This document shows positions 1 through 64,000 of a stretch of DNA of 64,000 nucleotides, in pieces. The notes below the pieces were generated by a model. The model did no database searches. It was not told where the DNA came from and saw only the letters and a program-made list of their open reading frames with translations. Position 1 is the first letter of the stretch; each line of letters starts with the position of its first letter. The position numbers were made by a program, and so were the translations under genes. The stretch is from NCBI GenBank assembly GCA_018001015.1, contig JAGNIV010000012.1:39906-103905 (forward strand). The letters are read 5' to 3'. Source of the stretch: Phenylobacterium sp. (GTDB lineage Bacteria; Pseudomonadota; Alphaproteobacteria; Caulobacterales; Caulobacteraceae).

Positions 1-375
1 GAGCTGATCCTAGGCGCGGCAGGGGTCGACCTGACCTGCGTCGAGAACGGCGCCGAGGCGGTGGACGAGGCCGCGCGCGCCAACTTCGATCTGATCCTCA
101 TGGACATGCAGATGCCGGTGATGGACGGCCTGACCGCCATCCGCGCCATCCGTCGCCGCGAGAGCCGTGAGAAGGCGCCGCCGACGCCGATCTACACCCT
201 GACCGCCAACGCCATGCCCGAACACGCCCAGGCCTCCACCGAGGCCGGCGCCGACGGCCACATCACCAAGCCCATCACCGCCGACGGTCTGCTGCGGGTG
301 GTGGAGCAGGTGTGGAACGACAGGGCAGGGGCCGCGACCGAGTCCGAGCCGGAGGCGCGGGCCGCCCCGCACTAG
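1..375 (+). CDS. Hybrid sensor kinase, C-terminal receiver domain (5' partial)
   Basis: The reading frame is open from the first base of the window, so the gene starts upstream. The visible 124 codons are most of a response-regulator receiver domain: the phosphoacceptor aspartate sits in LILMDMQMPVMDG, followed by a Thr switch region (YTLTANAMPEHA) and the conserved lysine in HITKPIT. The MPVMDG motif and the alanine-rich tail are typical of receiver domains at the end of hybrid histidine kinases, but a stand-alone regulator cannot be excluded. The stop codon TAG lies within the CTAG that begins a repeat element. Confidence 0.8.
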   Translation, partial: ELILGAAGVDLTCVENGAEAVDEAARANFDLILMDMQMPVMDGLTAIRAIRRRESREKAPPTPIYTLTANAMPEHAQASTEAGADGHITKPITADGLLRVVEQVWNDRAGAATESEPEARAAPH

Positions 376-472
376 ATCACGATGGGCTTGGACGGAATCG
401 TCTGTGCGTTGAATGCTGATCTGATTTCAAGGTCATAGAGCCGGATTCAGGCTTCGAGAGAAGCCATCCGGC
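372..472 (+). repeat. Twin-hairpin CTAG-bounded repeat, copy 1
   Basis: This ~100 bp intergenic sequence is nearly identical in reverse complement to 44602-44707. It begins with the CTAG that contains the preceding gene's stop codon. It holds an imperfect hairpin, a TTTCAAGGTCATAG spacer and a second hairpin with arms around GCCGGAT/ATCCGGC. It lies between convergent genes and may act as a bidirectional terminator. The right end (CCCTAAG) is a degenerate CTAG. Confidence 0.8.
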
Positions 473-519
473 CCTAAGCGCAGCGCGATGCGTTCACCGA
501 TCCCCTGATGGCGTGCGGC

Positions 520-1110
520 TCAGAACCAGGTCAGGTCGGTGCGCCGCCCGTTCAGGATGACACCCTTCAGGCGGCCACGGCCGTCCTCCCCGGCTGAGAT
601 CACCGCGAAGGCCGTGGCGGGCGCGCCGGGGCGCCGGGCGCTCAGCGCCTTGTCGATCGCCTCAGCCTCAGCCTGGTCGGTGTGGAAGCGGTTGACGCCA
701 AGCTCCAACCGGACCACGGCCGGCCGGGCTTGCTCCTCGGTCGCGGGCGACGGCGCGTCGCAACCGGCCTGGCCCCGCAGGACGACGGGCCCGTGTCTGA
801 GCGCCTCGGCCCGAGTGGCGCCGCCGCCGGTCACCCGATCACCGGCCGCGGCGGGGCTCAGGGCGATCCAGCCCATCTTGCCCGGGACGGGAAGATCCGG
901 GGGACAGGGGGCGCCCGGAGGTAGGGTCTGGACGAGCTGCAGGGCGACATAGTGGCCCGTCAGCAGATCGCGCGGGTCCACCGCCTCCATGGCGATCGTC
1001 ACCTCGCGGCCGGCGGCGCGCGCCCGATCCTCGGCGATCACCAGGGCGACCAGGGCGACGGCCAGCAGCAGGCAGGCGCCCAGGATACGAAGCGGCAGGG
1101 CGCGGCTCAC
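520..1110 (-). CDS. GDYXXLXY-family membrane-anchored protein
   Basis: A 196-residue protein with one N-terminal hydrophobic segment (about residues 8-26) and a probable extracytoplasmic remainder. Residues 45-60 (DPRDLLTGHYVALQL) match the motif naming the GDYXXLXY family, with His replacing the usual Asp in GDY. Its start codon overlaps the stop of the DUF2157 gene (ATGA), so the two are translationally coupled, the standard arrangement for this family. The family's biochemical function is unknown; an envelope role is inferred. Confidence 0.8.
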   Translation of the reverse strand: MSRALPLRILGACLLLAVALVALVIAEDRARAAGREVTIAMEAVDPRDLLTGHYVALQLVQTLPPGAPCPPDLPVPGKMGWIALSPAAAGDRVTGGGATRAEALRHGPVVLRGQAGCDAPSPATEEQARPAVVRLELGVNRFHTDQAEAEAIDKALSARRPGAPATAFAVISAGEDGRGRLKGVILNGRRTDLTWF

Positions 1111-2171
1111 GACGTGACCCTCCGGCGCAGGAGCCAGCCGGCGGCGAGCACCACCAGGGCGCAGGCCCCGAACACGCCGGCGGCGGTGAGCAGGCCCAGG
1201 CCCAGGTCGAACAGGATGACGCCGCCGGCGGCGGCCAGGGAGACAATCCCCCCCGCGGTGATCGCCCCCTGGCGGTCAAGCAGACCGAGCGCGATCACCC
1301 CTCCCGACAGCACCAGCCAGACGCCGCGATGGACCAGCCGGGCCAGGTCGTGATCGCCGATCCCGGCGCTGGCGAAATAGATCAGGGCGCTCCAGATCGC
1401 CCAGCCGTAGACGATCGCGGCCAGGCCGTCACCACGGCCCGCGCGCCAGCGCATCGTCGCAGCCAGGACGGCGAACCCCGCCGCCGCCGCCAGGCATTCC
1501 AGCTGCCGATTGTCCCGTTCGTCGACCAGCATGAGCAGCAGGACGGCGATGGGCAGGGCGATCGCCGCGGCGTGGGCCACGGACCGTGAGCGCCAGACCC
1601 AGGCCAGCGCCAAACCCAGCGGCGCGGCGAAGGCGAGCCAGGGCGTCGGATGCTCCCCGACATCGAAAAGTCGCGGCGACAGGTCGCCCAGGGTCAGCAG
1701 CAGCAAGGCCGCCACCCCAGCCCCGGCCGAACGCCCGGCGACCGCCAGCAGCGCCGCCGCCAGACCCGCGCCCCGCAAGGCGGTCTGCGGGTCACCGGCC
1801 AGATCGAAGATCTGCCCGGTCAGGCCGATGGCCGCGGCATAGATCAGGGCCGCCACCAGCAGCAGGATGTCGCGCAGGACGGCGCGCGCGCCGCGCGCCG
1901 CCCAGGCCGCGCCCGCGCCGACTCCCAGGAACAGGACCAGGATCATCACAAAGCGCGCCAGGCGGGGAATGACGCCCCAGTTGGCCGCGACGAAGGCGAT
2001 GACCGCCACGCCCAGCAGCAGCCCGCCCACCGCCGCCAGGGCGGTGGAGGCGTCCAGGCGACGGCTGTCGACCACGCTGTCGAGGATCGGCTGGCGCGAG
2101 GCGGCGGGCGTCAGACCCTGGGCGATCCAACGGTCCAGGTCGCGCTCAAGCCGAGCCTTGTAGCTCGCCAT
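1107..2171 (-). CDS. DUF2157 polytopic membrane protein
   Basis: A 354-residue protein with a short soluble N-terminus (a helical SYKARLERDLDRWIAQGL region typical of DUF2157) followed by about ten hydrophobic segments. I chose the ATG at 2171 rather than the in-frame GTG at 2180 because a GAGGG element sits about 9 nt upstream. It overlaps the GDYXXLXY gene by four bases; the two families are commonly paired. Transport or envelope function is suspected but not established. Confidence 0.8.
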   Translation of the reverse strand: MASYKARLERDLDRWIAQGLTPAASRQPILDSVVDSRRLDASTALAAVGGLLLGVAVIAFVAANWGVIPRLARFVMILVLFLGVGAGAAWAARGARAVLRDILLLVAALIYAAAIGLTGQIFDLAGDPQTALRGAGLAAALLAVAGRSAGAGVAALLLLTLGDLSPRLFDVGEHPTPWLAFAAPLGLALAWVWRSRSVAHAAAIALPIAVLLLMLVDERDNRQLECLAAAAGFAVLAATMRWRAGRGDGLAAIVYGWAIWSALIYFASAGIGDHDLARLVHRGVWLVLSGGVIALGLLDRQGAITAGGIVSLAAAGGVILFDLGLGLLTAAGVFGACALVVLAAGWLLRRRVTS

Positions 2172-2249
2172 TCGGATCACCCTCGCCGCTTCCGGCGGGC
2201 AGCCTCGCTCAAGACCGCCCCGCGGGCAAGCCGGTCGTCCCTCGCGCGC

Positions 2250-2834
2250 TCAGTCCGCGGCGGGCGAGCCCGGCGTCAGGCGCAGGAAGCAGACCCGCGC
2301 GGCGCCGTAGTCGCGCGCGTCCAGCACCTCGAAGCCTTCGACGCTGAAGGCGGGCTCGGCCGAGCCGCGCTCGAAGACGATCAGCGCCTCGGGGGCCAGC
2401 CAGCCGCCGTCGCGCAGCTTGGCCAGCGCCACCTCGCCCAAGCCCTTGGCGTAGGGCGGGTCGAGAAAGGCCAGGTCGAAGGCCGGGCCATCGGCGCCGG
2501 GACGTTGGCCAAGGTCGATGGCCGAACGACGGTGAACCCGACTGCGGCCGAACAGGCTCATCGCATCGATGTTCTCGCGGATCGCCCCCCGAGCCGCCTC
2601 GTCCGTCTCCACGAACAGGCAGAAGGCCGCGCCGCGTGAGAGCGCCTCCAAGCCCAGAGCCCCGGAGCCGGCGAACAGGTCGATGACCCGCAGGTCGCGC
2701 AGGCCTTTCGACCAGGCGGCGTGCTCCAGGATGTTGAACACCGCCTGACGGGCGCGGTCGGAGGTGGGGCGGGTGGCGTCACCGGCCGGCGTGACGATCG
2801 CCTTGCCCCGGAGGTCGCCCGATACGATGCGCAT
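2250..2834 (-). CDS. rsmD: 16S rRNA (guanine(966)-N(2))-methyltransferase RsmD
   Basis: A 194-residue class I SAM-dependent methyltransferase of normal RsmD length. It begins MRIVSGDLRGK, the RsmD signature start. The SAM-binding loop VIDLFAGSGALGLEALSRG lies near residues 50-68, and the catalytic motif is FLDPPY. It modifies N2 of G966 in 16S rRNA during 30S assembly. The frame stays open far upstream, but only this ATG gives the conserved N-terminus. It is divergent from the adjacent crotonase gene. Confidence 0.95.
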   Translation of the reverse strand: MRIVSGDLRGKAIVTPAGDATRPTSDRARQAVFNILEHAAWSKGLRDLRVIDLFAGSGALGLEALSRGAAFCLFVETDEAARGAIRENIDAMSLFGRSRVHRRSAIDLGQRPGADGPAFDLAFLDPPYAKGLGEVALAKLRDGGWLAPEALIVFERGSAEPAFSVEGFEVLDARDYGAARVCFLRLTPGSPAAD

Positions 2835-2927
2835 GAAGTCCCTCGAAGAATCGCGGCGCGACCTTGCCTGCTCGCGTCGCGCGCTCCAAGCTCGGGGAAA
2901 ATCGAAAATCAGGTATGGAGAAGATTG

Positions 2928-3722
2928 ATGAGCTACGTCACCGTGGAACGCAGGGGCGGTTGCGCCGTGATCACCTATGCCAACCCGCCATTGGGGACCA
3001 TGACGGCCGAGGGCTCGCGGGAGATGTACGCGGCGGTGAAGGCGGCCTCCGACGATCCCGCCGTGCGCTCCATCGTGCTGACCGGCGGCCTGCCGGGGAT
3101 CTTCGTGCGCTCCTACGATGTGGGGGAGTTGTCCACCGCCAGCGACGCCACGGCGCCCGGCGCGGCGGCCACGCCTGCGCCCAGCGCCCCGCCTGCCCCA
3201 GGCTTCCTGGAATTGATCGACCTGCTGGCCGCCGCAGAGAAGCCCGTGGTGGCCGCGATCAACGGCCTGTGCATGGGCGGCGGGTTCGAGATGTCGCTCG
3301 CCTGCGACCTGCGGATCGCGGGAACCGCCGTGACCGCCATCGGCCTGCCCGAGACGCGGGTCGGCATCTTCCCCGGCGGCGGCGGCACTCAGCGCCTGCC
3401 GCGCGTGGTGGGCGAGGCCAAGGCCCTGGAGATGATCCTTCGCGGCCTGGTGGTGAACGCCGCCGAGGCCCTGAGGATCGGCCTGGTGCACGAACTGGCC
3501 GCAGATCCCCTGGCGCGCGCCCTGGAGATCGCGGGCGAATGGGACAGCCGGGGCGCCGACGGGATCGCCTACGCCAAGCGGCTCATCCGCGCCGCTTTGG
3601 ACCGCCCCTTGGCGCAGGGCCTGGCGGACGAGCGGGCGAGCTTTGCGGCCGTGATGATGACGGACTCGGCCCGCGCGGGCCTGAAGGCCGCCCGGCCGCC
3701 GGCGGAGATCCGGAACGCTTAG
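2928..3722 (+). CDS. Enoyl-CoA hydratase/isomerase family protein
   Basis: A 264-residue crotonase fold. Both general acid/base glutamates of true hydratases seem present: one in MGGGFEMSLACD and one in PETRVGIFPGGGG. The first oxyanion-hole segment is unusual (TGGLPGIFVRSYDV instead of the FSAGAD type), so the substrate is uncertain. It is translated from the ATG at 2928; the open frame upstream has no homology. Its 3' end overlaps the antisense tail of rluB by 140 bp. Role: probably fatty acid or branched acyl-CoA breakdown. Confidence 0.88.
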   Translation: MSYVTVERRGGCAVITYANPPLGTMTAEGSREMYAAVKAASDDPAVRSIVLTGGLPGIFVRSYDVGELSTASDATAPGAAATPAPSAPPAPGFLELIDLLAAAEKPVVAAINGLCMGGGFEMSLACDLRIAGTAVTAIGLPETRVGIFPGGGGTQRLPRVVGEAKALEMILRGLVVNAAEALRIGLVHELAADPLARALEIAGEWDSRGADGIAYAKRLIRAALDRPLAQGLADERASFAAVMMTDSARAGLKAARPPAEIRNA

Positions 3723-5082
3723 GCTCTCGGGGCGCATCGTGCGCGGCGGACCTGGGCGACTTGCCGCCGTCCGGGCGGGGGCCCTTGAAGCGGTCGGGTC
3801 GCCGGGAGTCGGCCTTGGGGCCCTCCTGGCGCTTGGGAACGGCGCCGGTCTTGGCGGTATTGGGGCGCGGCCCCGAACGCGGCGCGTCGGGGCGTGGGGC
3901 CTTGGCGCGATCCGGACGCGGGGCGTCTGACGACGGGCCGTCCCGTCGCGCAGGCCGGGCTTCCGCGCGGGGCGCCTCAGGGCGCGGCGCGCGCGGCTCG
4001 GTCCGTTGGGCGGCCAGGCGCGCGTCGGAGCGGGGGGGCCGGGCCGGAATGGCGGCGGGACGGACCTGGGCGGCGGGACCGGCCGGCTTCGGCTTGGCCT
4101 TGCGCTTGGGATGGGGGCTTGGTGCGATCTTGGGCTTGGCCCAGCCGGCCTTGTAGGTGGTCTTGGGCTTGGCCGGCATGCCGTCGTCGGGACCGGTGTG
4201 GTGGCCGGCGCCCGGCGCGGTGCGGCCCCGGCGCTGGACATCGCCGCCGGCGTGGGTGGCGATGGGTTTGGAGAACTGGGCGCGGTCGCCGGTGGGCAGG
4301 TTTCCCGGCGCGATATGGTCGGAGAACTGCTCGCGGATCACGCGGGGACCCACCTCCTCGATCTCGCCGACCGCCAGGGTTCCGAGCGCCAGCGGGCCGT
4401 AGGACATGCGGATCAGGCGGTTCACGGTGAGGCCCAGGGCCTCCAGCACGCGGCGGACCTCGCGGTTCTTGCCCTCGGCCAGGGTCAGGGTGATCCAGAC
4501 ATTGGCGCCCTGGGAACCTTCCTTGGCCTTGTCCAGATGGGCCTCGATGGCGCCGTAGTTGACGCCCTCGACGGTGATCCCGTCCTTCAGGCTGTCGAGC
4601 TTCTCCTGGGTGACCCGGCCCCGGGCGCGGGCCCGGTAGCGGCGCACGATGGCGCTGGAGGGCAGTTCGAGGGCGCGGGCCAGGCCCCCGTCATTGGTCA
4701 GCAGCAGCAGGCCCTCGGTATTCAGGTCAAGGCGGCCGACCGAGATCAGGCGCGGCAGGGCCTTGGGCAGGGCGTCGAACACCGTGGGGCGTTCCTGGGT
4801 GTCCTTGTGGGTGGTCACCAGGCCGACGGGCTTGTGATAACGGAACAGGCGGGCGGGCTCGGCAGCCTGGACCAGGGCGCCGTCTACGGTGAGGATGTCG
4901 TCGGCCTCGACCTTGGTGGCGGGCGTCGTCACCCGCACGCCGTTGACGAACACGCGGCCGGCCTCGATCAGCCGCTCCACCTCGCGGCGGGAGGCGACGC
5001 CGGCCCGCGCCATGGCCTTGGCGATGCGTTCGCCGCCTTGACCTTGGGGGTCGTCCTGGGTGTCTTGGGGATCGTGGATCAT
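3583..5082 (-). CDS. rluB: rRNA pseudouridine synthase, RluB type, with long basic tail
   Basis: A 499-residue protein. An S4 RNA-binding domain (about residues 20-75, RIAKAMARAGVASRREVERL) is followed by the RsuA/RluB synthase domain with the catalytic aspartate in GRLDLNTEGLLLLTNDGG. The enzyme isomerises a uridine in 23S rRNA. From about residue 300 onward the chain becomes a Pro/Arg/Lys/Ala-rich low-complexity tail ending GGPKRRG, probably a disordered RNA-binding extension. The last ~46 codons overlap the 3' end of the convergent crotonase gene. Start set at MIHDPQD. Confidence 0.9.
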   Translation of the reverse strand: MIHDPQDTQDDPQGQGGERIAKAMARAGVASRREVERLIEAGRVFVNGVRVTTPATKVEADDILTVDGALVQAAEPARLFRYHKPVGLVTTHKDTQERPTVFDALPKALPRLISVGRLDLNTEGLLLLTNDGGLARALELPSSAIVRRYRARARGRVTQEKLDSLKDGITVEGVNYGAIEAHLDKAKEGSQGANVWITLTLAEGKNREVRRVLEALGLTVNRLIRMSYGPLALGTLAVGEIEEVGPRVIREQFSDHIAPGNLPTGDRAQFSKPIATHAGGDVQRRGRTAPGAGHHTGPDDGMPAKPKTTYKAGWAKPKIAPSPHPKRKAKPKPAGPAAQVRPAAIPARPPRSDARLAAQRTEPRAPRPEAPRAEARPARRDGPSSDAPRPDRAKAPRPDAPRSGPRPNTAKTGAVPKRQEGPKADSRRPDRFKGPRPDGGKSPRSAAHDAPREPKRSGSPPAAGRPSGPRGPSPSSSRPQSSPARPPGPAPRGGPKRRG

Positions 5083-5094
5083 GATTTTCGCACC

Positions 5095-5547
5095 ATGCGC
5101 ATCGCGCTCGAAGCCGCGCAAGCCGCAGCCGACCGTGGCGAGACCCCGGTGGGCGCCGTGGTGGTCGATCCGGCCACAGGCGAGGTGATCGCCGTGGGCG
5201 CCAACCAGCCCATCGGGGCCCACGATCCCACCGCCCATGCCGAGATCGTGGCGCTGCGAGCGGCGGCGGAAAAGCTCGGCAACTACCGGCTCACCGGCCT
5301 GACCCTGGTGGTGACGCTCGAGCCCTGCGCCATGTGCGCCGGGGCCATCAGCCACGCGCGGATCGGCCGGGTGGTGTTCGGCGCCGACGACGCCAAGGGC
5401 GGGGCGGTGGTCCATGGGCCGCGCTTCTTCGAGCAACCCACCTGCCACTGGCGGCCGGAGGTCACCGGCGGGGTGCTGGCCGACGAGAGCTCGGCGCTGC
5501 TGAAGGGCTTCTTCAAGGCGCGGCGCAAGACCAAGGAGGTTCCATGA
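5095..5547 (+). CDS. tadA: tRNA-specific adenosine-34 deaminase TadA
   Basis: A 150-residue zinc deaminase that makes inosine-34 in tRNA-Arg(ACG). The zinc/proton shuttle motif HAE lies in DPTAHAEIVALR and the zinc cysteines in LEPCAMCAGA; NQPIGAHDPTAHAE matches TadA closely. The usual N-terminal helix (DxxxMRxAL) suggests that translation may instead begin at an in-frame GTG at 5074, which would overlap the divergent rluB start at 5082. No clear Shine-Dalgarno precedes the ATG at 5095. It is coupled to the next gene by an ATGA overlap. Confidence 0.93.
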   Translation: MRIALEAAQAAADRGETPVGAVVVDPATGEVIAVGANQPIGAHDPTAHAEIVALRAAAEKLGNYRLTGLTLVVTLEPCAMCAGAISHARIGRVVFGADDAKGGAVVHGPRFFEQPTCHWRPEVTGGVLADESSALLKGFFKARRKTKEVP

Positions 5548-5978
5548 TCTTCGCCATGCTTGCCGCGGCCGTGATCGCCGCGCCCGCCGACCTGAGCTGG
5601 ATGACCGGCGCCTGGACCCACGAGAAGGACGGCGTGGTCACCCGCGAGACCTGGCTCAGTCCCCTGGGCGGCACGATGTCGGGGGCAGGCCAGACCAACC
5701 GGCCGGGCAAGCCCGCGCGCTCGGAATTCATGACCATCACCGCGACCCCGGCGGGACTGACCTTCACCGCCTATGTGGACGGCCAGCCGCCAACCCCCTT
5801 CGTCGCCATCCCCAGCGATCCCGGCAGCGCGGTGTTCGAGAACAGGGCCCACGACTTCCCCCAGCGCGTCATGTACCGCCGCTGCGGCGCCGACCTCTGC
5901 GCCGGGATCGAGGGGGTGGTCGGCGGCAAGCCGCGGGCCGAGCACTGGACCTACACGCGGGTCTCAGTCCCGGAATAG
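5544..5978 (+). CDS. DUF6265-family protein
   Basis: A 144-residue protein with a short hydrophobic N-terminus (MIFAMLAAAVIAAPA) that looks like a signal peptide. It is followed by the DUF6265 pattern: LSWMTGAWTHEKDG near the start, ETWLSPLGGTMSG, and FENRAHDFPQRVMYRR near residues 95-110. The start overlaps the tadA stop, and GGAGG lies 6 nt upstream. Function is unknown; a secreted or periplasmic beta-barrel is the likely fold. It overlaps the convergent metallo-beta-lactamase gene by 15 bp. Confidence 0.75.
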   Translation: MIFAMLAAAVIAAPADLSWMTGAWTHEKDGVVTRETWLSPLGGTMSGAGQTNRPGKPARSEFMTITATPAGLTFTAYVDGQPPTPFVAIPSDPGSAVFENRAHDFPQRVMYRRCGADLCAGIEGVVGGKPRAEHWTYTRVSVPE

Positions 5979-7688
5979 ATCCAGGACGGCGGCCAGGTCG
6001 GCGGGGCCGCCCTTTTCCAGCTTGAGCTTGCCCGAGGTCAGGGCCCCCTGCAGGGCGGCGGGCGAGGCCATGGCGGCGACGAGATCGGCCTTGGAGCCGG
6101 CCAACACCACCCCGGCGTCGGGCGCCACGCCCGTGGAGGTCTCGGCCACACCGCGGCGGACGCGGATCGTCCAGTCGCCCTCGCCGGTGAGTTTCAGGGC
6201 CAGCGCGGTGTTGGCGGCGGCCGCCTTCTCCGCATTGAGACGCACCGGGAAGGTGGCGACGATGGCGCTGGCCGGCAGGCCCTGAGCCTGGGACCCGCCC
6301 TGCCGCGCGCCGATGATCTGCTTCCAGCCGGGGGCCTTTGCCGAGAGTTCGGCGGCCTGTTCCAGGTAATAGTTGCGGCCATTGGGCGAGACGCTGTCGA
6401 AGCCGAGCTGGCGCAGGGCCTTGGCCTCGAGCGCGTCGGCCTGGGTCTTCAGCGACGGGTCGGCGCGGCGGACGTAGGCCGCCAGCTCCGCCGACCACTT
6501 CCACCGGCCCTGGGCATAGGCCTCGTCGGCCTTGGCGAGCGCGGCGGCGGGGCCGCCGGCCAGGTCGGTGATCTGCCTGGCGCGGACAGCGGGAGCATCC
6601 TTCGACAGCTCGGCGGCGTCACCACTGAACCAGCCCATATAGCCGGCGAAGATCGAGCGCACCGACCACTCCACCGTGCCGTAGTGCTCAATGAGGAAGG
6701 GGTTGGCGGCCAGATGGGCGGGCAGCTTCACCTTCTCGACGATCTCGTCCGGCGTCAGGCCCTGGTTCATCCAGCGGACCGTCTGGTCGTGGGTGAAGGA
6801 AATGGCGTCGCGGTAGTCGGTCAGGGTCGCGGCGATGGCGTCCGCGCCGACGATCGGCCGGGTGTGGGAGGGAACCAGGACCTCGGCGTTCAAGGCCCGA
6901 ATGCGGTCCAGGGAGGCCACCCACTGCACCGGGTCGCGGTAGCTGGTGCCGCGGATCGTGTAGAGGTTGGGGAAGGCCTTGTAGATGTTATCGCCGGGGA
7001 ACAGCACCCGGCGCTCCGGCATCCAGACGAACAGCTGGTCCTCGGTCTCGCCGGGCGCGTGCTCGAGCACGAACTGCTCGCCGCCGAGCTTGATAGAGAG
7101 CGTCTGATCGAAGGTCAGGTTGGGGGCCACAAAGCCGCCGGCCCCGCCGCCACCGAAGGCCGACAGGAAGGGGCCGATGCCGACGCTGACGAAGCCGTCC
7201 GGCGTGCCCTTGGGCAGGAACACCCCGTACATCCGGGCGGCGCGGGCCGCGATGGAGGGGGCGGCCACGCCGTTCCACTTGGCCGCCTCGCGCAGCAGGG
7301 TCGCCTGGGCGATCACCTTGCCGCCCTTGGCCAGCGGGAAGGCCGAGGCGCCGTTGATGTGGTCGTTGTGGTTGTGGGTGTAGATGATCGCTACCACCGG
7401 CTTGCCGCCGGCGCGGGGCGCGAACTCCGCCCAGACCTTCTTGGCCTCCTCCAGGCTGTCGGTGGTGTCGATGATCACCACGCCCGACCTGCCCACCACC
7501 ATGATCGAGTTGGCGATGCCGTAGCCGACGGCGGAGAACACGCCGGGCGCCGGCTCATAGACCTTGGCCGGGGCGAACTCGCCGGTGTGGGCGGCCAGCG
7601 AAGGCGCGATGCGGGCCGGCGGCTCGTCGGCCAGGGCTGTGGTGGCGATAAGGCTCAGCGCGGCGGCGGCGGCCAGGGCGCGGATCAT
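5964..7688 (-). CDS. Alkyl/aryl-sulfatase-like MBL-fold hydrolase
   Basis: A ~574-residue secreted protein: signal peptide (AAAAALSLIATTALADEPP), then a metallo-beta-lactamase domain with the zinc motif THNHNDHINGA, a later histidine in LEHAPGETEDQL, and PGDN. The region after ~350 resembles the dimerisation and SCP2-like domains of SdsA1/BDS1 alkyl sulfatases (EWSVRSIFAGYMGWFSGD). Probable role: hydrolysis of alkyl sulfate esters in the periplasm. Two candidate starts exist; 7688 is better spaced from the G-rich Shine-Dalgarno than 7694. Substrate is inferred from the family only. Confidence 0.85.
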   Translation of the reverse strand: MIRALAAAAALSLIATTALADEPPARIAPSLAAHTGEFAPAKVYEPAPGVFSAVGYGIANSIMVVGRSGVVIIDTTDSLEEAKKVWAEFAPRAGGKPVVAIIYTHNHNDHINGASAFPLAKGGKVIAQATLLREAAKWNGVAAPSIAARAARMYGVFLPKGTPDGFVSVGIGPFLSAFGGGGAGGFVAPNLTFDQTLSIKLGGEQFVLEHAPGETEDQLFVWMPERRVLFPGDNIYKAFPNLYTIRGTSYRDPVQWVASLDRIRALNAEVLVPSHTRPIVGADAIAATLTDYRDAISFTHDQTVRWMNQGLTPDEIVEKVKLPAHLAANPFLIEHYGTVEWSVRSIFAGYMGWFSGDAAELSKDAPAVRARQITDLAGGPAAALAKADEAYAQGRWKWSAELAAYVRRADPSLKTQADALEAKALRQLGFDSVSPNGRNYYLEQAAELSAKAPGWKQIIGARQGGSQAQGLPASAIVATFPVRLNAEKAAAANTALALKLTGEGDWTIRVRRGVAETSTGVAPDAGVVLAGSKADLVAAMASPAALQGALTSGKLKLEKGGPADLAAVLDLFRD

Positions 7689-7814
7689 GGTCATTCCCCC
7701 CAGGAACTTGTGTTCGCCGCAAGGAACCCCCCTGCCCCTGCGGCGGTCAATGCTTGTCAGGTGGCCAGCGCGGTTCGATGATGCGGGATAATTAAATTCA
7801 TAGGGAGAACGACC

Positions 7815-8693
7815 ATGGGACTTCTTGATGGGAAGGTGGCGATTGTCACGGGCGCCGGCGGCGGGTTGGGCGAGGCCTATGCCAAGCTGTTCGCCAAGGA
7901 GGGCGCCAGCGTCGTCGTGAACGACCTGGGCGGCAGCCGCGACGGCTCTGGCAACGGGACCAGCGCCGCGGCGCAGAAGGTGGTCGATGAGATCATCGCG
8001 GCCGGCGGCAAGGCCGTGGCCAACGGCGACGACGTCTCGACCATGGAAGGCGGCGAGAACATCGCCAAGACCGCGCTCGATAACTTCGGCCAGATCGACA
8101 TCCTGGTCTGCAACGCCGGCATCCTGCGCGACAAGACCTTCGCCAACACCTCCGAGGCCGACTGGGACCTGGTGGTGAAGGTGCACCTGAAGGGCACCTA
8201 CTGCTGCACCATGCCGGTGTGGAAGTGGATGAAGGACAACGGCAAGCCCGGCGCCATCGTCATGACCAGCTCCACCTCGGGCCTCTACGGCAATTTCGGC
8301 CAGTCCAACTACGGGGCGGCCAAGGCCGGCATCTACGGCTTCATGCGCGTGCTCTCCATCGAGGGCCGCAAGTACGGCATCCGGGTCATGGGCCTGGCGC
8401 CGGGCGCCTTCACCCGCATGACCTCGGACCTGCCGGGCCGTCAGGGCAAGGAGCCGGACGCCATGAGCCTGCCGGAGAACATCGCGCCGGGCGTGCTCTA
8501 CATGGTCTCCGACCTCGCCGCCGACCACACCGGCAAGGTGCTGGGGGTCTCCTCGCGCGGCGTGCGCGAGATCAAGATGGTGCAGACCGACGGCTTCAAC
8601 CCGGGCCGCCCCTACACCGCCCAGGACGTCGCCGAGCACGCCAAGGAAGTGTTCTTCCCCGCCGCGGAAGAGAAGACGGCGGCGAGCGCTTAA
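7815..8693 (+). CDS. SDR dehydrogenase, MFE-2-like (3R)-hydroxyacyl-CoA type
   Basis: A 292-residue short-chain dehydrogenase. The cofactor loop TGAGGGLGEAYAKLFAKEGA, the NDLGGSRDGSG insert after the second strand, and the active-site pattern S...YGAAK (SNYGAAKAG) match the dehydrogenase unit of peroxisomal multifunctional enzyme type 2 and its bacterial homologues. The likely reaction is NAD-dependent oxidation of a 3-hydroxyacyl-CoA. A GGGAGAACG sequence precedes the ATG. It is divergent from the sulfatase gene and is followed by an inverted repeat element. Confidence 0.85.
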   Translation: MGLLDGKVAIVTGAGGGLGEAYAKLFAKEGASVVVNDLGGSRDGSGNGTSAAAQKVVDEIIAAGGKAVANGDDVSTMEGGENIAKTALDNFGQIDILVCNAGILRDKTFANTSEADWDLVVKVHLKGTYCCTMPVWKWMKDNGKPGAIVMTSSTSGLYGNFGQSNYGAAKAGIYGFMRVLSIEGRKYGIRVMGLAPGAFTRMTSDLPGRQGKEPDAMSLPENIAPGVLYMVSDLAADHTGKVLGVSSRGVREIKMVQTDGFNPGRPYTAQDVAEHAKEVFFPAAEEKTAASA

Positions 8694-8700
8694 GAGGCGT

Positions 8701-8850
8701 AGCCCTCCCCCTCGATGGGGGAGGGTTGGGTGGGGGTGTGACTGCTGAGTTGAGGTGAAGGTAGAGGTGGCGCCGGCGCCGACCTTGGAATTCCCGCAGC
8801 GCTCTGTACTCACCCCCATCCCTGCCCTTCCCCCATCGAGGGGGAAGGAG
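8701..8850. repeat. Palindrome-armed intergenic repeat (CCCTCCCCCTCGATGGGGG type), copy 1
   Basis: A ~150 bp intergenic element with a near-perfect palindrome at each end (8703-8725 and about 8825-8848). The arms are separated by TTGGGTGGGGGTGTG / CACCCCCATCCCTG segments and a GGCGCCGGCGCC-like centre. It is homologous in reverse orientation to 33188-33349. It sits between convergent genes and ends right at the GNAT stop codon, so it may double as a terminator. Confidence 0.85.
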
Positions 8851-8851
8851 A

Positions 8852-9439
8852 TCAGGCGAACGCCGCCAGCCTCGCGTCCAGTCCATCCCGGACCGCGGGC
8901 CACTCATCCTTCAGCACAGAGAAGATGCAGGTGTCGCGCACCCGGCCGGTCCAGGTGACGCGGTCCTGGCGCAGGATGCCTTCCAGCTTACCGCCCAGCT
9001 TGGTGACGGCGGCGCGGCTGCGGGCGTTGATGGCGTCGACGCGGAACACCACCCGGCGGGCGCCGTCGCAGAAGGCCTGGCCCATCATCAGCCGCTTGGC
9101 CGCCGGGTTCACCGGGCCGCCGCGGTAGGCCGGATGATAGTAGGTGCCGCCGATCTCGAGCGAGGCATTGGGCAGGTCGTAGGAGGAGTAGCAGGTGATG
9201 CCGACGCAGTGGCCGTCCACCATCACGGCCCAGTGGATCGAGACGCCCTTGGCCTGGTTGGCGGCCATCCGTGACCACTGCGGGTCGAAGTGCTCGCCGG
9301 CCATGGAATAGGGATAGAGGTCGGTCCAGACCGACGGGTCGGCGTCGCAGGCCTCGCGCAGGTCTTCCTTGTGGGCCTCGGTGAAGGGCTCCAGCCGCAC
9401 GAAGCGGTTCTCCATCACCCGGGTCGGATCGACGTTCAT
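8852..9439 (-). CDS. GNAT-family N-acetyltransferase (RimJ/RimL-like)
   Basis: A 195-residue acetyltransferase of the group with an N-terminal RFVRLEPFTEAH-type strand. The acetyl-CoA region corresponds to EIGGTYYHPAYRGGPVNPAAKRLMM, and the C-terminal segment VVFRVDAINARSRAAVTKLGGKLEG is typical of RimJ/RimL-like proteins acting on peptide N-termini or small molecules. The gene overlaps the stop of the next gene on the same strand by 4 bp. The acceptor substrate cannot be told from sequence. Confidence 0.85.
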   Translation of the reverse strand: MNVDPTRVMENRFVRLEPFTEAHKEDLREACDADPSVWTDLYPYSMAGEHFDPQWSRMAANQAKGVSIHWAVMVDGHCVGITCYSSYDLPNASLEIGGTYYHPAYRGGPVNPAAKRLMMGQAFCDGARRVVFRVDAINARSRAAVTKLGGKLEGILRQDRVTWTGRVRDTCIFSVLKDEWPAVRDGLDARLAAFA

Positions 9440-10191
9440 TGGCCCCTCGCAAACAGGACTGCGGCCTGGACGAGGTACATCGCCGCGATGGCGGTGAAAA
9501 TCCAGCGCCGCCAGGCGCGGAAACCCTGGTCGGTGAGCCTGTCCAGCACCCGCGCGCCGAGGGTGACGCCCAGGACAGCCAGGGCGCAGGCGGCCGCCAG
9601 TAGCCAGGGCGGGGCGAAGCCGTCGCCGCCCGCCAGCAGGATCGCCCCGCCGTAGAACAGCACCTTGGACAGATGGCTGAACATCTGCAGGGCGGCCTTG
9701 GTGGAGAGCACCTGGTGGCGGGTCAGCGCGCTGCGCACCAGGAAGAGGTCGGCCAGCGGCCCTGAGATGCCGGAGGTCAGCGCCATGGCGGTGGAGAGCA
9801 CACCGGCCAGCACCGCGTGGCTGGGCCGGGCGGCGTCCAGGGGGCTGTAGCGCTCGGGAACCCAGATCAGGATCGGCAGCAGGCCGAGCGCCAGATAGAC
9901 CACCGCCTTGCTGGGGACGAAGGAGACCAGGGTGAAGGCCGCCATCGTGGCCACCGCCCCGACCGCGTAGAAGGCCACTACCCGCCAGACGATGTGGCGA
10001 AGGTGCAGGACGATGCGCGAGGCGTTGGACGCCATCTGCACCAAGCCGTGGATGGCCAGGGCGGCGGGGACCGGCAGCAGGGCGGTCAGCACCCCCATCA
10101 GGATCAGGCCGCCGGCCATGCCGAACACGCCCGAGAGCGTGGCCGTCGCCAGCACAGCCGCCAGGATCAGGGCCGCAAGGGTGCCGCTCAT
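9436..10191 (-). CDS. TauE/SafE-family anion permease (second of pair)
   Basis: A 251-residue integral membrane protein with about eight hydrophobic segments and the family's repeated motif, seen as TLSGVFGMAGGLILMGVL near the N-terminus and SGISGPLADLFLVRS in the second half. Members export sulfite, sulfoacetate or similar organic anions. Start MSGTLAAL overlaps the stop of the upstream paralogue (ATGA). The two adjacent copies are clearly paralogous, suggesting a tandem duplication or a heteromeric transporter. Substrate unknown. Confidence 0.85.
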   Translation of the reverse strand: MSGTLAALILAAVLATATLSGVFGMAGGLILMGVLTALLPVPAALAIHGLVQMASNASRIVLHLRHIVWRVVAFYAVGAVATMAAFTLVSFVPSKAVVYLALGLLPILIWVPERYSPLDAARPSHAVLAGVLSTAMALTSGISGPLADLFLVRSALTRHQVLSTKAALQMFSHLSKVLFYGGAILLAGGDGFAPPWLLAAACALAVLGVTLGARVLDRLTDQGFRAWRRWIFTAIAAMYLVQAAVLFARGQ

Positions 10192-10946
10192 GCGGCGCTC
10201 AGGAACAGCTGGCCGGCCTGGACCAGGTACAGGATCCCCACCGCCGTCACGATCAGCCGGGTGTAGCGCTTGAAGTTGATGTCGGTCATGCGGTCGAGGA
10301 TCCGCCCCCCCACCACCGTGCCCAGCATGGAAAGCGGAATGGCCACGGCGAACAGCCACAGCGGCGGCATGCCGGCGCCGCCATGGCTGCGCAGCATCAG
10401 CCCGCCATAGACGATGATCTTGGCCAGGTGGGCGAAGACCTGGGTGGCGGCCTTGGTGGCGACGATGACGTGGCGGGTCAGCGTGGTGCGGACGAAGAAG
10501 ATGTCGAGCAGCGGCCCGGCCACCCCGGCCGTCAGGTTCACGGCCGTGACCAGGACGCCGGAAGCCAGGGCCTGGGCCGGCTTGGCGGCGTCCAGCCTGA
10601 TCCAGTCCTGGGGCAGCCAGAGCAGGGCCGGCAGCAGGCCCATGAACAGGAAGAGGTAGGGCTTCGACGGGGCCAGCGCGATCAGCGACATCACCCCGCC
10701 GGCGATCAGCGAGCCCAGGGCATAGAGGGCGACGATACGCCAGGCCACATGCTGGCGATGCAGGATCGCCCGCCAGCCATTGGCCACCAGCTGCAGCAGC
10801 CCGTGGGTGACGAAGGCCGCCGAGACGGGAAGGACCAGGGCCAGCCCGCCCATCAGGACCAGGCCGCCGGCCATGCCGAACACCCCCGACAGGGTGGCGG
10901 TCACGAATGACAGGACAAGGATGAAGAGGGCTGCAAGCGCGCTCAT
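10188..10946 (-). CDS. TauE/SafE-family anion permease (first of pair)
   Basis: A 252-residue polytopic membrane protein paralogous to its downstream neighbour: TLSGVFGMAGGLVLMGGL near residue 20 and AGVAGPLLDIFFVRT in the second half align directly. The start at 10946 (MSALAAL) is preceded by CGGAGG seven bases upstream. The longer open frame above it lacks hydrophobic character. It forms a two-gene unit with overlapping ATGA. The ~250 bp between it and the transglutaminase gene holds nothing I can identify. Confidence 0.85.
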   Translation of the reverse strand: MSALAALFILVLSFVTATLSGVFGMAGGLVLMGGLALVLPVSAAFVTHGLLQLVANGWRAILHRQHVAWRIVALYALGSLIAGGVMSLIALAPSKPYLFLFMGLLPALLWLPQDWIRLDAAKPAQALASGVLVTAVNLTAGVAGPLLDIFFVRTTLTRHVIVATKAATQVFAHLAKIIVYGGLMLRSHGGAGMPPLWLFAVAIPLSMLGTVVGGRILDRMTDINFKRYTRLIVTAVGILYLVQAGQLFLSAA

Positions 10947-11196
10947 GGGTGGTCCTCCGGTTGCGTCCGCCTCGTCGAGCGGGACACAGGCCCCCTCCGA
11001 TCGCGAACAGCTGCGCATCGTGCGCGGAATGTGCGGGTCCGCCCGCTCACCCTCCGGAGGAAGGCGCTGTGCTCCTGCACGCCCGCCGGTCGCGGCAGGG
11101 CCGGAGCCCGGGGATCACGCAACGGCGGATCGACCCGGCTCTTGGGGAGCAGGGAGGCTCTACACCTGAACAAGCGGGGCCGTCGAGAGGTGCTGC

Positions 11197-12072
11197 TCAG
11201 ACGGCGGCTTCGGCCTTCACGGTTTGCGCCACGCGGTCGTGGGGCGGACGGAGCCGTTCGTCGGCCGCCAGCAATGCAGCCAGCTCTGCCATCGCCGCCT
11301 CGTCCGCGCGGCTGGAGATGTCGGCCAACTGGTCGATGAGGGCGGTCTCGGCCATGCCGGCCTGGTCGGTGGCAAGGCCGTACCAGCCCCAGGGGAGCAG
11401 CTCGATGTTCTGCAGGGCCGCCAGGTCCTGGAAGATGTCGCCATAGACCTCCACCAGGCCCCACATCTCTGTGCCCGAGACGCCGAAGCCCATGGGATCG
11501 GCGCCCTGGCGGCAGGCGCGCCAGGCGTCGCCGCCCACGAGGAAGCGGTCGCGAGGCAGGTCAAGGGGGTCGAGGGTGAGGTTGAACAGCCTGCGCTGCA
11601 GATCGTCGACCTGGGCGTCCACCAGCACCCAGCGGCCCTGCGCCTCATTCCAGTACTCTCCGACCCAGTGATCGAGGTGCTTGCCGGGTTGGAAGTAGTT
11701 GGCGAAACCGCAGCGGACCCGGGCGGGGACGCCCTTCCGGCGCAGGACCGCGGTGAACAGGGTGGCGAAGTGGCGGCAAACGCTGACGACGCGATGCTCC
11801 GGCGCGCGGGTCTCGGTGATCGGGCGGTCATGCAGGCGCATCGCCTGACGCAGCATGGCGGCGGCCCCGTGCAGCTGCTTCTCGTCGCCGCGCCCGGGGG
11901 CGAGGGTGACGCCATAGGCGCCGGCCAGACCCTCATGGATCAGCAGGCCGTGGACCAAGGCCGCGACAGCGCCGGCGTCGGCGGACAGGGCGTCGATCTG
12001 CGCTTCAAACCCCTCCAGGCCGGTGAAGACGCCGGGGACGCGGTAGCGGTCGAGGAAGGGCTTGTCGGTCAT
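11197..12072 (-). CDS. Transglutaminase-like domain protein
   Basis: A 291-residue cytoplasmic protein. The transglutaminase-like catalytic triad is visible in order: Cys in VVSVCRHFATLF, His in KHLDHWVGEYW, and Asp in VLVDAQVDD. This fold is used by bacterial transglutaminases and related cysteine peptidases. No signal peptide is seen with the start at MTDKPFL. The C-terminal ~100 residues do not resemble a domain I can name. The gene stands alone, divergent from the amine oxidase pair. Confidence 0.78.
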   Translation of the reverse strand: MTDKPFLDRYRVPGVFTGLEGFEAQIDALSADAGAVAALVHGLLIHEGLAGAYGVTLAPGRGDEKQLHGAAAMLRQAMRLHDRPITETRAPEHRVVSVCRHFATLFTAVLRRKGVPARVRCGFANYFQPGKHLDHWVGEYWNEAQGRWVLVDAQVDDLQRRLFNLTLDPLDLPRDRFLVGGDAWRACRQGADPMGFGVSGTEMWGLVEVYGDIFQDLAALQNIELLPWGWYGLATDQAGMAETALIDQLADISSRADEAAMAELAALLAADERLRPPHDRVAQTVKAEAAV

Positions 12073-12229
12073 GGGCCGAGCATACCCGCTGCCCGATCCG
12101 AGGCCAGTTTTTCCAGGGCGGCCCAATGCGGAGGCAGGTGGGCGAAAAGGGAGCCGGGCCGACGCTGACGGTTGGCGCTGGCCCGGCGCCGTCCCCTAGG
12201 CCTGGAGCCTGACGTTCAGGGGGCGGCTA

Positions 12230-13819
12230 ATGGAAGAGACCGGGAAGACCACAAGACGGCAGCTGCTGTCGACCATCGGGATGCTGGGCGGGTCGGCCCT
12301 GATGTACAACATGATGACCACGCTGGGTTATGCCGCCGAGAGCCAGTTCACGGGGCCGCCCAAGCTGTCGGGCGCGCGTAAGGGCGCCTCGGTGATCGTG
12401 CTGGGGGCGGGGCTGGCCGGGATGCTGGCGGCCTATGAGCTGACCAAGGCCGGCTACAAGGTCACCATCCTGGAATACCAGAACCGCGCGGGCGGCCGGA
12501 ACTGGTCGGTCTATGGCGGCGACACGATCACCGAGATGGGCGGGGCGAACCAGAAGGTAGGGTTCGCCGACGGCAACTACCTGAACCCCGGCCCCTGGCG
12601 CATCCCGCACAATCACCGGACCCTGCTGCACTACTGCAAGGCCTTCAATGTCGAGCTGCAGCCCTTCGTGCAGTTCAATCACAACGCCTATGTCCACAAT
12701 ACCGAAGCCTTCGGCGGCAAGCCGCAGCGGTTCAAGTCGCTGGCCGCCGACTTCGAGGGCAATGTCGCCGAGTTGCTCGGCAAGGCCATCGACCAGAAGG
12801 GCCTGGACGCCAGCGTCACGCCGGAGGATCGCGACCGCCTGAAGGAGGCCCTGCGCGAGTGGGGCATGCTGGACGGCGACATGAAGTACGCCAAGAACCT
12901 GCGCTCCTCGGAGCACCGCGGGTTCGCCCGTAATCCCGGCGGCGGGGTGGGCGGCGCGCCCTCGCCCTCGGACGTCTTCGCCCTCAAGGACGTGCTGGAT
13001 TCGAAGATCTGGCGGAACATGTCGTTCTTCATGAACGAAGAATTCCAGACCACCATGTTCCAGCCGGTGGGCGGCATGGGCATGATCGGAAAGGCCTTCG
13101 CCAAGCAGGTGCAGCCGCTGATCACCTACAACGCCAAGGTCACCAAGATCGACCAGGGCAAGAACAGCGTCACCGTCACCTATGCCGACACCGGCACCGG
13201 CGTGGTCACGCAGGCCAAGGCCGACTGGTGCGTCTGCACCATCCCGCTGACGGTGCTGAGCCAGATCGAAAACAACATGTCGGAGAAGATGAACGCGGCC
13301 ATCGCCGCGGTGCCCTACTCCAACTCCGTCAAGATCGGCCTGGAGATGAAGCGCCGGTTCTGGGAGGACGACGCGGCCATCTATGGCGGCCACTCCTTCA
13401 CCAACCAGGAGATCAGCCTGATCTCCTATCCCAACAACAACTTCTTCAAGGACGGTCCCGCCGTGCTGCTGGGCGCCTTCGCCGGGGGGATGGGGGGCTA
13501 TCACCTGGCCGGCATGACCCCGGAAGAACGGATCGAGGCGGCCCTGGCCCAGGGGTCGGTCTTCCACCCGGAGAGCTACCGCAAGGAGTTTTCCAACGGC
13601 GCCTCGGTGGCCTGGAACCGCGTGCCGTGGATCCTGGGCTGCTGCGCCCGCTGGACCGAGGAGACCCGCGCCGCCCACTACCAGGACCTGGTGGCGATGG
13701 ACGGCCGCGTGGTGCTGGCCGGAGAGCACGCCTCCTACGTCGGCTGCTGGATGGAGGGCTCGCTGCTCTCCTCCATCGACGCCATCACCCGCCTGCACAA
13801 GCGCGCCCTGGAGGCCTGA
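12230..13819 (+). CDS. Tat-exported flavin amine oxidase/dehydrogenase
   Basis: A 529-residue FAD enzyme of the monoamine oxidase / L-amino acid oxidase group. The N-terminus carries a twin-arginine signal (TTRRQLLSTIG then a hydrophobic stretch to about residue 35). The dinucleotide fold VIVLGAGLAGMLAAYEL starts near residue 54, with EYQNRAGGRNWSV and the C-terminal FAD motif VVLAGEHASYVGCWMEGSL. It is followed 2 bp later by a cytochrome c gene. This mirrors nicotine oxidoreductase (NicA2), which passes electrons to a cytochrome c rather than O2. The amine substrate is unknown. Confidence 0.88.
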   Translation: MEETGKTTRRQLLSTIGMLGGSALMYNMMTTLGYAAESQFTGPPKLSGARKGASVIVLGAGLAGMLAAYELTKAGYKVTILEYQNRAGGRNWSVYGGDTITEMGGANQKVGFADGNYLNPGPWRIPHNHRTLLHYCKAFNVELQPFVQFNHNAYVHNTEAFGGKPQRFKSLAADFEGNVAELLGKAIDQKGLDASVTPEDRDRLKEALREWGMLDGDMKYAKNLRSSEHRGFARNPGGGVGGAPSPSDVFALKDVLDSKIWRNMSFFMNEEFQTTMFQPVGGMGMIGKAFAKQVQPLITYNAKVTKIDQGKNSVTVTYADTGTGVVTQAKADWCVCTIPLTVLSQIENNMSEKMNAAIAAVPYSNSVKIGLEMKRRFWEDDAAIYGGHSFTNQEISLISYPNNNFFKDGPAVLLGAFAGGMGGYHLAGMTPEERIEAALAQGSVFHPESYRKEFSNGASVAWNRVPWILGCCARWTEETRAAHYQDLVAMDGRVVLAGEHASYVGCWMEGSLLSSIDAITRLHKRALEA

Positions 13820-13821
13820 GC

Positions 13822-14232
13822 ATGAAGATGATCTCTAAGCTCACCCTGGCCCTGGCCCTCTGCCTCGCCGCACCCGCCATGGCCGACGAACCCGGTCCGG
13901 GGGGCAGCAAGCCGCCCGTGCCGGTGACCGGGCAGCAGGTCTATCAGATGGTCTGCCAGACCTGTCACATGGCCGACGGCAAGGGCGCGGTCGGCGCCGG
14001 GAGCTTCCCCTCCCTGGCCAGCAATCCGAAGATGAAGATGGCGGCCTATCCCATCGTCATGGTCACCAAGGGCCGGGGCGGCATGCCGTGGTTCAGCGAC
14101 ATGCTGACGCCGGAACAGACCGCGGCGGTGATCACCTATGTGCGCACCAATTTCGGCAACGCCTATCCCGAGCCGGTGACCGCTGACGACGTCAAGCGTC
14201 TGAGCCCGCCGCCGGCCAAGCCCGGCCACTGA
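13822..14232 (+). CDS. Periplasmic class I cytochrome c, partner of the amine oxidase
   Basis: A 136-residue protein with a Sec signal peptide (about residues 1-22, ending AAPAMADE), one heme-binding motif CQTCH near residue 47 and a downstream methionine-rich segment (GGMPWFSDMLT) likely to supply the axial Met. It begins two bases after the flavoprotein stop, so co-expression is near certain. It probably takes electrons from the reduced flavin and passes them to the respiratory chain. A strong hairpin follows the gene. Confidence 0.88.
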   Translation: MKMISKLTLALALCLAAPAMADEPGPGGSKPPVPVTGQQVYQMVCQTCHMADGKGAVGAGSFPSLASNPKMKMAAYPIVMVTKGRGGMPWFSDMLTPEQTAAVITYVRTNFGNAYPEPVTADDVKRLSPPPAKPGH

Positions 14233-14241
14233 CGAAAGAAA

Positions 14242-14271
14242 AGAGGCGGGGACCGCCCGGCCCCCGCCTCT
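14242..14271. terminator. Bidirectional rho-independent terminator
   Basis: A perfect 10 bp stem (AGAGGCGGGG / CCCCGCCTCT) with a 10 nt loop lies between the convergent cytochrome c and acyl-CoA dehydrogenase genes. A T-rich tract follows on the + strand (to 14286) and an equivalent A-rich tract precedes it, giving T residues on the - strand as well. Confidence 0.8.
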
Positions 14272-14317
14272 CCTTCATCTTCTTTTCGCAGTCCGCACGC
14301 GTGGCGGAAGACCGAGG

Positions 14318-15637
<1,320 letters not shown>

Positions 15638-15719
15638 CGGGTTTCTCCTGCGAAGTGTTGGTTGCCGCCAGCTTCGCGCACTTTGCGCCGAAATCAAACA
15701 AGCGTTTCAATTTACAGCG

Positions 15720-16094
15720 TCAGGCCGGCGGCGCCGGACCCGCGCCATGGCACACCGCCTCAATGTTGTGTCCGTCGAGGTCCAGGACGAAGGCGCCGTA
15801 ATAGGTGGGGTGGTAGTGCGCGCGCAGGCCGGGCGGGCCGTTGTCGCGGCCCCCGGCGGCCAGGGACGCGGCATGGAAGGCGTCCACCGCGGCCCGGTCA
15901 GGCGCGACGAAGGCCACATGACAATAGCCGGCCTTCTCGCCCTGGCCGATCCAGAAGAACGGCCGCCCCGCGCCGTAGCCGGAGGAGTCGTCCATCGAGA
16001 ACAGGCGGGTCAGGCCCAGGGGCTTCAGAGCCTGGTCGTAGAAGGCCCGGGCGGCGGCGTGGTCGGCCACCTTCAGGCTCACATGGTCCAGCAT
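15720..16094 (-). CDS. VOC (glyoxalase/bleomycin resistance)-family protein
   Basis: A 124-residue single-module VOC protein. It starts MLDHVSLKVADHAAARAFYDQAL, the first beta-alpha-beta unit, and ends with FVLDLDGHNIEAVCH, where the final metal-ligand Glu lies. The family includes metal-dependent lyases, dioxygenases and resistance proteins; nothing here selects among them. It is monocistronic in appearance and separate from the acyl-CoA dehydrogenase by 82 bp. Confidence 0.82.
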   Translation of the reverse strand: MLDHVSLKVADHAAARAFYDQALKPLGLTRLFSMDDSSGYGAGRPFFWIGQGEKAGYCHVAFVAPDRAAVDAFHAASLAAGGRDNGPPGLRAHYHPTYYGAFVLDLDGHNIEAVCHGAGPAPPA

Positions 16095-16150
16095 CGGCGT
16101 CCCTCCTCAAGTTTCCTCGAGGCTAGGACGCCCTGCCGGCTTGGCAATCC

Positions 16151-16573
16151 CTACTTGGCGGGCAGCTTGTCGGCGCCCTCGCAGACCGCGGCGACCAGGG
16201 CCTTGTTATCGGGGCCGTCGGCCTTCTTGGGCGTGGCGTCGCGCCAGGTTTCGGAGAGCACCAGAGGCTTGGAGGGCGCGTAGGAACCGATCGTGACCAT
16301 GGTCTTGGCCTTGCAATCGACGGCGACCACGCTGCCCACGCCATCGGCCGCGCCCGGGGCGCTGGGGCCCATCCTCGGCGTGACGCCGGCCTTGCCGATG
16401 GCCTGCAGCACCACGACACTGCCGGAGGCCGCGTCACGATAGGAATAGTCGGCGTCGTAGGACCACTGCAGCCCCTTGTCGGTGGGGGTGGTGTAGGGCG
16501 TCCAGGTCTCGGCGCTGGCGGCGGACGCCGCCGTCATGGCGGACAGGGCGGCGAGCGCGATGAGGCGGCGCAT
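16151..16573 (-). CDS. Secreted hypothetical protein
   Basis: A 140-residue protein with a clear Sec signal peptide (MRRLIALAALSAMTAASAASAE, cleavage after about residue 21). The mature part is small and polar and contains two cysteines that could form a disulfide (DCKAK and AVCEGAD). I do not recognise the family. It reads divergently from groES, with about 235 bp between them containing the heat-shock control elements of groES. Confidence 0.7.
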   Translation of the reverse strand: MRRLIALAALSAMTAASAASAETWTPYTTPTDKGLQWSYDADYSYRDAASGSVVVLQAIGKAGVTPRMGPSAPGAADGVGSVVAVDCKAKTMVTIGSYAPSKPLVLSETWRDATPKKADGPDNKALVAAVCEGADKLPAK

Positions 16574-16683
16574 GGTGTTCTCCTGGGACTTCTAGGTTTC
16601 TTCCCTCGCAAGAACCCTTATCCGGGCGGTCCCGCGGCGGCCAAGCGGATTCGCCCCCGCCGGCCCTTTCGCATCCCGCCGAG

Positions 16684-16712
16684 CTTGACTCCGCGCCCTG
16701 GCGACCCTACCT
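16684..16712 (+). promoter_or_regulatory. Candidate sigma-32 promoter of groESL
   Basis: CTTGAC (16684-16689) and CCCTACCT (16705-16712) with a 15 bp spacer resemble the heat-shock sigma consensus CTTGAA / CCCCATnT. The placement just upstream of the CIRCE element and groES fits a dual sigma-32 plus HrcA control. Confidence 0.55.
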
Positions 16713-16723
16713 CCCGCCCGTCG

Positions 16724-16750
16724 TTAGCACTCAGGGGCTACGGCTGCTAA
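16724..16750 (+). promoter_or_regulatory. CIRCE operator (HrcA binding site)
   Basis: TTAGCACTC, nine bases, then GGCTGCTAA. The left arm matches the CIRCE consensus exactly and the right arm matches GAGTGCTAA at seven of nine positions. It lies 58 bp upstream of the groES start, where HrcA represses groESL in alphaproteobacteria. Confidence 0.9.
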
Positions 16751-16808
16751 CGGCTGGCCCCTGACGCTTACGCAATCCATTCAACCGTCTCGACGGAGAG
16801 AAAAAAAC

Positions 16809-17096
16809 ATGGCGTTTCGTCCCCTGGGTGACCGCGTGCTCGTGAAGCGCGTCGAAGAAGAAGAAAAGACCAAGGGCGGGATCATCATTCCCGACACCGC
16901 CAAGGAAAAGCCGCAGGAAGGCGAAGTCATCGCCGTCGGTCCCGGCGCCCGCGATGACAGCGGCAAGATCCAGCCCCTCGACGTCAAGAAGGGCGACAAG
17001 ATCCTGTTCGGCAAGTGGTCGGGCACCGAGATCAAGATCGACGGTCAGGACCTCCTGATCATGAAGGAAAGCGACGTCCTGGGCGTGGTCGAATAA
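16809..17096 (+). CDS. groES: Co-chaperonin GroES (Cpn10)
   Basis: A 95-residue co-chaperonin of standard length. [36 protein letters not shown] covers the first barrel strands and the mobile loop (GGIIIPDTA), which docks onto GroEL; the C-terminal strand ends VLGVVE. It forms the lid of the GroEL folding chamber in the cytoplasm. It is the first gene of a two-gene operon with groEL 53 bp downstream and is controlled by the upstream CIRCE element. Confidence 0.99.
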
Positions 17097-17143
17097 CCAC
17101 CTCCTCCGCTCTCCTCCCTTCCACAACACTCTGAAAGAGCTGA

Positions 17144-18796
<1,653 letters not shown>

Positions 18797-18827
18797 GTCC
18801 AAGCCCACCACGGCGCTTCAAGATCAA

Positions 18828-18856
18828 GGGCGGGGCCGCGAGGCTCCGCCCTTTTT
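18828..18856 (+). terminator. groESL rho-independent terminator
   Basis: A 10 bp stem (GGGCGGGGCC / GGCTCCGCCC, one G-T pair) with a GCGA tetraloop is followed immediately by five T residues. The T-run touches the stop codon of the convergent small gene, so termination of groEL is packed directly against it. Confidence 0.9.
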
Positions 18857-19074
18857 CATGCCGGCTTCTTCAGCCGCTCGAGAAGCGGGCTCAGTTCGCC
18901 CTTCAGATCATAGACCCCCACGTCCTCGACCATCTGCGGCGTCGCCCATTCCGGCCAGGGTTCGATCACCTCCAGGTCGCGGAAGGCGGTGGCGATGGCG
19001 CCCGGCGACTTGGCCTTGAGGAAGGCCCACTCGACGCCGAGTTCGCCCTTGTGACGGACCAGGAAGGTGGCCAT
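18856..19074 (-). CDS. Small hypothetical protein
   Basis: A 72-residue soluble protein starting MATFLVRHKGELGVEWAFL. No signal peptide, membrane segment or recognisable domain is seen. It is coupled to the upstream membrane-protein gene by a one-base TGATG overlap, which also sets its start. The sequence reads as a conserved ordinary protein rather than a shadow frame, but I cannot assign a function. Confidence 0.7.
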   Translation of the reverse strand: MATFLVRHKGELGVEWAFLKAKSPGAIATAFRDLEVIEPWPEWATPQMVEDVGVYDLKGELSPLLERLKKPA

Positions 19075-19427
19075 CAGTCGGCCTTTCCGTCGCCCAGCAC
19101 GACCCCGCCGATCCAGCTCACCACCCCCACGATGATCGAGGCGAGGACGCCGGCGATCAGGCCCGAGACCATGAAGCCCGGCAGCAGCAGGGCCACCAGC
19201 CCGATCATGGCGGCGTTCACCACCAGCAGGAACAGGCCGAGCGTCAGGATGGTCAGGGGCAGGGTCAGCAGGAAGACGATGGGCCGGACGATGGCGTTGA
19301 CCAGGCCCAGCAGCAGGGCCGCCAGCAACAGGTCCAACCAGCCGCTGTAGGAGACCCCGGGCAGGACCGCGGCGGCGAGCCACAGGCCGAGCGCGGCGAT
19401 CAGCACGCGGGCGATGAAACGGGACAT
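19074..19427 (-). CDS. Phage-holin-family (DUF360-type) small membrane protein
   Basis: A 117-residue protein with four hydrophobic segments and the motif GLVNAIVRPIVFLLTLPLTILTLGLFLLVVNA, the hallmark of the bacterial 'phage holin family 4_2' group. These are chromosomal membrane proteins of unknown function, not evidence of a prophage. Its stop overlaps the next start, so the small soluble protein downstream is co-translated. The GGAGG before the ATG supports the start. Confidence 0.85.
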   Translation of the reverse strand: MSRFIARVLIAALGLWLAAAVLPGVSYSGWLDLLLAALLLGLVNAIVRPIVFLLTLPLTILTLGLFLLVVNAAMIGLVALLLPGFMVSGLIAGVLASIIVGVVSWIGGVVLGDGKAD

Positions 19428-19485
19428 GTGGGACCTCCGGCCTTATGGACGAGGCGACTTAAGCCACAGCATCCAGGAACGCTCC

Positions 19486-19686
19486 ATGCCCTACGTCAAC
19501 ATCCGCATCACGCCCGGCGCCACCCAGGCGCAGAAGGAAGAGCTGATCGCCGGGACCACCGAGCTGCTGGCCCGGGTGCTGAACAAGGCCCCCGCCACCA
19601 CCTTCGTGGTGATCGACGAGGTCGAGCGCGAACACTGGGGTGTTGGCGGCGCCAGCCTGGCCGCGCGAGACAAGGCGACAGGCTGA
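19486..19686 (+). CDS. 4-oxalocrotonate tautomerase family protein
   Basis: A 66-residue tautomerase. After Met removal the chain begins with the catalytic proline (MPYVNIRITPG), and the second-half segment TTFVVIDEVEREHWGVGG matches the family. Such proteins interconvert enol and keto acids, or act on halogenated or aromatic catabolites. No catabolic neighbours indicate its substrate. The start is fixed by the required Pro-1. Confidence 0.88.
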   Translation: MPYVNIRITPGATQAQKEELIAGTTELLARVLNKAPATTFVVIDEVEREHWGVGGASLAARDKATG

Positions 19687-19762
19687 GTTTCACCGCCGTT
19701 ACAGTCGCGGCTTAGTTTGGTCCCAGGAGCTTGGCCATTAGGTCCCGACCGAAGGGACCTCC

Positions 19763-20389
19763 ATGCGCCATCTGCTGCTTCTCGCCGCCCTCATCGCCAC
19801 GCCGTCCGCCGCTCAGCCGGGACCGCCCCACGAAGGGATGGGCGGGTTGTTCATCAGCCCCTCCGGCGAGCCCTTCCGAGGCGGCGAGGGCCGCCAGGCC
19901 TGGTTCGCCCGGGCCGACACCGACCCTGACGGGGCGCTCACCCTGGCGGAGTTCCGCGCCGACGCCATGACCTTCTTCAAGGTCCTGGACGCCAACGGCG
20001 ACGGCAAGATCGACGGTTTCGAAAACCAGGCCTACGAGACCAGGATCGCGCCCGAGATCACCCGCATGAGCTTCCCCGGCGAGGGCGGCGGCGACCGCCG
20101 CGGCCCCATGGGCGGCGACTCCCAGGCCAGCCACATCCCGCGCGGCGGAGGGCGACCTGGCGGCGGGCCACAGCGCGGCGCCCCCCGCGAGGGCGCCGCC
20201 CGCTACGGCCTGCTGAACGAGCCCCAACCGGTGCGGGGCGCCGACGCCGACCTTGACTGGAAGATCACGGCCGAGGAGTGGGCCAAGACGGCCGGCAAAC
20301 GGTTCGCGATCCTCGACACCGACGGCGACGGCAAGCTGATCCTGGCCACCCTGCCCGGTCCGCCCACGGGACCCCGCCCCCCGCGCTGA
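19763..20389 (+). CDS. Secreted EF-hand calcium-binding protein
   Basis: A 208-residue protein with a signal peptide (MRHLLLLAALIATPSAAQ). EF-hand loops are visible as DTDPDGALTLAEF, DANGDGKIDGFE, a degenerate DADLDWKITAEEW and DTDGDGKLI. A Gly/Pro/Arg-rich linker of about 45 residues separates the two EF-hand pairs. It is probably periplasmic and a calcium sensor or buffer. The C-terminus PTGPRPPR after the last loop appears shortened, since the last EF-hand lacks its exit helix. Confidence 0.82.
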   Translation: MRHLLLLAALIATPSAAQPGPPHEGMGGLFISPSGEPFRGGEGRQAWFARADTDPDGALTLAEFRADAMTFFKVLDANGDGKIDGFENQAYETRIAPEITRMSFPGEGGGDRRGPMGGDSQASHIPRGGGRPGGGPQRGAPREGAARYGLLNEPQPVRGADADLDWKITAEEWAKTAGKRFAILDTDGDGKLILATLPGPPTGPRPPR

Positions 20390-20495
20390 GACGCACTTTT
20401 GTCCACTGGCGTCAAAAAACAAAGATTTCACAATTTTCGGGCTAGTTTGGAACCAAGAGCATTTCCACACACGCCGAAGGGGGCCGGCTGGAACC

Positions 20496-22229
20496 ATGAC
20501 GCCGCGCGGCCTGCTCAACGAACAGCTTGATATCGTCGCCGCGGAGTCGCGCTCGACTCTTTGGATTCGCCTGGTCATCACCGCCATCAGCGCGGTGTTG
20601 TTCGGCTTCAACTTTGGCCTTTGGCCCGCGGTCGCCTGGCTCGTCGCGGTCTTCGCCGGAGAGGCCTGGACCTGGTGGGTGACCCGCGACGCGGCGGCGG
20701 GGCGACGCCCATCGACGGCCACGCGCCTGCTCTATGCCAGCGCCACGATCGCCGTCAGTCTCACCTGGTCGGGCGCCGCCTGGATGTACTGGCAGACCGG
20801 TTCGCAGGCCCTGCAGCTGGTCAGTATCGCCATCTCCGCCAGCCAGATGATCCATGGCCAGTGCTTCGCGTTCCGCTCGAAGCTGGCCCTGGGAATTCTC
20901 ACGGGCATCCCGGCGATCCTGCTGGTGAGCCTGATCGTGCTGGATGGCGGCTTCCAGGGCATACCCCTGCTGACCCTGGGGATCAGTGTCAGCCTGGCGG
21001 TGCTCTACGTCTTCAACAGCGCCGTCGTGAACATGCGCAACGCCGAGGCCCTGGTGAGCGCCCAGCGCGACGCCGACGAGGCCAACCAGGCCAAGTCGGC
21101 CTTCCTGGCCATGATGAGCCACGAGTTGCGCACCCCCATGAACGGTGTGCTGGGTATGGCGCATGCCCTGAAACAGACCCGTCTCGACGACCGCCAGGCC
21201 GCCCAGGTGGAGATGCTGATCCGCTCCGGTGACGGCCTGATGGCCATCCTCAACGACATCCTCGACGTCTCCAAGATCGAGGCCGGCAAGCTGGAGCTGG
21301 AGAACATCGCCTTCGACCTCAGCGAGGTGGGCGCCCGGGTCATCGACCTTTGGCGGGAGACCGCCAGCGCGAAGGGCCTGGAGATCAGCTACGAGCTCGC
21401 GCCCGGCGCGCCCCGCTGGTTGTCCGGCGACCCCAACCGGATTCGCCAGATCATGCTGAACCTGGTGTCCAACGCGCTCAAGTTCACGCAAGACGGCGAG
21501 GTCCGCCTGACGCTGCGGCCGCTGATCGCCCGGGGTGAGGACACTGTCCGCTTCGAGATCGCCGTCTCAGACACCGGCATCGGCATCACGCCCGAACAGC
21601 AGGCTCGGCTCTTCCAATCCTTCGCCCAGGCCGACGCCGCCACCACGCGCAAGTTCGGCGGCACGGGCCTGGGCCTGGCCATCTGCCGCCAGCTCACCGA
21701 TCTGATGGCCGGCGAAATCACGGTGGAGAGCGAGCCGGACCGGGCTTCGGTGTTCCGCGTCACCCTGGAGCTGCCTCGGGCCGAGGCGGTGGACCTGGCC
21801 GAGCCCGAGGCCGAGAGCGGCGGCCTGAGCCACCTGACCCTGCTGGTGGCCGAGGACAACCCGATCAACCAGGCCGTGGTCCGCGCCGTGCTGGAGGCCG
21901 TGGGCGCGCGGCTTGAGACGGCCAATGATGGGGCCGAGGCCCTGGACATGCTGCGGGAAGAGACCTTCGACCTGGTGCTGATGGACGTTCACATGCCGCG
22001 CATGGACGGCATCGAGGCCCTGCGCCGTATCCGAGCCGGTGAGACGGGCGACGCCCGCCAGCCGGTGATCGCGCTCACCGCCGACGCCATGCCTGGCGAA
22101 GATCAGAAGCTGATGGCCCACGGCTTCGACGACGTGCAGCCCAAGCCGATCCAGCCCATGGCCCTGATCGCCGCCATCCTCGACGCCTGTGAGGCGCGCG
22201 CGGCTCCTGCCGAGACGCAGGTCGCCTGA
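20496..22229 (+). CDS. Membrane-bound hybrid histidine kinase
   Basis: A 577-residue protein: about six transmembrane segments (residues 22-180), a short coiled-coil, a HisKA domain with phosphoacceptor His209 in MMSHELRTPMNG, an HATPase domain (N box LNLVSNALKF, G boxes DTGIGI and GGTGLGLAI), and a C-terminal receiver with Asp497 in LVLMDVHMPRMDG. The membrane sensor has no recognisable extracytoplasmic domain. It probably feeds a phosphotransferase; no cognate regulator is adjacent. The ligand is unknown. Confidence 0.9.
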   Translation: MTPRGLLNEQLDIVAAESRSTLWIRLVITAISAVLFGFNFGLWPAVAWLVAVFAGEAWTWWVTRDAAAGRRPSTATRLLYASATIAVSLTWSGAAWMYWQTGSQALQLVSIAISASQMIHGQCFAFRSKLALGILTGIPAILLVSLIVLDGGFQGIPLLTLGISVSLAVLYVFNSAVVNMRNAEALVSAQRDADEANQAKSAFLAMMSHELRTPMNGVLGMAHALKQTRLDDRQAAQVEMLIRSGDGLMAILNDILDVSKIEAGKLELENIAFDLSEVGARVIDLWRETASAKGLEISYELAPGAPRWLSGDPNRIRQIMLNLVSNALKFTQDGEVRLTLRPLIARGEDTVRFEIAVSDTGIGITPEQQARLFQSFAQADAATTRKFGGTGLGLAICRQLTDLMAGEITVESEPDRASVFRVTLELPRAEAVDLAEPEAESGGLSHLTLLVAEDNPINQAVVRAVLEAVGARLETANDGAEALDMLREETFDLVLMDVHMPRMDGIEALRRIRAGETGDARQPVIALTADAMPGEDQKLMAHGFDDVQPKPIQPMALIAAILDACEARAAPAETQVA

Positions 22230-22249
22230 ACCAGATCGACCTGGCCGGG

Positions 22250-23089
22250 CTACTCCGCCGCCACCGCCTCCAGCAGGGGCACGGTTTCCGACAGCCGCCC
22301 GCCGATGCGGATCGGCTCGACCCGCAGCGCCAGGCCGGTGGCGTCGTCGGTCTCCACATAGACCCCGCAGACCGTCGCTGGCCCCTCGGCGGGCTTATAG
22401 CGGCCGCCCGAGATGCGGGTGGTGAAGCGCCGCAGGGGCTCTTCCTTCTGATTGCCGATCACGCTGTCATAGTCGGCGCAGGCGCCGGCGTCGGTCTGGT
22501 AGGCGGTGCCGCCGGTCAGGATCTGGCAGTCGGCGGTCGGGACGTGGGTGTGGGTGCCCACCACCAGGCTGGCGCGGCCGTCGCAGAAATGGCCCATGGC
22601 CATCTTCTCGCTGGTGATCTCGGCATGCATGTCCACCACGATGGCGTCGACGGCCATCCCCAGGGGGCAGGCCTCGAGTTCGCGGTCCACCGCGGCGAAG
22701 GGGTCATCCAGGCTGTCCATGTGAACGCGGCCCAGGACGTTGATCACCAGGATGCGCTGACCCTTGTCGGTCTCGAACATCTGGGAGCCGCGGCCGGGCG
22801 TGTCGGCGAACAGCGGATAGTTGACCGGACGGATCAGGCGCGGCTCGCGGACGATATAGGTCAGGGCCTCCTTCTGGTCGAAGGAGTGGTTGCCCAGGGT
22901 CAGGCAGTCGGCGCCGGCGTCGAACAGCTCACGCGCGGTGTTTTCGGTGATGCCGAAGCCCGCCGCGGCGTTCTCGGCGTTGATGATGACGAAATCCAGC
23001 GCCAGGCGGCGGCGCAGGGCGGGGAGGTGGTCGGAGATTCCGTCGCGCCCGGCGCGGCCCACCACATCCCCGAAGAAAGCAAAACGCAT
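22250..23089 (-). CDS. YmdB-like metallophosphoesterase (TIGR00282)
   Basis: A 279-residue binuclear-metal phosphoesterase of the YmdB family, 2',3'-cyclic nucleotide phosphodiesterases involved in Bacillus biofilm and sporulation decisions. The start MRFAFFGDVVGRAGRD, INAENAAAGFGI, LTLGNHSFDQ, VDMHAEITSEK and VVGTHTHVPTAD contain the metal ligands. It is transcribed towards the kinase gene and upstream of it lies the 5-FTHF cyclo-ligase gene, 18 bp away on the same strand, so the two likely form an operon. Confidence 0.92.
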   Translation of the reverse strand: MRFAFFGDVVGRAGRDGISDHLPALRRRLALDFVIINAENAAAGFGITENTARELFDAGADCLTLGNHSFDQKEALTYIVREPRLIRPVNYPLFADTPGRGSQMFETDKGQRILVINVLGRVHMDSLDDPFAAVDRELEACPLGMAVDAIVVDMHAEITSEKMAMGHFCDGRASLVVGTHTHVPTADCQILTGGTAYQTDAGACADYDSVIGNQKEEPLRRFTTRISGGRYKPAEGPATVCGVYVETDDATGLALRVEPIRIGGRLSETVPLLEAVAAE

Positions 23090-23107
23090 TGAAAATCCTT
23101 GAGGCCT

Positions 23108-23671
23108 CTAGACCTCCCTATATCCGGTTTCCGTGAGAATGGCGTCCAGCCTCTGATCGTGCGGGTCGAGCGCCATCGGCTCCACCTCCTGGCCGGCATA
23201 GGCCAGGCCCAGGACGAAGACCGGCCGGGCCGCCCGCAGGCTTTCCAGGGTCCGGTCATAGTGGCCGCCGCCCTGACCCAGGCGGCCGCCCTTGCGATCA
23301 AAGGCCAGCAGCGGGGTGATCACCAGATCCGGATGCAGACCGGGCGCCGAGGGCGGCGGCGCCGGCACGCCGAGGGCGTCCGGAACCAGGGGGTCGCGAG
23401 GATCCCACGCGCGGAACACCAGGGGCGCGTCGCGCGACAGGGCGACGGGCAGGGTCAACATGGCGCCGACCGCCGCCAGCCTGCGGATCAGCGGGCTGGG
23501 GTCCAGTTCCGAGCCCAGGGCATGGTAGCCCGCGAAGGTGGCGAAAGCCGGAAGGCGCTCCAGCGGCAACAGGGCCGCCGCCCGCTCGGCGGCGTCGGGC
23601 GCCGCGATGGCCAGGGCCTTGCGCAGCACACGAAGCCGGGCCCGCTGCTCGGTCTTGGAGATCGGTGACAA
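23108..23671 (-). CDS. fau: 5-formyltetrahydrofolate cyclo-ligase
   Basis: A 187-residue enzyme that converts 5-formyl-THF to 5,10-methenyl-THF using ATP. It shows the family pattern SKTEQRARLRVLRKAL at the start and the nucleotide/folate loop DRKGGRLGQGGGHYDRTL near residue 125. In many proteobacteria this gene follows the 6S RNA gene and is co-transcribed with it (ygfA in E. coli); here the ~190 bp upstream contains a matching RNA candidate. Confidence 0.93.
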   Translation of the reverse strand: MSPISKTEQRARLRVLRKALAIAAPDAAERAAALLPLERLPAFATFAGYHALGSELDPSPLIRRLAAVGAMLTLPVALSRDAPLVFRAWDPRDPLVPDALGVPAPPPSAPGLHPDLVITPLLAFDRKGGRLGQGGGHYDRTLESLRAARPVFVLGLAYAGQEVEPMALDPHDQRLDAILTETGYREV

Positions 23672-23694
23672 GGTCTCACCCTAGAAGGAAAGGG

Positions 23695-23864
23695 TGGCGG
23701 CGCCGCGAGAGCCGTGAAGGACGGTTAAAACCCCCTCGGACCTGGTATACCAGGTGGGCGCCATATGCCCGGGCCCACGAGCCCGGACAGGGACAGCTCC
23801 CGTAGAGAGAATTAAGGTCTCTGGGATTTGTTGCCTTCGACGAGATCCGCAGCAGACCCGCCGG
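23695..23864 (-). ncRNA. ssrS: Candidate 6S RNA
   Basis: The non-coding stretch immediately upstream of fau on the same strand is the conserved genomic location of 6S RNA. The sequence includes a TCCCAGAGACCTTA block comparable with E. coli TCCCCTGAGCCGATA, G/C-rich complementary ends (GGCGGG near the 5' end, GGCGCCGCC near the 3' end) and a strong internal hairpin. A sigma-70 promoter lies just upstream. 6S RNA binds RNA polymerase-sigma70 holoenzyme in stationary phase. Ends are approximate; no covariance model was run. Confidence 0.68.
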
Positions 23865-23869
23865 AGACC

Positions 23870-23898
23870 AAGATAGGCCTACGGGGTCAGGTTCTCAA
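23870..23898 (-). promoter_or_regulatory. ssrS: Sigma-70 type promoter of the 6S RNA candidate
   Basis: On the - strand, TTGAGA (23893-23898) and TATCTT (23870-23875) are separated by exactly 17 bp, which would start transcription near 23863. It lies just beyond the stop of the TadG-like gene. Confidence 0.65.
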
Positions 23899-23917
23899 GC
23901 GCTGCGCGCGAAAGCCG

Positions 23918-25564
23918 CTATTTGGCCAGGCGCAGGTTGTCGATCGAGCCGGCGATGGCGTCGAAGGCGGCCTGCAGGTCAGACACATCCTGCACATCGT
24001 AGAACTTGTCGGGGGTGGACGCGCAGTTCTGCAGCAGGCTGGAGGAGCCGCTGCTGACCTCCACCCGCACGGTATAGACCACGATATCCCGGGCCTTCAC
24101 CGCCGTGCAGAGCAGTTTCAGCCGCTCGTCGATGGCGTCGGCGCGGACGTTGCCGTCGGAGGACGTGGTGCCCAGCATATTCTGCCAGATGTAGCCCAGG
24201 CCGCCATAGAACGAGCCGTTCAGCTCTCCGCTCTTCGACGGATTGTTCATGGTGTTCTCGCCGTCGGTCATCAGGATGATGATCTTGCGGACATACTGCG
24301 TCTGGTAAGGCGTGCCGCCGGTGAGCGGGCCGGACGGCGCGACCGCGTGCCAGCCCCAGACCAGACCCAGCGGAATGTTGGTTTCCCCAACCGCCGTCAT
24401 GTTGGCGATGCCGGTCTTGATGGTGGCGCTGCTGGTGGTCAGCGGGATCACGGGCTGCAGGGTGCAGCCGGCGTTGGGGCCAAGCGTATAGGCGCCGTAG
24501 GCGTTGCTATCGAGGCTGAAGGCGCCCGTGCGCTTCATGCTGCCGCCCGTGTACTTGGCGGTGCGGCGCTGCTTCTGCATGGCGGTCAGATTCGCGGCGC
24601 CGCCGTCATCCATGTAGTTGTTGTAGTTCTTGGTGTCGGGCTCGTCGGGCCAGAAATAGGGGACGAACATCGAGGCCGGGGTCGTCGAAACCGCTGCGTC
24701 CTCCTTGATGTCATAGGGTTGCGCGCGCGCCTCCACGCAGCCCGACCAGGACTGGCCGATGGCCTTCATCATGGCGAACCGGTCGGTCTTGGTGGTCGAG
24801 CCGACGCTTACCTCGAAGATGTCGTTGTTGGTGGTCCCGGCCCAGTGCGAGGAGCCCAGCGGGTCGAGCCAGCTGGGGATGCCCGGGCCGGTCCGGGTCG
24901 TGGTGTTGTAGCTGGTCAGGGCCGTGGTGTTCTGCACCCGCACCGTGGTGGAGAAGGGCACCAGCGCGATCTTCAGCGGGTCGGTCTGGGTGCTGCGCGC
25001 CGAGGCCTCCACCAGCTTGTCCACCATGGCCGACGCGGCCGCCTTGAGGGTCGTGAGCTTGGTCCCCTGCATGGAGCCGGTGTTGTCGAGCACCAGCGCG
25101 ATCTCCAGCTTGTCCAACGAGCGGACAACCTCGGAATTGGCCTTCACATTGCCATGGGGGAACAGGCCGGGCGCCAGGGCCGGCGGGGAGACCTCGGCGT
25201 AGCCCACGACCTTGTCGCCCGCGAGGGTGAAGGTCGAGGCCACCAGGGTGGAGCCGGTCGGCAGGACCAGGTTGGCCGTCAGGGCGGCGTCGCCCACGGC
25301 GTCCACAGCCTCGGTGGTGTTACCGGTGGAGCGGGCGGCGAACAGGGTCGCGGCGTCCAGGGCGTCCTGCAGATTGTTGCGCTGGGTCGAGGCCAGGTAG
25401 ATGTCGAACATGCCCAGCATCAGTGGGGCCAACAGGATCAGGGAGACGGCGAAGAAGATCGCCGCGGCGCCGTTCTCGTCCTTGGCGCCGGCCACGAGGC
25501 GGCGCAGCAGGCGCACGCGCCAGCCCATCCGTCGAGTGTTGTCTTGGTCCAGTTTCGCGCGCAC
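23918..25564 (-). CDS. TadG-like pilus-assembly protein with VWA domain
   Basis: A 548-residue protein. The N-terminus has a TadE/TadG-like prepilin-style region (ENGAAAIFFAVSLILLAPLMLGMFDIY, about residues 30-57, with NNLQDALDAATLFAAR after it). A von Willebrand factor A domain follows, with the MIDAS motif DNTGSMQG near residue 158 and ILMTDGENTMNN further on. These proteins act at the envelope in Flp/Tad pilus systems. No other tad gene is in the window, so this is an orphan copy. Start chosen at MRAKLDQ. Confidence 0.85.
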   Translation of the reverse strand: MRAKLDQDNTRRMGWRVRLLRRLVAGAKDENGAAAIFFAVSLILLAPLMLGMFDIYLASTQRNNLQDALDAATLFAARSTGNTTEAVDAVGDAALTANLVLPTGSTLVASTFTLAGDKVVGYAEVSPPALAPGLFPHGNVKANSEVVRSLDKLEIALVLDNTGSMQGTKLTTLKAAASAMVDKLVEASARSTQTDPLKIALVPFSTTVRVQNTTALTSYNTTTRTGPGIPSWLDPLGSSHWAGTTNNDIFEVSVGSTTKTDRFAMMKAIGQSWSGCVEARAQPYDIKEDAAVSTTPASMFVPYFWPDEPDTKNYNNYMDDGGAANLTAMQKQRRTAKYTGGSMKRTGAFSLDSNAYGAYTLGPNAGCTLQPVIPLTTSSATIKTGIANMTAVGETNIPLGLVWGWHAVAPSGPLTGGTPYQTQYVRKIIILMTDGENTMNNPSKSGELNGSFYGGLGYIWQNMLGTTSSDGNVRADAIDERLKLLCTAVKARDIVVYTVRVEVSSGSSSLLQNCASTPDKFYDVQDVSDLQAAFDAIAGSIDNLRLAK

Positions 25565-25677
25565 GCCACGCTCCCGATCGCAGGAATATCGGGGCAGTCT
25601 CGCAGATCAGCGTAAACGAAAGAGGCGCCCCGCAGGGTAAACGGCGCCGCAAGGATCGCCCTCACGGCGCCGTGGGA

Positions 25678-27477
25678 TCACCAGCCGCAGCGTTCGCCCT
25701 TGTTCTGCTTGATCAGCCAGACGTTCAGCGGCTGGAAGTACTCGGTGATGGCGCTGCCGTCGGTGCGGGTCTCGCCCGAATAGACCTTCAGGGTGTCCTG
25801 CCAGGGCTGGGAATTACCCAGCTCCAGCATGGCGTTGAGCTTCTGGCCCACATCCTTGCGGCCATAGAGCGAACAGCGGTGCAGCGGCCCCTTCCAGCCC
25901 ATCTGCTTGCAGGCCGCGCGCTGGAACTGGAACTCGTAGTTGAAGGCCAGGAAGTAGCGGACATAGGGCACGCTGGCGGCGATATGGTACTTGGCGGCCG
26001 GATCAAAGGCGTCGGCCGGACGCGGGCCGGGCGGGGTCAGGCCCTGGTACTGGCCGCGCAGCTTCCACCAGGCCTCGTTGTAGTGGGCGGGGTCCACCTG
26101 ACCCGAGAACACCTGCCAGCGCCATTTGTCGATCATCAGGCCGAAGGGCAGGAAGGCGATCTTGTCCAACGCCATCTTCAGCAGATAGGGGATGTCCTCC
26201 TCCGCCCCGGGGACCGTCTCGAGCAGGCCGATCTGGTTGAGATAGGTGGGCGTCAGGGCCGACATGCCCGCGAGGTCCCCCACCGCCTCGTGGAAGCCGT
26301 CATTGGCCGAGCCCTTGAACAGGAAGGGCTGATCCGAATAGGCGCGCTGGTAGTAGTTGTGACCCAGCTCGTGGTGGACGGTGTAGAAGTCCTCGCCGTT
26401 GACCTTGAAACAGGCCTTGATGCGGATGTCGTCGCGGTCGTTCACGTCCCAGGCCGAGGCGTGGCAGGTGACCTCGCGGTCCCGGGGGCGCTCCAACATC
26501 GAGCGTTCCCAGAAGGTCTTGGGCAGGGAATCAAAGCCCAGGGAGGAATAGAAGGCCTCCCCCGTCTGGGTCATCTTCACCGGCGTGTAGCCGTTCTTCA
26601 CCAGCAGCTTGTCGAGATCGTAGCTGGAGGCGGCGGTCTTGGGCGCCACCACGTCGTAGATGTTTCCCCAGGACTGGGCCCACATGTTGCCGGTCAGGTC
26701 GGCGCGAATCGGGCCGGTGCGGGGCTGGACGGCGTCGCCGTACTTGTCGTTCAGCCGGGCCCGCACATAGCAGTGCAGGTTGCGGTAGAAGGGTTCCACC
26801 TGGGTCCACAGGCGGTCGGTTTCGGCGGCGAAGGCGTCAGGATCCATGTCGTAGTTTGAGCGCCACAAGGCCCCGGTGTCGGGGAACCCCAGCCCCTTGG
26901 CGCCCTCATTGGTCAGGGTGACGGCCTTGGCGTAGTCGGCCTTCATCGGCGGGGCGACCGCATGCCAGCCCTCCCAGACCGCCTTCAACTCGGCCGGATC
27001 ACGGCTCTTGGCCAGGATGTCCTCGGCGTCGTTCAGGGTCAGGGTCTTGCCCTGGTGGTCGAACTTGCCGGTGGAATAGGTCGAGTCGAGCCTCGACTGC
27101 AGGCTGGCCAGCTCCGCCGCCGCGCCGGGCCGATCGGGGGCCGGGGTCACCAGATAGAGCTTCAGCAGTTTCAGCTTGCGGGCGGTCACCGGATCAACGG
27201 CGACTCCGTCGTACTTGGCCGCCTGCTTGGCGTAGCCGGTGGCCAGGACGTTCTGTTCGGCGCTGGCCTTGGCCTCCAGCCATTGGGTGTCCTCGGTGAT
27301 GTAGGTGGCCCGAACCCAGGCGGACTTCGCGGCGTATTCATTGAAGGCCGCGAGCTCGGCCTCGGCCTTGTCGACGAAGGCCTTGGCCTGCGCGGCGGTG
27401 GGCTTGGCGCCTTGCGCGGCGGCCGGCCCAAAGGCCAGCAGGGCGACCGCGGTGGCCGCCAGAAGTTGGGATCGCAT
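25678..27477 (-). CDS. M2-family peptidyl-dipeptidase (ACE-like)
   Basis: A 599-residue secreted zinc dipeptidyl carboxypeptidase related to angiotensin-converting enzyme. Signal peptide [22 protein letters not shown]; zinc motif HELGH within [11 protein letters not shown] (the usual HEMGH with Leu for Met); third ligand region [27 protein letters not shown] near residue 500 matches the chloride/substrate region. Length is normal for bacterial ACE homologues. Monocistronic; role in periplasmic peptide use is inferred. Confidence 0.93.
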
Positions 27478-27555
27478 GGGGTGTCCTTGCGCGGTGAGGG
27501 GCGCGACGCGATTGCGCCGCCATGACCGCGATGGGACGTCCAGCCGTGTTGGCCG

Positions 27556-27735
27556 TCAAGCGCCGGGCGCGTATCTCCAGGAGACGCGACGGATGGTGGC
27601 TTCCACGGCGGCCTGGGCGTCGGACTGGCTGAGGTCGAGGCCGGTGGCCACGGTCTCGCCATCCTCGTCATAGACAGACCACGACCAACCGCGCTCGGCA
27701 TGGGCTAGCGAGTAGGCGAACGGTTGGTCTGTCAT
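27556..27735 (-). CDS. Small conserved-looking hypothetical protein
   Basis: A 59-residue acidic protein starting MTDQPFAYSLAHAERGWSWSVYDEDGETVATGLD. The pattern (aromatic GWSWSVYDEDG, then an amphipathic helix QSDAQAAVEATIRRV) looks like a compact alpha/beta module, but I cannot name a family. The frame remains open upstream to 27894, where the sequence is not protein-like. Lies between the M2 peptidase and the divergent alpha-2-macroglobulin gene. Confidence 0.6.
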   Translation of the reverse strand: MTDQPFAYSLAHAERGWSWSVYDEDGETVATGLDLSQSDAQAAVEATIRRVSWRYAPGA

Positions 27736-28065
27736 GGGCGGCCTCGCGTTGTGTGCGTTGCAGCAAGAATGCTTGATCACGACTCCAACGCGCCTCCAAG
27801 TCAAGCAGTTGCGATCACAATGCGGTGCAGCAAGGCTGTGGATATTTCGGGGTCGGCGAGTCATCCTTGGTGGGTTCTCGGCGCGCGCGAACATTCATTC
27901 GCGAGAAGGCGTCTCCCGCGATCGGCGAAAACCCTTCCCCGCCGCCCGCCGCGGCCCGACGAAATCGGCCTCCAAAAACACCCGCAACAAGCTACGCCAA
28001 TTGACGCTGGCCTGGCTTTGCCCTCCCCTCTGCCGGCAACACTCTAGTCATCCGGGGAGGGGGCG
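27736..28065. other. Intergenic region with no feature found
   Basis: 330 bp between divergent genes. Noticeably lower GC (for example near 27770-27860) than its surroundings. It must contain the promoters of both flanking genes; a TTGACG hexamer is present at 28000 but I see no convincing -10 at proper spacing. No RNA gene, repeat or ORF is supported. Confidence 0.5.
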
Positions 28066-31000
28066 ATGGCTCCGAGCGACGAGACGCCGACTGAGGGCGC
28101 GCCTGAGCCCATGCCCCGGCCCGATCCGGCGCCGCAACCCCCTGCCTCGGCCTTCCGTAGCCGCTTGAAAAGCTGGGGCGACCGGGTACGGACCAGCCGC
28201 GTGCCGGGCCTGCTGGCCGCCGGCCTGCTGGTGGCGGCCTTCGGGGGCGGTTTCATCGCCGCCAAGGGCATGGACGGCCTGTCCCTGTTCGGCGCCGGCA
28301 AGTCCGGCCCCGCCGCCAAGCTGGAGCCCGGCGCCCAGGGGTGGTCTCTGTTCGGCAAGCCTCGGGACGCCAACGCCGCACGCCGGGGCATCCCCAAGCC
28401 CGAGGGCTTCGCGGTCTGGCGTTCGCGCATCGACACCTCCAAGCCCGAGCCCCTGGCCTGCGTCGAGCTGACCCGGCCGCTGGATCCCGCCAAGTCCTAT
28501 GCTGACTTCGTGCTGGTGGCGCCCGATCTCGGGAGCAGCCCCGCCGTCTCGGTGAAGGGCTCGGAACTCTGTGTCGCCGGCGTCGGCTTCACCGACCGGC
28601 GGGTGACCCTGCTGAAGGGCCTGCCCGCCCGCGGCGGCGAGGTCCTGGCGGCCAACGCCGACGTCGACTTCACCTTCGGCGACAAGCCCCCCTATGTCGG
28701 TTTCGCCGGCGAGGGCGTGATCCTGCCGCGGGAGGACGCCGACGGCATCGGCATCGAGACCGTCAATGTCTCCCGCCTCTATGTCGAGGTCTGGCGCGTG
28801 GTGGACCGCAACCTGATCCGCAAGTCGATCAGCGCGCCCGATCCCACCCCCGAGGGCCAGTATTCCGACGACTACGGCTCCGACAGCCCCGACGACGAGG
28901 GCCGCATCGTCTGGAAGGGCGAGGTGGCGGTGAACGTCCAGAACGCCGGCGACCGCACCACCACCGTCTTCCCCCTGGGCGCCGTGCTCAAGGACATGAA
29001 GCCGGGCGGCTATGTCATCAAGGCCCGCGACGCCTCGGGCGGCCGGGCCATCAAGGGTGACGACGGCGAGAGCCTCGACCCCAATCCGCCGGCCCAGGCG
29101 AGGCGCTGGGTGATGTTCACCGACATGGCGCTCTCGGCCTATGACGGCTCCGAGGCCCTGGACGTGGTGGTCCGCTCGCTGAAGACCGCCAAGACCCTGC
29201 CCGGCGTGAAGGTCACCCTGGTGGCCCGCAACGGCGAGGACCTGGCCGTGGCCAATGCCGACGCCTCGGGCCGCGTCCGCTTCGACCATGCCCTGCTGGA
29301 AGGCGAAGGCCCCGCCGACGCCAAGATGGTGATGGCCTATGGTCAGGCCGGCGACCTCGCCGTGCTGGATCTCGACCGCGCGCCCGTCGACCTGTCGAAA
29401 CAGGGCATCGGCGGCCGCACCAGCGAGAGCCCGGACGGCGGCACGGCCGGTCGTTCGGTCTCCACCGCCGTCGACGCCTACATCTATGGCGACCGCGGCA
29501 TCTATCGCCCCGGCGAGACCGTCCATCTGAACGCCCTGCTCCGCGACCGCGAGGTCAAGGCCGTGAAGGACCGCAAGGGCGCCATCGTGGTGCGCCGCCC
29601 ATCAGGCGTGGAGTTCAAGCGCTACGCCTTCGACCGCGCGCCGGCGGGTTCCGTGGGCGCCGATGTGGTGCTGCCCAGGAGCGCGCCGCGTGGCCGCTGG
29701 ACCGCCAAGGTCGAGATCGACGGCCTGGAGCAACCCGCCGGGACGCTCAGCTTCTCGGTCGAGGACTTCGCCCCGCAACGCCTGGCGGTGACCACGGTCG
29801 GCCAGGACTCGGTTCCGCTGAAGACCGCCGAGATCCGCAATGTCGATATCAACGCCCGCTTCCTATACGGCGCGGCGGGCGCCGGCCTGCAGGTCCAGGG
29901 CGAGGCCCGGCTGAAGGTCGACGCCGATCCCTTCCCGCAGTTCGAGGGCTATCAATGGGGCGACCAGGTCAGCCCCTTCGAGGAGAAGTATCTCGACCTC
30001 GGCCAGACCGTCACCGACGGTGAGGGCCGCGCGGTCCTGCGGCTGTCGGCCGCCGAGGCCGGCGACACCCCCCAGCCGCTTTCGGCGATCATGACCGCCA
30101 GCGTCTTCGAGCCCGGCGGCCGGCCGGTGCGCGAGGGCCTGAACCTGAAGGTCCGCACCAAGCCCCTCTATCTGGGGGTCAAGGTCGACCAGGGCGACAG
30201 CGGCGGTAGTGGCGACCCCACCATCGCGCTGAACGTCATCGCCGCCGACGCGGCCGGCAAGCGCACCTCGGCCAATGGCGTGGCCTACAGCCTGATCGCC
30301 GAGAACTGGGACTATGACTGGTTCCAGCAGGACGGCCGCTGGCAATGGCGCCGGACCAGCCGCGACGTGGTGGTCCAGAAGGGCGCGCTGAATGTCGGCG
30401 CCGGAGCGCCCGCTCGCATCGCACGGCGTCTCGGGTGGGGCGACTATCGTGTAGAGCTCACGGGACCCGGCGGCGCGAAAAGCGTCATCCGCTTCGCCTC
30501 GGGCTGGGGCGCGCCCGCCAAGGACGTGGAAGCCCCAGACTTCGTGCGCGTCAGCGCCGGGGCCAAGGCCTACGCCCAGGGCGACACCGTCGAGATCACC
30601 CTGAAACCCCCCTATGCCGGGGAGGCCCAGATCGCGGTGGCCACCGACCGGCTGATCGATTTCAAGACCGTCACCGTCGGCAAGGAGGGCGCCACCGTGC
30701 GCCTGAAGACCAACGGCGCCTGGGGCGGCGGAGCCTATGTGCTGGTGAGCGTCGTGCAGCCCCGCGATCCGGTGGCGGCGCCCAAGCCGCGCCGGGCGCT
30801 CGGCCTGGTCTATGTTCCCCTCGATCCCAAGAGCCGCAAGCTGGGCGTGGAGCTGAACACCCCGGTCAAGGTGGACTCCAAGACCATGCTCAGCGTGCCC
30901 ATCACCATCAAGGGCGCCGCGCTCGGAAGCCGGGCGCACGTGACCCTGGCCGCCGTGGATGAGGGCATCCTGCGGCTGACCAGGTTCGACAGTCCCGATC

Positions 31001-33186
31001 CGGTGAAGTGGTACTTCGGCAAGAAGGCCCTGACGCTGGACTATCGCGACGACTACGGCCGCATGCTCGACCCGAACCTGGGCGCCCCGGCCAATGTCAG
31101 CTTCGGCGGCGACGAGATCGGCGGCGAGGGCCTGACCGTCACGCCCATCAAGACCGTCGCCCTGTGGTCGGGCGTGGTGGAGACCGGGCTGGACGGCAAG
31201 GCTGTGATCAAGTTCCCGGCCCCGGACTTCAACGGCGAGCTGCGGCTGATGGCCGTGGCCTGGACCGACACCGCCGTGGGCTCGGCCTCCAAGCCGCTCA
31301 CCGTGCGCGAGCCGGTGGTGACGGAATTGTCCCTGCCGCGCTTCCTGGCGCCCGGCGACAAGGCCTTCGCCACGCTGGAACTCCATAACCTGGAGGGCAA
31401 GGTCGGCGAGTATGTCGCCCAGCTCACCTCGTCGGGCGGTATCCTGGCGCCCTTCAAGAAGGCCTATCAGCTGGCCCTCAACCAGCGGGTCGCCGAGCGG
31501 ATACCCTTCGACGCCCCCACCCGCGCGGGCATCGGCAAGGTCGGGTTCACGGTGACCGGGCCAGGCTTCACCACGGCGCGGGACTATCCGATCCAGACCC
31601 GCCTGGGCTGGAGCCCGATCACCCGGACCACCATCGAGCTCCAGCGTCCGGGAAGCAGCTATACCCCGACCTACAACCTGCTCGCAGGTCTGGCGGCCGG
31701 CGATGCGACGATGCAGGTCAGCTACTCGCCGTTCCGCGGCTTCGATCCCGGGCCGATCGCCGTGGCCCTGTCGCGCTACCCCTATGGCTGCACCGAGCAG
31801 ACCATCTCGGCGGCCTATCCCCTGCTCTACGCCCAGGAGGTCAGCAGCGATCCGAAGGTGAAGCGGTCCTCGGCCGCCCTGGCCGGCGCCGTGGGACGCC
31901 TGCTGGACCGTCAGACCCTCGATGGGGCCTTCGGCCTCTGGCGGGTCGGCGACGGGGAGGCTGACGCGTGGCTCGGGGCCTACGCCACCGACTTCCTGAT
32001 CGAGGCCCAACGCGCCGGCGTTCCGGTGCCGCAACAGGCCGTCGACCGGGCGCTCTCGGCCATGCGTCAGATCTCGCGGCCGGACGGTTGGGTGTCGATC
32101 TCCTACCGCACGGAATATCCCGAATGGTGGGCCGGCTCCCCCGACGCCTCGAAGAAGGCCACGGCCAGCATGCGCAGCCGCGCCTCGGCCTACGCCCTCT
32201 ACGTCCTGGCCAAGGGCGGACGCGGCGACCTCGGCCGCCTTCGCTGGTGGCACGACGTGCAGATGAAGAGCGAGAGCTCGCCCCTGGCCAAGGCCCAGGT
32301 CGGCGCCGGTCTGGCCTTGATGGGCGACCATGCCCGGGCCCGCTCGGCTCTGCGCCAGGCGATCGCCAGTCTCGGCTATCGCGAGGAGAGCGACTGGTAC
32401 CAGAGCCCGCTGCGGGATCTGGCCGGTGTCATCGCCCTGGCCTACGAGGCCGGGGAAAGCGGCATGGCGCGCGGCCTGCAGGGCCGGCTCGAGAACGCCG
32501 TGAAGGACCCCGACAGCCTCAACACCCAAGAGCAGGCCCGCCTGCTGCAGGCCGCCCACTTCATGCTCAAGGCGGCGGGGCCGATCAAGGTGACCGCCAC
32601 CGGCGCGATCCCGCTGAGTTCGGCCGGCGGGTCGCCGCGCTGGGCGGTGGGCAAGCTGGCCGGCGCGAGCTTCCTCAACGGCGGCAATGCGCTGTGGCGG
32701 ACGGTGACGGTGACGGGCACGCCCATCGCCGCCCCCCCGGCCAGCGAGAGCGGCATCAGCCTCAGCAAGCGGCTGGTGGGCTTCACCGGCGGCGCGGTCG
32801 ATCCTCGGGCCCTGCGCCAGGGCGACCGGGTGATCGTGGTGGTCTCCGGGCGCTCCAGCCAGGCGCGCTCCATGGCCCTGGTCATCGACGATCCGCTGCC
32901 GGCGGGCTTCGAGATCGAGACGGTGCTGGGGCCCGACGACGCCCAGAGCGGGCCGTTCCGGTTCCTCGGAACCCTGACGGGCGCCGACGTCCAGGAAAGC
33001 CGCGACGACCGCTATGTCGCGGCCACCGACCTGGCGGGCAAGGCGAGCTTCTCCTTCGCCTATGTGGCCCGCGCCGTGACCGCCGGCGACTTCCTGCTCC
33101 CCGGCGCCCAGGCCCGCGACATGTACCGTCCGGCGCTCAACGCCCGCACGGCGGCGGACCGGACGACCATCTCGCCGGGGCCGTAG
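28066..33186 (+). CDS. Bacterial alpha-2-macroglobulin (YfhM/YfaS-type)
   Basis: A 1706-residue protease trap. It has an N-terminal cytoplasmic Pro-rich segment and one transmembrane anchor (about residues 45-65, LLAAGLLVAAFGGGFIAA), with no lipobox. Multiple MG beta-domains follow (DRGIYRPGETVHL near 475). The thioester motif CTEQ starts at Cys1242 within YPYGCTEQT, with the alpha-helical thioester domain after it. The trap covalently captures foreign proteases in the periplasm. pbpC follows 168 bp later, the conserved partner that repairs peptidoglycan. GGGGAGGG upstream serves as ribosome binding site. Confidence 0.95.
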   Translation: MAPSDETPTEGAPEPMPRPDPAPQPPASAFRSRLKSWGDRVRTSRVPGLLAAGLLVAAFGGGFIAAKGMDGLSLFGAGKSGPAAKLEPGAQGWSLFGKPRDANAARRGIPKPEGFAVWRSRIDTSKPEPLACVELTRPLDPAKSYADFVLVAPDLGSSPAVSVKGSELCVAGVGFTDRRVTLLKGLPARGGEVLAANADVDFTFGDKPPYVGFAGEGVILPREDADGIGIETVNVSRLYVEVWRVVDRNLIRKSISAPDPTPEGQYSDDYGSDSPDDEGRIVWKGEVAVNVQNAGDRTTTVFPLGAVLKDMKPGGYVIKARDASGGRAIKGDDGESLDPNPPAQARRWVMFTDMALSAYDGSEALDVVVRSLKTAKTLPGVKVTLVARNGEDLAVANADASGRVRFDHALLEGEGPADAKMVMAYGQAGDLAVLDLDRAPVDLSKQGIGGRTSESPDGGTAGRSVSTAVDAYIYGDRGIYRPGETVHLNALLRDREVKAVKDRKGAIVVRRPSGVEFKRYAFDRAPAGSVGADVVLPRSAPRGRWTAKVEIDGLEQPAGTLSFSVEDFAPQRLAVTTVGQDSVPLKTAEIRNVDINARFLYGAAGAGLQVQGEARLKVDADPFPQFEGYQWGDQVSPFEEKYLDLGQTVTDGEGRAVLRLSAAEAGDTPQPLSAIMTASVFEPGGRPVREGLNLKVRTKPLYLGVKVDQGDSGGSGDPTIALNVIAADAAGKRTSANGVAYSLIAENWDYDWFQQDGRWQWRRTSRDVVVQKGALNVGAGAPARIARRLGWGDYRVELTGPGGAKSVIRFASGWGAPAKDVEAPDFVRVSAGAKAYAQGDTVEITLKPPYAGEAQIAVATDRLIDFKTVTVGKEGATVRLKTNGAWGGGAYVLVSVVQPRDPVAAPKPRRALGLVYVPLDPKSRKLGVELNTPVKVDSKTMLSVPITIKGAALGSRAHVTLAAVDEGILRLTRFDSPDPVKWYFGKKALTLDYRDDYGRMLDPNLGAPANVSFGGDEIGGEGLTVTPIKTVALWSGVVETGLDGKAVIKFPAPDFNGELRLMAVAWTDTAVGSASKPLTVREPVVTELSLPRFLAPGDKAFATLELHNLEGKVGEYVAQLTSSGGILAPFKKAYQLALNQRVAERIPFDAPTRAGIGKVGFTVTGPGFTTARDYPIQTRLGWSPITRTTIELQRPGSSYTPTYNLLAGLAAGDATMQVSYSPFRGFDPGPIAVALSRYPYGCTEQTISAAYPLLYAQEVSSDPKVKRSSAALAGAVGRLLDRQTLDGAFGLWRVGDGEADAWLGAYATDFLIEAQRAGVPVPQQAVDRALSAMRQISRPDGWVSISYRTEYPEWWAGSPDASKKATASMRSRASAYALYVLAKGGRGDLGRLRWWHDVQMKSESSPLAKAQVGAGLALMGDHARARSALRQAIASLGYREESDWYQSPLRDLAGVIALAYEAGESGMARGLQGRLENAVKDPDSLNTQEQARLLQAAHFMLKAAGPIKVTATGAIPLSSAGGSPRWAVGKLAGASFLNGGNALWRTVTVTGTPIAAPPASESGISLSKRLVGFTGGAVDPRALRQGDRVIVVVSGRSSQARSMALVIDDPLPAGFEIETVLGPDDAQSGPFRFLGTLTGADVQESRDDRYVAATDLAGKASFSFAYVARAVTAGDFLLPGAQARDMYRPALNARTAADRTTISPGP

Positions 33187-33187
33187 T

Positions 33188-33349
33188 AGGAACCTCCCTT
33201 CCCCCTCGATGGGGGAAGGGTCGGGGATGGGGGTGCGTGCAGGGTGACGAGGCGTAGGTCAGGGTCGGCGTCGGCGCCCAGCGGCGCTGTTCGCCCCACC
33301 TCCACAGACACACCCCCACCCAACCCTCCCCCATCGAGGGGGAGGGCTT
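33188..33349. repeat. Palindrome-armed intergenic repeat, copy 2
   Basis: Homologous in inverted orientation to 8701-8850, including both terminal palindromes (33196-33220 and 33324-33346), the CACCCCCACCCAACCC segment and the GTCGGCG core. The last arm ends in GGAGGG, eight bases before the pbpC start codon, so the repeat seems to provide the ribosome binding site and to sequester it in a hairpin. Confidence 0.85.
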
Positions 33350-33354
33350 CGGAC

Positions 33355-35388
33355 GTGCGCCGCCTCACCCTGGTCCTCATCGCCCTGCTCGCGGTGGAGA
33401 CGGCGGTGTTCGCCCTCGACGCCCTGCTGCCGCCGGACCTGTCGCGCGCCCAGCGGTCGTCGCCGGTGGCCCTGGACCAGCGCGGAGCCTGGCTGCGCGC
33501 CCTGCCGGTGGAGGACGGGCGGTGGCGGATCCGCGCCGACCTCCAACGCACCGACAAGACCTTCCAGCGGCGCCTGGTGGCCGTCGAGGATGCGCGATTC
33601 TGGCTGCACCCCGGCGTCGATCCCATCGCGGTGGTCCGGGCCGGGGGCTCGGCCCTGGTCCGGGGCCGGGTGACCTCCGGAGCCTCGACCCTCACCATGC
33701 AGACCGCCCGCCTGCTGGAGCCCAGGCCCCGCACGCTGGGCGCCAAGCTGATCGAGATGGTCCGGGCGGTGCAGATCGAGGCCCGCTATTCCAAGCGCGA
33801 GATCCTCGCCCTCTATCTCACCCTGGCGCCCTACGGCGGCAACCTGGAGGGGGTGCGAGCCGCCAGCCTCTCCTATTTCGGCCATGAGCCGGAGACCCTC
33901 ACCAACAGCGAACAGGCCCTGCTGATCGCTCTGCCGCAGTCCCCCGAAGCCCGCCGTCCCGACCGACGCCCGGACGCGGCGCGGGCCGCCCGGCGCGCGG
34001 TGCTGGACAAGCTGGTCCGCGCCCGGAGGATGACCGAGGTGGAGGCTAGCGAGGCCGAGAGCGACGCCCTGCCCGGCCGCGCGCCCTTCCCCGCCCTGGC
34101 CTGGCACGTGGCGGGACAACTGGCCCGCGCCGCGCCCGCCTCCCAGGCCTCGGTGGTCTCGACCATCGACGCCGGCCTGCAATCGCGGCTGGAGCCCCTC
34201 GCCGCCGCCGTCTCCCGCGCCCAGGGGCCCGAGGACACTGCCGCCATCCTGGTGGTGGAGATCAAGAGCCGCGCCGTGCGCGCCGCCGTCGGCTCGGGCG
34301 GCCTCGACCGGCCCGGCGGCTGGATCGACATGACGCGGGCCATCCGCTCGCCGGGCTCGTCCCTGAAGCCCTTCATCTACGGCTTCGCCTTCGACGACGG
34401 CGTCGCGGCGCCTGACACCGAGATCAACGACGCCCCGCGCCGCTTCGCCGACTATCAGCCGGAGAATTTCGACCGGGTGTTCCACGGCAAGGTCACGGCC
34501 CGCGAGGCCCTGTCCCACTCCCTGAACGTGCCGGCTGTCGAGCTGCTGGAGAAGGTCGGGCCGTCTTCCTTCGAGGCGCGGCTGGCGGCGGTCGATGTGA
34601 CCCTGGTCCGCCCGCGCCGCCAACTCCGCACGCCGGGTCTGGCCATCGCGCTCGGCGGGGTGGGGATCAGCCTGCGAGACTTGGCGGTGCTCTATGCGGC
34701 GCTGGGCGACGGCGGGGTGGCCAAGCCCCTGGCCTGGACGGAGGCCGAGGCGGCCAGGCGCCCTCGCCAGGGCGGCGACCGGCTGATGCGCCAAGCGGCG
34801 GCCACCCAGGTGCTGGACATCCTGCGCGAGACCCCGCCGCCGGCCGGCTCCAGCCCTGCGGCGCTCACAAAGGGCCGGCCGCTGATGGCGTTCAAGACCG
34901 GCACCTCCTACGGCTTCCGCGACGCCGTCGCCGCCGGCGTGGTGGGCAAGTACGTGATATTGGTCTGGACCGGGCGGGCCGACGGCGGCGCGCGCGGCGG
35001 TCTGACCGGGCGAGACGCGGCCCTGCCCCTGCTGTTCGATGTCGCCGACTTGCTGGACGCGCCCCCCGCGGCCCCCCGCCCGATCGCGCCGCGCGCCGCG
35101 CCTCAGGCCCTGCAGAAGCTGGAGAACCTCACGTCTGGCCCGCGCCTGATCTTCCCGCCGGACGGTTCGACGGTGCAGGTGGAGAGCTTCGGACCCAAGT
35201 CGCGCGGCCTGGCCCTCGCCGCCGGCGGCGAGGGCCTGTCCTGGTACATCGAAGGCGAACCGCTGGACCGCGACCCGGTTTCGGGCCGCGTCGTCTGGCG
35301 CCCCAAGGGCCCGGGCTTCTACCGCCTGATGGTCATCGACGGCGAGGGCCGCAGGGTCACCGCGCGAGTGCGCGTGCGGGGGAACTAG
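33355..35388 (+). CDS. pbpC: Penicillin-binding protein 1C
   Basis: A 677-residue bifunctional peptidoglycan synthase: N-terminal transmembrane anchor (RRLTLVLIALLAVETAVFAL), glycosyltransferase domain (VEDARFWLHPGVDP, SGASTLTMQTARLL), transpeptidase domain with SPGSSLKPFIYG (SxxK serine), SLN in LSHSLNVPA, and KTGTS, and a C-terminal BiPBP_C-type beta domain. The start is a GTG at 33355 with GGAGGG eight bases upstream; the open frame above it is inside a repeat. It works with the preceding alpha-2-macroglobulin. Its stop shares CTAG with the convergent gene. Confidence 0.95.
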   Translation: MRRLTLVLIALLAVETAVFALDALLPPDLSRAQRSSPVALDQRGAWLRALPVEDGRWRIRADLQRTDKTFQRRLVAVEDARFWLHPGVDPIAVVRAGGSALVRGRVTSGASTLTMQTARLLEPRPRTLGAKLIEMVRAVQIEARYSKREILALYLTLAPYGGNLEGVRAASLSYFGHEPETLTNSEQALLIALPQSPEARRPDRRPDAARAARRAVLDKLVRARRMTEVEASEAESDALPGRAPFPALAWHVAGQLARAAPASQASVVSTIDAGLQSRLEPLAAAVSRAQGPEDTAAILVVEIKSRAVRAAVGSGGLDRPGGWIDMTRAIRSPGSSLKPFIYGFAFDDGVAAPDTEINDAPRRFADYQPENFDRVFHGKVTAREALSHSLNVPAVELLEKVGPSSFEARLAAVDVTLVRPRRQLRTPGLAIALGGVGISLRDLAVLYAALGDGGVAKPLAWTEAEAARRPRQGGDRLMRQAAATQVLDILRETPPPAGSSPAALTKGRPLMAFKTGTSYGFRDAVAAGVVGKYVILVWTGRADGGARGGLTGRDAALPLLFDVADLLDAPPAAPRPIAPRAAPQALQKLENLTSGPRLIFPPDGSTVQVESFGPKSRGLALAAGGEGLSWYIEGEPLDRDPVSGRVVWRPKGPGFYRLMVIDGEGRRVTARVRVRGN

Positions 35389-36032
35389 GCCGGAACCGCG
35401 TCCGGCTGGTTTTCCGGCAGGGCGGCGATGAAGGCCGGGTGCTCGCGGGACCTCTGCCCCACCGCCTGGATCGCGGGCCAGGCGTCTAGCTCCACCTTGT
35501 AGCGGGCCGCCGAATAGATCTGCGGGATCAGGCAGCAGTCGGCGAGGGTCGGCGTGTCGCCAAAGCAGAAGCCCTGCCCATACTTGGCGATCATCGGCTC
35601 GAGGGTGTTGAAGCCGTCGACGATCCAGCGCTCGGTCCACTTGGCGCGGCGCGGGGCGGCGACGTCCATGGCTTCCAGCGCCCGCTGCACCCGCATGTTG
35701 TTCAGCGGGTGGATGTCGCAGGCGATGACGCCGGCCATGGCGCGGACCCGGGCGCGGTCCAACGGGTCCTTGGGCAGCAAGGCCGGCTCAGGATGGGTCT
35801 CGTCCAGATACTCCAGGATCGCCAGGCTCTGGGTCAGGACGTCGATCCCGTCGCCGAGGTCCAGGGTCGGCACCAGGCGCTGGATATTGACCGCCCGATA
35901 GGCCGGCTTGTGCTGGGCGCCGGCCACCAGGTCGACGGGCTCATAGGCGTAGTCGAGGCCCTTCAGGGCCAGGCCGATACGCACGCGATAGGGGGCGGTG
36001 GCCCGCCACTGGGAGTAGAGGGTCAGGCTCAT
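35385..36032 (-). CDS. Zeta-class GST: maleylacetoacetate/maleylpyruvate isomerase
   Basis: A 215-residue GST-fold isomerase: TLYSQWRATAPYRVRIGLALKGLDYAY at the start, then VNIQRLVPTLDLGDG and LTQSLAILEYLDETHPEPALLP typical of zeta GSTs. The family's catalytic S-S-C/A motif before YRVRI is replaced by A-T-A, so activity may rest on the Thr or be altered. It lies 1 bp from a short FAH hydrolase, as in gentisate (nagL/nagK) or homogentisate pathways. The short FAH partner favours maleylpyruvate isomerase. Confidence 0.82.
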   Translation of the reverse strand: MSLTLYSQWRATAPYRVRIGLALKGLDYAYEPVDLVAGAQHKPAYRAVNIQRLVPTLDLGDGIDVLTQSLAILEYLDETHPEPALLPKDPLDRARVRAMAGVIACDIHPLNNMRVQRALEAMDVAAPRRAKWTERWIVDGFNTLEPMIAKYGQGFCFGDTPTLADCCLIPQIYSAARYKVELDAWPAIQAVGQRSREHPAFIAALPENQPDAVPA

Positions 36033-36033
36033 C

Positions 36034-36714
36034 TCAAACCACCGTGAAGCTGAGGGCGCCGACGCCTTCGACCTCGCCCTCGATCGCGTCGCCGGCCACG
36101 ATGGCGGCGACGCCTTCCGGCGTGCCGGTGAAGATCAGGTCGCCGGGGGCCAGGGTCCAGAGCTTGGAGGCCTCACTGATGATCTCGGCGACGTTCCAGA
36201 TCATGTCGGCCACCACGCCCTCCTGGCGGACGCTGCCGTTCACCGAGATGGCGATGCGGCCCTGCGGGGCAGGCCCGGTCCAGGGCTTGATGGCGGAGAT
36301 CGGGGCCGAGGCGTCGAAGAACTTACCGGCTTCCCAGGGCTGGCCCTTGTCCTTGGCGGCGTTCTGCAAATCCCGCCGGGTCAGGTCGACGCCGACCGCG
36401 TAGCCGTAGACCAGGTCCAGGGCGCGCTCGACGGGGATGTTCGAACCGCCGCCCTTCAGCGCCACCACCAGCTCGATCTCGTGGTGCAGGTTGGCCGTTC
36501 GGGGCGGATAGGGCACGGCGCCGCCGGGCGCGACGATGGCGTCGGCGGGCTTGGCGAAGAAGAACGGCGGGTCACGGTCATCGCCCCCCATCTCGCGGCG
36601 GTGGGCGGCGTAGTTGCGGCCCACGCAATAGACGCGGCGGACGGGGAAGAGGGCGCTAGAGCCCTCGACGGGGACGCAGGCCTGGGCCGGCGCGGGCAGA
36701 ACATATTCGGTCAT
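36034..36714 (-). CDS. FAH-family hydrolase, probable fumarylpyruvate hydrolase
   Basis: A 226-residue protein with the short FAH fold: FPVRRVYCVGRNYAAHRREMG, FFFAKPADAIV, HHEIELVVALK (metal-ligand Glu), GYAVGVDLTRRDLQ, and FTGTPEGVAAIVAGD. True fumarylacetoacetases are about 420 residues, so this length suits fumarylpyruvate hydrolase or a related acylpyruvase. It is transcribed ahead of the zeta GST with a single-base gap. The dioxygenase that would feed the pathway is not in the window. Confidence 0.87.
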   Translation of the reverse strand: MTEYVLPAPAQACVPVEGSSALFPVRRVYCVGRNYAAHRREMGGDDRDPPFFFAKPADAIVAPGGAVPYPPRTANLHHEIELVVALKGGGSNIPVERALDLVYGYAVGVDLTRRDLQNAAKDKGQPWEAGKFFDASAPISAIKPWTGPAPQGRIAISVNGSVRQEGVVADMIWNVAEIISEASKLWTLAPGDLIFTGTPEGVAAIVAGDAIEGEVEGVGALSFTVV

Positions 36715-36846
36715 GCAGCCGCCTTACGCCCGCGCCACCTCGAAGGGAACCCCGCCCTGACGGCGCTGACCGACCGTGACATTGACAGACCCCGCGTCCG
36801 GCGGCTCCAAGGGGTCCGCACGCCAGCCCCGGCCCGGAGACTCCCC

Positions 36847-38055
36847 ATGACCGACACCCCCGCGCAAGGTCCGTTGAACGACCTGCTGGTCATCGAGATG
36901 GGCACCCTGATCGCCGGGCCTTTCGCGGGGCAGATCCTCGGCGACTTCGGCGCCCGAGTGATCAAGATCGAGGACCCCAAGACCGGCGACCCCATGCGCC
37001 AGTGGGGCCGCAGCCTGCCCCAGGGGCTGTCGCCCTGGTGGCCGGTGATCGGGCGCAACAAGCAGTCGGTGGGCCTGGACCTGCGCACCCAGGAAGGCCG
37101 CGAGATCGCCACGTCCCTGATCGCCAAGGCCGACATCCTGATCGAGAACTTCCGCCCCGGCACCTTGGAGAAATGGGGCATGGGCTATGAGGCGCTGTCG
37201 GCGCTCAATCCGGGGCTGATCATGGCCCGCGTCTCCGGCTTCGGCCAGACCGGACCCTATGCCAGCCGCGCCGGCTACGGCCTGATCGGCGAGGCCATGG
37301 GCGGCCTGCGCCACGTCACCGGCGAACCCGACCGGCCCCCGGCGCGGGCGGGCATCTCCATCGGCGACAGCCTGACGGCCATGCACGCGGTGATGGGGAT
37401 CACCATGGCTCTGCATCATCGGGCCAACACCGGCCGCGGCCAGATGCTGGACGTCGCTCTCTATGAGAGCGTGCTGGCGGTGATGGAGAACCTGGTCACC
37501 GAGTACGACCTCACCGGCTATGTCCGCGAGCGGTCGGGCTCCATCCTGCCCGGCATCGCGCCCTCCAACGTCTATCCCTGCGCGCAGGGCGAGATGATCC
37601 TGATCGGCGGCAATGGCGACACCGTCTTCGCCCGCCTGGCCCAGACCATGGGCATGCCCGAGCTCGCCAAGGACCCGAAGTTCGTCGATCACGCCTCGCG
37701 CGGGGTCAATCAGGCCGAGCTGGACGAGATCATCGCCGCCTGGACCAAGGGCTTCGCGCTCTCCGACCTGCTGGCCCTGCTGGAGGCCGATGGTATCCCC
37801 TCGGGCCGGGTGTTCCGCGCGCCGGACATGCTGGAGAACGAACAGTACAAGGCCCGCGAGACCATCGTGGAGACCGACCATCCGGTGTTCGGCAAGATCA
37901 AGATGCAGGGCGCCTTCCCGAAGATGTCGGAGACGCCGGGCAAGGTCCGCTGGCCCGGACCGACCCTGGGCCAACACACCGACGAGGTGCTGACCGGCCT
38001 GGCGGGCCTGGACGCCGAGACGGTGGCGCAACTTCGGGCCAAGGGCATAGTCTGA
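36847..38055 (+). CDS. CaiB/BaiF family (class III) CoA-transferase
   Basis: A 402-residue CoA-transferase. LLVIEMGTLIAGPFAGQILGDFGARVIKIEDP opens the fold, followed by RNKQSVGLDLRTQEGREIA, ENFRPGTLEKWGMG, and DVALYESVLAVME. The conserved catalytic aspartate is in ISIGDSLTAMHAVMG. It would move CoA between an acyl-CoA and a free organic acid. A cupin gene follows 23 bp downstream. Start ATG at 36847 follows GGAGACTCCCC. Confidence 0.92.
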   Translation: MTDTPAQGPLNDLLVIEMGTLIAGPFAGQILGDFGARVIKIEDPKTGDPMRQWGRSLPQGLSPWWPVIGRNKQSVGLDLRTQEGREIATSLIAKADILIENFRPGTLEKWGMGYEALSALNPGLIMARVSGFGQTGPYASRAGYGLIGEAMGGLRHVTGEPDRPPARAGISIGDSLTAMHAVMGITMALHHRANTGRGQMLDVALYESVLAVMENLVTEYDLTGYVRERSGSILPGIAPSNVYPCAQGEMILIGGNGDTVFARLAQTMGMPELAKDPKFVDHASRGVNQAELDEIIAAWTKGFALSDLLALLEADGIPSGRVFRAPDMLENEQYKARETIVETDHPVFGKIKMQGAFPKMSETPGKVRWPGPTLGQHTDEVLTGLAGLDAETVAQLRAKGIV

Positions 38056-38078
38056 GGTCTCACGGTCGGAGCGCGCCC

Positions 38079-38546
38079 ATGATTCCCGAAGACGCCTGGA
38101 AACACACCGGGGTGCGCGTCGTCCCGGGCGACCAGCTGGACACCAACACCCCGCAGACGCCGGGCATGGACCGGGCCGCCGCCATCAATTTCGCCCGGGT
38201 TGGCGCCCAAAAGCTCTGGGCCGGCACCGTCCATATCCATGCCGACGCCAAGACCGGCGCCCATCACCACGGGCCGCTGGAGAGCGTGATCTATGTGCTG
38301 AAGGGCCGGGCGCGGATGCGCTGGGGTGAGAAGCTGGAATTCACCGCCGAGGCGGGTCCCGGCGACTTCATCTATGTCCCGCCCTATGTGCCGCACCAGG
38401 AGATCAACGCCTCGGCCGACGAGACCCTGGAGTGCCTGCTGGTGCGCAGCGACAGCGACGCGGTGGTGGTCAACCTGGACATCGAGCCGGTGGAGAAGCC
38501 CGAGGGCGTGGCCTGGATCGACCCGATTCATAAGGCGCCGACCTAG
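38079..38546 (+). CDS. Cupin-domain protein
   Basis: A 155-residue single-domain cupin. The metal-binding motif 1 appears as GAHHHGPLESVIYVLKGRARM and motif 2 as PGDFIYVPPYVPHQEIN. Likely binds a divalent metal. It probably forms an operon with the CoA-transferase; reaction unknown. Its TAG stop shares the CTAG with that of the convergent TetR gene. Confidence 0.87.
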   Translation: MIPEDAWKHTGVRVVPGDQLDTNTPQTPGMDRAAAINFARVGAQKLWAGTVHIHADAKTGAHHHGPLESVIYVLKGRARMRWGEKLEFTAEAGPGDFIYVPPYVPHQEINASADETLECLLVRSDSDAVVVNLDIEPVEKPEGVAWIDPIHKAPT

Positions 38547-39094
38547 GCCGAGTAGCTCTCCACAAGCTTCACCAGGGCGTCCTCCAGCCCGGGATCGGTG
38601 AGCACCGGTGAGGCCTCCAGCACCGCGGCGCGGATCACCCCGATCACCGCGCGGCTGATGACGAAGCGGTCGAGGCGGTCGCCGGGGTGGCGCGCGATGA
38701 GGCGGTTGGCGGTCTTCTCCTCGGCGGCGATGTGTTCGGTGGCCATGATCGCCTTCAGGCAGGCCCGCCGCGTGGTGGGCCGGTCGGCCATGATGGCGAT
38801 CTGGGCGCGGATCGCCAGGCGCGCGGGCGAGACCCCGTCGGGCCCGGCCGCCGCAATCAGGGCCTCGCGCACCTTTGCGTTCTCGGCCAGCGCCATGGCC
38901 ACCAGGATCGAGGCCTTGTCGGCATGGTATTGGTAGAGCGTGCCGATGCTGATCCCCGCCCGCTCCGCGATGGCGTTGGTGGTGAGCGCCCCCTCCCCCT
39001 GCCCCTCCAGAATCTGAGCCGTCGCCTCGAAGATGGCCGCCTGGGTGGCCACGGCGCGGGCCTGTCTCGGTTGGCGGCGTTGGGATTGCGCCAT
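38543..39094 (-). CDS. TetR/AcrR family transcriptional regulator
   Basis: A 183-residue repressor: N-terminal helix-turn-helix (ATAQILEGQGEGALTTNAIAERAGISIGTLYQYHADKASIL, residues ~25-65) with the characteristic LYxYHxxK recognition helix, then an alpha-helical ligand domain. It is divergent from the PaaI thioesterase gene and probably controls it or the neighbouring catabolic genes. No clear operator palindrome was identified in the intervening ~90 bp. Confidence 0.9.
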   Translation of the reverse strand: MAQSQRRQPRQARAVATQAAIFEATAQILEGQGEGALTTNAIAERAGISIGTLYQYHADKASILVAMALAENAKVREALIAAAGPDGVSPARLAIRAQIAIMADRPTTRRACLKAIMATEHIAAEEKTANRLIARHPGDRLDRFVISRAVIGVIRAAVLEASPVLTDPGLEDALVKLVESYSA

Positions 39095-39182
39095 GCGCTG
39101 AAGACCTCTCCGGAAGGCGAGTAGCCGAACCTGAGCTTAGCTCGGATTGTCTGCGCCTCAACAACTTCGAGGCTATGCAAGA

Positions 39183-39608
39183 ATGACCTGGGCGAGCGAA
39201 CGACTGGACGCGTTGAAGGCGGGCGAGATGACCGTCCCCCCCGTGGTGACCACCCTGAAGATGGGAACGCTGGAGGACTGGGGGCCGGGCTGGGTGCGCA
39301 AGACCTGGCAGCCGACGCCGGAGATCCTCAACGGCGACGGCTCGCTGTTCGGCGGCTATCTGGCCGCCCTGGCCGACCAGATCCTGGCCTTCGCCGCCAT
39401 GACCGTCGTGCCCGATGAGAACCACTACCGCACCATCAATCTGCAGATGCAGTTCGTGAAGGTCGGCGCCGCCCGGCCGCTCACCATCGAGGGCAGGGTC
39501 ACGGCGTCCACCCGCCAGCTGATCACCGTGGAGGCCGACTTCCGCCGCGAGGACGGCGAGCTGATCGCCCGCGCCGCCGCCCAGCAGATCCTGATGCCGA
39601 AGGTCTAG
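39183..39608 (+). CDS. PaaI-like hotdog thioesterase
   Basis: A 141-residue hotdog-fold protein. NGDGSLFGGYLAALADQILAFAA contains the active-site region (the GG-x-LAALAD helix), followed by YRTINLQMQFVKVGAARPLTIEGRV. Such enzymes hydrolyse aryl- or acyl-CoA thioesters. I placed the start at MTWASERLD; a further in-frame candidate at 39147 lacks homologous character. Its stop codon shares CTAG with the convergent SDR gene. Confidence 0.85.
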   Translation: MTWASERLDALKAGEMTVPPVVTTLKMGTLEDWGPGWVRKTWQPTPEILNGDGSLFGGYLAALADQILAFAAMTVVPDENHYRTINLQMQFVKVGAARPLTIEGRVTASTRQLITVEADFRREDGELIARAAAQQILMPKV

Positions 39609-40444
39609 GCGGAGAGGCCCAGCCGCTTGCCCACCATCTTGTCCACGACGCGCCTGGGGAGGTTGGCCATCATGAAGGTGGTCAGGGGGTTGGGAGCGAC
39701 GGTGTAGCGGACCTTGGGTTTGGCGGTGGTCAGGGCCTTGGCCACCGCCTCCCCGATGGCTTCCGGGGGCAGGCCTGCGGCGCCGCTGGAGGTCATGAAG
39801 GCGTGGACCTTCTGCAGGGCCGGATAGAAGGGCGTGTCGCGATAGGGCTCGATGTCCTCCGGACGCGCCTTGCCCCAGATCGGCGTCGCCACCGCGCCAG
39901 GGGCCACCACGATCACGTCGACGCCGAACAGCATCAGCTCCCGGCGCAGGGCTTCCGACAGGCCCTCCACCGCGAACTTTGAGGCGTTATAGGGCGCCAT
40001 GAACGGCGACCCGTTCTTGCCCGCCACCGAGCTGATATTGACGATCCGGCCCGAGGCCCCCTTGCCGGCGGCGTTCAGCAGCGGCGCGAAGGCCTGGGTG
40101 GCGATCACCACCCCGGTCAGGTTGACCTCCATCTGCTGGCGGAAGTCGGCCACCGGCAGGTGCAGCAGCGGGCCGGCGACAGCCACCCCGGCGTTGTTCA
40201 CCAGGCCCATCAGCGTCTCGCCGGCCAGGGCGACCCGCACCTGTTCGGCGGCGGCGCGCACGGCGACCTCGTCGGTGACGTCGAAGATCAGGGGGACGAA
40301 GCGGTCGCCGAATTCCTGGCGCAAACGGTCGGCGGCGGCGGCCTTGCGCACGCTGCCGAACACCCGGACACCCCGCCCGGTCAGCACCTTGGCAGTCCCC
40401 CAGCCGATGCCGGTGGAGACTCCCGTGACCACGACGCTTTTCAT
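39605..40444 (-). CDS. SDR family oxidoreductase
   Basis: A 279-residue classical short-chain dehydrogenase: cofactor loop TGVSTGIGWGTAKVL at residues ~7-21, NNAGVAVAGPLLHL, active site S...Y-x3-K in ISSVAGKNGSPFMAPYNASKFAVEGL. The Ser and Tyr/Lys are all present. NADP preference is suggested by a basic GSVRKAAAADRL after the second strand. Substrate unknown. Start MKSVVVTG is well placed; the upstream extension is not coding. Confidence 0.9.
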   Translation of the reverse strand: MKSVVVTGVSTGIGWGTAKVLTGRGVRVFGSVRKAAAADRLRQEFGDRFVPLIFDVTDEVAVRAAAEQVRVALAGETLMGLVNNAGVAVAGPLLHLPVADFRQQMEVNLTGVVIATQAFAPLLNAAGKGASGRIVNISSVAGKNGSPFMAPYNASKFAVEGLSEALRRELMLFGVDVIVVAPGAVATPIWGKARPEDIEPYRDTPFYPALQKVHAFMTSSGAAGLPPEAIGEAVAKALTTAKPKVRYTVAPNPLTTFMMANLPRRVVDKMVGKRLGLSA

Positions 40445-40526
40445 GACGCTTCTCCGCTTGCCCCTGAGACGTGCTCGTCCGAACCTAGGTGATGCTGCGC
40501 TGTTGTCGCCGCAAGGGAGACGTTGA

Positions 40527-41333
40527 ATGCCCACTGCCCGCGTGAACGGCGTCGAGATCTATTACGAGCAGGCCGGCTCGGGGCCGCCCCTGTTGTTCAT
40601 CTCCGGCACCGGCGGCGATCTGCGCAACAAGCCCAACCAGTTCGACGGGCCGTTTCCCAAGGCCTTCGACATGGTCTCCTTCGACCAGCGCGGTCTGGGA
40701 CGTTCGGAGAAGCCCGACGTCGCCTACAGCATGGCCGACTATGCCGACGACGCCTGCGCCCTGATGGGCGAACTGGGCATCGAGCGCGCCCACGTCGTCG
40801 GGGTCTCCTTCGGCGGCATGGTGGCCCAGGAGCTGGTCCTGCGGCATCCGGGCCGGGTGGACCGCCTGGTCCTGGCCTGCACCTCGCCCGGCGGGGCGGG
40901 CGGGGCCTCCTTCCCCTTCCATGAGATCGACCATCTGAAGGGCGAGGCCCGCGCCAGACACCTGACGCCGATCTCCGACACCCGCCGCGACGCCGCCTGG
41001 GCGGAAGCCAACCCCGACACCTATAAACAGATCATCGCCCTGAGTTCGGCTGATCCCTATGGCGAGGAACCCGGCCATGAAATGGGCGCCCGGCGTCAGC
41101 TTGAGGCCCGCGCCCATCATGACACCTGGGACCGGCTGGACCAGATCGAGGCGCCGACCCTGATCGCCGCGGGCCGCTATGACGGCATCGCCCTGCCGGC
41201 GACGCAGGAGAACCTGGCCAGCCGGATCAAGGGCTCGACCTTGCGGTTCTTCGAGGGCGGCCACCTGTTCATGCTCCAGGACCGCACGGCCACGGCGACC
41301 ATGATCCGGTTCCTGAACGGCGAAGAGATCTAG
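40527..41333 (+). CDS. Alpha/beta hydrolase
   Basis: A 268-residue alpha/beta hydrolase. Nucleophile elbow VVGVSFGGMVAQELVL (Ser in GVSFGG), oxyanion region FISGTGGDL, acid in GRYDGIALP and the final His in FFEGGHLFMLQD. DQRGLGRSEKP is typical of the 3-oxoadipate enol-lactonase/esterase-like branch. It is divergent from the SDR gene, with about 80 bp between. Substrate not predictable. The stop shares CTAG with the neighbouring kinase. Confidence 0.9.
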   Translation: MPTARVNGVEIYYEQAGSGPPLLFISGTGGDLRNKPNQFDGPFPKAFDMVSFDQRGLGRSEKPDVAYSMADYADDACALMGELGIERAHVVGVSFGGMVAQELVLRHPGRVDRLVLACTSPGGAGGASFPFHEIDHLKGEARARHLTPISDTRRDAAWAEANPDTYKQIIALSSADPYGEEPGHEMGARRQLEARAHHDTWDRLDQIEAPTLIAAGRYDGIALPATQENLASRIKGSTLRFFEGGHLFMLQDRTATATMIRFLNGEEI

Positions 41334-42745
41334 GCGGCCACGCTGAGCAAGGCCGAGACGGCGGCGGCCACCTGGGTCACGTCGTAGGGTTTGCGAATGA
41401 TCGGGGCGTCGAAGCCGAGCGGCGCGCCGGTGTCGCCGTAGCCGGTGGCGAAGACGAAGGGGATGCCGCGGGCCGCCAGGGCCTCGGCTACCGGATGCAC
41501 CGAAAGGCCGTTGAGGTTCGCGTCCAGCACCGCCGCGTCGATATGGCCGTCCAGCAGGGCCATGGCCTCCGCCAGTTCATAGGCCGGACCCACCACCTCG
41601 GCGCCGGCGTCGGACAGTCCCGTTTCCAGCTCCAGCGCCAGCAGCACGGCGTCCTCGACGATCAGCACGCGGGAGCCGCGCAGGTCGGTGGGGCGGCTGG
41701 CCTTGGGAGAGGTTTCGAACACCCGCGCCACCGGGGCGTCAGGCACGTTGTCGGGTCGGTCGACGATCGTCTGGGCCCCGGCGGTGACCCGGACCCGCAC
41801 GCCGGCGGCGCGGAATTCGGGGATCACCTCACCGTTCAGTTCACGGCCGGTGACCTGGGCCAATAGAGTGGAGCCAAAGCCCTTGTGAGCGGGAACGCCC
41901 ACCGGCGGGCCGCCGCTCTCGTTCCAGATCAGTTCGAACCCACCGCGCGGCGTCTTGGTCCAGCGGACATCAACCCGGCCCGTATCGGTGGAGAGCGCCC
42001 CGAACTTCACCGCATTGGTGGCCAGTTCGTGCAGGGCGAGCGACAGCGCGTTGGCGGCGCGCGGCGTGAGGAAGAGTTCAGGGCCTTCCCAGCGGGTCTG
42101 GCCGGGCGCGATTCCCCCCAGTTCGGCGGCCGCGAGATGGGCGATGGCTGCGCCGCGCCAGCGGGCCGCGGTGAGCAGCTCGTTGGCCGAGCCCATCGAC
42201 TTCAGCCGGCCGGCGAAGTTGGACAGGAAGCTCTCCAGCGAGGTGGTGCGCTTGGCGGTCTGGTAGGCCAGGGACTGAACCGCGGCGAGCACATTCTTCA
42301 CCCGGTGGTCCACCTCGGCCATCAGGGTGCGGCGATGATCTTCCTCGACGCGGCTGTCGGTGATGTTCTGAATGACACCGCAGATCGAGGTCAGCTCGCC
42401 CTTGGAGTCCAGCACCTGGATGCCGGCGGCCCGAAGCCAGACGATCTCGCCGTTCGGTCCGGGGCGCAGCCGATATTCGGCCTCATATCGGCCTTGGGTG
42501 CGCAGACCCTCCCGGATGGTCTCAAGCAGGGCGACCCGGTCGTCGGGATGAACCAGTTCCTGGATGGCTTCGACGTCGCGGATCGGCGTTTCACCGGCGG
42601 GCAGGCCGGTGATGGCCGCCATTCGGTCGCTGACGACAAAGACGCCGCGGACGATGTCCCACTCGAACTCGCCCAGACGCGCAGCCTAAAGCGCGAGGTC
42701 GAGGCGCTTGCGATCCAGGTTCAGGCCGGTGGCCTTTTCGCTCAT
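41330..42745 (-). pseudogene. PAS-HWE histidine kinase with receiver, interrupted by an in-frame TAG
   Basis: From an ATG at 42745 the frame gives 19 codons (MSEKATGLNLDRKRLDLAL), a TAG at 42686-42688, and then continues in the same frame with a normal PAS start (AARLGEFEWDIVRGVFVV). Downstream are PAS, a HWE kinase core (DHRVKNVLAAVQSLA, ELATNAVKFGALS, IWNESGG) and a receiver domain with Asp in AAVLDANLNG. The only ATG after the stop is at 42622, inside the PAS domain, giving 430 residues. Either the gene is inactivated or truncated, or the base is an error. Confidence 0.75.
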
Positions 42746-42851
42746 GGGGGGATCATAGATCGCGGTTTGCGCCGACGCGACAGGAACCGTGGGTTGAGGT
42801 TCCTCATTCCGGACACGATTTGATCAGGTGCGATCGCTTTGCGCTGGCGCG

Positions 42852-42877
42852 GGAACCAGCCTAAGATAAGCGACGTT
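42852..42877 (+). promoter_or_regulatory. EcfG-type promoter for DUF883 operon
   Basis: GGAAC (42852-42856), 17 bp, CGTT (42874-42877): exact match to the general stress sigma consensus of alphaproteobacteria, 66 bp before the DUF883 start. Confidence 0.8.
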
Positions 42878-42942
42878 GTGGCTGTGCTTCCCCACGCCCG
42901 CACGGCTTTGCGGGGACAGTCCTAATTTCTGGAGAGTCTTCA

Positions 42943-43266
42943 ATGTCTACGAACGCTGTCGAACGGACTGCCGAGGAAGCCAAGGCCGCCGCCCACTCCG
43001 TGGCCGAGGCCGCCACCCAAATCGCCAGCCAGGCCGAGCGTAGCTTCGCCGAAGCCGCCAAGCGCTTTGAAAAGGTCGTCGCCGAAGGCCTGGAGCAGGT
43101 TCGCGCCCAGAGCCGCACCTATGCCGACAATGCCGGCGAGCACCTGGACGAAGCTCAGCGCTATGTCGTCGAGCGCGTCCGCGAGAAGCCGCTGATGGCC
43201 GCGGGCACCGCCCTGGGCGTCGGCCTGCTGGTGGGTCTGCTGCTCGCCAGCGGTCGTAACCGTTGA
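42943..43266 (+). CDS. DUF883/ElaB-YqjD-like membrane-anchored protein
   Basis: A 107-residue protein: a long alanine-rich, charged amphipathic helix (residues ~5-80) followed by VREKPLMAAGTALGVGLLVGLLLAS, a C-terminal transmembrane segment. This is the layout of DUF883 (ElaB/YqjD), inner-membrane proteins that tether ribosomes in stationary phase in E. coli. An exact EcfG promoter lies upstream, so it is probably induced in the general stress response. Its TGA overlaps the next start. Confidence 0.85.
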   Translation: MSTNAVERTAEEAKAAAHSVAEAATQIASQAERSFAEAAKRFEKVVAEGLEQVRAQSRTYADNAGEHLDEAQRYVVERVREKPLMAAGTALGVGLLVGLLLASGRNR

Positions 43267-43664
43267 TCTTCAAGAAGGCGGTTCTCTACGTTTCGGCCGT
43301 CTCCGCGCTTGCCGCGGCGGCGGTCGTCGTCGTCGTGGCCCTGGCCTTCGCGCTCTATGCCGCCGTCCTGCCCCAGCTAGGCCCGGCCTGGGCCGCCGCG
43401 TCGGTGGCCGGCGCCGCGGCCCTGTTGATGGTGCTCTGCGCCCTGGCCCTGCTGATCAAGGTCAATCCGCCGAAGTTCGGGAAACAGCCGCAGGAGCGCG
43501 ACACGCTCACCCGGCTCATCGACCTGGCCAAGGACAAGCCCATCGTCGCGGCCAGCGCCATCATCGGCGCCAGCCTGGTGGCGCTGAGAAACCCGAAGAT
43601 CGTCGCCACCCTCCTGGCCACCGCCATGGCGACACGGTCCACCACCACGCCGAAGAAAAAGTAG
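43263..43664 (+). CDS. Small membrane protein, stress operon
   Basis: A 133-residue protein with two transmembrane segments near the N-terminus (about residues 8-35 and 42-66) and a third hydrophobic stretch (VAASAIIGASLVALRNPKIVATLLATAMA), ending TTTPKKK. It resembles the phage-holin/DUF1469-like partners commonly placed after DUF883 genes. The start is a TTG overlapping the previous stop (TTGA), implying translational coupling. Function unknown. Confidence 0.72.
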   Translation: MIFKKAVLYVSAVSALAAAAVVVVVALAFALYAAVLPQLGPAWAAASVAGAAALLMVLCALALLIKVNPPKFGKQPQERDTLTRLIDLAKDKPIVAASAIIGASLVALRNPKIVATLLATAMATRSTTTPKKK

Positions 43665-43685
43665 CGAACCCGACACGGGGTTGAG

Positions 43686-43731
43686 GGGTTCCGGAAGGGA
43701 CGGGCGCATCGCGCCCCCTAATCCGGAACCC
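43686..43731 (+). promoter_or_regulatory. Inverted repeat in the sod leader
   Basis: Perfect 10 bp arms GGGTTCCGGA (43686-43695) and TCCGGAACCC (43722-43731), with a GGGCGCATCGCGCCC inner hairpin. The right arm ends three bases before the sod ATG and includes its only GGA-like ribosome binding site. It could act as terminator of the DUF883 operon or limit translation of sod. Confidence 0.6.
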
Positions 43732-43734
43732 AAC

Positions 43735-44406
43735 ATGTTCGAACTGCCGCCCCTGCCCTACGATCACGCCGCGCTTGAGCCGGTGATCTCGCGCGCCACG
43801 ATGCGTCTGCATCACGGAAAGCATCACAAGAAGTACGTCGAAACCCTGAATGAGCTGCTGGCCGACGCCACGCCCAGGAGCCTGGAAGAGGTGGTCCGCG
43901 AGGCCTTTGCAGACGACGAAAAGCGCAAGCTGTTCAACAACGCCGCCCAGGCCTGGAACCATACCTTCTTCTGGAACGCCATGAGCGCGCGCCGCCAGAG
44001 CCTTGAAGGCTCGCTGATCCAGGCCGTGGCCCGCGACTTCGGCGGGGTCGAGGCCCTGAAGGCCGCCTTCGTCAAGGAAGGCGCCGCCCACTTCGCGTCA
44101 GGCTGGGTCTGGCTGGCGGCCGAAGGCGAGGCCCTCAAGGTGCTCTCCACCCACGACGCCGAGGACCTGCTGATCCACCGGGGCCTGACGCCGCTCCTGG
44201 TCTGCGACCTGTGGGAGCACGCCTATTATCTGGACCATGAGAACGACCGCAAAGGCTTCCTGAACGCCTGGTTCGACGCCCTGCCAAACTGGAGCTTCGC
44301 CGAGCACCAGTACGCCGCGGCCCGCGGAGAGGGGAAGGCGTGGACCCACCCCGCGCCGGTTGCGGAGGCCTCGGGAACGGCTGCGGTTGGCGCACGTTCG
44401 AACTAG
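43735..44406 (+). CDS. sodB: Superoxide dismutase, Fe/Mn family (Fe type)
   Basis: A 223-residue SOD. Metal ligands are recognisable: His in [15 protein letters not shown], His in [10 protein letters not shown], and Asp/His in [23 protein letters not shown]. The NHTFFW and ligand-flanking residues favour the iron type. The chain continues about 25 residues past the normal end as an Ala/Gly-rich tail. No signal peptide, so cytoplasmic. The 3' end of the gene contains an EcfG promoter for the next gene. Confidence 0.93.
44374..44398 (+). promoter_or_regulatory. EcfG-type promoter inside the 3' end of sod
   Basis: GGAAC (44374-44378), 16 bp, CGTT (44395-44398). It lies within the last codons of sod and 37 bp before the DUF1328 start, giving that gene its own stress promoter. 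Confidence 0.75.
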
Positions 44407-44434
44407 GTACGCAAACCAACCGGAGTTTCCCCCA

Positions 44435-44605
44435 ATGCTGAGCTGGGCCCTGACCTTCCTGGTGGTCGCCTTGATCGCCGGCCTCCTCGGCTTCACCTCC
44501 ATCGCGGGCGCCGCGATGGGTGTCGCCAAGATTCTGTTCTTCGTCTTCCTGGTGCTGTTCGTGGTCAGCCTCGTCATGCACCTCGTCCGCGGGCGCAGCG
44601 CCTAG
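44435..44605 (+). CDS. DUF1328 small membrane protein (YtjA-like)
   Basis: A 56-residue protein consisting almost entirely of two transmembrane helices: [20 protein letters not shown] and [23 protein letters not shown]. This is the DUF1328/YtjA family, small inner-membrane proteins often in stress regulons. An exact EcfG promoter precedes it. CCGGAG lies 10 bases before the ATG. A paralogue is at 48639-48812. Its TAG stop lies in the CTAG that begins a repeat element. Confidence 0.88.
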
Positions 44606-44707
44606 AGCCGGATGGCTTCTCTCGAAGCCTGAATCCGGCTCTATAACTTTGAAATTAGATCACGATTCAACGCTCAGACGACTTCGTCTAAGCGCATCGT
44701 GATCTAG
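44602..44707 (-). repeat. Twin-hairpin CTAG-bounded repeat, copy 2 (intact)
   Basis: The 106 bp element begins and ends with CTAG. First hairpin: AGAGCCGGAT / ATCCGGCTCT arms with inner GGCTTC/GAAGCC. Spacer TATAACTTTGAAATTA. Second hairpin: TAGATCACGA / TCGTGATCTA with inner AGACGA/TCGTCT. It matches copy 1 (372-472) in reverse complement. The first CTAG holds the DUF1328 stop codon. It lies between convergent genes. Confidence 0.85.
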
Positions 44708-44788
44708 CCACGCCCCGGATGATCGCGAAAATCCGCGCCTCCGACCTGGTCGGGGGCGCGTTTTGCTATCGGTGGCGATGCAGAGGGT

Positions 44789-45565
44789 CTAGCGCCGGGT
44801 CAGGGACCAGGTTTGCTGCGGCTCGAATTTCGAACCACTCCAGGCCAGGGCGGTGACCCGAATCTCGGCGACGTCGGTCTCGACGAGATTGAAGCTGGGG
44901 GGCACGCCGCGTTCGCGCACCGACAGGGTGCCGCAGCCAGCCGCATAGGTTTTCCCGTCGCCGTAGCCATAGGGCCAGGTGAAAGGGGCGTGGATGTGCC
45001 CCGACAGCACCAGGTCGACCCCCGCCTCGGCGAAGGCCTTGGCGGCGGCCTCCCCGTTCCAGACCTTGCCGGTCATCGGCCCGCCGATCATCTCGGTCAG
45101 GGGATGGTGGCAGACCACGATCTTCAGCGACTCGGCCGGAGCCGCGGCGAACCAGGCCAGCGCCTCCTCCACCTGACGCCGCGAGATCTGACCCTTGGAC
45201 CAGTTCGCGCGAGGCTGCACGCCGCGGGCGGTGTTGAGGCCATAGACCGCGAGGCCCGGGGCCAGATGGGTCTGGAAACGAGCCCGGCCGATGGCCCGCT
45301 CGTAGCGGGCGAAGGGGGTGAAGAGGCGGTCGTACCAGGCGAGATACGGCGCGTCGTGATTGCCAGGGGTCACCAGCTGGGGCTCGGGAAGCTGCCTCAG
45401 CCAGGCGGCGGCCGACGCGAACTCGCCCTTCTCCCCGAACCGGGTGAGATCTCCGGAGACCACCACCAGATCGAGGCGATCGGTCGCGAGCCATTCACGC
45501 ACCGCCGCCACGGCCTCGACGTTCTCGCCGCCGAAGTGGATGTCCGACAGATGGGCGATACGCAT
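44789..45565 (-). CDS. Cytoplasmic metallophosphoesterase (CpdA-like)
   Basis: A 258-residue calcineurin-like phosphoesterase. Metal motifs in order: AHLSDIHFGG, VVVSGDLTRFGE, VTPGNHDAPY, VVCHHPLTE, and LSGHIHAPF. This set is typical of CpdA/Icc-type cyclic-nucleotide phosphodiesterases, though many members act on other phosphodiesters. It starts at ATG 45565, sharing one base with the stop of the preceding lipid-kinase-like gene, so the two are coupled. Confidence 0.9.
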   Translation of the reverse strand: MRIAHLSDIHFGGENVEAVAAVREWLATDRLDLVVVSGDLTRFGEKGEFASAAAWLRQLPEPQLVTPGNHDAPYLAWYDRLFTPFARYERAIGRARFQTHLAPGLAVYGLNTARGVQPRANWSKGQISRRQVEEALAWFAAAPAESLKIVVCHHPLTEMIGGPMTGKVWNGEAAAKAFAEAGVDLVLSGHIHAPFTWPYGYGDGKTYAAGCGTLSVRERGVPPSFNLVETDVAEIRVTALAWSGSKFEPQQTWSLTRR

Positions 45566-46452
45566 CAATGCTCCGCCTTGGGGTCTGGCGCCCTCGGCGG
45601 GGCCAGCACGCGGGCGACCTCGCTCTTCCAGCTCACCTGGACACTGGCCCTCAGCCGCGCGGGTTCGCCGTCCAGCACGGCGGGAATGCCGCTCGACGCC
45701 CAGAGCCGCGCCTGGCGGCAGGCGATGGACTGCACCGCCGGGTCGTCACGCCAGTCGCCCATGACGCTGGCGAGGCCGATTCGCAGCGCCTCAGCCACGC
45801 CGGCCGGATCGAGGGCCGCAGCCTCCAGGAACTGGTCATCATCCTTGAGGGCCCTCGAAGCGATGGGACACATGAAGGTCATGGCCTCGGCCTTGCCGCG
45901 CGTGGCCCCGTCCAGGCTGTAGCGCAGCCGGCCAGAGAAGGCGCGGCGCCAGGCGCGGCGGGCGCGGTGGAAGGCGATCAGCGGCCGGCCCTCGCGCACC
46001 GCCTCGCGCGCGGGCGCCAGCAGGGCGCCCGAGCCGAGGATGGCGGCGACGAGGAACAGCCGGCCGTCCACGATCCCGCCGCCCAACGGGCGTTCCACGC
46101 CGTGCTCCAGGGTGTCGCGCAGGGCAGCCTTCCAGTCGGTGGTTCCGTAGACCGCCTTGGGCAGCATGTTCATGGTGCCACCCGGCAGCGGCGCGATCCG
46201 AGGGCCATGCATGCCACAGAGCTCCGCAGCAGCCCGGGCGGTGCCGTCCCCGGCCAGGATCACCAGCAGGTCCGGCCCCCGGTCGATGGCGGCCTGCAGA
46301 CAGGCCGAGAGCTCACCGTTCTCCGGCACGCAGACATTCGTTTGGCCGCCGAACTCCGCCAGGATGGCGCGCGCTTCTTCTGGAGCGCCTGGACCGACAC
46401 TGCCCGAGGCGGTGTTGGCGATCAGTTCGATGCTGCGGATGTTCGCCCCCAT
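45565..46452 (-). CDS. Diacylglycerol kinase family (YegS-like) lipid kinase
   Basis: A 295-residue protein with the DAGK catalytic fold: ELIANTASGSVG at the start, the nucleotide motif VILAGDGTARAAAEL near residue 65 and IAPLPGGTMNMLPKAVYG. The gap between GGDGT-like and PGGTxN motifs is normal. It would phosphorylate diacylglycerol or a related lipid. The motif reads AGDGT where most have GGDGT. It is followed, with overlap, by a phosphoesterase. Confidence 0.88.
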   Translation of the reverse strand: MGANIRSIELIANTASGSVGPGAPEEARAILAEFGGQTNVCVPENGELSACLQAAIDRGPDLLVILAGDGTARAAAELCGMHGPRIAPLPGGTMNMLPKAVYGTTDWKAALRDTLEHGVERPLGGGIVDGRLFLVAAILGSGALLAPAREAVREGRPLIAFHRARRAWRRAFSGRLRYSLDGATRGKAEAMTFMCPIASRALKDDDQFLEAAALDPAGVAEALRIGLASVMGDWRDDPAVQSIACRQARLWASSGIPAVLDGEPARLRASVQVSWKSEVARVLAPPRAPDPKAEH

Positions 46453-46459
46453 GAAAGCC

Positions 46460-46777
46460 TCAGCTTTCCGTCTGGCGGAAGGTCTTGGTCCCTAGGTCGC
46501 GGCCGGCGTCCATCACCACGGGCTGGGCGCGTTCGGTGGCCACGGCCAGGCCATGATCGACAATGCCGCCGCCGCGAGCAAACGAGCCTTCCTTGGCGGC
46601 CAGGATCAGGACCACGGCGCCCACCAGGGCGACGGCGAAGGTCAGGGTCATCATGATCGGGTGACGCTTGCGCGCCTTGCGCTCGTCGCGGCGGCCGCGG
46701 GCATAGGCGTCCTGGACCTCGCGCTCGTCAGTCGCCAGGCTCGGGCTCGAAATCGGGGTGCGGCGTTTCCACAGCAT
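46460..46777 (-). CDS. Small single-pass membrane protein with EcfG promoter
   Basis: A 105-residue protein: charged N-terminus (MLWKRRTPISSPSLATDEREVQDAYARGRRDERKARKRHP), a transmembrane segment (MMTLTFAVALVGAVVLILAA, about residues 43-62), then a polar C-terminal tail. I do not recognise the family. An exact EcfG promoter lies 36 bp upstream on the same strand, so it is probably part of the stress regulon. It may be co-transcribed with the DAGK and phosphoesterase genes, which follow 7 bp later. Confidence 0.75.
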   Translation of the reverse strand: MLWKRRTPISSPSLATDEREVQDAYARGRRDERKARKRHPIMMTLTFAVALVGAVVLILAAKEGSFARGGGIVDHGLAVATERAQPVVMDAGRDLGTKTFRQTES

Positions 46778-46812
46778 GGTCGTGGCCTTCGGTCGCGGAT
46801 GGGGACTCACGA

Positions 46813-46837
46813 AACGGTGGAGGCTGTTAGGGGTTCC
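46813..46837 (-). promoter_or_regulatory. EcfG-type promoter (minus strand)
   Basis: On the - strand GGAAC (46833-46837), 16 bp, CGTT (46813-46816), 36 bp upstream of the 46777 start. Confidence 0.78.
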
Positions 46838-46942
46838 GGGCGGGAGCCCGGGAAACGCCAAGCGTCGCCATGCGTTGCCCCTGTGGATGGCTATGCCACG
46901 GCGCTAGGCTATGGTGGCGGCTGGTTCGAAGAGGGTGTGCTC

Positions 46943-47401
46943 ATGACGATGGTTCGTGGACTTGGCGCGGCGGTTCTGGTGGTGGCCATCCTGGGGGCGG
47001 GCTGCACGACAATGACCAGCGCGCGCGACCGGATCGTCAAGCGTGAGGCGAGCTGCGGCGACGTCACCGTCGACATCTATTTCGAGCCTGACTCCGCCGA
47101 GGTCACCAAGGAAGGCCGCGCCGTTCTGCGCGCCGCCGCCGATCAGGCCAAGGGCTGCCAGGTGGACAAGGTGCTGGTGATGGGCTTGGCCGACGCCGCC
47201 GGCGCGCCGGGCGCCAACCTGGAGCTTTCCAGGCAGCGCGCCGCAGCGGTCACCAAGACGCTGACAGCCATCGGACTGCCGGTCGGCGACATCGATCTGA
47301 GCGCCGCGGGCCAGACCGGGTCCGTCACCGCCGCGGGCGATAACCGGCCCCTTCGCCGTCGCGCCGATGTCACCCTGAAGCTGTCGACGCCCCGAAAATA
47401 G
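46943..47401 (+). CDS. OmpA-family lipoprotein
   Basis: A 152-residue protein. Signal peptide with lipobox (VVAILGAGC, lipidated Cys near residue 21), then an OmpA-like peptidoglycan-binding domain: VDIYFEPDSAEVTKEGRAVL, VMGLADAAGAPGANLELSRQRAAAV and RPLRRRADVTLKL. It is outer-membrane anchored by lipid and attached to peptidoglycan through the OmpA domain. Start at MTMVRGLG; the frame upstream is not coding. Divergent from the small membrane gene at 46777. Confidence 0.87.
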   Translation: MTMVRGLGAAVLVVAILGAGCTTMTSARDRIVKREASCGDVTVDIYFEPDSAEVTKEGRAVLRAAADQAKGCQVDKVLVMGLADAAGAPGANLELSRQRAAAVTKTLTAIGLPVGDIDLSAAGQTGSVTAAGDNRPLRRRADVTLKLSTPRK

Positions 47402-47432
47402 CGCGGGCTCGCGCAGAGGACGCAAAAAGAAG

Positions 47433-47517
47433 GGCGGCTCCGGGGAGAGCCGCCTTGAAGGTATGCACATCGAGATTGGGGGGTGCGAAGGCGGCAGGCC
47501 GGCGTGTGCGCCGGCCT
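47433..47517 (+). terminator. Two successive hairpins after the OmpA gene
   Basis: Stem 1: GGCGGCTC / GAGCCGCC (47433-47440, 47447-47454) with a 6 nt loop, followed by only TT. Stem 2: AGGCCGGCG / CGCCGGCCT (47496-47504, 47509-47517) with TGTG loop. Neither has a proper T-run, so termination is uncertain. Confidence 0.4.
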
Positions 47518-47603
47518 CAAGTCGGGGGGGCGTCGCCGCCTTCGCAACTATCAAACTCACCCGCGATTCCTTGGTTCCCGCTCCGCGCGCGTTTTTTCCG
47601 AAT

Positions 47604-47930
47604 TTATTTCGCCTCCAGATCCACCGCCGGCATGGAGTCGAACTCCGCCTTGCTCAGGGGGATAACGAAGCGGTCGCCCTCAGGGCTCAGGGCCTTGTAG
47701 GGCAGGCTGCGAGGGCCGGCGGCCCGCGCGCCCTTCGGCTGCACCAGCACCTGCAGCGGACGGCCGTCGGCGCCGGTGATCACCTTGGCGATCGTCCCGA
47801 GCACCGCGCCATCGGCGGCGCGCACCTCACGCCCTTCCAGGGCTGAGCCTTGGGCTGAGGCAAGGTTCGCGACGGCGAACATAAGACCGGCGGCGAGGCC
47901 GGCGGCGAGAACGTGTCTGGGCTTGATCAT
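47604..47930 (-). CDS. Secreted PRC-barrel domain protein
   Basis: A 108-residue protein: signal peptide (KPRHVLAAGLAAGLMFAVANLASAQ), then a PRC-barrel-like domain (SALEGREVRAADGAVLGTIAKVITGADGRPLQVLVQPKG). Start set at ATG 47930. PRC-barrel domains bind other proteins or RNA; secreted versions are common in alphaproteobacterial stress regulons. No exact EcfG promoter precedes this one. Confidence 0.8.
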   Translation of the reverse strand: MIKPRHVLAAGLAAGLMFAVANLASAQGSALEGREVRAADGAVLGTIAKVITGADGRPLQVLVQPKGARAAGPRSLPYKALSPEGDRFVIPLSKAEFDSMPAVDLEAK

Positions 47931-48005
47931 GGTGCTCAATAGATGGGGAGGCCGTGACCTCATTGCGACCATCTTGCGCCGGCGCACCTGAACCGTCGAT
48001 GAGCG

Positions 48006-48030
48006 GGAACAGCAGAACGACTATGGCGTT
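48006..48030 (+). promoter_or_regulatory. EcfG-type promoter for the 48078 gene
   Basis: GGAAC (48006-48010), 16 bp, CGTT (48027-48030), 48 bp before the start codon. Confidence 0.78.
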
Positions 48031-48077
48031 TGCCAGATGCGGGCGTCCGGTCCGCGCCAGAACTCGGGGGTCCCCCA

Positions 48078-48281
48078 ATGATCCGCAACTTTGACGCGTC
48101 CGATGAGATCGTCCTCTTCACCACGCCAAGCCCACACCAACGTCAGGCGCGCCGCCGCTCGGCCGCCATCGCGGTGATCGTCGCGATCGCCTTCGCCGGC
48201 GGTCTGATCGGCCAGCTCAGCACGGCGCGTGACGCCGCTGGCCCGGTTCCCCCTGGTCCATTCAGTTATTTCCCGCACTAG
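48078..48281 (+). CDS. Small single-pass membrane protein, stress-controlled
   Basis: A 67-residue protein, MIRNFDASDEIVLFTTPSPHQRQARRR followed by a transmembrane segment (SAAIAVIVAIAFAGGLIGQL) and a short Pro-rich tail. No family recognised. It is preceded by an exact EcfG promoter and followed 19 bp later by another small membrane-protein gene; the two probably form a stress-induced operon ending at the 48589-48617 terminator. Confidence 0.72.
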   Translation: MIRNFDASDEIVLFTTPSPHQRQARRRSAAIAVIVAIAFAGGLIGQLSTARDAAGPVPPGPFSYFPH

Positions 48282-48300
48282 GTAACAAGGAGCCACCCCC

Positions 48301-48567
48301 ATGGCCGTCCTCTCCCGCCATTCCGACCACCCTATCCTCAACGCCACCCGCGCCCGCCAGGGCCGGTTTGGCCGGCACGTCTTCTGGGTGCTGCTGGTCT
48401 CCACCGCGCTGGCCGCCATGGCCCTGTTCGGCGCCTGGACCTGGCAGGCCGACAACCTGGCCTCCACCGAGGTGAACAACGCTCGTCAACCCGCCGACGC
48501 CCAGGCCTTCAAGATGGGCGCCCCGGCCGAGGGCACGCTGCAGACCGCTCCGGACGCTCCACGCTAG
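48301..48567 (+). CDS. Small single-pass membrane protein, second gene of stress unit
   Basis: An 88-residue protein with a basic N-terminus (RHSDHPILNATRARQGRFGRH), one transmembrane helix (VFWVLLVSTALAAMALFGAWTW, about residues 27-48) and a polar, Pro/Ala-rich extracytoplasmic tail. AAGGAG precedes the ATG. Not assignable to a family. Its position after the 48078 gene and before a strong terminator marks it as the end of the stress-controlled unit. Confidence 0.72.
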   Translation: MAVLSRHSDHPILNATRARQGRFGRHVFWVLLVSTALAAMALFGAWTWQADNLASTEVNNARQPADAQAFKMGAPAEGTLQTAPDAPR

Positions 48568-48588
48568 GTCTCGCGCGCCTTTGAATGC

Positions 48589-48617
48589 AAAACGGCCGCC
48601 CGATGGGCGGCCGTTTT
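48589..48617. terminator. Bidirectional terminator
   Basis: Perfect 13 bp inverted repeat AAAACGGCCGCCC / GGGCGGCCGTTTT with a GAT loop. It gives a T-run on both strands between the convergent small membrane genes. Confidence 0.9.
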
Positions 48618-48638
48618 CATGTCCGGCGTCCGGCGTGC

Positions 48639-48812
48639 TTACAGCACCGACTGGCCCCGCACCGCGCGCAGGACGAAGCTGGCCACCAGCAGCACCAGGA
48701 AGAGCGCAAACAGCACCTTGGCCACGGTGGCCGCAAGGCCGGCCAGGCTCATGAAGCCCAGAAAACCCGCCACGATGGCGAGGACGGCGAAGGTCAGGGC
48801 CCAACCCAGCAT
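48639..48812 (-). CDS. DUF1328 small membrane protein, second copy
   Basis: A 57-residue protein with two transmembrane helices: MLGWALTFAVLAIVAGFLGF and TVAKVLFALFLVLLVASFVLRAV, ending RGQSVL. It is a clear paralogue of the protein at 44435-44605 (MLSWALTF..., [10 protein letters not shown]...). CGGGAG lies 10 bases before the start. Unlike the first copy I found no exact EcfG promoter upstream. Confidence 0.88.
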   Translation of the reverse strand: MLGWALTFAVLAIVAGFLGFMSLAGLAATVAKVLFALFLVLLVASFVLRAVRGQSVL

Positions 48813-48911
48813 CAGATCTACTCCCGAAACGTTGCGCGCCCGTTCGCGGACGCCTCGACACGAAAACGCCGGCGCGAGGCCGGCGTTCCGCTCAAGCTCA
48901 GGCTCGGGAGA

Positions 48912-49706
48912 TCAGGCCGCTTGCTTGGCGTTCCGGGGATGGAAGAACAGGGCCTGGCCGATCGCCGCCTTCACCGTTTCCGGCTGGAAGGGCTTGGTGA
49001 TCAGGAAGGTCGGCTCCGGGCGCTCGCCGGTCAGCAGGCGTTCGGGGAAGGCGGTGATGAAGATCACCGGCACGTCGTATCGCGCCAGGATGTCCTTGAC
49101 GGCGTCAATGCCGGAAGACCCGTCGGCCAGCTGGATATCGGCCAGGACCAGGCCGGGGACCTTGCGGTTGACCGCGTCCACCGCTTCGGTGCGAGTGGCG
49201 GCGATGTCGACCACCGTGTGGCCAAGCTCAGTGACCAGGGCCTCGATGTCGGCGGCGATCACCGGCTCGTCCTCGATGATCAGGACGTCGGTGGCCAGTT
49301 CGGCGTCGATCTCCTGCTGGGCTTCGCTGATCAGGTTTTCGACCTCGGCGAAGTCGGCGCCCAGGATCTGGGCGGCCTCCGACGGCGTGAAGCCCTCCAG
49401 CGCGGTAAGCAGGAAGGCCTGGCGCGACCGGGGCGCGATCCGCATCAGGCGGCCGCTGGCGTCGTCGCTGGTGACCCCACCGTCGCGGGGCTCAAGCTTG
49501 GCGCCCGTGCTCAGCCAGATGGCGTGGAAGACATGATAGAGGGCCACGCGGGGCGTGAAGTTGGCCTCCAGAACCCGCTCGCCCGCGGCCAGCGCTTCCA
49601 GCGCGACCCGGACGTAGTGGTCGCCAGTGGTCTGATCCCCCGTCAGCGCGCGGGCGTAACGGCGCACATAGGGCAGATGGGGCGCCAATCGGGCTAGCAG
49701 ACTCAA
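48912..49706 (-). CDS. phyR: General stress response regulator PhyR
   Basis: A 264-residue anti-anti-sigma response regulator. An N-terminal EcfG-like sigma domain (LARLAPHLPYVRRYARALTGDQ... to residue ~130, including TPSEAAQILGADFAEVENLI) is followed by a receiver domain with phosphoacceptor Asp190 (LVLADIQLADGS). When phosphorylated it sequesters NepR and frees EcfG. I start it at a TTG at 49706, with GGGAGG 8 bases upstream, because this reproduces the family's MSLLARLAPHLP N-terminus. It is divergent from nepR-ecfG, with its own EcfG promoter. Confidence 0.95.
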   Translation of the reverse strand: MSLLARLAPHLPYVRRYARALTGDQTTGDHYVRVALEALAAGERVLEANFTPRVALYHVFHAIWLSTGAKLEPRDGGVTSDDASGRLMRIAPRSRQAFLLTALEGFTPSEAAQILGADFAEVENLISEAQQEIDAELATDVLIIEDEPVIAADIEALVTELGHTVVDIAATRTEAVDAVNRKVPGLVLADIQLADGSSGIDAVKDILARYDVPVIFITAFPERLLTGERPEPTFLITKPFQPETVKAAIGQALFFHPRNAKQAA

Positions 49707-49782
49707 GGTGGTACCCTCCCCGTTTAGGAACACGCGACCGCTCCGGGAAACCTCCGCGGCAGCGCTCACCTATAGCGCCGGA

Positions 49783-49807
49783 AACGTCGCTGTGGGGAAC
49801 CGGTTCC
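49783..49807 (-). promoter_or_regulatory. EcfG-type promoter of phyR
   Basis: On the - strand GGAAC (49803-49807), 16 bp, CGTT (49783-49786). Its -35 overlaps that of the divergent nepR promoter in the palindrome GGAACCGGTTCC. Confidence 0.88.
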
Positions 49808-49821
49808 CTAAAGTCTGCGTT
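49796..49821 (+). promoter_or_regulatory. EcfG-type promoter P1 of nepR-ecfG
   Basis: GGAAC (49796-49800), 17 bp, CGTT (49818-49821). Divergent from and interlocked with the phyR promoter. Confidence 0.88.
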
Positions 49822-49833
49822 TTGTTCATCCTG

Positions 49834-49944
49834 GAGCGCATTAGGGTTAGGTGGAATCCGTTTGACCCACTTGATGCGCCCTACGCTTTTGAAGCTAGAG
49901 CCTTTTTGAGCACACCAGTTGATTTCATCCAATCCTGACGGGCT
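49834..49944 (+). repeat. Twin-hairpin repeat family, copy 3 (degenerate)
   Basis: About 110 bp, homologous in reverse complement to 50834-50950: GAGCGCATTAGGGTTAGGTG at one end, a spacer ending in TAGAGCC, and a TGATTTCATCCAATCCTGACGGGCT end. It lies within the nepR 5' leader between promoters P1 and P2, so would be present in the P1 transcript. The terminal CTAG boundaries are degraded. Confidence 0.75.
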
Positions 49945-49960
49945 ATCGGGGCCTGGCATG

Positions 49961-49985
49961 GGAACCGGAATCGGAGCGGGGCGTT
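49961..49985 (+). promoter_or_regulatory. EcfG-type promoter P2 of nepR-ecfG
   Basis: GGAAC (49961-49965), 16 bp, CGTT (49982-49985). A transcript from it would begin near 49992, after the in-frame TTG at 49984, which argues for an internal ATG as the nepR start. Confidence 0.72.
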
Positions 49986-50043
49986 GACGGGCGACGATGA
50001 CCAATCGAGGGGGCAAGCGCCGCGTAAGCGGAGCGCCGAGGAC

Positions 50044-50232
50044 ATGATTGAACACACACCCACTGAGGACCGGCGGAAGGTCTCCGCCGCCCTCGACGAA
50101 GCCCGGCTGCGTCAGCAGGCGATCGGCGCGCGGCTGCGCCAGATGTTCGACGAAGTGGTCAATGAACCGGTGCCCGACGAGTTTCTCGATATCCTTCGCA
50201 AGGCTGACAAGCGTTCCTCGGAGAGCAGCTGA
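50044..50232 (+). CDS. nepR: Anti-sigma factor NepR
   Basis: A 62-residue anti-sigma factor (82 residues if the TTG at 49984 is used). The core ALDEARLRQQAIGARLRQMFDEVVNEPVPDEFLDILRKAD is the NepR two-helix motif that clamps EcfG. NepR releases the sigma factor when phosphorylated PhyR binds it. Its stop overlaps the ecfG start, ensuring balanced synthesis. I prefer the ATG at 50044 because a second EcfG promoter ends at the TTG, and the extra 20 residues are not part of the NepR fold. Confidence 0.92.
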   Translation: MIEHTPTEDRRKVSAALDEARLRQQAIGARLRQMFDEVVNEPVPDEFLDILRKADKRSSESS

Positions 50233-50837
50233 TGGCGGGGGACAACTCCAAGAACGCCAGCCGGACGCCGGTGGAGGAGGAGGCGTTCAAACGTGAGTTG
50301 GTCAAGCTGATCCCCCACCTGCGCGCCTTCGCCCGCACCCTGGCCGGGGAGCCGGCGGGGGCCGACGACCTGGCTCAGGACGCCATGATGAAGGCCTGGG
50401 ACGCCCGCAACTCCTTCCAGATGGGCACCAACATGAAGGCCTGGACCTTCATGATCCTGCGCAACCAGTTCTATTCCGAGAAGCGCCGCTCCTGGCGCCA
50501 GAGCCAGCTCGACCAGGAGGCCGCCGAGCGCACCCTCGTGGCGGTGGACGATCCCGAGGCGCCCGTCGCCCTCGATGAACTGCGCCTTTCTCTGGCCATG
50601 CTGCCCGCCGAACAGCGCGAAGCCTTGGTGCTGGTGGGGGCCGGGGGCTTCGCCTACGAGGAAGCCGCCGAGATCTGCAACTGCGCCGTCGGCACCGTGA
50701 AGAGCCGGGTCAGCCGCGCACGGCGCGCCCTGCACGCGATCCTCGACGACGGAGCCTATGAGCGCGATGGTGGAGCCGCCGGCGACGCCATGCGCTCCAT
50801 CCTCGCGGATGCGGAGCGCCTCTCAAGCGCCCGCTAG
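50232..50837 (+). CDS. ecfG: General stress sigma factor EcfG (SigT-like)
   Basis: A 201-residue ECF sigma factor of group ECF15. Region 2 (LIPHLRAFARTLAGEPAGADDLAQDAMMKAWDARNSF) binds core polymerase and the -10; region 4 (LPAEQREALVLVGAGGFAYEEAAEICNCAVGTVKSRVSRARRAL) has the helix-turn-helix for the GGAAC -35. It starts inside the nepR stop. It recognises the eight promoter matches in this region, including its own two. The TAG stop lies in the CTAG starting a repeat. Confidence 0.95.
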   Translation: MAGDNSKNASRTPVEEEAFKRELVKLIPHLRAFARTLAGEPAGADDLAQDAMMKAWDARNSFQMGTNMKAWTFMILRNQFYSEKRRSWRQSQLDQEAAERTLVAVDDPEAPVALDELRLSLAMLPAEQREALVLVGAGGFAYEEAAEICNCAVGTVKSRVSRARRALHAILDDGAYERDGGAAGDAMRSILADAERLSSAR

Positions 50838-50950
50838 GGCCTTTTAGGATCAGATGGAATCATCTGATCCGTCCAGAAAGGCTCTAATTCAAAGAGGTAG
50901 AGCGCGTCGGAGGGGTTAACCGGTTTCCACTTAACCCTAACGCGCTCTAG
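50834..50950 (+). repeat. Twin-hairpin CTAG-bounded repeat, copy 4 (intact)
   Basis: 117 bp bounded by CTAG at both ends (50834-50837 and 50947-50950). Hairpin 1 has GGATCAGAT / ATCTGATCC, the spacer TAATTCAAAGAGG, and hairpin 2 has TAGAGCGCGT / ACGCGCTCTA. The first CTAG holds the ecfG stop codon. It is an inverted counterpart of 49834-49944, so nepR-ecfG is bracketed by inverted copies, and it ends 15 bp before phyK. Confidence 0.85.
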
Positions 50951-50965
50951 GCGACGGGCTGGTAC

Positions 50966-52690
50966 ATGATCAATTCCCCATGGGGTTCACTGTCGACAAT
51001 CCGGGTGCGCCTCACCGCCGCGCTGGCGGCCGCCCTGTTGCCGGTGCTGATCCTCGGCGCCGTCCAGTCCTCCCTGGCCTTCCGCCGCGAAGGCGAGATC
51101 GTGCGGCAGAACCTCGCCGCTGCGGCCGAGCGCAGCGCCGCCACGGCGCGGGCGCGGATGGAGGCCGCCGATATCCTGCTGGAGACCCTGGCGCCCGCCT
51201 CCGTCGGCTTCCAGTGCGCCCAGCGGCTGGCCGAGGTGACCCAGCGCATTCCCGGCTATGCGAATCTGATCCGCTTCGACCGCCGCGGCCGCGTGGCCTG
51301 CGCGGCCCACGATGTTCCCATCGACCTCATTCGCGGCGAGCGGCCCTGGTTCCAGCAGCTCCGGAAGGGCGACAACCTGGTGGTCACCCGTGACCCCGGC
51401 GCGATCTACGCCAAGCAACCGGTGATCCTGGCCGCGGTGCGCGCCTCCGATCCCACGGTCGGCTTCGACGGCGCCCTGGTGGCGGTGATCTCCCTGCAAA
51501 GCCTGGCCCCGCGCCTGGCCGACCGCTCCCTTCCCGCTGAAGCCGAGGTGGCCCTGGCCGACGATCAGGGCCGCTACATGAACTTCACCGACGGCCAGGC
51601 CTTCCCCGCCCTGCCCTCCGCCTGGCGGGCCAAGGCCGACGCCAGGGGCTCGGTGGTCTGGTACGCCAAGGACCGTCGCGGCGACACCAGGGTCTATTCC
51701 GCCGCGCCCCTGGTGGGCGACGATCTCTATGTGATCCTGTCGGCCAGGGCGGAAAGCCTGTTCTCCTGGGCGCGGCTCAATCCCCTCACCGGCCTGCTGT
51801 TCCCGATTCTAGCCTTCGTCCTGGCCCTGCTGGCGGTGCTGGTGGTGACCGAGCGCGTGGTGATCCGCTGGATCGCCTATCTGCAAAGGATCGCGGCCCT
51901 CTATGCGCGGGGCCGGCTCACCGTCCGCCCGGTCCAGGCCGAGCAGGCGCCGCCGGAAATCCGCGACCTGGCGGAGACCCTGGAACAGATGGCCGACGCC
52001 ATCGTCGGGCGCGACGCCACCCTGCGCGACAACCTGGCCCAGAAGGATGCGCTGATGCGCGAGATCCACCACCGGGTGAAGAACAACCTGCAGGTCATCT
52101 CCTCCCTGCTGAACATGCAGCAGCGGGCGCTCACCGACCCCGCCGCCCAGGCGGCCATGTCCGACACCCGCCAGCGGATCACAGCGCTCGCCCTCATCTA
52201 CCGCGCCCTCTACCAGGGCCCGGATCTCAAGCGGGTGGACCTGCGGCCCTTCCTGGAGGAGCTCACCGCGCAACTGCTGTCCGCGGACGCCCTGCGCGGC
52301 CCCCCCGTGAAGACCGAGATGCACGTCGATGCCCTGGTCATCGACCCTGATCGCCTTGCGCCGCTCGCCCTGTTCGCCGTCGAAGCCATCACCAACGCCC
52401 AGAAGCACGCCTTCTCGGGTCGGGGCGGCACGCTCACCGTGACCTTCAAGGTTCACGGCGACGAGGCGGTGCTGGACATCAGCGACGATGGAACCTCGGG
52501 CGAAGAGGTGCTCAACGCCTCAGGCGTCGGCCGCACCTTGATGACCGCCTTCGCACGTCAACTGCGCGGACGAACCGAGCTGGTGCGTGACGAAACCGGC
52601 GGCGTGACGGTCCGCCTGATGTTCCCGACGCCGAGCGTGGAAAATACAGTGAAGCCTGAGCCCCAATCAGGGAACCAGGCGGCAGCCTGA
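50966..52690 (+). CDS. phyK: Sensor histidine kinase PhyK-like (HisKA_2)
   Basis: A 574-residue membrane kinase: an N-terminal transmembrane segment (residues ~12-35), a periplasmic Cache/dCache-like sensor (about 40-265), a second transmembrane segment (residues ~275-298), a HAMP-like linker, and a HisKA_2 core with phosphoacceptor His369 in IHHRVKNNLQVISSLLNMQ followed by an HATPase domain (AITNAQKHAF). PhyK phosphorylates PhyR in Caulobacter. Its location next to ecfG supports that role. It contains an EcfG promoter at its extreme 3' end for the next gene. Confidence 0.9.
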   Translation: MINSPWGSLSTIRVRLTAALAAALLPVLILGAVQSSLAFRREGEIVRQNLAAAAERSAATARARMEAADILLETLAPASVGFQCAQRLAEVTQRIPGYANLIRFDRRGRVACAAHDVPIDLIRGERPWFQQLRKGDNLVVTRDPGAIYAKQPVILAAVRASDPTVGFDGALVAVISLQSLAPRLADRSLPAEAEVALADDQGRYMNFTDGQAFPALPSAWRAKADARGSVVWYAKDRRGDTRVYSAAPLVGDDLYVILSARAESLFSWARLNPLTGLLFPILAFVLALLAVLVVTERVVIRWIAYLQRIAALYARGRLTVRPVQAEQAPPEIRDLAETLEQMADAIVGRDATLRDNLAQKDALMREIHHRVKNNLQVISSLLNMQQRALTDPAAQAAMSDTRQRITALALIYRALYQGPDLKRVDLRPFLEELTAQLLSADALRGPPVKTEMHVDALVIDPDRLAPLALFAVEAITNAQKHAFSGRGGTLTVTFKVHGDEAVLDISDDGTSGEEVLNASGVGRTLMTAFARQLRGRTELVRDETGGVTVRLMFPTPSVENTVKPEPQSGNQAAA

Positions 52691-52695
52691 CCGTT
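52671..52695 (+). promoter_or_regulatory. EcfG-type promoter for the entericidin gene
   Basis: GGAAC (52671-52675), 16 bp, CGTT (52692-52695). It straddles the phyK stop codon and lies 43 bp before the entericidin start. Confidence 0.8.
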
Positions 52696-52737
52696 CGTCT
52701 CCCGCAAGTTCAACCACTCCTCGGGGAGATACCCATT

Positions 52738-52875
52738 ATGCGTAAGTTCGCTCTGCTGGCCGTCGTGGCCGCCACCTTCGCCATTTCCGCCTGCAACACG
52801 CTTTCAGGCGCCGGTCGCGATGTTTCGGCCGCCGGTTCGGCCGTGACCAACACCGCCGAAGACGCCAAGCAATAG
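52738..52875 (+). CDS. Entericidin A/B-like small lipoprotein
   Basis: A 45-residue lipoprotein: MRKFALLAVVAATFAISAC gives a signal peptide with lipobox (ISAC, Cys19), then NTLSGAGRDVSAAGSAVTNTAEDAKQ, the short mature part typical of entericidins. CGGGGAG precedes the ATG. An exact EcfG promoter lies upstream and a strong terminator downstream, so it is a one-gene stress-controlled unit. In E. coli entericidins form a toxin/antidote-type lipoprotein pair; only one is seen here. Confidence 0.87.
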   Translation: MRKFALLAVVAATFAISACNTLSGAGRDVSAAGSAVTNTAEDAKQ

Positions 52876-52901
52876 GCTTCTAAGACCCTCTCAGGTCCGG
52901 G

Positions 52902-52932
52902 AAATCCCGCCGCGGTCTCTGCGGCGGGATTT
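52902..52932. terminator. Strong terminator after the entericidin gene
   Basis: AAATCCCGCCGC / GCGGCGGGATTT 12 bp stem with a 7 nt loop, T-run on the + strand and A-run on the left arm, so it may serve the convergent lipoprotein gene as well. Confidence 0.88.
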
Positions 52933-52949
52933 TTCGTGGGCGAAGGGTT

Positions 52950-53579
52950 TCAGTCGCCGCCGAACCACACGAAGGCGCGGTTAAGCGTCTGGCCCATGGC
53001 GGTGAGCGCCCCGGTCAGCACCGTCTCCTCGGCCTCGCCGGCATGCACCCGCTCCAGGGCCTTGGCGTCGATCTGGCCCTCGAAGCTCACCTGGCCCAGC
53101 ACATCGTCCTGACCGCGGAAGCTCACCTGCTCGGCCGTCACCTTATAGGCGTTGGGAAGAACCCGGCGGCTGACCTCATGATAGGGCTGGCCCAGTTCAT
53201 TCTCCCGCAGCGGGCTGGTGACATCGTCGAACTCCAGCATGATCGGCGCGTAGTTGGGCGAGATTCGCTGGCCTTTTTCGTAGTTGGCGAAGTCCTCGGG
53301 CGCGCCCAGATGCAGCCCCCGAAGCTTGAAGTTTCCGAACTGGATGGGCGCCTTGGCGAAATAATAGCCAAACTGGTTGAGGCCCGGCTGGTGGAAGAAG
53401 CCGGTGAGCTGCACGGCGGGCGCGGCCGGCGCTACGGGCTCGGGGGGCGGCGCGATGGCCGTGGGTTGTCCCGGCGAGACCGGCGCGGAGGGCTCCTGGG
53501 TCGGCTTGTTGCAACTGGTCAAGACCAGGGCCGCGGCCAGCACGGCGGCGGAAGCGGACAACAGGCGCGTGGACATCAT
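52950..53579 (-). CDS. Hypothetical lipoprotein
   Basis: A 209-residue protein with lipobox (LVLTSC, Cys near residue 23), a Pro/Ala-rich linker to about residue 55, then a folded domain with several aromatic-rich strands (TGFFHQPGLNQFGYYFAKAPIQFGNFKLRGLHLG). I do not recognise the family. GGGGAA lies near the first of two tandem ATGs. Probably envelope anchored. It follows the entericidin terminator and is downstream of cheR on the same strand. Confidence 0.72.
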   Translation of the reverse strand: MMSTRLLSASAAVLAAALVLTSCNKPTQEPSAPVSPGQPTAIAPPPEPVAPAAPAVQLTGFFHQPGLNQFGYYFAKAPIQFGNFKLRGLHLGAPEDFANYEKGQRISPNYAPIMLEFDDVTSPLRENELGQPYHEVSRRVLPNAYKVTAEQVSFRGQDDVLGQVSFEGQIDAKALERVHAGEAEETVLTGALTAMGQTLNRAFVWFGGD

Positions 53580-53625
53580 GGATTCCCCAGTCTGCCGGTG
53601 ATCCTAGGTCGTGTGGCTCGCCTTG

Positions 53626-54453
53626 TCAGGCGGCGGCGCGAAAGGAAGGATTGCGGGCGTAGAGCCCGGGGCGGCCGCTGACCGGCTGGAAGGCTTCGGA
53701 AAGGCCCGTGGCGGTCTCGCCCAGGCCCAGGAACAGGAAGCCGTCAGGGCTTAGCGCCCGGGCCAGATTCTCCAGCAGCCGCACCCGCATCGGCTCCACC
53801 AGGGAGCCCAGGACATAGCGGCAGAAGATCACGTCGAACCGGCCGGCGGCCGAGAGGTCGGCCACCAGGTTTATGCGCCGCCAGCGCACCATCTGCCGGA
53901 TGCGCGGGGCCAACGCCCACATCTCGTCGGCCTTCTCGAAGTGGCGGACCAGCTGGCGAATCGGCAGCCCCCGCTGAATCTCGAACTGGGTGTAGAGGCC
54001 GCTCTGGGCTTTCTCCAAGGCGCGCTCGGAAAGGTCCGAGGCGAAGAGCTCCAGCTTGGCGCCCGGCATCAGGGCCCGCTGGTCCTCGATGATCATGGCC
54101 AGGGAGTAGACTTCCTGACCCGAGCCGCAGGCCGCGCTCCAGATACGGATCGGCTCGCCGTCCCGCAGACGGGCGAGGGTCGGCAGGATTTCATCGCGGA
54201 ACAGGTTGAAGGGCGTCCGGTCGCGGAAGAAGGCGGTCTCGCTCGACGCCATGCATTCGACGATCGCCCAGGCCAGCCGGTCCTCGCGCTTGGCGCGCAG
54301 GGCCGCGATCATGTCGTCGATAGAGCCGAAGTTCTCCCGACGGGCCACGGGGCCCAGGCGGCTTTCCAGCAGGTAGGTCTTTCCGGGGTCGACGAGCAGG
54401 CCGGCGCGCGCGGCGCAGAGCTGGACCACCAGGTCGATGTCCTCAGGCCTCAT
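53626..54453 (-). CDS. cheR: CheR chemoreceptor methyltransferase
   Basis: A 275-residue SAM-dependent protein-glutamate methyltransferase. The N-terminal helical domain (ARAGLLVDPGKTYLLESRL) is followed by the catalytic domain: ETAFFRDRTPFNLFRDEILP, SAACGSGQEVYSLAM (SAM loop), FASDLSERALEKAQSGLY, and FDVIFCRYVLGSL, where a Cys replaces the usual Asn in the FCRNVL motif. It overlaps cheY by four bases (ATGA). In Caulobacter a CheY/CheR pair lies next to chpT, as here. No methyl-accepting receptor is in the window. Confidence 0.9.
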   Translation of the reverse strand: MRPEDIDLVVQLCAARAGLLVDPGKTYLLESRLGPVARRENFGSIDDMIAALRAKREDRLAWAIVECMASSETAFFRDRTPFNLFRDEILPTLARLRDGEPIRIWSAACGSGQEVYSLAMIIEDQRALMPGAKLELFASDLSERALEKAQSGLYTQFEIQRGLPIRQLVRHFEKADEMWALAPRIRQMVRWRRINLVADLSAAGRFDVIFCRYVLGSLVEPMRVRLLENLARALSPDGFLFLGLGETATGLSEAFQPVSGRPGLYARNPSFRAAA

Positions 54454-54815
54454 ACCAGTCCGGCCTCGGCGAACTTCGAAGCGATGATGTCACCGTCGAA
54501 GGGCTTCATGATGTACTCGTTGGCGCCGCAGTCCAGCGCCTCGCGGATGCGTTCGATGTCGTTCTCGACGGTGCAGAACACCACCGTGGGCTTGTCGCCG
54601 CCCGGCTCCAGCCGCAGGTGCCGCAGGAATTCGATCCCCGTCATCATCGGCATGTTCCAGTCCAGCAGGACCGCGTCAGGCATAGCCGCCCGGCACCAGG
54701 CGAGCGCCTCCATCCCGTCAGACGCCTCGGCGATTTCGAAGCCGATGTCCTCCAGGATTCTGCGGGCGACCTTGCGGATCACTCGGCTGTCGTCAACGAC
54801 GAGGCAGGTCTTCAA
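54450..54815 (-). CDS. CheY-like single-domain response regulator
   Basis: A 121-residue receiver: acidic pocket in CLVVDDSRVIRKVA, phosphoacceptor in VLLDWNMPMMTG, Thr in VVFCTVEND, and Lys in EYIMKPFD. Every catalytic residue is present. It sits between chpT and cheR on the same strand, matching the Caulobacter CheYIII locus. It could be a flagellar-motor or adhesion regulator (Cle-type). An inverted repeat of GGTTAA lies in the promoter region. Confidence 0.88.
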   Translation of the reverse strand: MKTCLVVDDSRVIRKVARRILEDIGFEIAEASDGMEALAWCRAAMPDAVLLDWNMPMMTGIEFLRHLRLEPGGDKPTVVFCTVENDIERIREALDCGANEYIMKPFDGDIIASKFAEAGLV

Positions 54816-54855
54816 CGCGATACTCCACCCTTCAACCGTCTTCTCGCGCGCGGTT

Positions 54856-54876
54856 GGTTAAGGAGCCGTATTAACC
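54856..54876 (-). promoter_or_regulatory. GGTTAA-N9-TTAACC inverted repeat upstream of cheY
   Basis: Perfect 6 bp arms separated by nine bases, about 41-61 bp before the cheY start. It resembles a CtrA site (TTAA-N7-TTAA) but the spacing is two bases longer, so it is a regulator site of unknown owner. Confidence 0.4.
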
Positions 54877-54918
54877 GATCGGGAATTCACATTTCGCGCG
54901 GGTGTGTCGCAGGAGGCT

Positions 54919-55608
54919 TCAAGCCGGAATGCTGGCCGCGAAGGTGACCTTTTCCTCGCCCACATCGGCGAAGATGCGGCCGCCCGCGTCGGTCATGAAC
55001 AGGTGCACGTAATAGGCCTGGACCCAGTGACCGTGCAGTCCCTCCCCCATCGCCTCGCCTCGCAGGCCGGCCAGCACCTCGGGGCGCAGCCGGGCGCGGG
55101 GGCCGATGGCCTCGACGGCGATCACCACGGTGGCGCCCTCCTGCACGGCGCGGATCTTGGCGGTCCCGCCGGTGGGCAGCGCGGCGCCGGCCATCTGGGC
55201 CAGGTTGAGAATGGCCCGCGACGTGGGCTTGTTCAGCGACGGCGCCTCCACCTGCCAGTCCATCTCGGCCCGCATGTGCGCGAAGACGCCCTGGGCCAGC
55301 TTGGCCAGTTCGCGGGAGTCGAAGGTTTCGGCGGTGGCCGAGGCGCCGAAGGCCACCCGGGTGAACGACAACAGGTCGGCCAGCTTGCGGGCGCTGCCGG
55401 CGATCAGGCCCATGGCGTCTTCGCGCATGTCCTGCGCGCCGGGGTCGTCCAGCAGATCCAGGCCCGAAACGATGGCGCTGGCCGGGCTGATGAAGTCGTG
55501 ACACATGCGCGCCGCCAGATAGGCGGCGACCTCCGCGGTGCGCGGCGCGGGTTTGGGCTCGACCTCAAGGGAGGAGTCGGCGGCGGGGTTCTGGTCGGGC
55601 TCTGACAT
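54919..55608 (-). CDS. chpT: Histidine phosphotransferase ChpT
   Basis: A 229-residue phosphotransferase of the CckA-ChpT-CtrA/CpdR relay that controls the Caulobacter cell cycle. The phosphoacceptor histidine is His37 in RMCHDFISPASAIVSGLDLL, and the C-terminal degenerate ATPase-like domain holds RARLRPEVLAGLRGEAMGEGLHGHWVQAYY, near-identical in pattern to Caulobacter ChpT. Start set at MSEPDQN. cheY and cheR follow downstream on the same strand; a divergent DUF3553 gene lies 66 bp upstream. Confidence 0.95.
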   Translation of the reverse strand: MSEPDQNPAADSSLEVEPKPAPRTAEVAAYLAARMCHDFISPASAIVSGLDLLDDPGAQDMREDAMGLIAGSARKLADLLSFTRVAFGASATAETFDSRELAKLAQGVFAHMRAEMDWQVEAPSLNKPTSRAILNLAQMAGAALPTGGTAKIRAVQEGATVVIAVEAIGPRARLRPEVLAGLRGEAMGEGLHGHWVQAYYVHLFMTDAGGRIFADVGEEKVTFAASIPA

Positions 55609-55674
55609 AAGGCTTTGAACTTGGCCTGATTTGGCGCTTTGGCAAACCGGGGCGGGCGGATAGGTAACCGTCTC

Positions 55675-55875
55675 ATGAGCCTTTCCGATCCCTTCCTTGA
55701 GCCCGGCGTCGTCGTACGCCATCCGGGCCGCGAAGACTGGGGTTTGGGTCAGGTGCAGTCGGTGACGGGGCGCAAGGTGACGGTGAATTTCCAGGATGCG
55801 GGCAAGCAGGTGATCGACACCTCCGTCGCGCCCCTCTCTTTCGTGAGCAACGATCCTCGGAGCGCCCGGCGATGA
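55675..55875 (+). CDS. DUF3553 small protein
   Basis: A 66-residue soluble protein: PFLEPGVVVRHPGREDWGLGQVQSVTGRKVTVNFQDAGKQVIDT is the DUF3553 signature, a small SH3/CarD-like barrel. Its stop overlaps the start of cysQ (ATGA), so the two are coupled. Function unknown. The same chpT - DUF3553 divergent arrangement is typical of Caulobacterales. Confidence 0.87.
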   Translation: MSLSDPFLEPGVVVRHPGREDWGLGQVQSVTGRKVTVNFQDAGKQVIDTSVAPLSFVSNDPRSARR

Positions 55876-56642
55876 GCGACTTCAACACCGACGTCGGCGC
55901 CCTGCTGGCCGATATCGTCGAAGAGGCTGGCCGCCTGGTCCTGCCCCTGTGGAAGTCGGGCCTGGAGGTCTTTTCCAAGGCTGACGACAGTCCGGTCACC
56001 GAGGCCGACCGCCGCGGCGAACAACTGATCCTGGAACGGCTGGAAACCCACTTTCCCGGCATCCACGTCGTTTCCGAGGAGGACGCCAGCGAGTTTGGCG
56101 CCCCCGAGGAGGTGGGCGAGCGCTTCTTCCTGGTGGACCCCGTCGACGGCACCAAGGCCTTCGTGCGCGGCGATCCCAACTTCACGGTCAATATCGCCCT
56201 GATCGAGCACCGACGCCCCGTCGCAGGCGCCGTCTGCGCGCCGGCCTCGGGCGAGACCTGGTACACTCAGGGCGGCCACGCCATGAAGCGGAGCGTGGGC
56301 GAGGCCGGCAAGCCGGTTCAGGCCCGGTTGTGGCCGCGGGGCGGGGCCGTGGCCCTGGTCAGCCACACCATGAAGGAAGACACCCTCAAGGCCCTGGCCG
56401 AGAAGTACGGCTTCGACGCCACCAGCGCGATGGACTCCTCGATCAAGTTCTGCCGCCTGGCGGAGGGCTCAGCCGATGTCTATCCGCGCCATGGCCCCAC
56501 CATGGAGTGGGACATCGCCGCCGGTCACGCGGTGCTTGAGGCGGCGGGGGGCAGCGTGCTGACGCCGGAGGGCGAGGCCTTCGTCTACGGCAAGGCCGAC
56601 GAGAAGTTCCGCAACGGATGGTTCGTGGCGCGGGGCAAGTAG
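55872..56642 (+). CDS. cysQ: 3'(2'),5'-bisphosphate nucleotidase CysQ
   Basis: A 256-residue inositol-monophosphatase-fold enzyme that removes PAP formed in sulfate assimilation. Metal motif residues are in VVSEEDAS, FLVDPVDGTKAFVRGD and the distal EWDIAAGHAVLEAAGG. SSIKFCRLAEGSADVYPRHGPTMEWD is diagnostic of CysQ against other IMPase families. Usually membrane associated on the cytoplasmic face. A REP-like palindrome follows the stop. Confidence 0.92.
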   Translation: MSDFNTDVGALLADIVEEAGRLVLPLWKSGLEVFSKADDSPVTEADRRGEQLILERLETHFPGIHVVSEEDASEFGAPEEVGERFFLVDPVDGTKAFVRGDPNFTVNIALIEHRRPVAGAVCAPASGETWYTQGGHAMKRSVGEAGKPVQARLWPRGGAVALVSHTMKEDTLKALAEKYGFDATSAMDSSIKFCRLAEGSADVYPRHGPTMEWDIAAGHAVLEAAGGSVLTPEGEAFVYGKADEKFRNGWFVARGK

Positions 56643-56663
56643 GCCCGATCTCTGACCCGCTCG

Positions 56664-56681
56664 TCCCGGCCAAGGCCGGGA
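56664..56681. repeat. REP-like palindrome, copy 1
   Basis: TCCCGGC CAAG GCCGGGA within CCGCTCGTCCCGGCCAAGG. A second copy with the same flanking CCGCTC is at 63779-63796. It is a short extragenic palindrome of the kind dispersed in alphaproteobacterial genomes; no transposase is associated. Confidence 0.7.
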
Positions 56682-56695
56682 TCAGCGGAATTGCG

Positions 56696-56896
56696 TTAGA
56701 TCGCCTTGCGGCTGTCCCAGTCGATGGAGTCCGAGGCGATCGGGGCGGCGGCATGGGTGCGGGAATAGGCGGTGGCGACACTGCCGGCGCCCGCCGCCAG
56801 GTAGCTCGCAAAGCCCACGAGAAACGCCAACACCGCCAGCACCACGAACGGCCTGATCAGATCAAACGGGTTGGGTTCGGTACGCGTAACCGACAT
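56696..56896 (-). CDS. Small single-pass membrane protein
   Basis: A 66-residue protein: short polar N-terminus (MSVTRTEPNPFDLIRP), a transmembrane helix (FVVLAVLAFLVGFASYLAAGAG), and a polar tail ending DSIDWDSRKAI. No family recognised. Start set at 56896, where the reading becomes protein-like. It lies convergent with cysQ and divergent from a crotonase gene. Confidence 0.65.
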   Translation of the reverse strand: MSVTRTEPNPFDLIRPFVVLAVLAFLVGFASYLAAGAGSVATAYSRTHAAAPIASDSIDWDSRKAI

Positions 56897-57089
56897 GGAC
56901 GGGTTCCTTGGTCCTGAAAGCCTGACACGGGAACAACTGATCGCCGCGGAAGGTTGCGACGTTCTACACCGAGACTCACATGATTCGCGCGGCGGGCGAG
57001 TGGGCGGACTGTCGCAGGATCGACTTGCGCCTTTGGCCTTGCCTCCCCGGCCCATTGCACGCGAGGCTTGGGCAAGAGGGGAAACGCGC

Positions 57090-57881
57090 ATGACCTGGCA
57101 GACGATCGACTATGAGACCCGCGGCCACGTGGGAATCGTCACCCTGAACCGCCCCGAGAAGCTGAACGCCATCAGCGGCGAGCTACGGTCCGATGTTCAC
57201 GCCGCCTTCGCCCTGGCCCGCGAGGACGACGAGATCCGGGCGGTGATCCTCACCGGCGCCGGCCGCGGCTTCTGTTCCGGCGCCGACCTCACCGGCCAGG
57301 TTCCTCCGCCTGAGACCAGCCAGAACGCCCGCCTCGACGAGATGAGCTGGGTCGGCCGCTGGGCCAAGCTGTTCCACGACTTCGACAAGCCGCTGATCGG
57401 GGCCATCAACGGCGTCTGCGCCGGGGCCGGCATGAGCGCGGCGCTCGGTTGCGACGTCCGCATCGGCTCCGAGCACGCCCGCTTCAAGACCACCTTCGTC
57501 GAACGCAGCCTGTCCCCCGATAGCGGCATGAGCTGGCTGCTGCCGCGCATCGTCGGCTACGCCGACGCCGCCGACCTGATCCTCACCAGCCGCATGGTGC
57601 TGGCCGACGAGGCGAAATCCCTGGGCCTGCTCAACCGCCTGGTGGCCCACGATGATCTGCTCGACGCCGCCCTGGCCTATGCCGAGGAGATCACCCGCTG
57701 GCCGCCGCTCGCCGTGCGCACCGCCAAGAAGGTGCTGCAGACCAACTTCGAGAGCGACCTCGACACCGCCCTGAAATACGAGTCCGTCGGCCTTTCCTTC
57801 GCCCGCCGCGCCGTCAATGACGTGAAGGAGTCCCGCGCCTCGTTCCTGGAGAAACGCAAAGGCGTCTACACAGGGACCTGA
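57090..57881 (+). CDS. Enoyl-CoA hydratase/isomerase
   Basis: A 263-residue crotonase: VGIVTLNRPEKLNAISG, the oxyanion motif FCSGADLTG, NGVCAGAGMSAALGCDVRIG and FVERSLSPDSGMSWLLPRIVG. The two catalytic positions that are Glu in hydratases appear as Gly/Ala and Asp here, so it may be an isomerase or a PaaG-type enzyme. It is followed 43 bp later by a glutaryl-CoA dehydrogenase, suggesting shared catabolic function. AGAGGGGAAA lies upstream of the ATG. Confidence 0.9.
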   Translation: MTWQTIDYETRGHVGIVTLNRPEKLNAISGELRSDVHAAFALAREDDEIRAVILTGAGRGFCSGADLTGQVPPPETSQNARLDEMSWVGRWAKLFHDFDKPLIGAINGVCAGAGMSAALGCDVRIGSEHARFKTTFVERSLSPDSGMSWLLPRIVGYADAADLILTSRMVLADEAKSLGLLNRLVAHDDLLDAALAYAEEITRWPPLAVRTAKKVLQTNFESDLDTALKYESVGLSFARRAVNDVKESRASFLEKRKGVYTGT

Positions 57882-57924
57882 CTTGGCGTCATAAGGCCCT
57901 CAGACTTAGCGTAGGAACAAGACC

Positions 57925-59109
57925 ATGGCTCAGGACGCCGCCGCCAAGACCTTCGACTGGGAAGACCCCCTGGACATGAAGTCCCGGCTCTCCGAGGAGG
58001 AAACCATGGTCTGGGACGCGGCCCGCGCCTACGCCCGCGAAAAACTGCTGCCCCGCGTCGTCTCGGCCTATGCCGAGGAGCGGTTCGACCGCGAGATCAT
58101 GACCGAGATGGGCGCGCTGGGCTTCCTTGGCCCGACCCTGCCGGAGGAATACGGCGGCGCCGGCGTCAACCACGTGGCCTATGGCCTGATCGCCCGCGAG
58201 ATCGAGGCCATCGACTCTGGCTACCGCTCGGCCATGAGCGTCCAGTCGTCCCTGGTGATGTACCCGATCTACGCCTTCGGTTCGGAAGAGCAGAAGCGCA
58301 AGTACCTGCCCGGCATGGCCAAGGGCGAGATCATCGGCTGCTTTGGCCTCACCGAGGCCGACGGCGGCTCCGACCCCGCCTCCATGCGCACCGTGGCCCG
58401 CAAGGCGCCGGGCGGCTACACGCTCAACGGTTCGAAAATGTGGATCAGCAATTCGCCGATCTGCGACGTCGCCCTGGTCTGGGCCAAGCTGGACGGGGTG
58501 ATCCGGGGCTTCCTGGTGGACCGCGGCTCGGAAGGCTTTGAGACCCCGAAGATCCAGAACAAGCTGTCGCTGCGCGCCTCGATCACCGGCGAGATCGCCC
58601 TGGCCGACGTCTTCGTGCCCGAAGACCAGATGCTGCCCAATGTCTCGGGCCTGCGGGGGCCGTTCTCGTGCCTCAACAAGGCGCGCTACGGCATCAGCTG
58701 GGGGGCGATGGGCGCCGCGGAGTTCTGCCTGCACGCCAGCCGTGACTACACCAAGACCCGCAGCGTGTTCGGCAAACCGCTGGCCGCCCGTCAGCTGGTG
58801 CAGAAGAAGCTGGCCGACATGCAGACCGAGATCGCGCTCGGCTTCGAGGGCTCCCTGGCCCTGGGGCGTCTGCTGGACCAGGGCGCCTGGGTGCCCGAGG
58901 CCATCAGCCTGATGAAGCGCAACAACTGCGGCAAGGCGCTGGCCATCGCCCGCGAGGCCCGCGACATCCACGGCGGCAACGGGATATCCGGCGAGTACCA
59001 CGTGATGCGGCACGCGGCGAACCTGGAGACCGTCAACACCTATGAAGGCGCCCACGACGTCCACGCCCTGATCCTCGGCCGGGCCATCACCGGCGAGAAC
59101 GCCTTCTAG
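57925..59109 (+). CDS. gcdH: Glutaryl-CoA dehydrogenase
   Basis: A 394-residue acyl-CoA dehydrogenase of the glutaryl-CoA subgroup. [17 protein letters not shown] is the flavin/substrate loop, [16 protein letters not shown] follows, and the C-terminal [18 protein letters not shown] contains the catalytic Glu (in NTYEGAHD). The [30 protein letters not shown] segment is close to family standards. It oxidises and decarboxylates glutaryl-CoA to crotonyl-CoA in lysine/tryptophan breakdown. The preceding crotonase may be partner. Confidence 0.93.
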
Positions 59110-59123
59110 CCGGGACACAAAAA

Positions 59124-59152
59124 GGCCCAGGGCGGAGATCCGCGCCTGGGCC
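59124..59152 (-). terminator. Terminator of the PadR-DUF1700-GIN operon
   Basis: GGCCCAGG / CCTGGGCC stem. On the - strand it is followed by TTTTT (59119-59123), so it ends the minus-strand transcript; on the + strand there is no T-run. Confidence 0.82.
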
Positions 59153-59190
59153 AGTCCTGCGTCCGGGGAGGACACCGCTTTCGCGGATGG

Positions 59191-59961
59191 CTAGGATTCC
59201 AGCTCCCTGACCTCGCCGGAGCCGGAGACGTTCTTTTCCAGCTTCAGCGGACGGGTCTTCAGATCGACCTCGCCCGAGCCTGAGATGTCGAGCTTGGCGC
59301 TGGTGCGCGGCGCGATGGTGGCCTCCGCCGCGCCGGAGATGCTCACCTCGGCGCTCTCGGCGTCGAGACCCGCCAGGTCGGCGTCACCGGCCCCCGTCAT
59401 GTTCAGCTTCAGAGCCTTGGTCTTGCCTTGGCCGGTGACCTTGGCCATGCCCGTGGTGCTGATCTCCAGGCTGTCCTGATCGTAGGCCTCGATGTTCAGG
59501 CGATCGACGCCCTTGAGCTCGAAGCGGGTGACCTTGGGGGCGGTCAAGATGATCTTGAGGCGCCCGCCCGTGTGGCTCACGCCGTCGGTCAGACGTCCCC
59601 CCGACAAGGTGAGCGTGTCGACGGAGCGCTTGGGTCCGGTCACGGTCAGCTTGCCGGGACCTTCGGGAGCTTGCGTGAAGGTGACCTCGCCGGGGACGTC
59701 GAGCATCAGGGCGGTCGCGCCGTCCCAGGCAATCTCCCGGGTGGTCGTGGCCCATTCGGGATCGTCCTTGTGGTGATTGCGCCAGCTGCCGTGGCGCTGG
59801 CCGTGTTCGTCCCAGCCGATATTCCAGTCGCGGTCGGACCAGCTCCAGCGGTCCCAGCCCTGGGCGGCGATATCACGGCCTCCCAGCGCCACGGCGCCGC
59901 CAAGGGTGACGATACAGGTGAGGAAGCCGACAACGGCGATGATGACGAGAAGGCGGATCAT
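59191..59961 (-). CDS. GIN-domain (DUF2807-type) envelope protein
   Basis: A 256-residue protein with an N-terminal transmembrane/signal segment (LLVIIAVVGFLTCIVTLGGAVAL), a Trp/Asp/His-rich juxtamembrane stretch (SWSDRDWNIGWDEHGQRHG), then a beta-solenoid-like head GIN domain: repeated short strands such as GMAKVTGQGKTKALKLNMTGAGDADL and SGSGEV at the end. Last gene of a PadR-DUF1700-GIN cassette, a widespread set of unknown function thought to sense envelope state. Confidence 0.85.
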   Translation of the reverse strand: MIRLLVIIAVVGFLTCIVTLGGAVALGGRDIAAQGWDRWSWSDRDWNIGWDEHGQRHGSWRNHHKDDPEWATTTREIAWDGATALMLDVPGEVTFTQAPEGPGKLTVTGPKRSVDTLTLSGGRLTDGVSHTGGRLKIILTAPKVTRFELKGVDRLNIEAYDQDSLEISTTGMAKVTGQGKTKALKLNMTGAGDADLAGLDAESAEVSISGAAEATIAPRTSAKLDISGSGEVDLKTRPLKLEKNVSGSGEVRELES

Positions 59962-59972
59962 GTCAGGGGCCT

Positions 59973-60539
59973 TCAGGCTTGAGGTTCAATGGCCGGCTTG
60001 AGCAGCCGGTAGTGGAGACGCCCGTACCAGACGAGCAGGTTCACGAAGCCGACGGTGATCAGGCAGAGGACGGCGCCCAGGGACACTGAGCCGGCCATCA
60101 GGCCGATGCCCGCCAGCATGGCCGCGGCCACCCCGCCCGGCGGGTCCAGGAACGGACCGGCGGCGAAGACAAAGCCGCCCGAGCCGAACACCGCGATCAC
60201 CGCGACGAACAGACCCAGCAGGGTCCCGGCGATGGAGAGCACGATGGGCAGCAGGATCAGCAGGTCGATGGCGCCCAGTCCCAGCACCGCGAAGACCGCC
60301 GAGGCGGCCGCCGAGGGATTGCGCTCGGACTCCCAGCGCTTCAGGCCGGCCTCGGCGCGCAGTTCGCGGGCCAGGCGGCCGGGCTCGCCCAGGGCGGCGG
60401 CCACCTCGGCCTCGGTGCGGCCGGCGGCCTCACCTTCGGCGAAGTGCGCCTCATAGTCGGCGACGATGTCGGTGATGGCATGGGCGGGCAGGCCGCCAAG
60501 GCCCTCCCGCAGCCGGGCAAGGAACGCCTGGCGAGTCAT
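59973..60539 (-). CDS. DUF1700 membrane protein
   Basis: A 188-residue protein. The N-terminal domain (RQAFLARLREGLGGLPAHAITDIVADYEAHFAEGEAAGRTEAEVAAALGEP) is the DUF1700 helical motif, and the C-terminal half has about four transmembrane segments. The start overlaps the PadR gene's stop by four bases. It is the middle gene of a three-gene cassette and probably inhibits or senses something at the membrane. Function not established. Confidence 0.87.
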   Translation of the reverse strand: MTRQAFLARLREGLGGLPAHAITDIVADYEAHFAEGEAAGRTEAEVAAALGEPGRLARELRAEAGLKRWESERNPSAAASAVFAVLGLGAIDLLILLPIVLSIAGTLLGLFVAVIAVFGSGGFVFAAGPFLDPPGGVAAAMLAGIGLMAGSVSLGAVLCLITVGFVNLLVWYGRLHYRLLKPAIEPQA

Positions 60540-60859
60540 TGGGCCTCTCCCAGGATGGCGTTGACGGCCTTGGAGAACGAACCCCAGGCCAGCTTCTGCC
60601 CGGCGAAACTGGTCTTCCCAGCCTCGGTCAGACGGTAATATTTGCGCGGCGGGCCCGACGAGGACTCCACCAGGTAGGTGTCCACCAGGCCATCGGCCTG
60701 CATCCGCCGCATCAGCGGATAGATGGTGCCTTCCCCCATATCGATCCCTTCGGCCAAACGGCTGGCGATCTCGTAGGCGTAGTTGTCGCCCCGGGAGAGG
60801 AGCGCGAGCACGCAGAGCTCGAGCACCCCTTTCTTCAGTTGAACTTCCACGGCTTCCAC
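60536..60859 (-). CDS. PadR-family transcriptional regulator
   Basis: A 107-residue winged-helix repressor. VQLKKGVLELCVLALLSRGDNYAYEIASRLAEG is the DNA-binding start of the family and GEGTIYPLMRRMQADGLVDTY the recognition region; RKYYRLTEAGK completes the wing. I place the start at a GTG (60859), with GGAGG eight bases upstream; a second in-frame GTG is at 60850. It likely represses its own operon through a site near 60894-60917. Confidence 0.88.
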   Translation of the reverse strand: MEAVEVQLKKGVLELCVLALLSRGDNYAYEIASRLAEGIDMGEGTIYPLMRRMQADGLVDTYLVESSSGPPRKYYRLTEAGKTSFAGQKLAWGSFSKAVNAILGEAQ

Positions 60860-60893
60860 GCGGCCTGCCTCCAAAACCCGCGATCGAACACCG

Positions 60894-60917
60894 CAAGGTA
60901 CTGCTTCATACAAGGTA
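60894..60917 (-). promoter_or_regulatory. Candidate PadR operator (direct repeat)
   Basis: Two exact CAAGGTA heptamers 17 bp apart on the + strand (TACCTTG on the coding strand), 35-58 bp upstream of the PadR start. A helical-turn-and-a-half direct repeat is unusual for PadR, which normally binds a palindrome, so this is tentative. Confidence 0.35.
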
Positions 60918-61069
60918 GCAGGCGACGCACGATAGTGAATATTCTGTAAGGCTGGCGCGCTGTCCACGCCGACTGAGCCCGCTCCAACTTTCGCGATCAA
61001 ACCGCGTTCTTCGAACATTGCGTTTACGCTTCCGCCCTAAGAATTCGCCCCGAACTGGGGGACAATTCC

Positions 61070-63766
61070 ATGCCGGCAGAGCGTGCGACCAACACGCCGA
61101 CGGAGCACGGGCCGATGATCGAGTGGCTGTTCTCCAACAGCCAGGAGCTCATGCTCGTGATCGGACCGGACGCGCGGTTCAAGCTGGTGAACCCGGCCTG
61201 GACGGCCGCCACCGGCTGGGCGGCCGACGAGATCGTCGGCAAATACGCCGCCGACTTCATCCACCCCGACGACCTGGAAGACTTCGGCAAGCTGGCCGAG
61301 CGGCTGTTCGAAACCCGCACGGGCCAGAACGTGTCCCGCATGCGGATGAAGGACGGCTCCTACCGCTGGTTCGAGGGCCGCAGTCAGCTCACCGAAGACG
61401 GCCACATCATCGGCCTGCTGCGTGACGCCACCCGCGAGCGCGAGCGCGAGGCCGAGCTGGAGGAGGCGCGTCGCACCCGCCTGCTGCTGTCGGAATCCGC
61501 CGGGGTCGGCACCTGGACCTTCGAGCCGGCGGGAGATCGCCTCCACTGGTCTGACGATTTCCGCGCCATCACCGGCTACGGCCGCGAGGAGATGGTCAGC
61601 GCGGAGCAATTTCGCAACATTCTGCATCCCGACGAGGCCGCGGAGGTCCGCGCCGCTTTCAGCCGCGGCGTCCGGGAGGGCCACCCTCAGACCCTCGCGC
61701 ACCGCATGCGCAACAAGGACGGCCGCTGGTCCACCTGGCGAACCACCTTCCACTGCGAGCCGCGAGAGGGTGGGGTCTTCGCCCTCAAGGGCATGTCCCA
61801 GGACATCACGGAGCTGGCGGCGGCGCGCGACCTGGCGCTCGCCGCCGAGCGCCAGATCCGCCAGCTGATCGAGAACGCCCCCTTCGCGGTGGCCATGTTC
61901 GACCGTGAGCTGCGCTATCTGATGATCTCCAGCCGCTGGCGTCACGCCTTCAGCCTGGGTCACCGCGACCATGTGGGCCTGCGGCTGGAGGACGTCTTCC
62001 CCACCATCCCCAAGAAGTTCCTGGCCGCCCAGCGTCGGGCGCTGGAGGGCGAGGTGGTCTCCAGCAAGGAGGACCGCTTCACCGACAGCCAGGGCGGCAA
62101 GCACTGGGTGCGCTGGGAGGCGCGGCCCTGGCTGAACGCGGCCGGCGAGATCGGCGGCATGCTGGCCTATGTGGACGACATCTCCGCGGTGGCCAGCGCC
62201 CGGCGCGAGGCCCAGACCAATGCGCGCCGTCTGAAGGTTGCGCTCGCCGCTGCCGACGCCGGCGTCTACGAGATCGATCACGTCAACAAGACCTTCTGGG
62301 CCAGCCCGGAGTTCAAGAAGCTGATCGGGCGATCCTCGCGCAGCTACAAGGACGCCCAGAAGCTCCACTTCCCCAAGTTCCACCCCGACGACATGGCCGG
62401 CGTCCGCCAGGCCTTCCTCGACATCAACGCCAACCGCCGCAAGTCGGGCGAGGCCTTCGAGGCCCGCATCGTCACCCCCTCGGGCGAGGCGCGCTGGATG
62501 CGGGTCTTCCACCACCTCAAGCGCGACGCCAAGGGCCGCTGGATCAAGGGCGTCGGCCTGGTTCACGACTTCGACCAGCGCAAGCGCCAGGAGCTGGCCC
62601 TGATCGAGGCCCAGGAAGCCGCCCAGGCCGGCGCCGAGGCCAAGGCCGCCTTCCTGGCCAACATGAGTCACGAGATCCGCACCCCGATGAACGGGGTGAT
62701 GGGGGTCCTGCACCTTCTGAAGAGCGAGAGCCTGAGCCAGGAAGGCCGGGCCATGCTGGAGGAGGCGCTGTCCTGCGGCCAGATGCTGGCCGAGCTGCTC
62801 AACGACGTCATCGACTTCTCCAAGATCGAGGCCGGCGCCCTGATGCTGGCCGAGGAGGACATCGACCCCGCCGCCCTTGTGCAGGGCGTCACCCGCCTGC
62901 TGCGCCCCCAGGCCGAGGCCCGGGGTCTGGAGCTGAAGCTTGAAGGTCTGGCCGGCATCGGCTGGGTCCGCACCGATCCGGTCCGACTGCGCCAGGCGCT
63001 GTTCAACCTGGTGGGCAATGCGGTGAAGTTCACCCTGGAGGGAGAGGTCACCGTCCGCGCCGCCCTGCGCGACAGCCCCACCGGCCAGATGCTGCGCTTC
63101 GAGATCGCCGACACCGGTGTCGGCATTCCCGCCGACGCCCAGGCGCGAATCTTCCAGCGCTTCGACCAGGGCGACGCGTCGACCACCCGCAAGTTCGGCG
63201 GCTCGGGCCTGGGCCTGGCCATCACCCAGAAGCTGGCCGAAATGATGGGCGGGGCCGTGGGCTTCACCTCGGTCGAGGGACAGGGCTCGGTCTTCTGGCT
63301 GGAGGTCTCGGCGCCCGGCGCCGAGGCGGTGGCCGCCGTCGCCGACATCGGCGAGCCGGTGCTGGAGGGGCTGCGCATCCTGGTGGTGGAGGACAATCCC
63401 ACAAACCGCATGATCGCCACCAAGCTGCTGGAGAACCTGGGCGCCCGCGTCGAGACCGCCGCCGACGGCCTGCTGGGCGTCGAGGCCGCGGCCCGCGGCG
63501 GATTCGACCTGATCCTGATGGACGTGCAGATGCCCGGCATCGACGGCCTGGAAGCCTGCCGCCGCATCCGCCGGCTCGGCGGCCCGGTGGCCCAGACCCC
63601 CATCGTGGCCCTCACGGCCAACGTGCTCTCCCATCAGCACCAGTCCTACCTGGAAGCCGGCATGGACGGCGTGGTGGGCAAGCCCATCTCGCCGACCGCT
63701 TTGCTGACGGAAATCGCGCGGCTGAGCGGGCCCGCTGCTGAGTTCAAGGAAGAGGCTGTGGCTTAA
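61070..63766 (+). CDS. Multi-PAS hybrid histidine kinase
   Basis: An 898-residue soluble kinase. Four PAS-type domains occupy about residues 10-510 (for example FKLVNPAWTAATGWAADEIVGKYAADFIHPDD, TGYGREEMVSAEQFRNILHPDE, a third near 275-370, a fourth near 385-500). The HisKA domain has His534 in MSHEIRTPMNGVMG, the HATPase domain has DTGVGIP and GGSGLGLAI, and the receiver has Asp818 in LILMDVQMPGIDG. It lacks transmembrane segments, so it senses internal cues. No dedicated regulator is adjacent. Confidence 0.92.
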   Translation: MPAERATNTPTEHGPMIEWLFSNSQELMLVIGPDARFKLVNPAWTAATGWAADEIVGKYAADFIHPDDLEDFGKLAERLFETRTGQNVSRMRMKDGSYRWFEGRSQLTEDGHIIGLLRDATREREREAELEEARRTRLLLSESAGVGTWTFEPAGDRLHWSDDFRAITGYGREEMVSAEQFRNILHPDEAAEVRAAFSRGVREGHPQTLAHRMRNKDGRWSTWRTTFHCEPREGGVFALKGMSQDITELAAARDLALAAERQIRQLIENAPFAVAMFDRELRYLMISSRWRHAFSLGHRDHVGLRLEDVFPTIPKKFLAAQRRALEGEVVSSKEDRFTDSQGGKHWVRWEARPWLNAAGEIGGMLAYVDDISAVASARREAQTNARRLKVALAAADAGVYEIDHVNKTFWASPEFKKLIGRSSRSYKDAQKLHFPKFHPDDMAGVRQAFLDINANRRKSGEAFEARIVTPSGEARWMRVFHHLKRDAKGRWIKGVGLVHDFDQRKRQELALIEAQEAAQAGAEAKAAFLANMSHEIRTPMNGVMGVLHLLKSESLSQEGRAMLEEALSCGQMLAELLNDVIDFSKIEAGALMLAEEDIDPAALVQGVTRLLRPQAEARGLELKLEGLAGIGWVRTDPVRLRQALFNLVGNAVKFTLEGEVTVRAALRDSPTGQMLRFEIADTGVGIPADAQARIFQRFDQGDASTTRKFGGSGLGLAITQKLAEMMGGAVGFTSVEGQGSVFWLEVSAPGAEAVAAVADIGEPVLEGLRILVVEDNPTNRMIATKLLENLGARVETAADGLLGVEAAARGGFDLILMDVQMPGIDGLEACRRIRRLGGPVAQTPIVALTANVLSHQHQSYLEAGMDGVVGKPISPTALLTEIARLSGPAAEFKEEAVA

Positions 63767-63778
63767 ATAGTCCGCTCA

Positions 63779-63796
63779 TCCCGGCGAAGGCCGGGA
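63779..63796. repeat. REP-like palindrome, copy 2
   Basis: TCCCGGC GAAG GCCGGGA, flanked by CCGCTCA. Same element as at 56664-56681 with one loop substitution. It lies just after the kinase stop codon. Confidence 0.7.
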
Positions 63797-63890
63797 CCCA
63801 GATTCACCTCCGGCGCCTAGGATTTGATCCACCAATCGGACTTGCGGTTCCGCCTCGGCCCGTGGTGGGCTTCACCTGGATCCCCTGAGT

Positions 63891-64000
63891 TCTCAAACGA
63901 AGTGCAACACCTTGCGTTGGCGGAGGTGTTGTCATGGGACGGCTCTACGAGCAGCTCAGCCTTGAGGAGCGGTGCGAGATTTCCCGGCTACGTGGCTCGG
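63891..64000 (+). mobile_element. IS30-family insertion sequence, left end (cut by window)
   Basis: A TCTCAAACGAAGTGCAACACC sequence of the kind that starts IS30 elements is followed by an 8 bp inverted repeat (CAACACCT 63905-63912, AGGTGTTG 63924-63931) and the transposase start. The exact left border cannot be fixed without the right end. Confidence 0.68.
63934..64000 (+). CDS. IS30-family transposase (3' partial)
   Basis: The first 22 codons, MGRLYEQLSLEERCEISRLR, match the IS30 transposase N-terminus (LSLEERxEIxRL, the helix-turn-helix that binds the inverted repeat). The rest lies beyond the window. GGAGG eight bases upstream is in or beside the right arm of a hairpin, which would block translation of transcripts reading in from outside. 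The DDE domain is not visible. Confidence 0.8.
   Translation, partial: MGRLYEQLSLEERCEISRLRGS

Follow-up and report, generated by a model that had tools for sequence, protein, structure and literature searches.

The stretch of DNA analysed here (the window, 64,000 nucleotides of the Phenylobacterium sp. genome that we call G000) carries four related short elements, beginning at positions 372, 44602, 49834 and 50834, and all four can be read directly in the sequence. An earlier reading made from the letters alone (the sequence-only reading) had described them, and had noted that in three cases the first CTAG is the stop codon of the preceding gene. Both observations hold, the in-frame TAG being that of a response-regulator domain gene, a DUF1328 gene and a gene for an EcfG-type sigma factor (Table 1). 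The copies at 44602 and 50834 are predicted to fold well (z -8.9 and z -6.5, the latter folded from 50836). The fold is less favourable for the copy at 372 on the minus strand, which has CTAA in place of a second CTAG (z -3.2), and is weak for the copy at 49834 (z -1.7), where neither end is CTAG. No Rfam family matched at the window elements up to an E value of 1. CTAG is itself scarce in the window, with 36 occurrences against 73 expected from shuffles.

Table 1. Elements and adjoining genes in the window
Feature	Position	Strand	Description
C-terminal receiver domain, (hybrid kinase) gene	1..375	+	Pfam Response_reg; TAG stop inside the element's CTAG
F3-subfamily element	372..477	-	CTAG at 372-375, CTAA at 474-477; 89% complementary to the 44602 copy over 115 nt
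DUF1328 gene	44435..44605	+	Pfam PF07043; ends in first CTAG of the 44602 element
Intact F3 element	44602..44707	+	Two hairpins, both ends CTAG
Decayed F2-like element	49834..49944	+	No CTAG ends; upstream of ecfG
EcfG-type sigma factor gene	50232..50837	+	Pfam Sigma70_r2, Sigma70_r4_2, PhyR_sigma2; ends in first CTAG of the 50834 element
Intact F2 element	50834..50950	+	Two hairpins, both ends CTAG
Inner box GGAATC of the 50834 element	50856..50861	+	15 nt inside TAGGGC; includes GANTC; position read from sequence
Inner box GGAAAC, other end of the 50834 element	50923..50928	-	Same 15-nt spacing; position read from sequence

It had also been suggested that the elements bring a terminator to the gene. 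A scan of positions 44400-51100, which covers three of the four elements, did not bear this out: a terminator-like hairpin (44734-44760) lies beyond the 44602 element, and none falls inside an element, although the scan is consensus-based and the elements may nonetheless terminate transcription.

A pattern search for two hairpins bounded by CTAG, as the sequence-only reading had described them, retrieved 39 copies in the genome. They are 97-119 bp long, too short for a transposase gene and present in many copies as expected of a MITE, and a prefix script assigned all of them to four subfamilies whose ends line up. Six copies outside the window fold into two hairpins with a linker, as in the CIR repeats discussed below (z -6.7 to -10.7). 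Because the reversed-pattern control (50 matches) represents a different, GATC-containing motif, we judged the reality of the 39 copies from the sequences themselves. A relaxed pattern (CTAG at one end, TA followed by a base other than G at the other) gave eight matches, of which only the window copy at 372 looked element-like by eye over the first 80 letters, and both patterns are blind to copies decayed at both ends. Among 80 ecfG loci examined of 578, the intact-element pattern had no match.

At least one end is the TAG stop of a called gene in 28 of the 39 elements, a share to be read with the knowledge that a search demanding CTAG at each end selects for copies in which a stop codon preserves it. 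When called genes end within 30 bp of an element (n=44), 41 end exactly at its CTAG. Stops of convergent genes occupy both ends of 13/39 elements versus 4/87 element-free CTAGs (p 4e-5). Convergent genes flank 24 of the 38 elements counted (p 7e-7, taking 25% as the assumed share); the count was read by eye, includes neighbours whose calls are in some cases short and weak, and omits one locus lacking a called gene on one side. About one third of the element-free CTAGs are likewise TAG stop codons. Since the target is so often a gene's stop codon, an element could insert there without breaking the gene.

Comparison with four relatives (G067, G008, G009 and G065) indicates what these sites look like without an element. 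Twenty-six of the 39 loci could be aligned to stretches from at least one relative and 21 had an empty counterpart, a share that is not a fair estimate of empty loci because the stretches were mostly chosen, among the matches listed, as near full-length matches to the joined flanks. A single CTAG, as the sequence-only reading had foreseen, is present in at least one relative at 18 of these 21 loci. Of 54 individual empty junctions, 39 are CTAG and 15 have other sequence, the latter including every relative compared at loci L018 (three) and L020 (two) and the two empty relatives at L034; as a yardstick, element-free CTAGs are conserved in 38/66 site-by-relative comparisons. The 44602 site is an empty single CTAG in G067 and G008, and CTAA without an element in G065. 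The 50834 site is an empty single CTAG in the same two relatives and an empty GTAG in G009. At four loci, counted by eye, a different element begins in the same CTAG of a relative: at 44602 and L034 in G009, at 50834 in G065 (an F1 element), and at L038 in G067, where the left end is clean and the right end rearranged. The copy at 49834 lies within a continuous match to G067, and no clean empty site was found for the copy at 372, the sequence following the kinase gene being unrelated in the three relatives read.

The element ends, TAGAGC-N15-KGAANC, also bound transposons of the IS630 family. In a scripted search, inward-facing TAGAGC was present within 700 bp of 24/41 DDE_3 (IS630) loci, 3/30 PF01609 loci (of 37 matches) and 1/5 Y1_Tnp loci, and on both sides of 8/41, 0/30 and 0/5, respectively. 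Some of the 17 DDE_3 loci without it are at contig ends and others have different terminal repeats. Position 22 is where the inner box KGANNC begins in 24 of the 29 IS ends, and the same holds for 41 of the 61 distinct MITE ends. Since TAGAGC was the criterion for selecting those 29 IS ends, independent agreement is confined to the inner part; an IS-end matrix stripped of TAGAGC scores -0.4 on 57 distinct MITE ends, compared with -21.4 after shuffling (sd 1.1; maximum -17.3 in 1000 shuffle sets). One F3 end, with box GAAGCC, fits poorly. Seven complete 1-kb IS copies have the form Y-TA-GAGC...GCTC-TA-G, and the transposase matches NCBIfam IS630 (NF033545, E 1.1e-44). Four plasmid copies (from Polymorphobacter, Bradyrhizobium twice, and Sphingobium), read from 10 listed out of 610 records, share these ends and are sited in CTAG. 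The single IS630 copy of G000 reaches a contig end and is split into two overlapping frames. Element number showed no correlation with DDE_3 presence among 101 genomes of the genus (median 3 in the 32 with it and 2 in the 69 without; p 0.45), and no DDE_3 match was found in G009 (17 element-pattern matches) or G065 (28 matches).

The shared ends, the empty CTAG sites, the reuse of the same sites and the fusion to stop codons are all visible in the sequence. We explain the elements as MITEs of the IS630 (Tc1/mariner-type) transposon group, which would insert at the TA within CTAG and, by inference, be mobilised in trans, a reading to which we assign a probability of roughly 85%. The mobile unit would be GAGC...GCTC, about 100 bp, each end comprising a putative transposase site and then an inverted copy of that site, an arrangement that would generate the two hairpins. 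An IS630 transposase supplied in trans would bind this box and insert the unit at TA, with a preference for TA lying in CTAG, and duplication of TA would leave CTAG at both ends of the product. Insertion at a stop codon would thus rebuild the stop. Because the palindrome has TAG on both strands, a transposon can sit between convergent genes whose stops overlap in one CTAG, and both stops would be restored, one by each element end. Insertions elsewhere would presumably be lost to selection, so that the elements that remain lie at the 3' ends of genes and between convergent ones. The proposal of the sequence-only reading that these are non-autonomous elements with CTAG as their insertion site, a stop codon in very many cases, and with the gene left intact, is supported.

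It is improbable, although the best placed of the alternatives, that the repeats are sites serving the host, either as CcrM-linked regulatory repeats or as bidirectional terminators, and that selection keeps and positions them, their mobility being incidental. GANTC is enriched in them (10.6 per kb versus 1.5 in the flanks), their position between convergent genes would suit such a role, and parts of PMC2229807 speculate on CcrM for the CIR repeats. However, GANTC is similarly placed in 15 of 29 IS630 ends, insertions are patchy among close relatives, and the window elements scanned have no terminator-like signal. Secondary use of the elements by the host may occur.

Slightly less probable still is mobilisation by an IS5-family (YTAR) enzyme with a true 4-bp duplication of CTAG, the partner named in the sequence-only reading and probably the wrong one. 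For MITEs on their own, TA and CTAG duplications look alike at this target, so CTAG at both ends and empty sites with a single CTAG fit equally well; the few PF01609 loci with a nearby inward TAGAGC would also be in keeping with it. The flanking 4-bp repeats, however, are identical in the 39 pattern copies by construction, and not in the copy at 372 or in three of the seven complete IS copies, which begin at TTAG with CTAG opposite (T-TA...TA-G); these three argue for duplication of TA, not of 4 bp, in the IS copies. The IS copies bearing these ends encode DDE_3/IS630 proteins. A transposase with matching ends, as the sequence-only reading had anticipated, was thus found on the DDE_3 side but at no PF01609 locus with ends on both sides, and we rejected an IS5-type partner, the IS5 side being represented by the PF01609 model only, which we take to cover IS4/IS5-type enzymes. 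Equally remote is a REP-like nature, in which a single-strand transposase of the RAYT type (Y1_Tnp) would recognise the hairpins and move the elements, a partner that we rejected: both ends have hairpins and four of five genomes have a Y1_Tnp gene, but none of the five Y1_Tnp loci has an intact element, and the 91% complete assembly G065 has no Y1_Tnp match despite its pattern matches and its F1 insertion at ecfG.

Under the IS630 reading, the conserved methylation site of the repeats, GANTC, acquires a simpler explanation. It occurs in 35 of the 39 elements and falls on the inner box at one end of IS630: the box contains it at one end only in 26/39, at both ends in none and at neither in 13/39. 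Dam methylation gates IS10 transposition to the moment following replication. As GANTC forms part of the putative transposase box at only one of the ends, methylation by CcrM could control transposition here in a like manner. We raise as a speculative and rather doubtful possibility that the alphaproteobacterial repeats described as CcrM-associated make up a transposon family using stop codons as safe harbours, in which IS and MITE alike have GANTC in the transposase box of a single end and CcrM times transposition to just after replication.

The systems closest to these elements are of three kinds. IS630 and its Tc1/mariner relatives (ISY100, IS630) share a DDE transposase and TA duplication, according to parts of PMC2170065, and a preference of IS630 for CTAG is announced in the title of Tenzen and Ohtsubo 1991, cited there; unlike them, the present elements are too short for a transposase and each end folds into a hairpin. 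RUP of pneumococcus, a proposed MITE of IS630-Spn1, is similar in its 107 bp, its IS630-Spn1-like ends, its TA-containing targets and its over-representation between convergent genes, whereas stop-codon fusion and a CTAG target are not mentioned in the portions of PMC2229807 and PMC3049150 available. The elements match the description of the Caulobacter CcrM-associated intergenic repeats (CIR1-4; Chen and Shapiro 2003), as summarised in part of PMC2229807: a length of about 110 bp, a pair of long inverted repeats with a linker between them, one hairpin with GANTC at its loop, TA termini, an intergenic position, four families, and occurrence in alphaproteobacteria. A search confined to the open literature gave no earlier account that treats CIR repeats as IS630 MITEs or places MITEs at CTAG stop codons, which is weak evidence of absence. 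That 2007 description, in the same part, gives the target duplication as unknown, reports no terminal inverted repeat and calls for more information on mobility. For the present elements, like CIR1-4 by description only, we propose a target, ends and a partner transposon group, and thereby an origin and a rule of insertion, both open to testing, for repeats of alphaproteobacteria on whose mobility no conclusion had been reached (PMC2229807, in the part cited).

The two-hairpin repeats with CTAG ends appear, from their sequences, to be mini-transposons of IS630 type, non-autonomous and akin to the CIR repeats (CcrM-associated intergenic repeats of Caulobacter); their insertions lie in the TA of CTAG and cluster at stop codons. 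The sequence-only reading had claimed four related elements in the window, and all four are real. A pattern search of the 4.0-Mb genome found 39 copies with CTAG at both ends. A reversed-pattern control gave 50 matches, but to another motif, and all 39 copies were accepted because every one fits one of four subfamilies (F1 to F4) by sequence. Another six copies, of which four belong to this genome and two to relatives, also fold into two hairpins joined by a linker.

Coordinates and subfamilies of the elements and of neighboring features (window positions unless stated)
Feature	Location	Copies	Length	Remark
F1		17	117-118 bp	
F2	50834	8	110-117 bp	decayed copy 49834 is of this subfamily too, outside the count
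F3	372; 44602	9	106 bp	window copies mutually opposite in orientation
F4		5	97-119 bp	
Terminator-like hairpin	44734-44760			downstream of element 44602; possibly the original terminator of the DUF1328 gene, since displaced
GGAAC-N17-CGTT	49796-49821			immediately upstream of 49834
sRNA CC3552 (Caulobacter)	47433-47543 (-)			Rfam, above gathering score
6S RNA	23696-23858 (-)			Rfam, above gathering score
G+C-rich palindromic repeats	8698-8759; 8802-8848; 33197-33232; 33290-33351			CCCTCCCCC...GGGGGAGGG kind; unlike CTAG elements
Separate repeat	flank of locus L001, query 32-129		~98 bp	many copies in each of four relatives
TAGAGC-ended piece	loci L230-L233 (e.g. L230:2716-3300)		~585 bp	TAGAGC at both ends; adjoins IS630 with other terminal repeats; perhaps intermediate between IS and MITE

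Four relatives were compared for empty sites. At the site of 50834, G067 and G008 read ...GCGCCCG CTAG GCGACGGGC..., with a single CTAG and no element; G009 is empty with GTAG, and in G065 an F1 element occupies the CTAG that holds F2 in the window. The site of 44602 is empty with CTAG in G067 and G008, carries yet another two-hairpin element in G009, and reads CTAA with no element in G065. For the other 37 loci, joined flanks were searched in the four relatives and junctions compared within fetched stretches; accepted junctions were 6 bases shorter to 16 longer, with CTAG inside or adjacent. With the sites of 50834 and 44602 included, 26 of 39 loci could be aligned within the stretches, 21 had an empty relative and 18 of the 21 show CTAG in at least one, although the stretches were mostly near full-length matches among those listed, which biases the share of empty loci upward and affects junction identity less. 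The 54 empty junctions over all 39 loci comprise 39 with CTAG and 15 others (CTAG at 14 of 17 in G067, the nearest relative). Where no element is involved, CTAG is conserved in 38 of 66 comparisons, so the 15 are consistent with ordinary drift. Empty loci lacking a single CTAG would have spoken against the sequence-only reading, and that is not the pattern seen. In four comparisons the relative's CTAG holds a different element, which at locus L038 is clean at the left end only, and 11 showed unrelated inserts or rearrangements.

Genes were called with a codon-usage caller trained on the window. By these calls at least one end is the TAG stop of a gene in 28 of 39 elements (29 if the DUF1328 gene at 44602, which the caller did not find, is counted), and both ends are stops, between convergent genes, in 13 of 39, compared with 4 of 87 element-free CTAGs (p 4e-5); the element shares are upper estimates because the both-ends-CTAG pattern favors copies at stops. 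Convergent genes flank 24 of 38 elements, and 41 of 44 gene 3' ends at most 30 bp from an element end lie exactly on CTAG. Much of this association is accounted for by the CTAG target itself, since 28 of the 87 element-free CTAGs (30 taken from the window and 57 from the flanks at 37 loci) are stops, with 35 intergenic and 24 coding. The stop excess of elements is moderate against non-coding CTAGs (p 0.008) and clear against all CTAGs (p 4e-5), and selection may have a role. The GGAAC-N17-CGTT sequence resembles an EcfG-type promoter; if so, decayed element 49834 would occupy the 5' leader of a transcript reaching ecfG.

The CTAG target, the repeated use of sites and the shared ends can be read directly from the sequences. 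Inward TAGAGC lies within 700 bp at 24 of 41 loci with DDE_3, the Pfam domain of IS630 transposases, and on both sides at 8. A RAYT partner (Y1_Tnp) has it at 1 of 5 loci and an IS5-type partner (PF01609) at 3 of 30, neither on both sides. The 4-bp target duplication of the sequence-only reading predicts TTAG on both sides of IS copies that start from TTAG. Each of the seven IS copies with both ends (967-1063 bp) has the form Y-TA-GAGC...GCTC-TA-G; four of them start from CTAG. The other three start from TTAG yet end in TA-G, so for these IS copies the 4-bp duplication fails. An eighth, of 1.5 kb (G166), has CTAG on both sides, and all four related IS630 copies read on plasmids (one in Polymorphobacter, two in Bradyrhizobium, one in Sphingobium) share these ends and lie inside CTAG. 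The genome containing the window has a single IS630 copy, which lies where contig C52 ends and has 97% identity over 1006 bp to the G008 copy, whose transposase is assigned to the IS630 family (NCBIfam) and DDE_3 (Pfam). PMC2170065 describes insertion of IS630 elements into TA, which is duplicated, and its references include the title 'Preferential transposition of an IS630-associated composite transposon to TA in the 5'-CTAG-3' sequence'. The MITEs would likewise duplicate TA and be mobilized in trans.

A stricter pattern matched 44 of 193 class-wide genomes, many with single, chance-like matches; two-hairpin families occur in several unrelated families, with 74 matches in G283 (the most of any of the 193), 16 in G239, 10 in G158 and 7 in G143 among those listed. 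Within the genus, matches occur in 77 of 101 genomes, and the listed ones again include some chance hits. Element number did not track DDE_3 presence across the genus genomes, and G009 and G065 gave no DDE_3 match though both have elements. This is a weakness of the IS630 account, most simply read as MITEs outlasting their transposon.

In an ungapped line-up from TA, the ends of IS and MITE copies have TAGAGC in common and, after a 15-nt spacer, a KGAANC box. Because IS ends were picked by TAGAGC, only the box and the intervening stretch test independently: position 22 is the start of the box (as KGANNC) in 24 of the 29 IS ends and in 41 of the 61 distinct MITE ends, and with a matrix omitting TAGAGC the MITE ends score about 19 sd above shuffles. 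GANTC lies inside the box in 15 of 29 IS ends, complete IS copies having a GANTC box at one end only; among the 39 elements, 26 have it at a single end, 13 at neither, and none at both. GANTC is probably kept as part of a putative transposase site, and methylation may have a role. PMC2229807 describes CIR repeats as a pair of hairpins, one of which has GANTC at its loop, and the one-end GANTC of these elements agrees with this.
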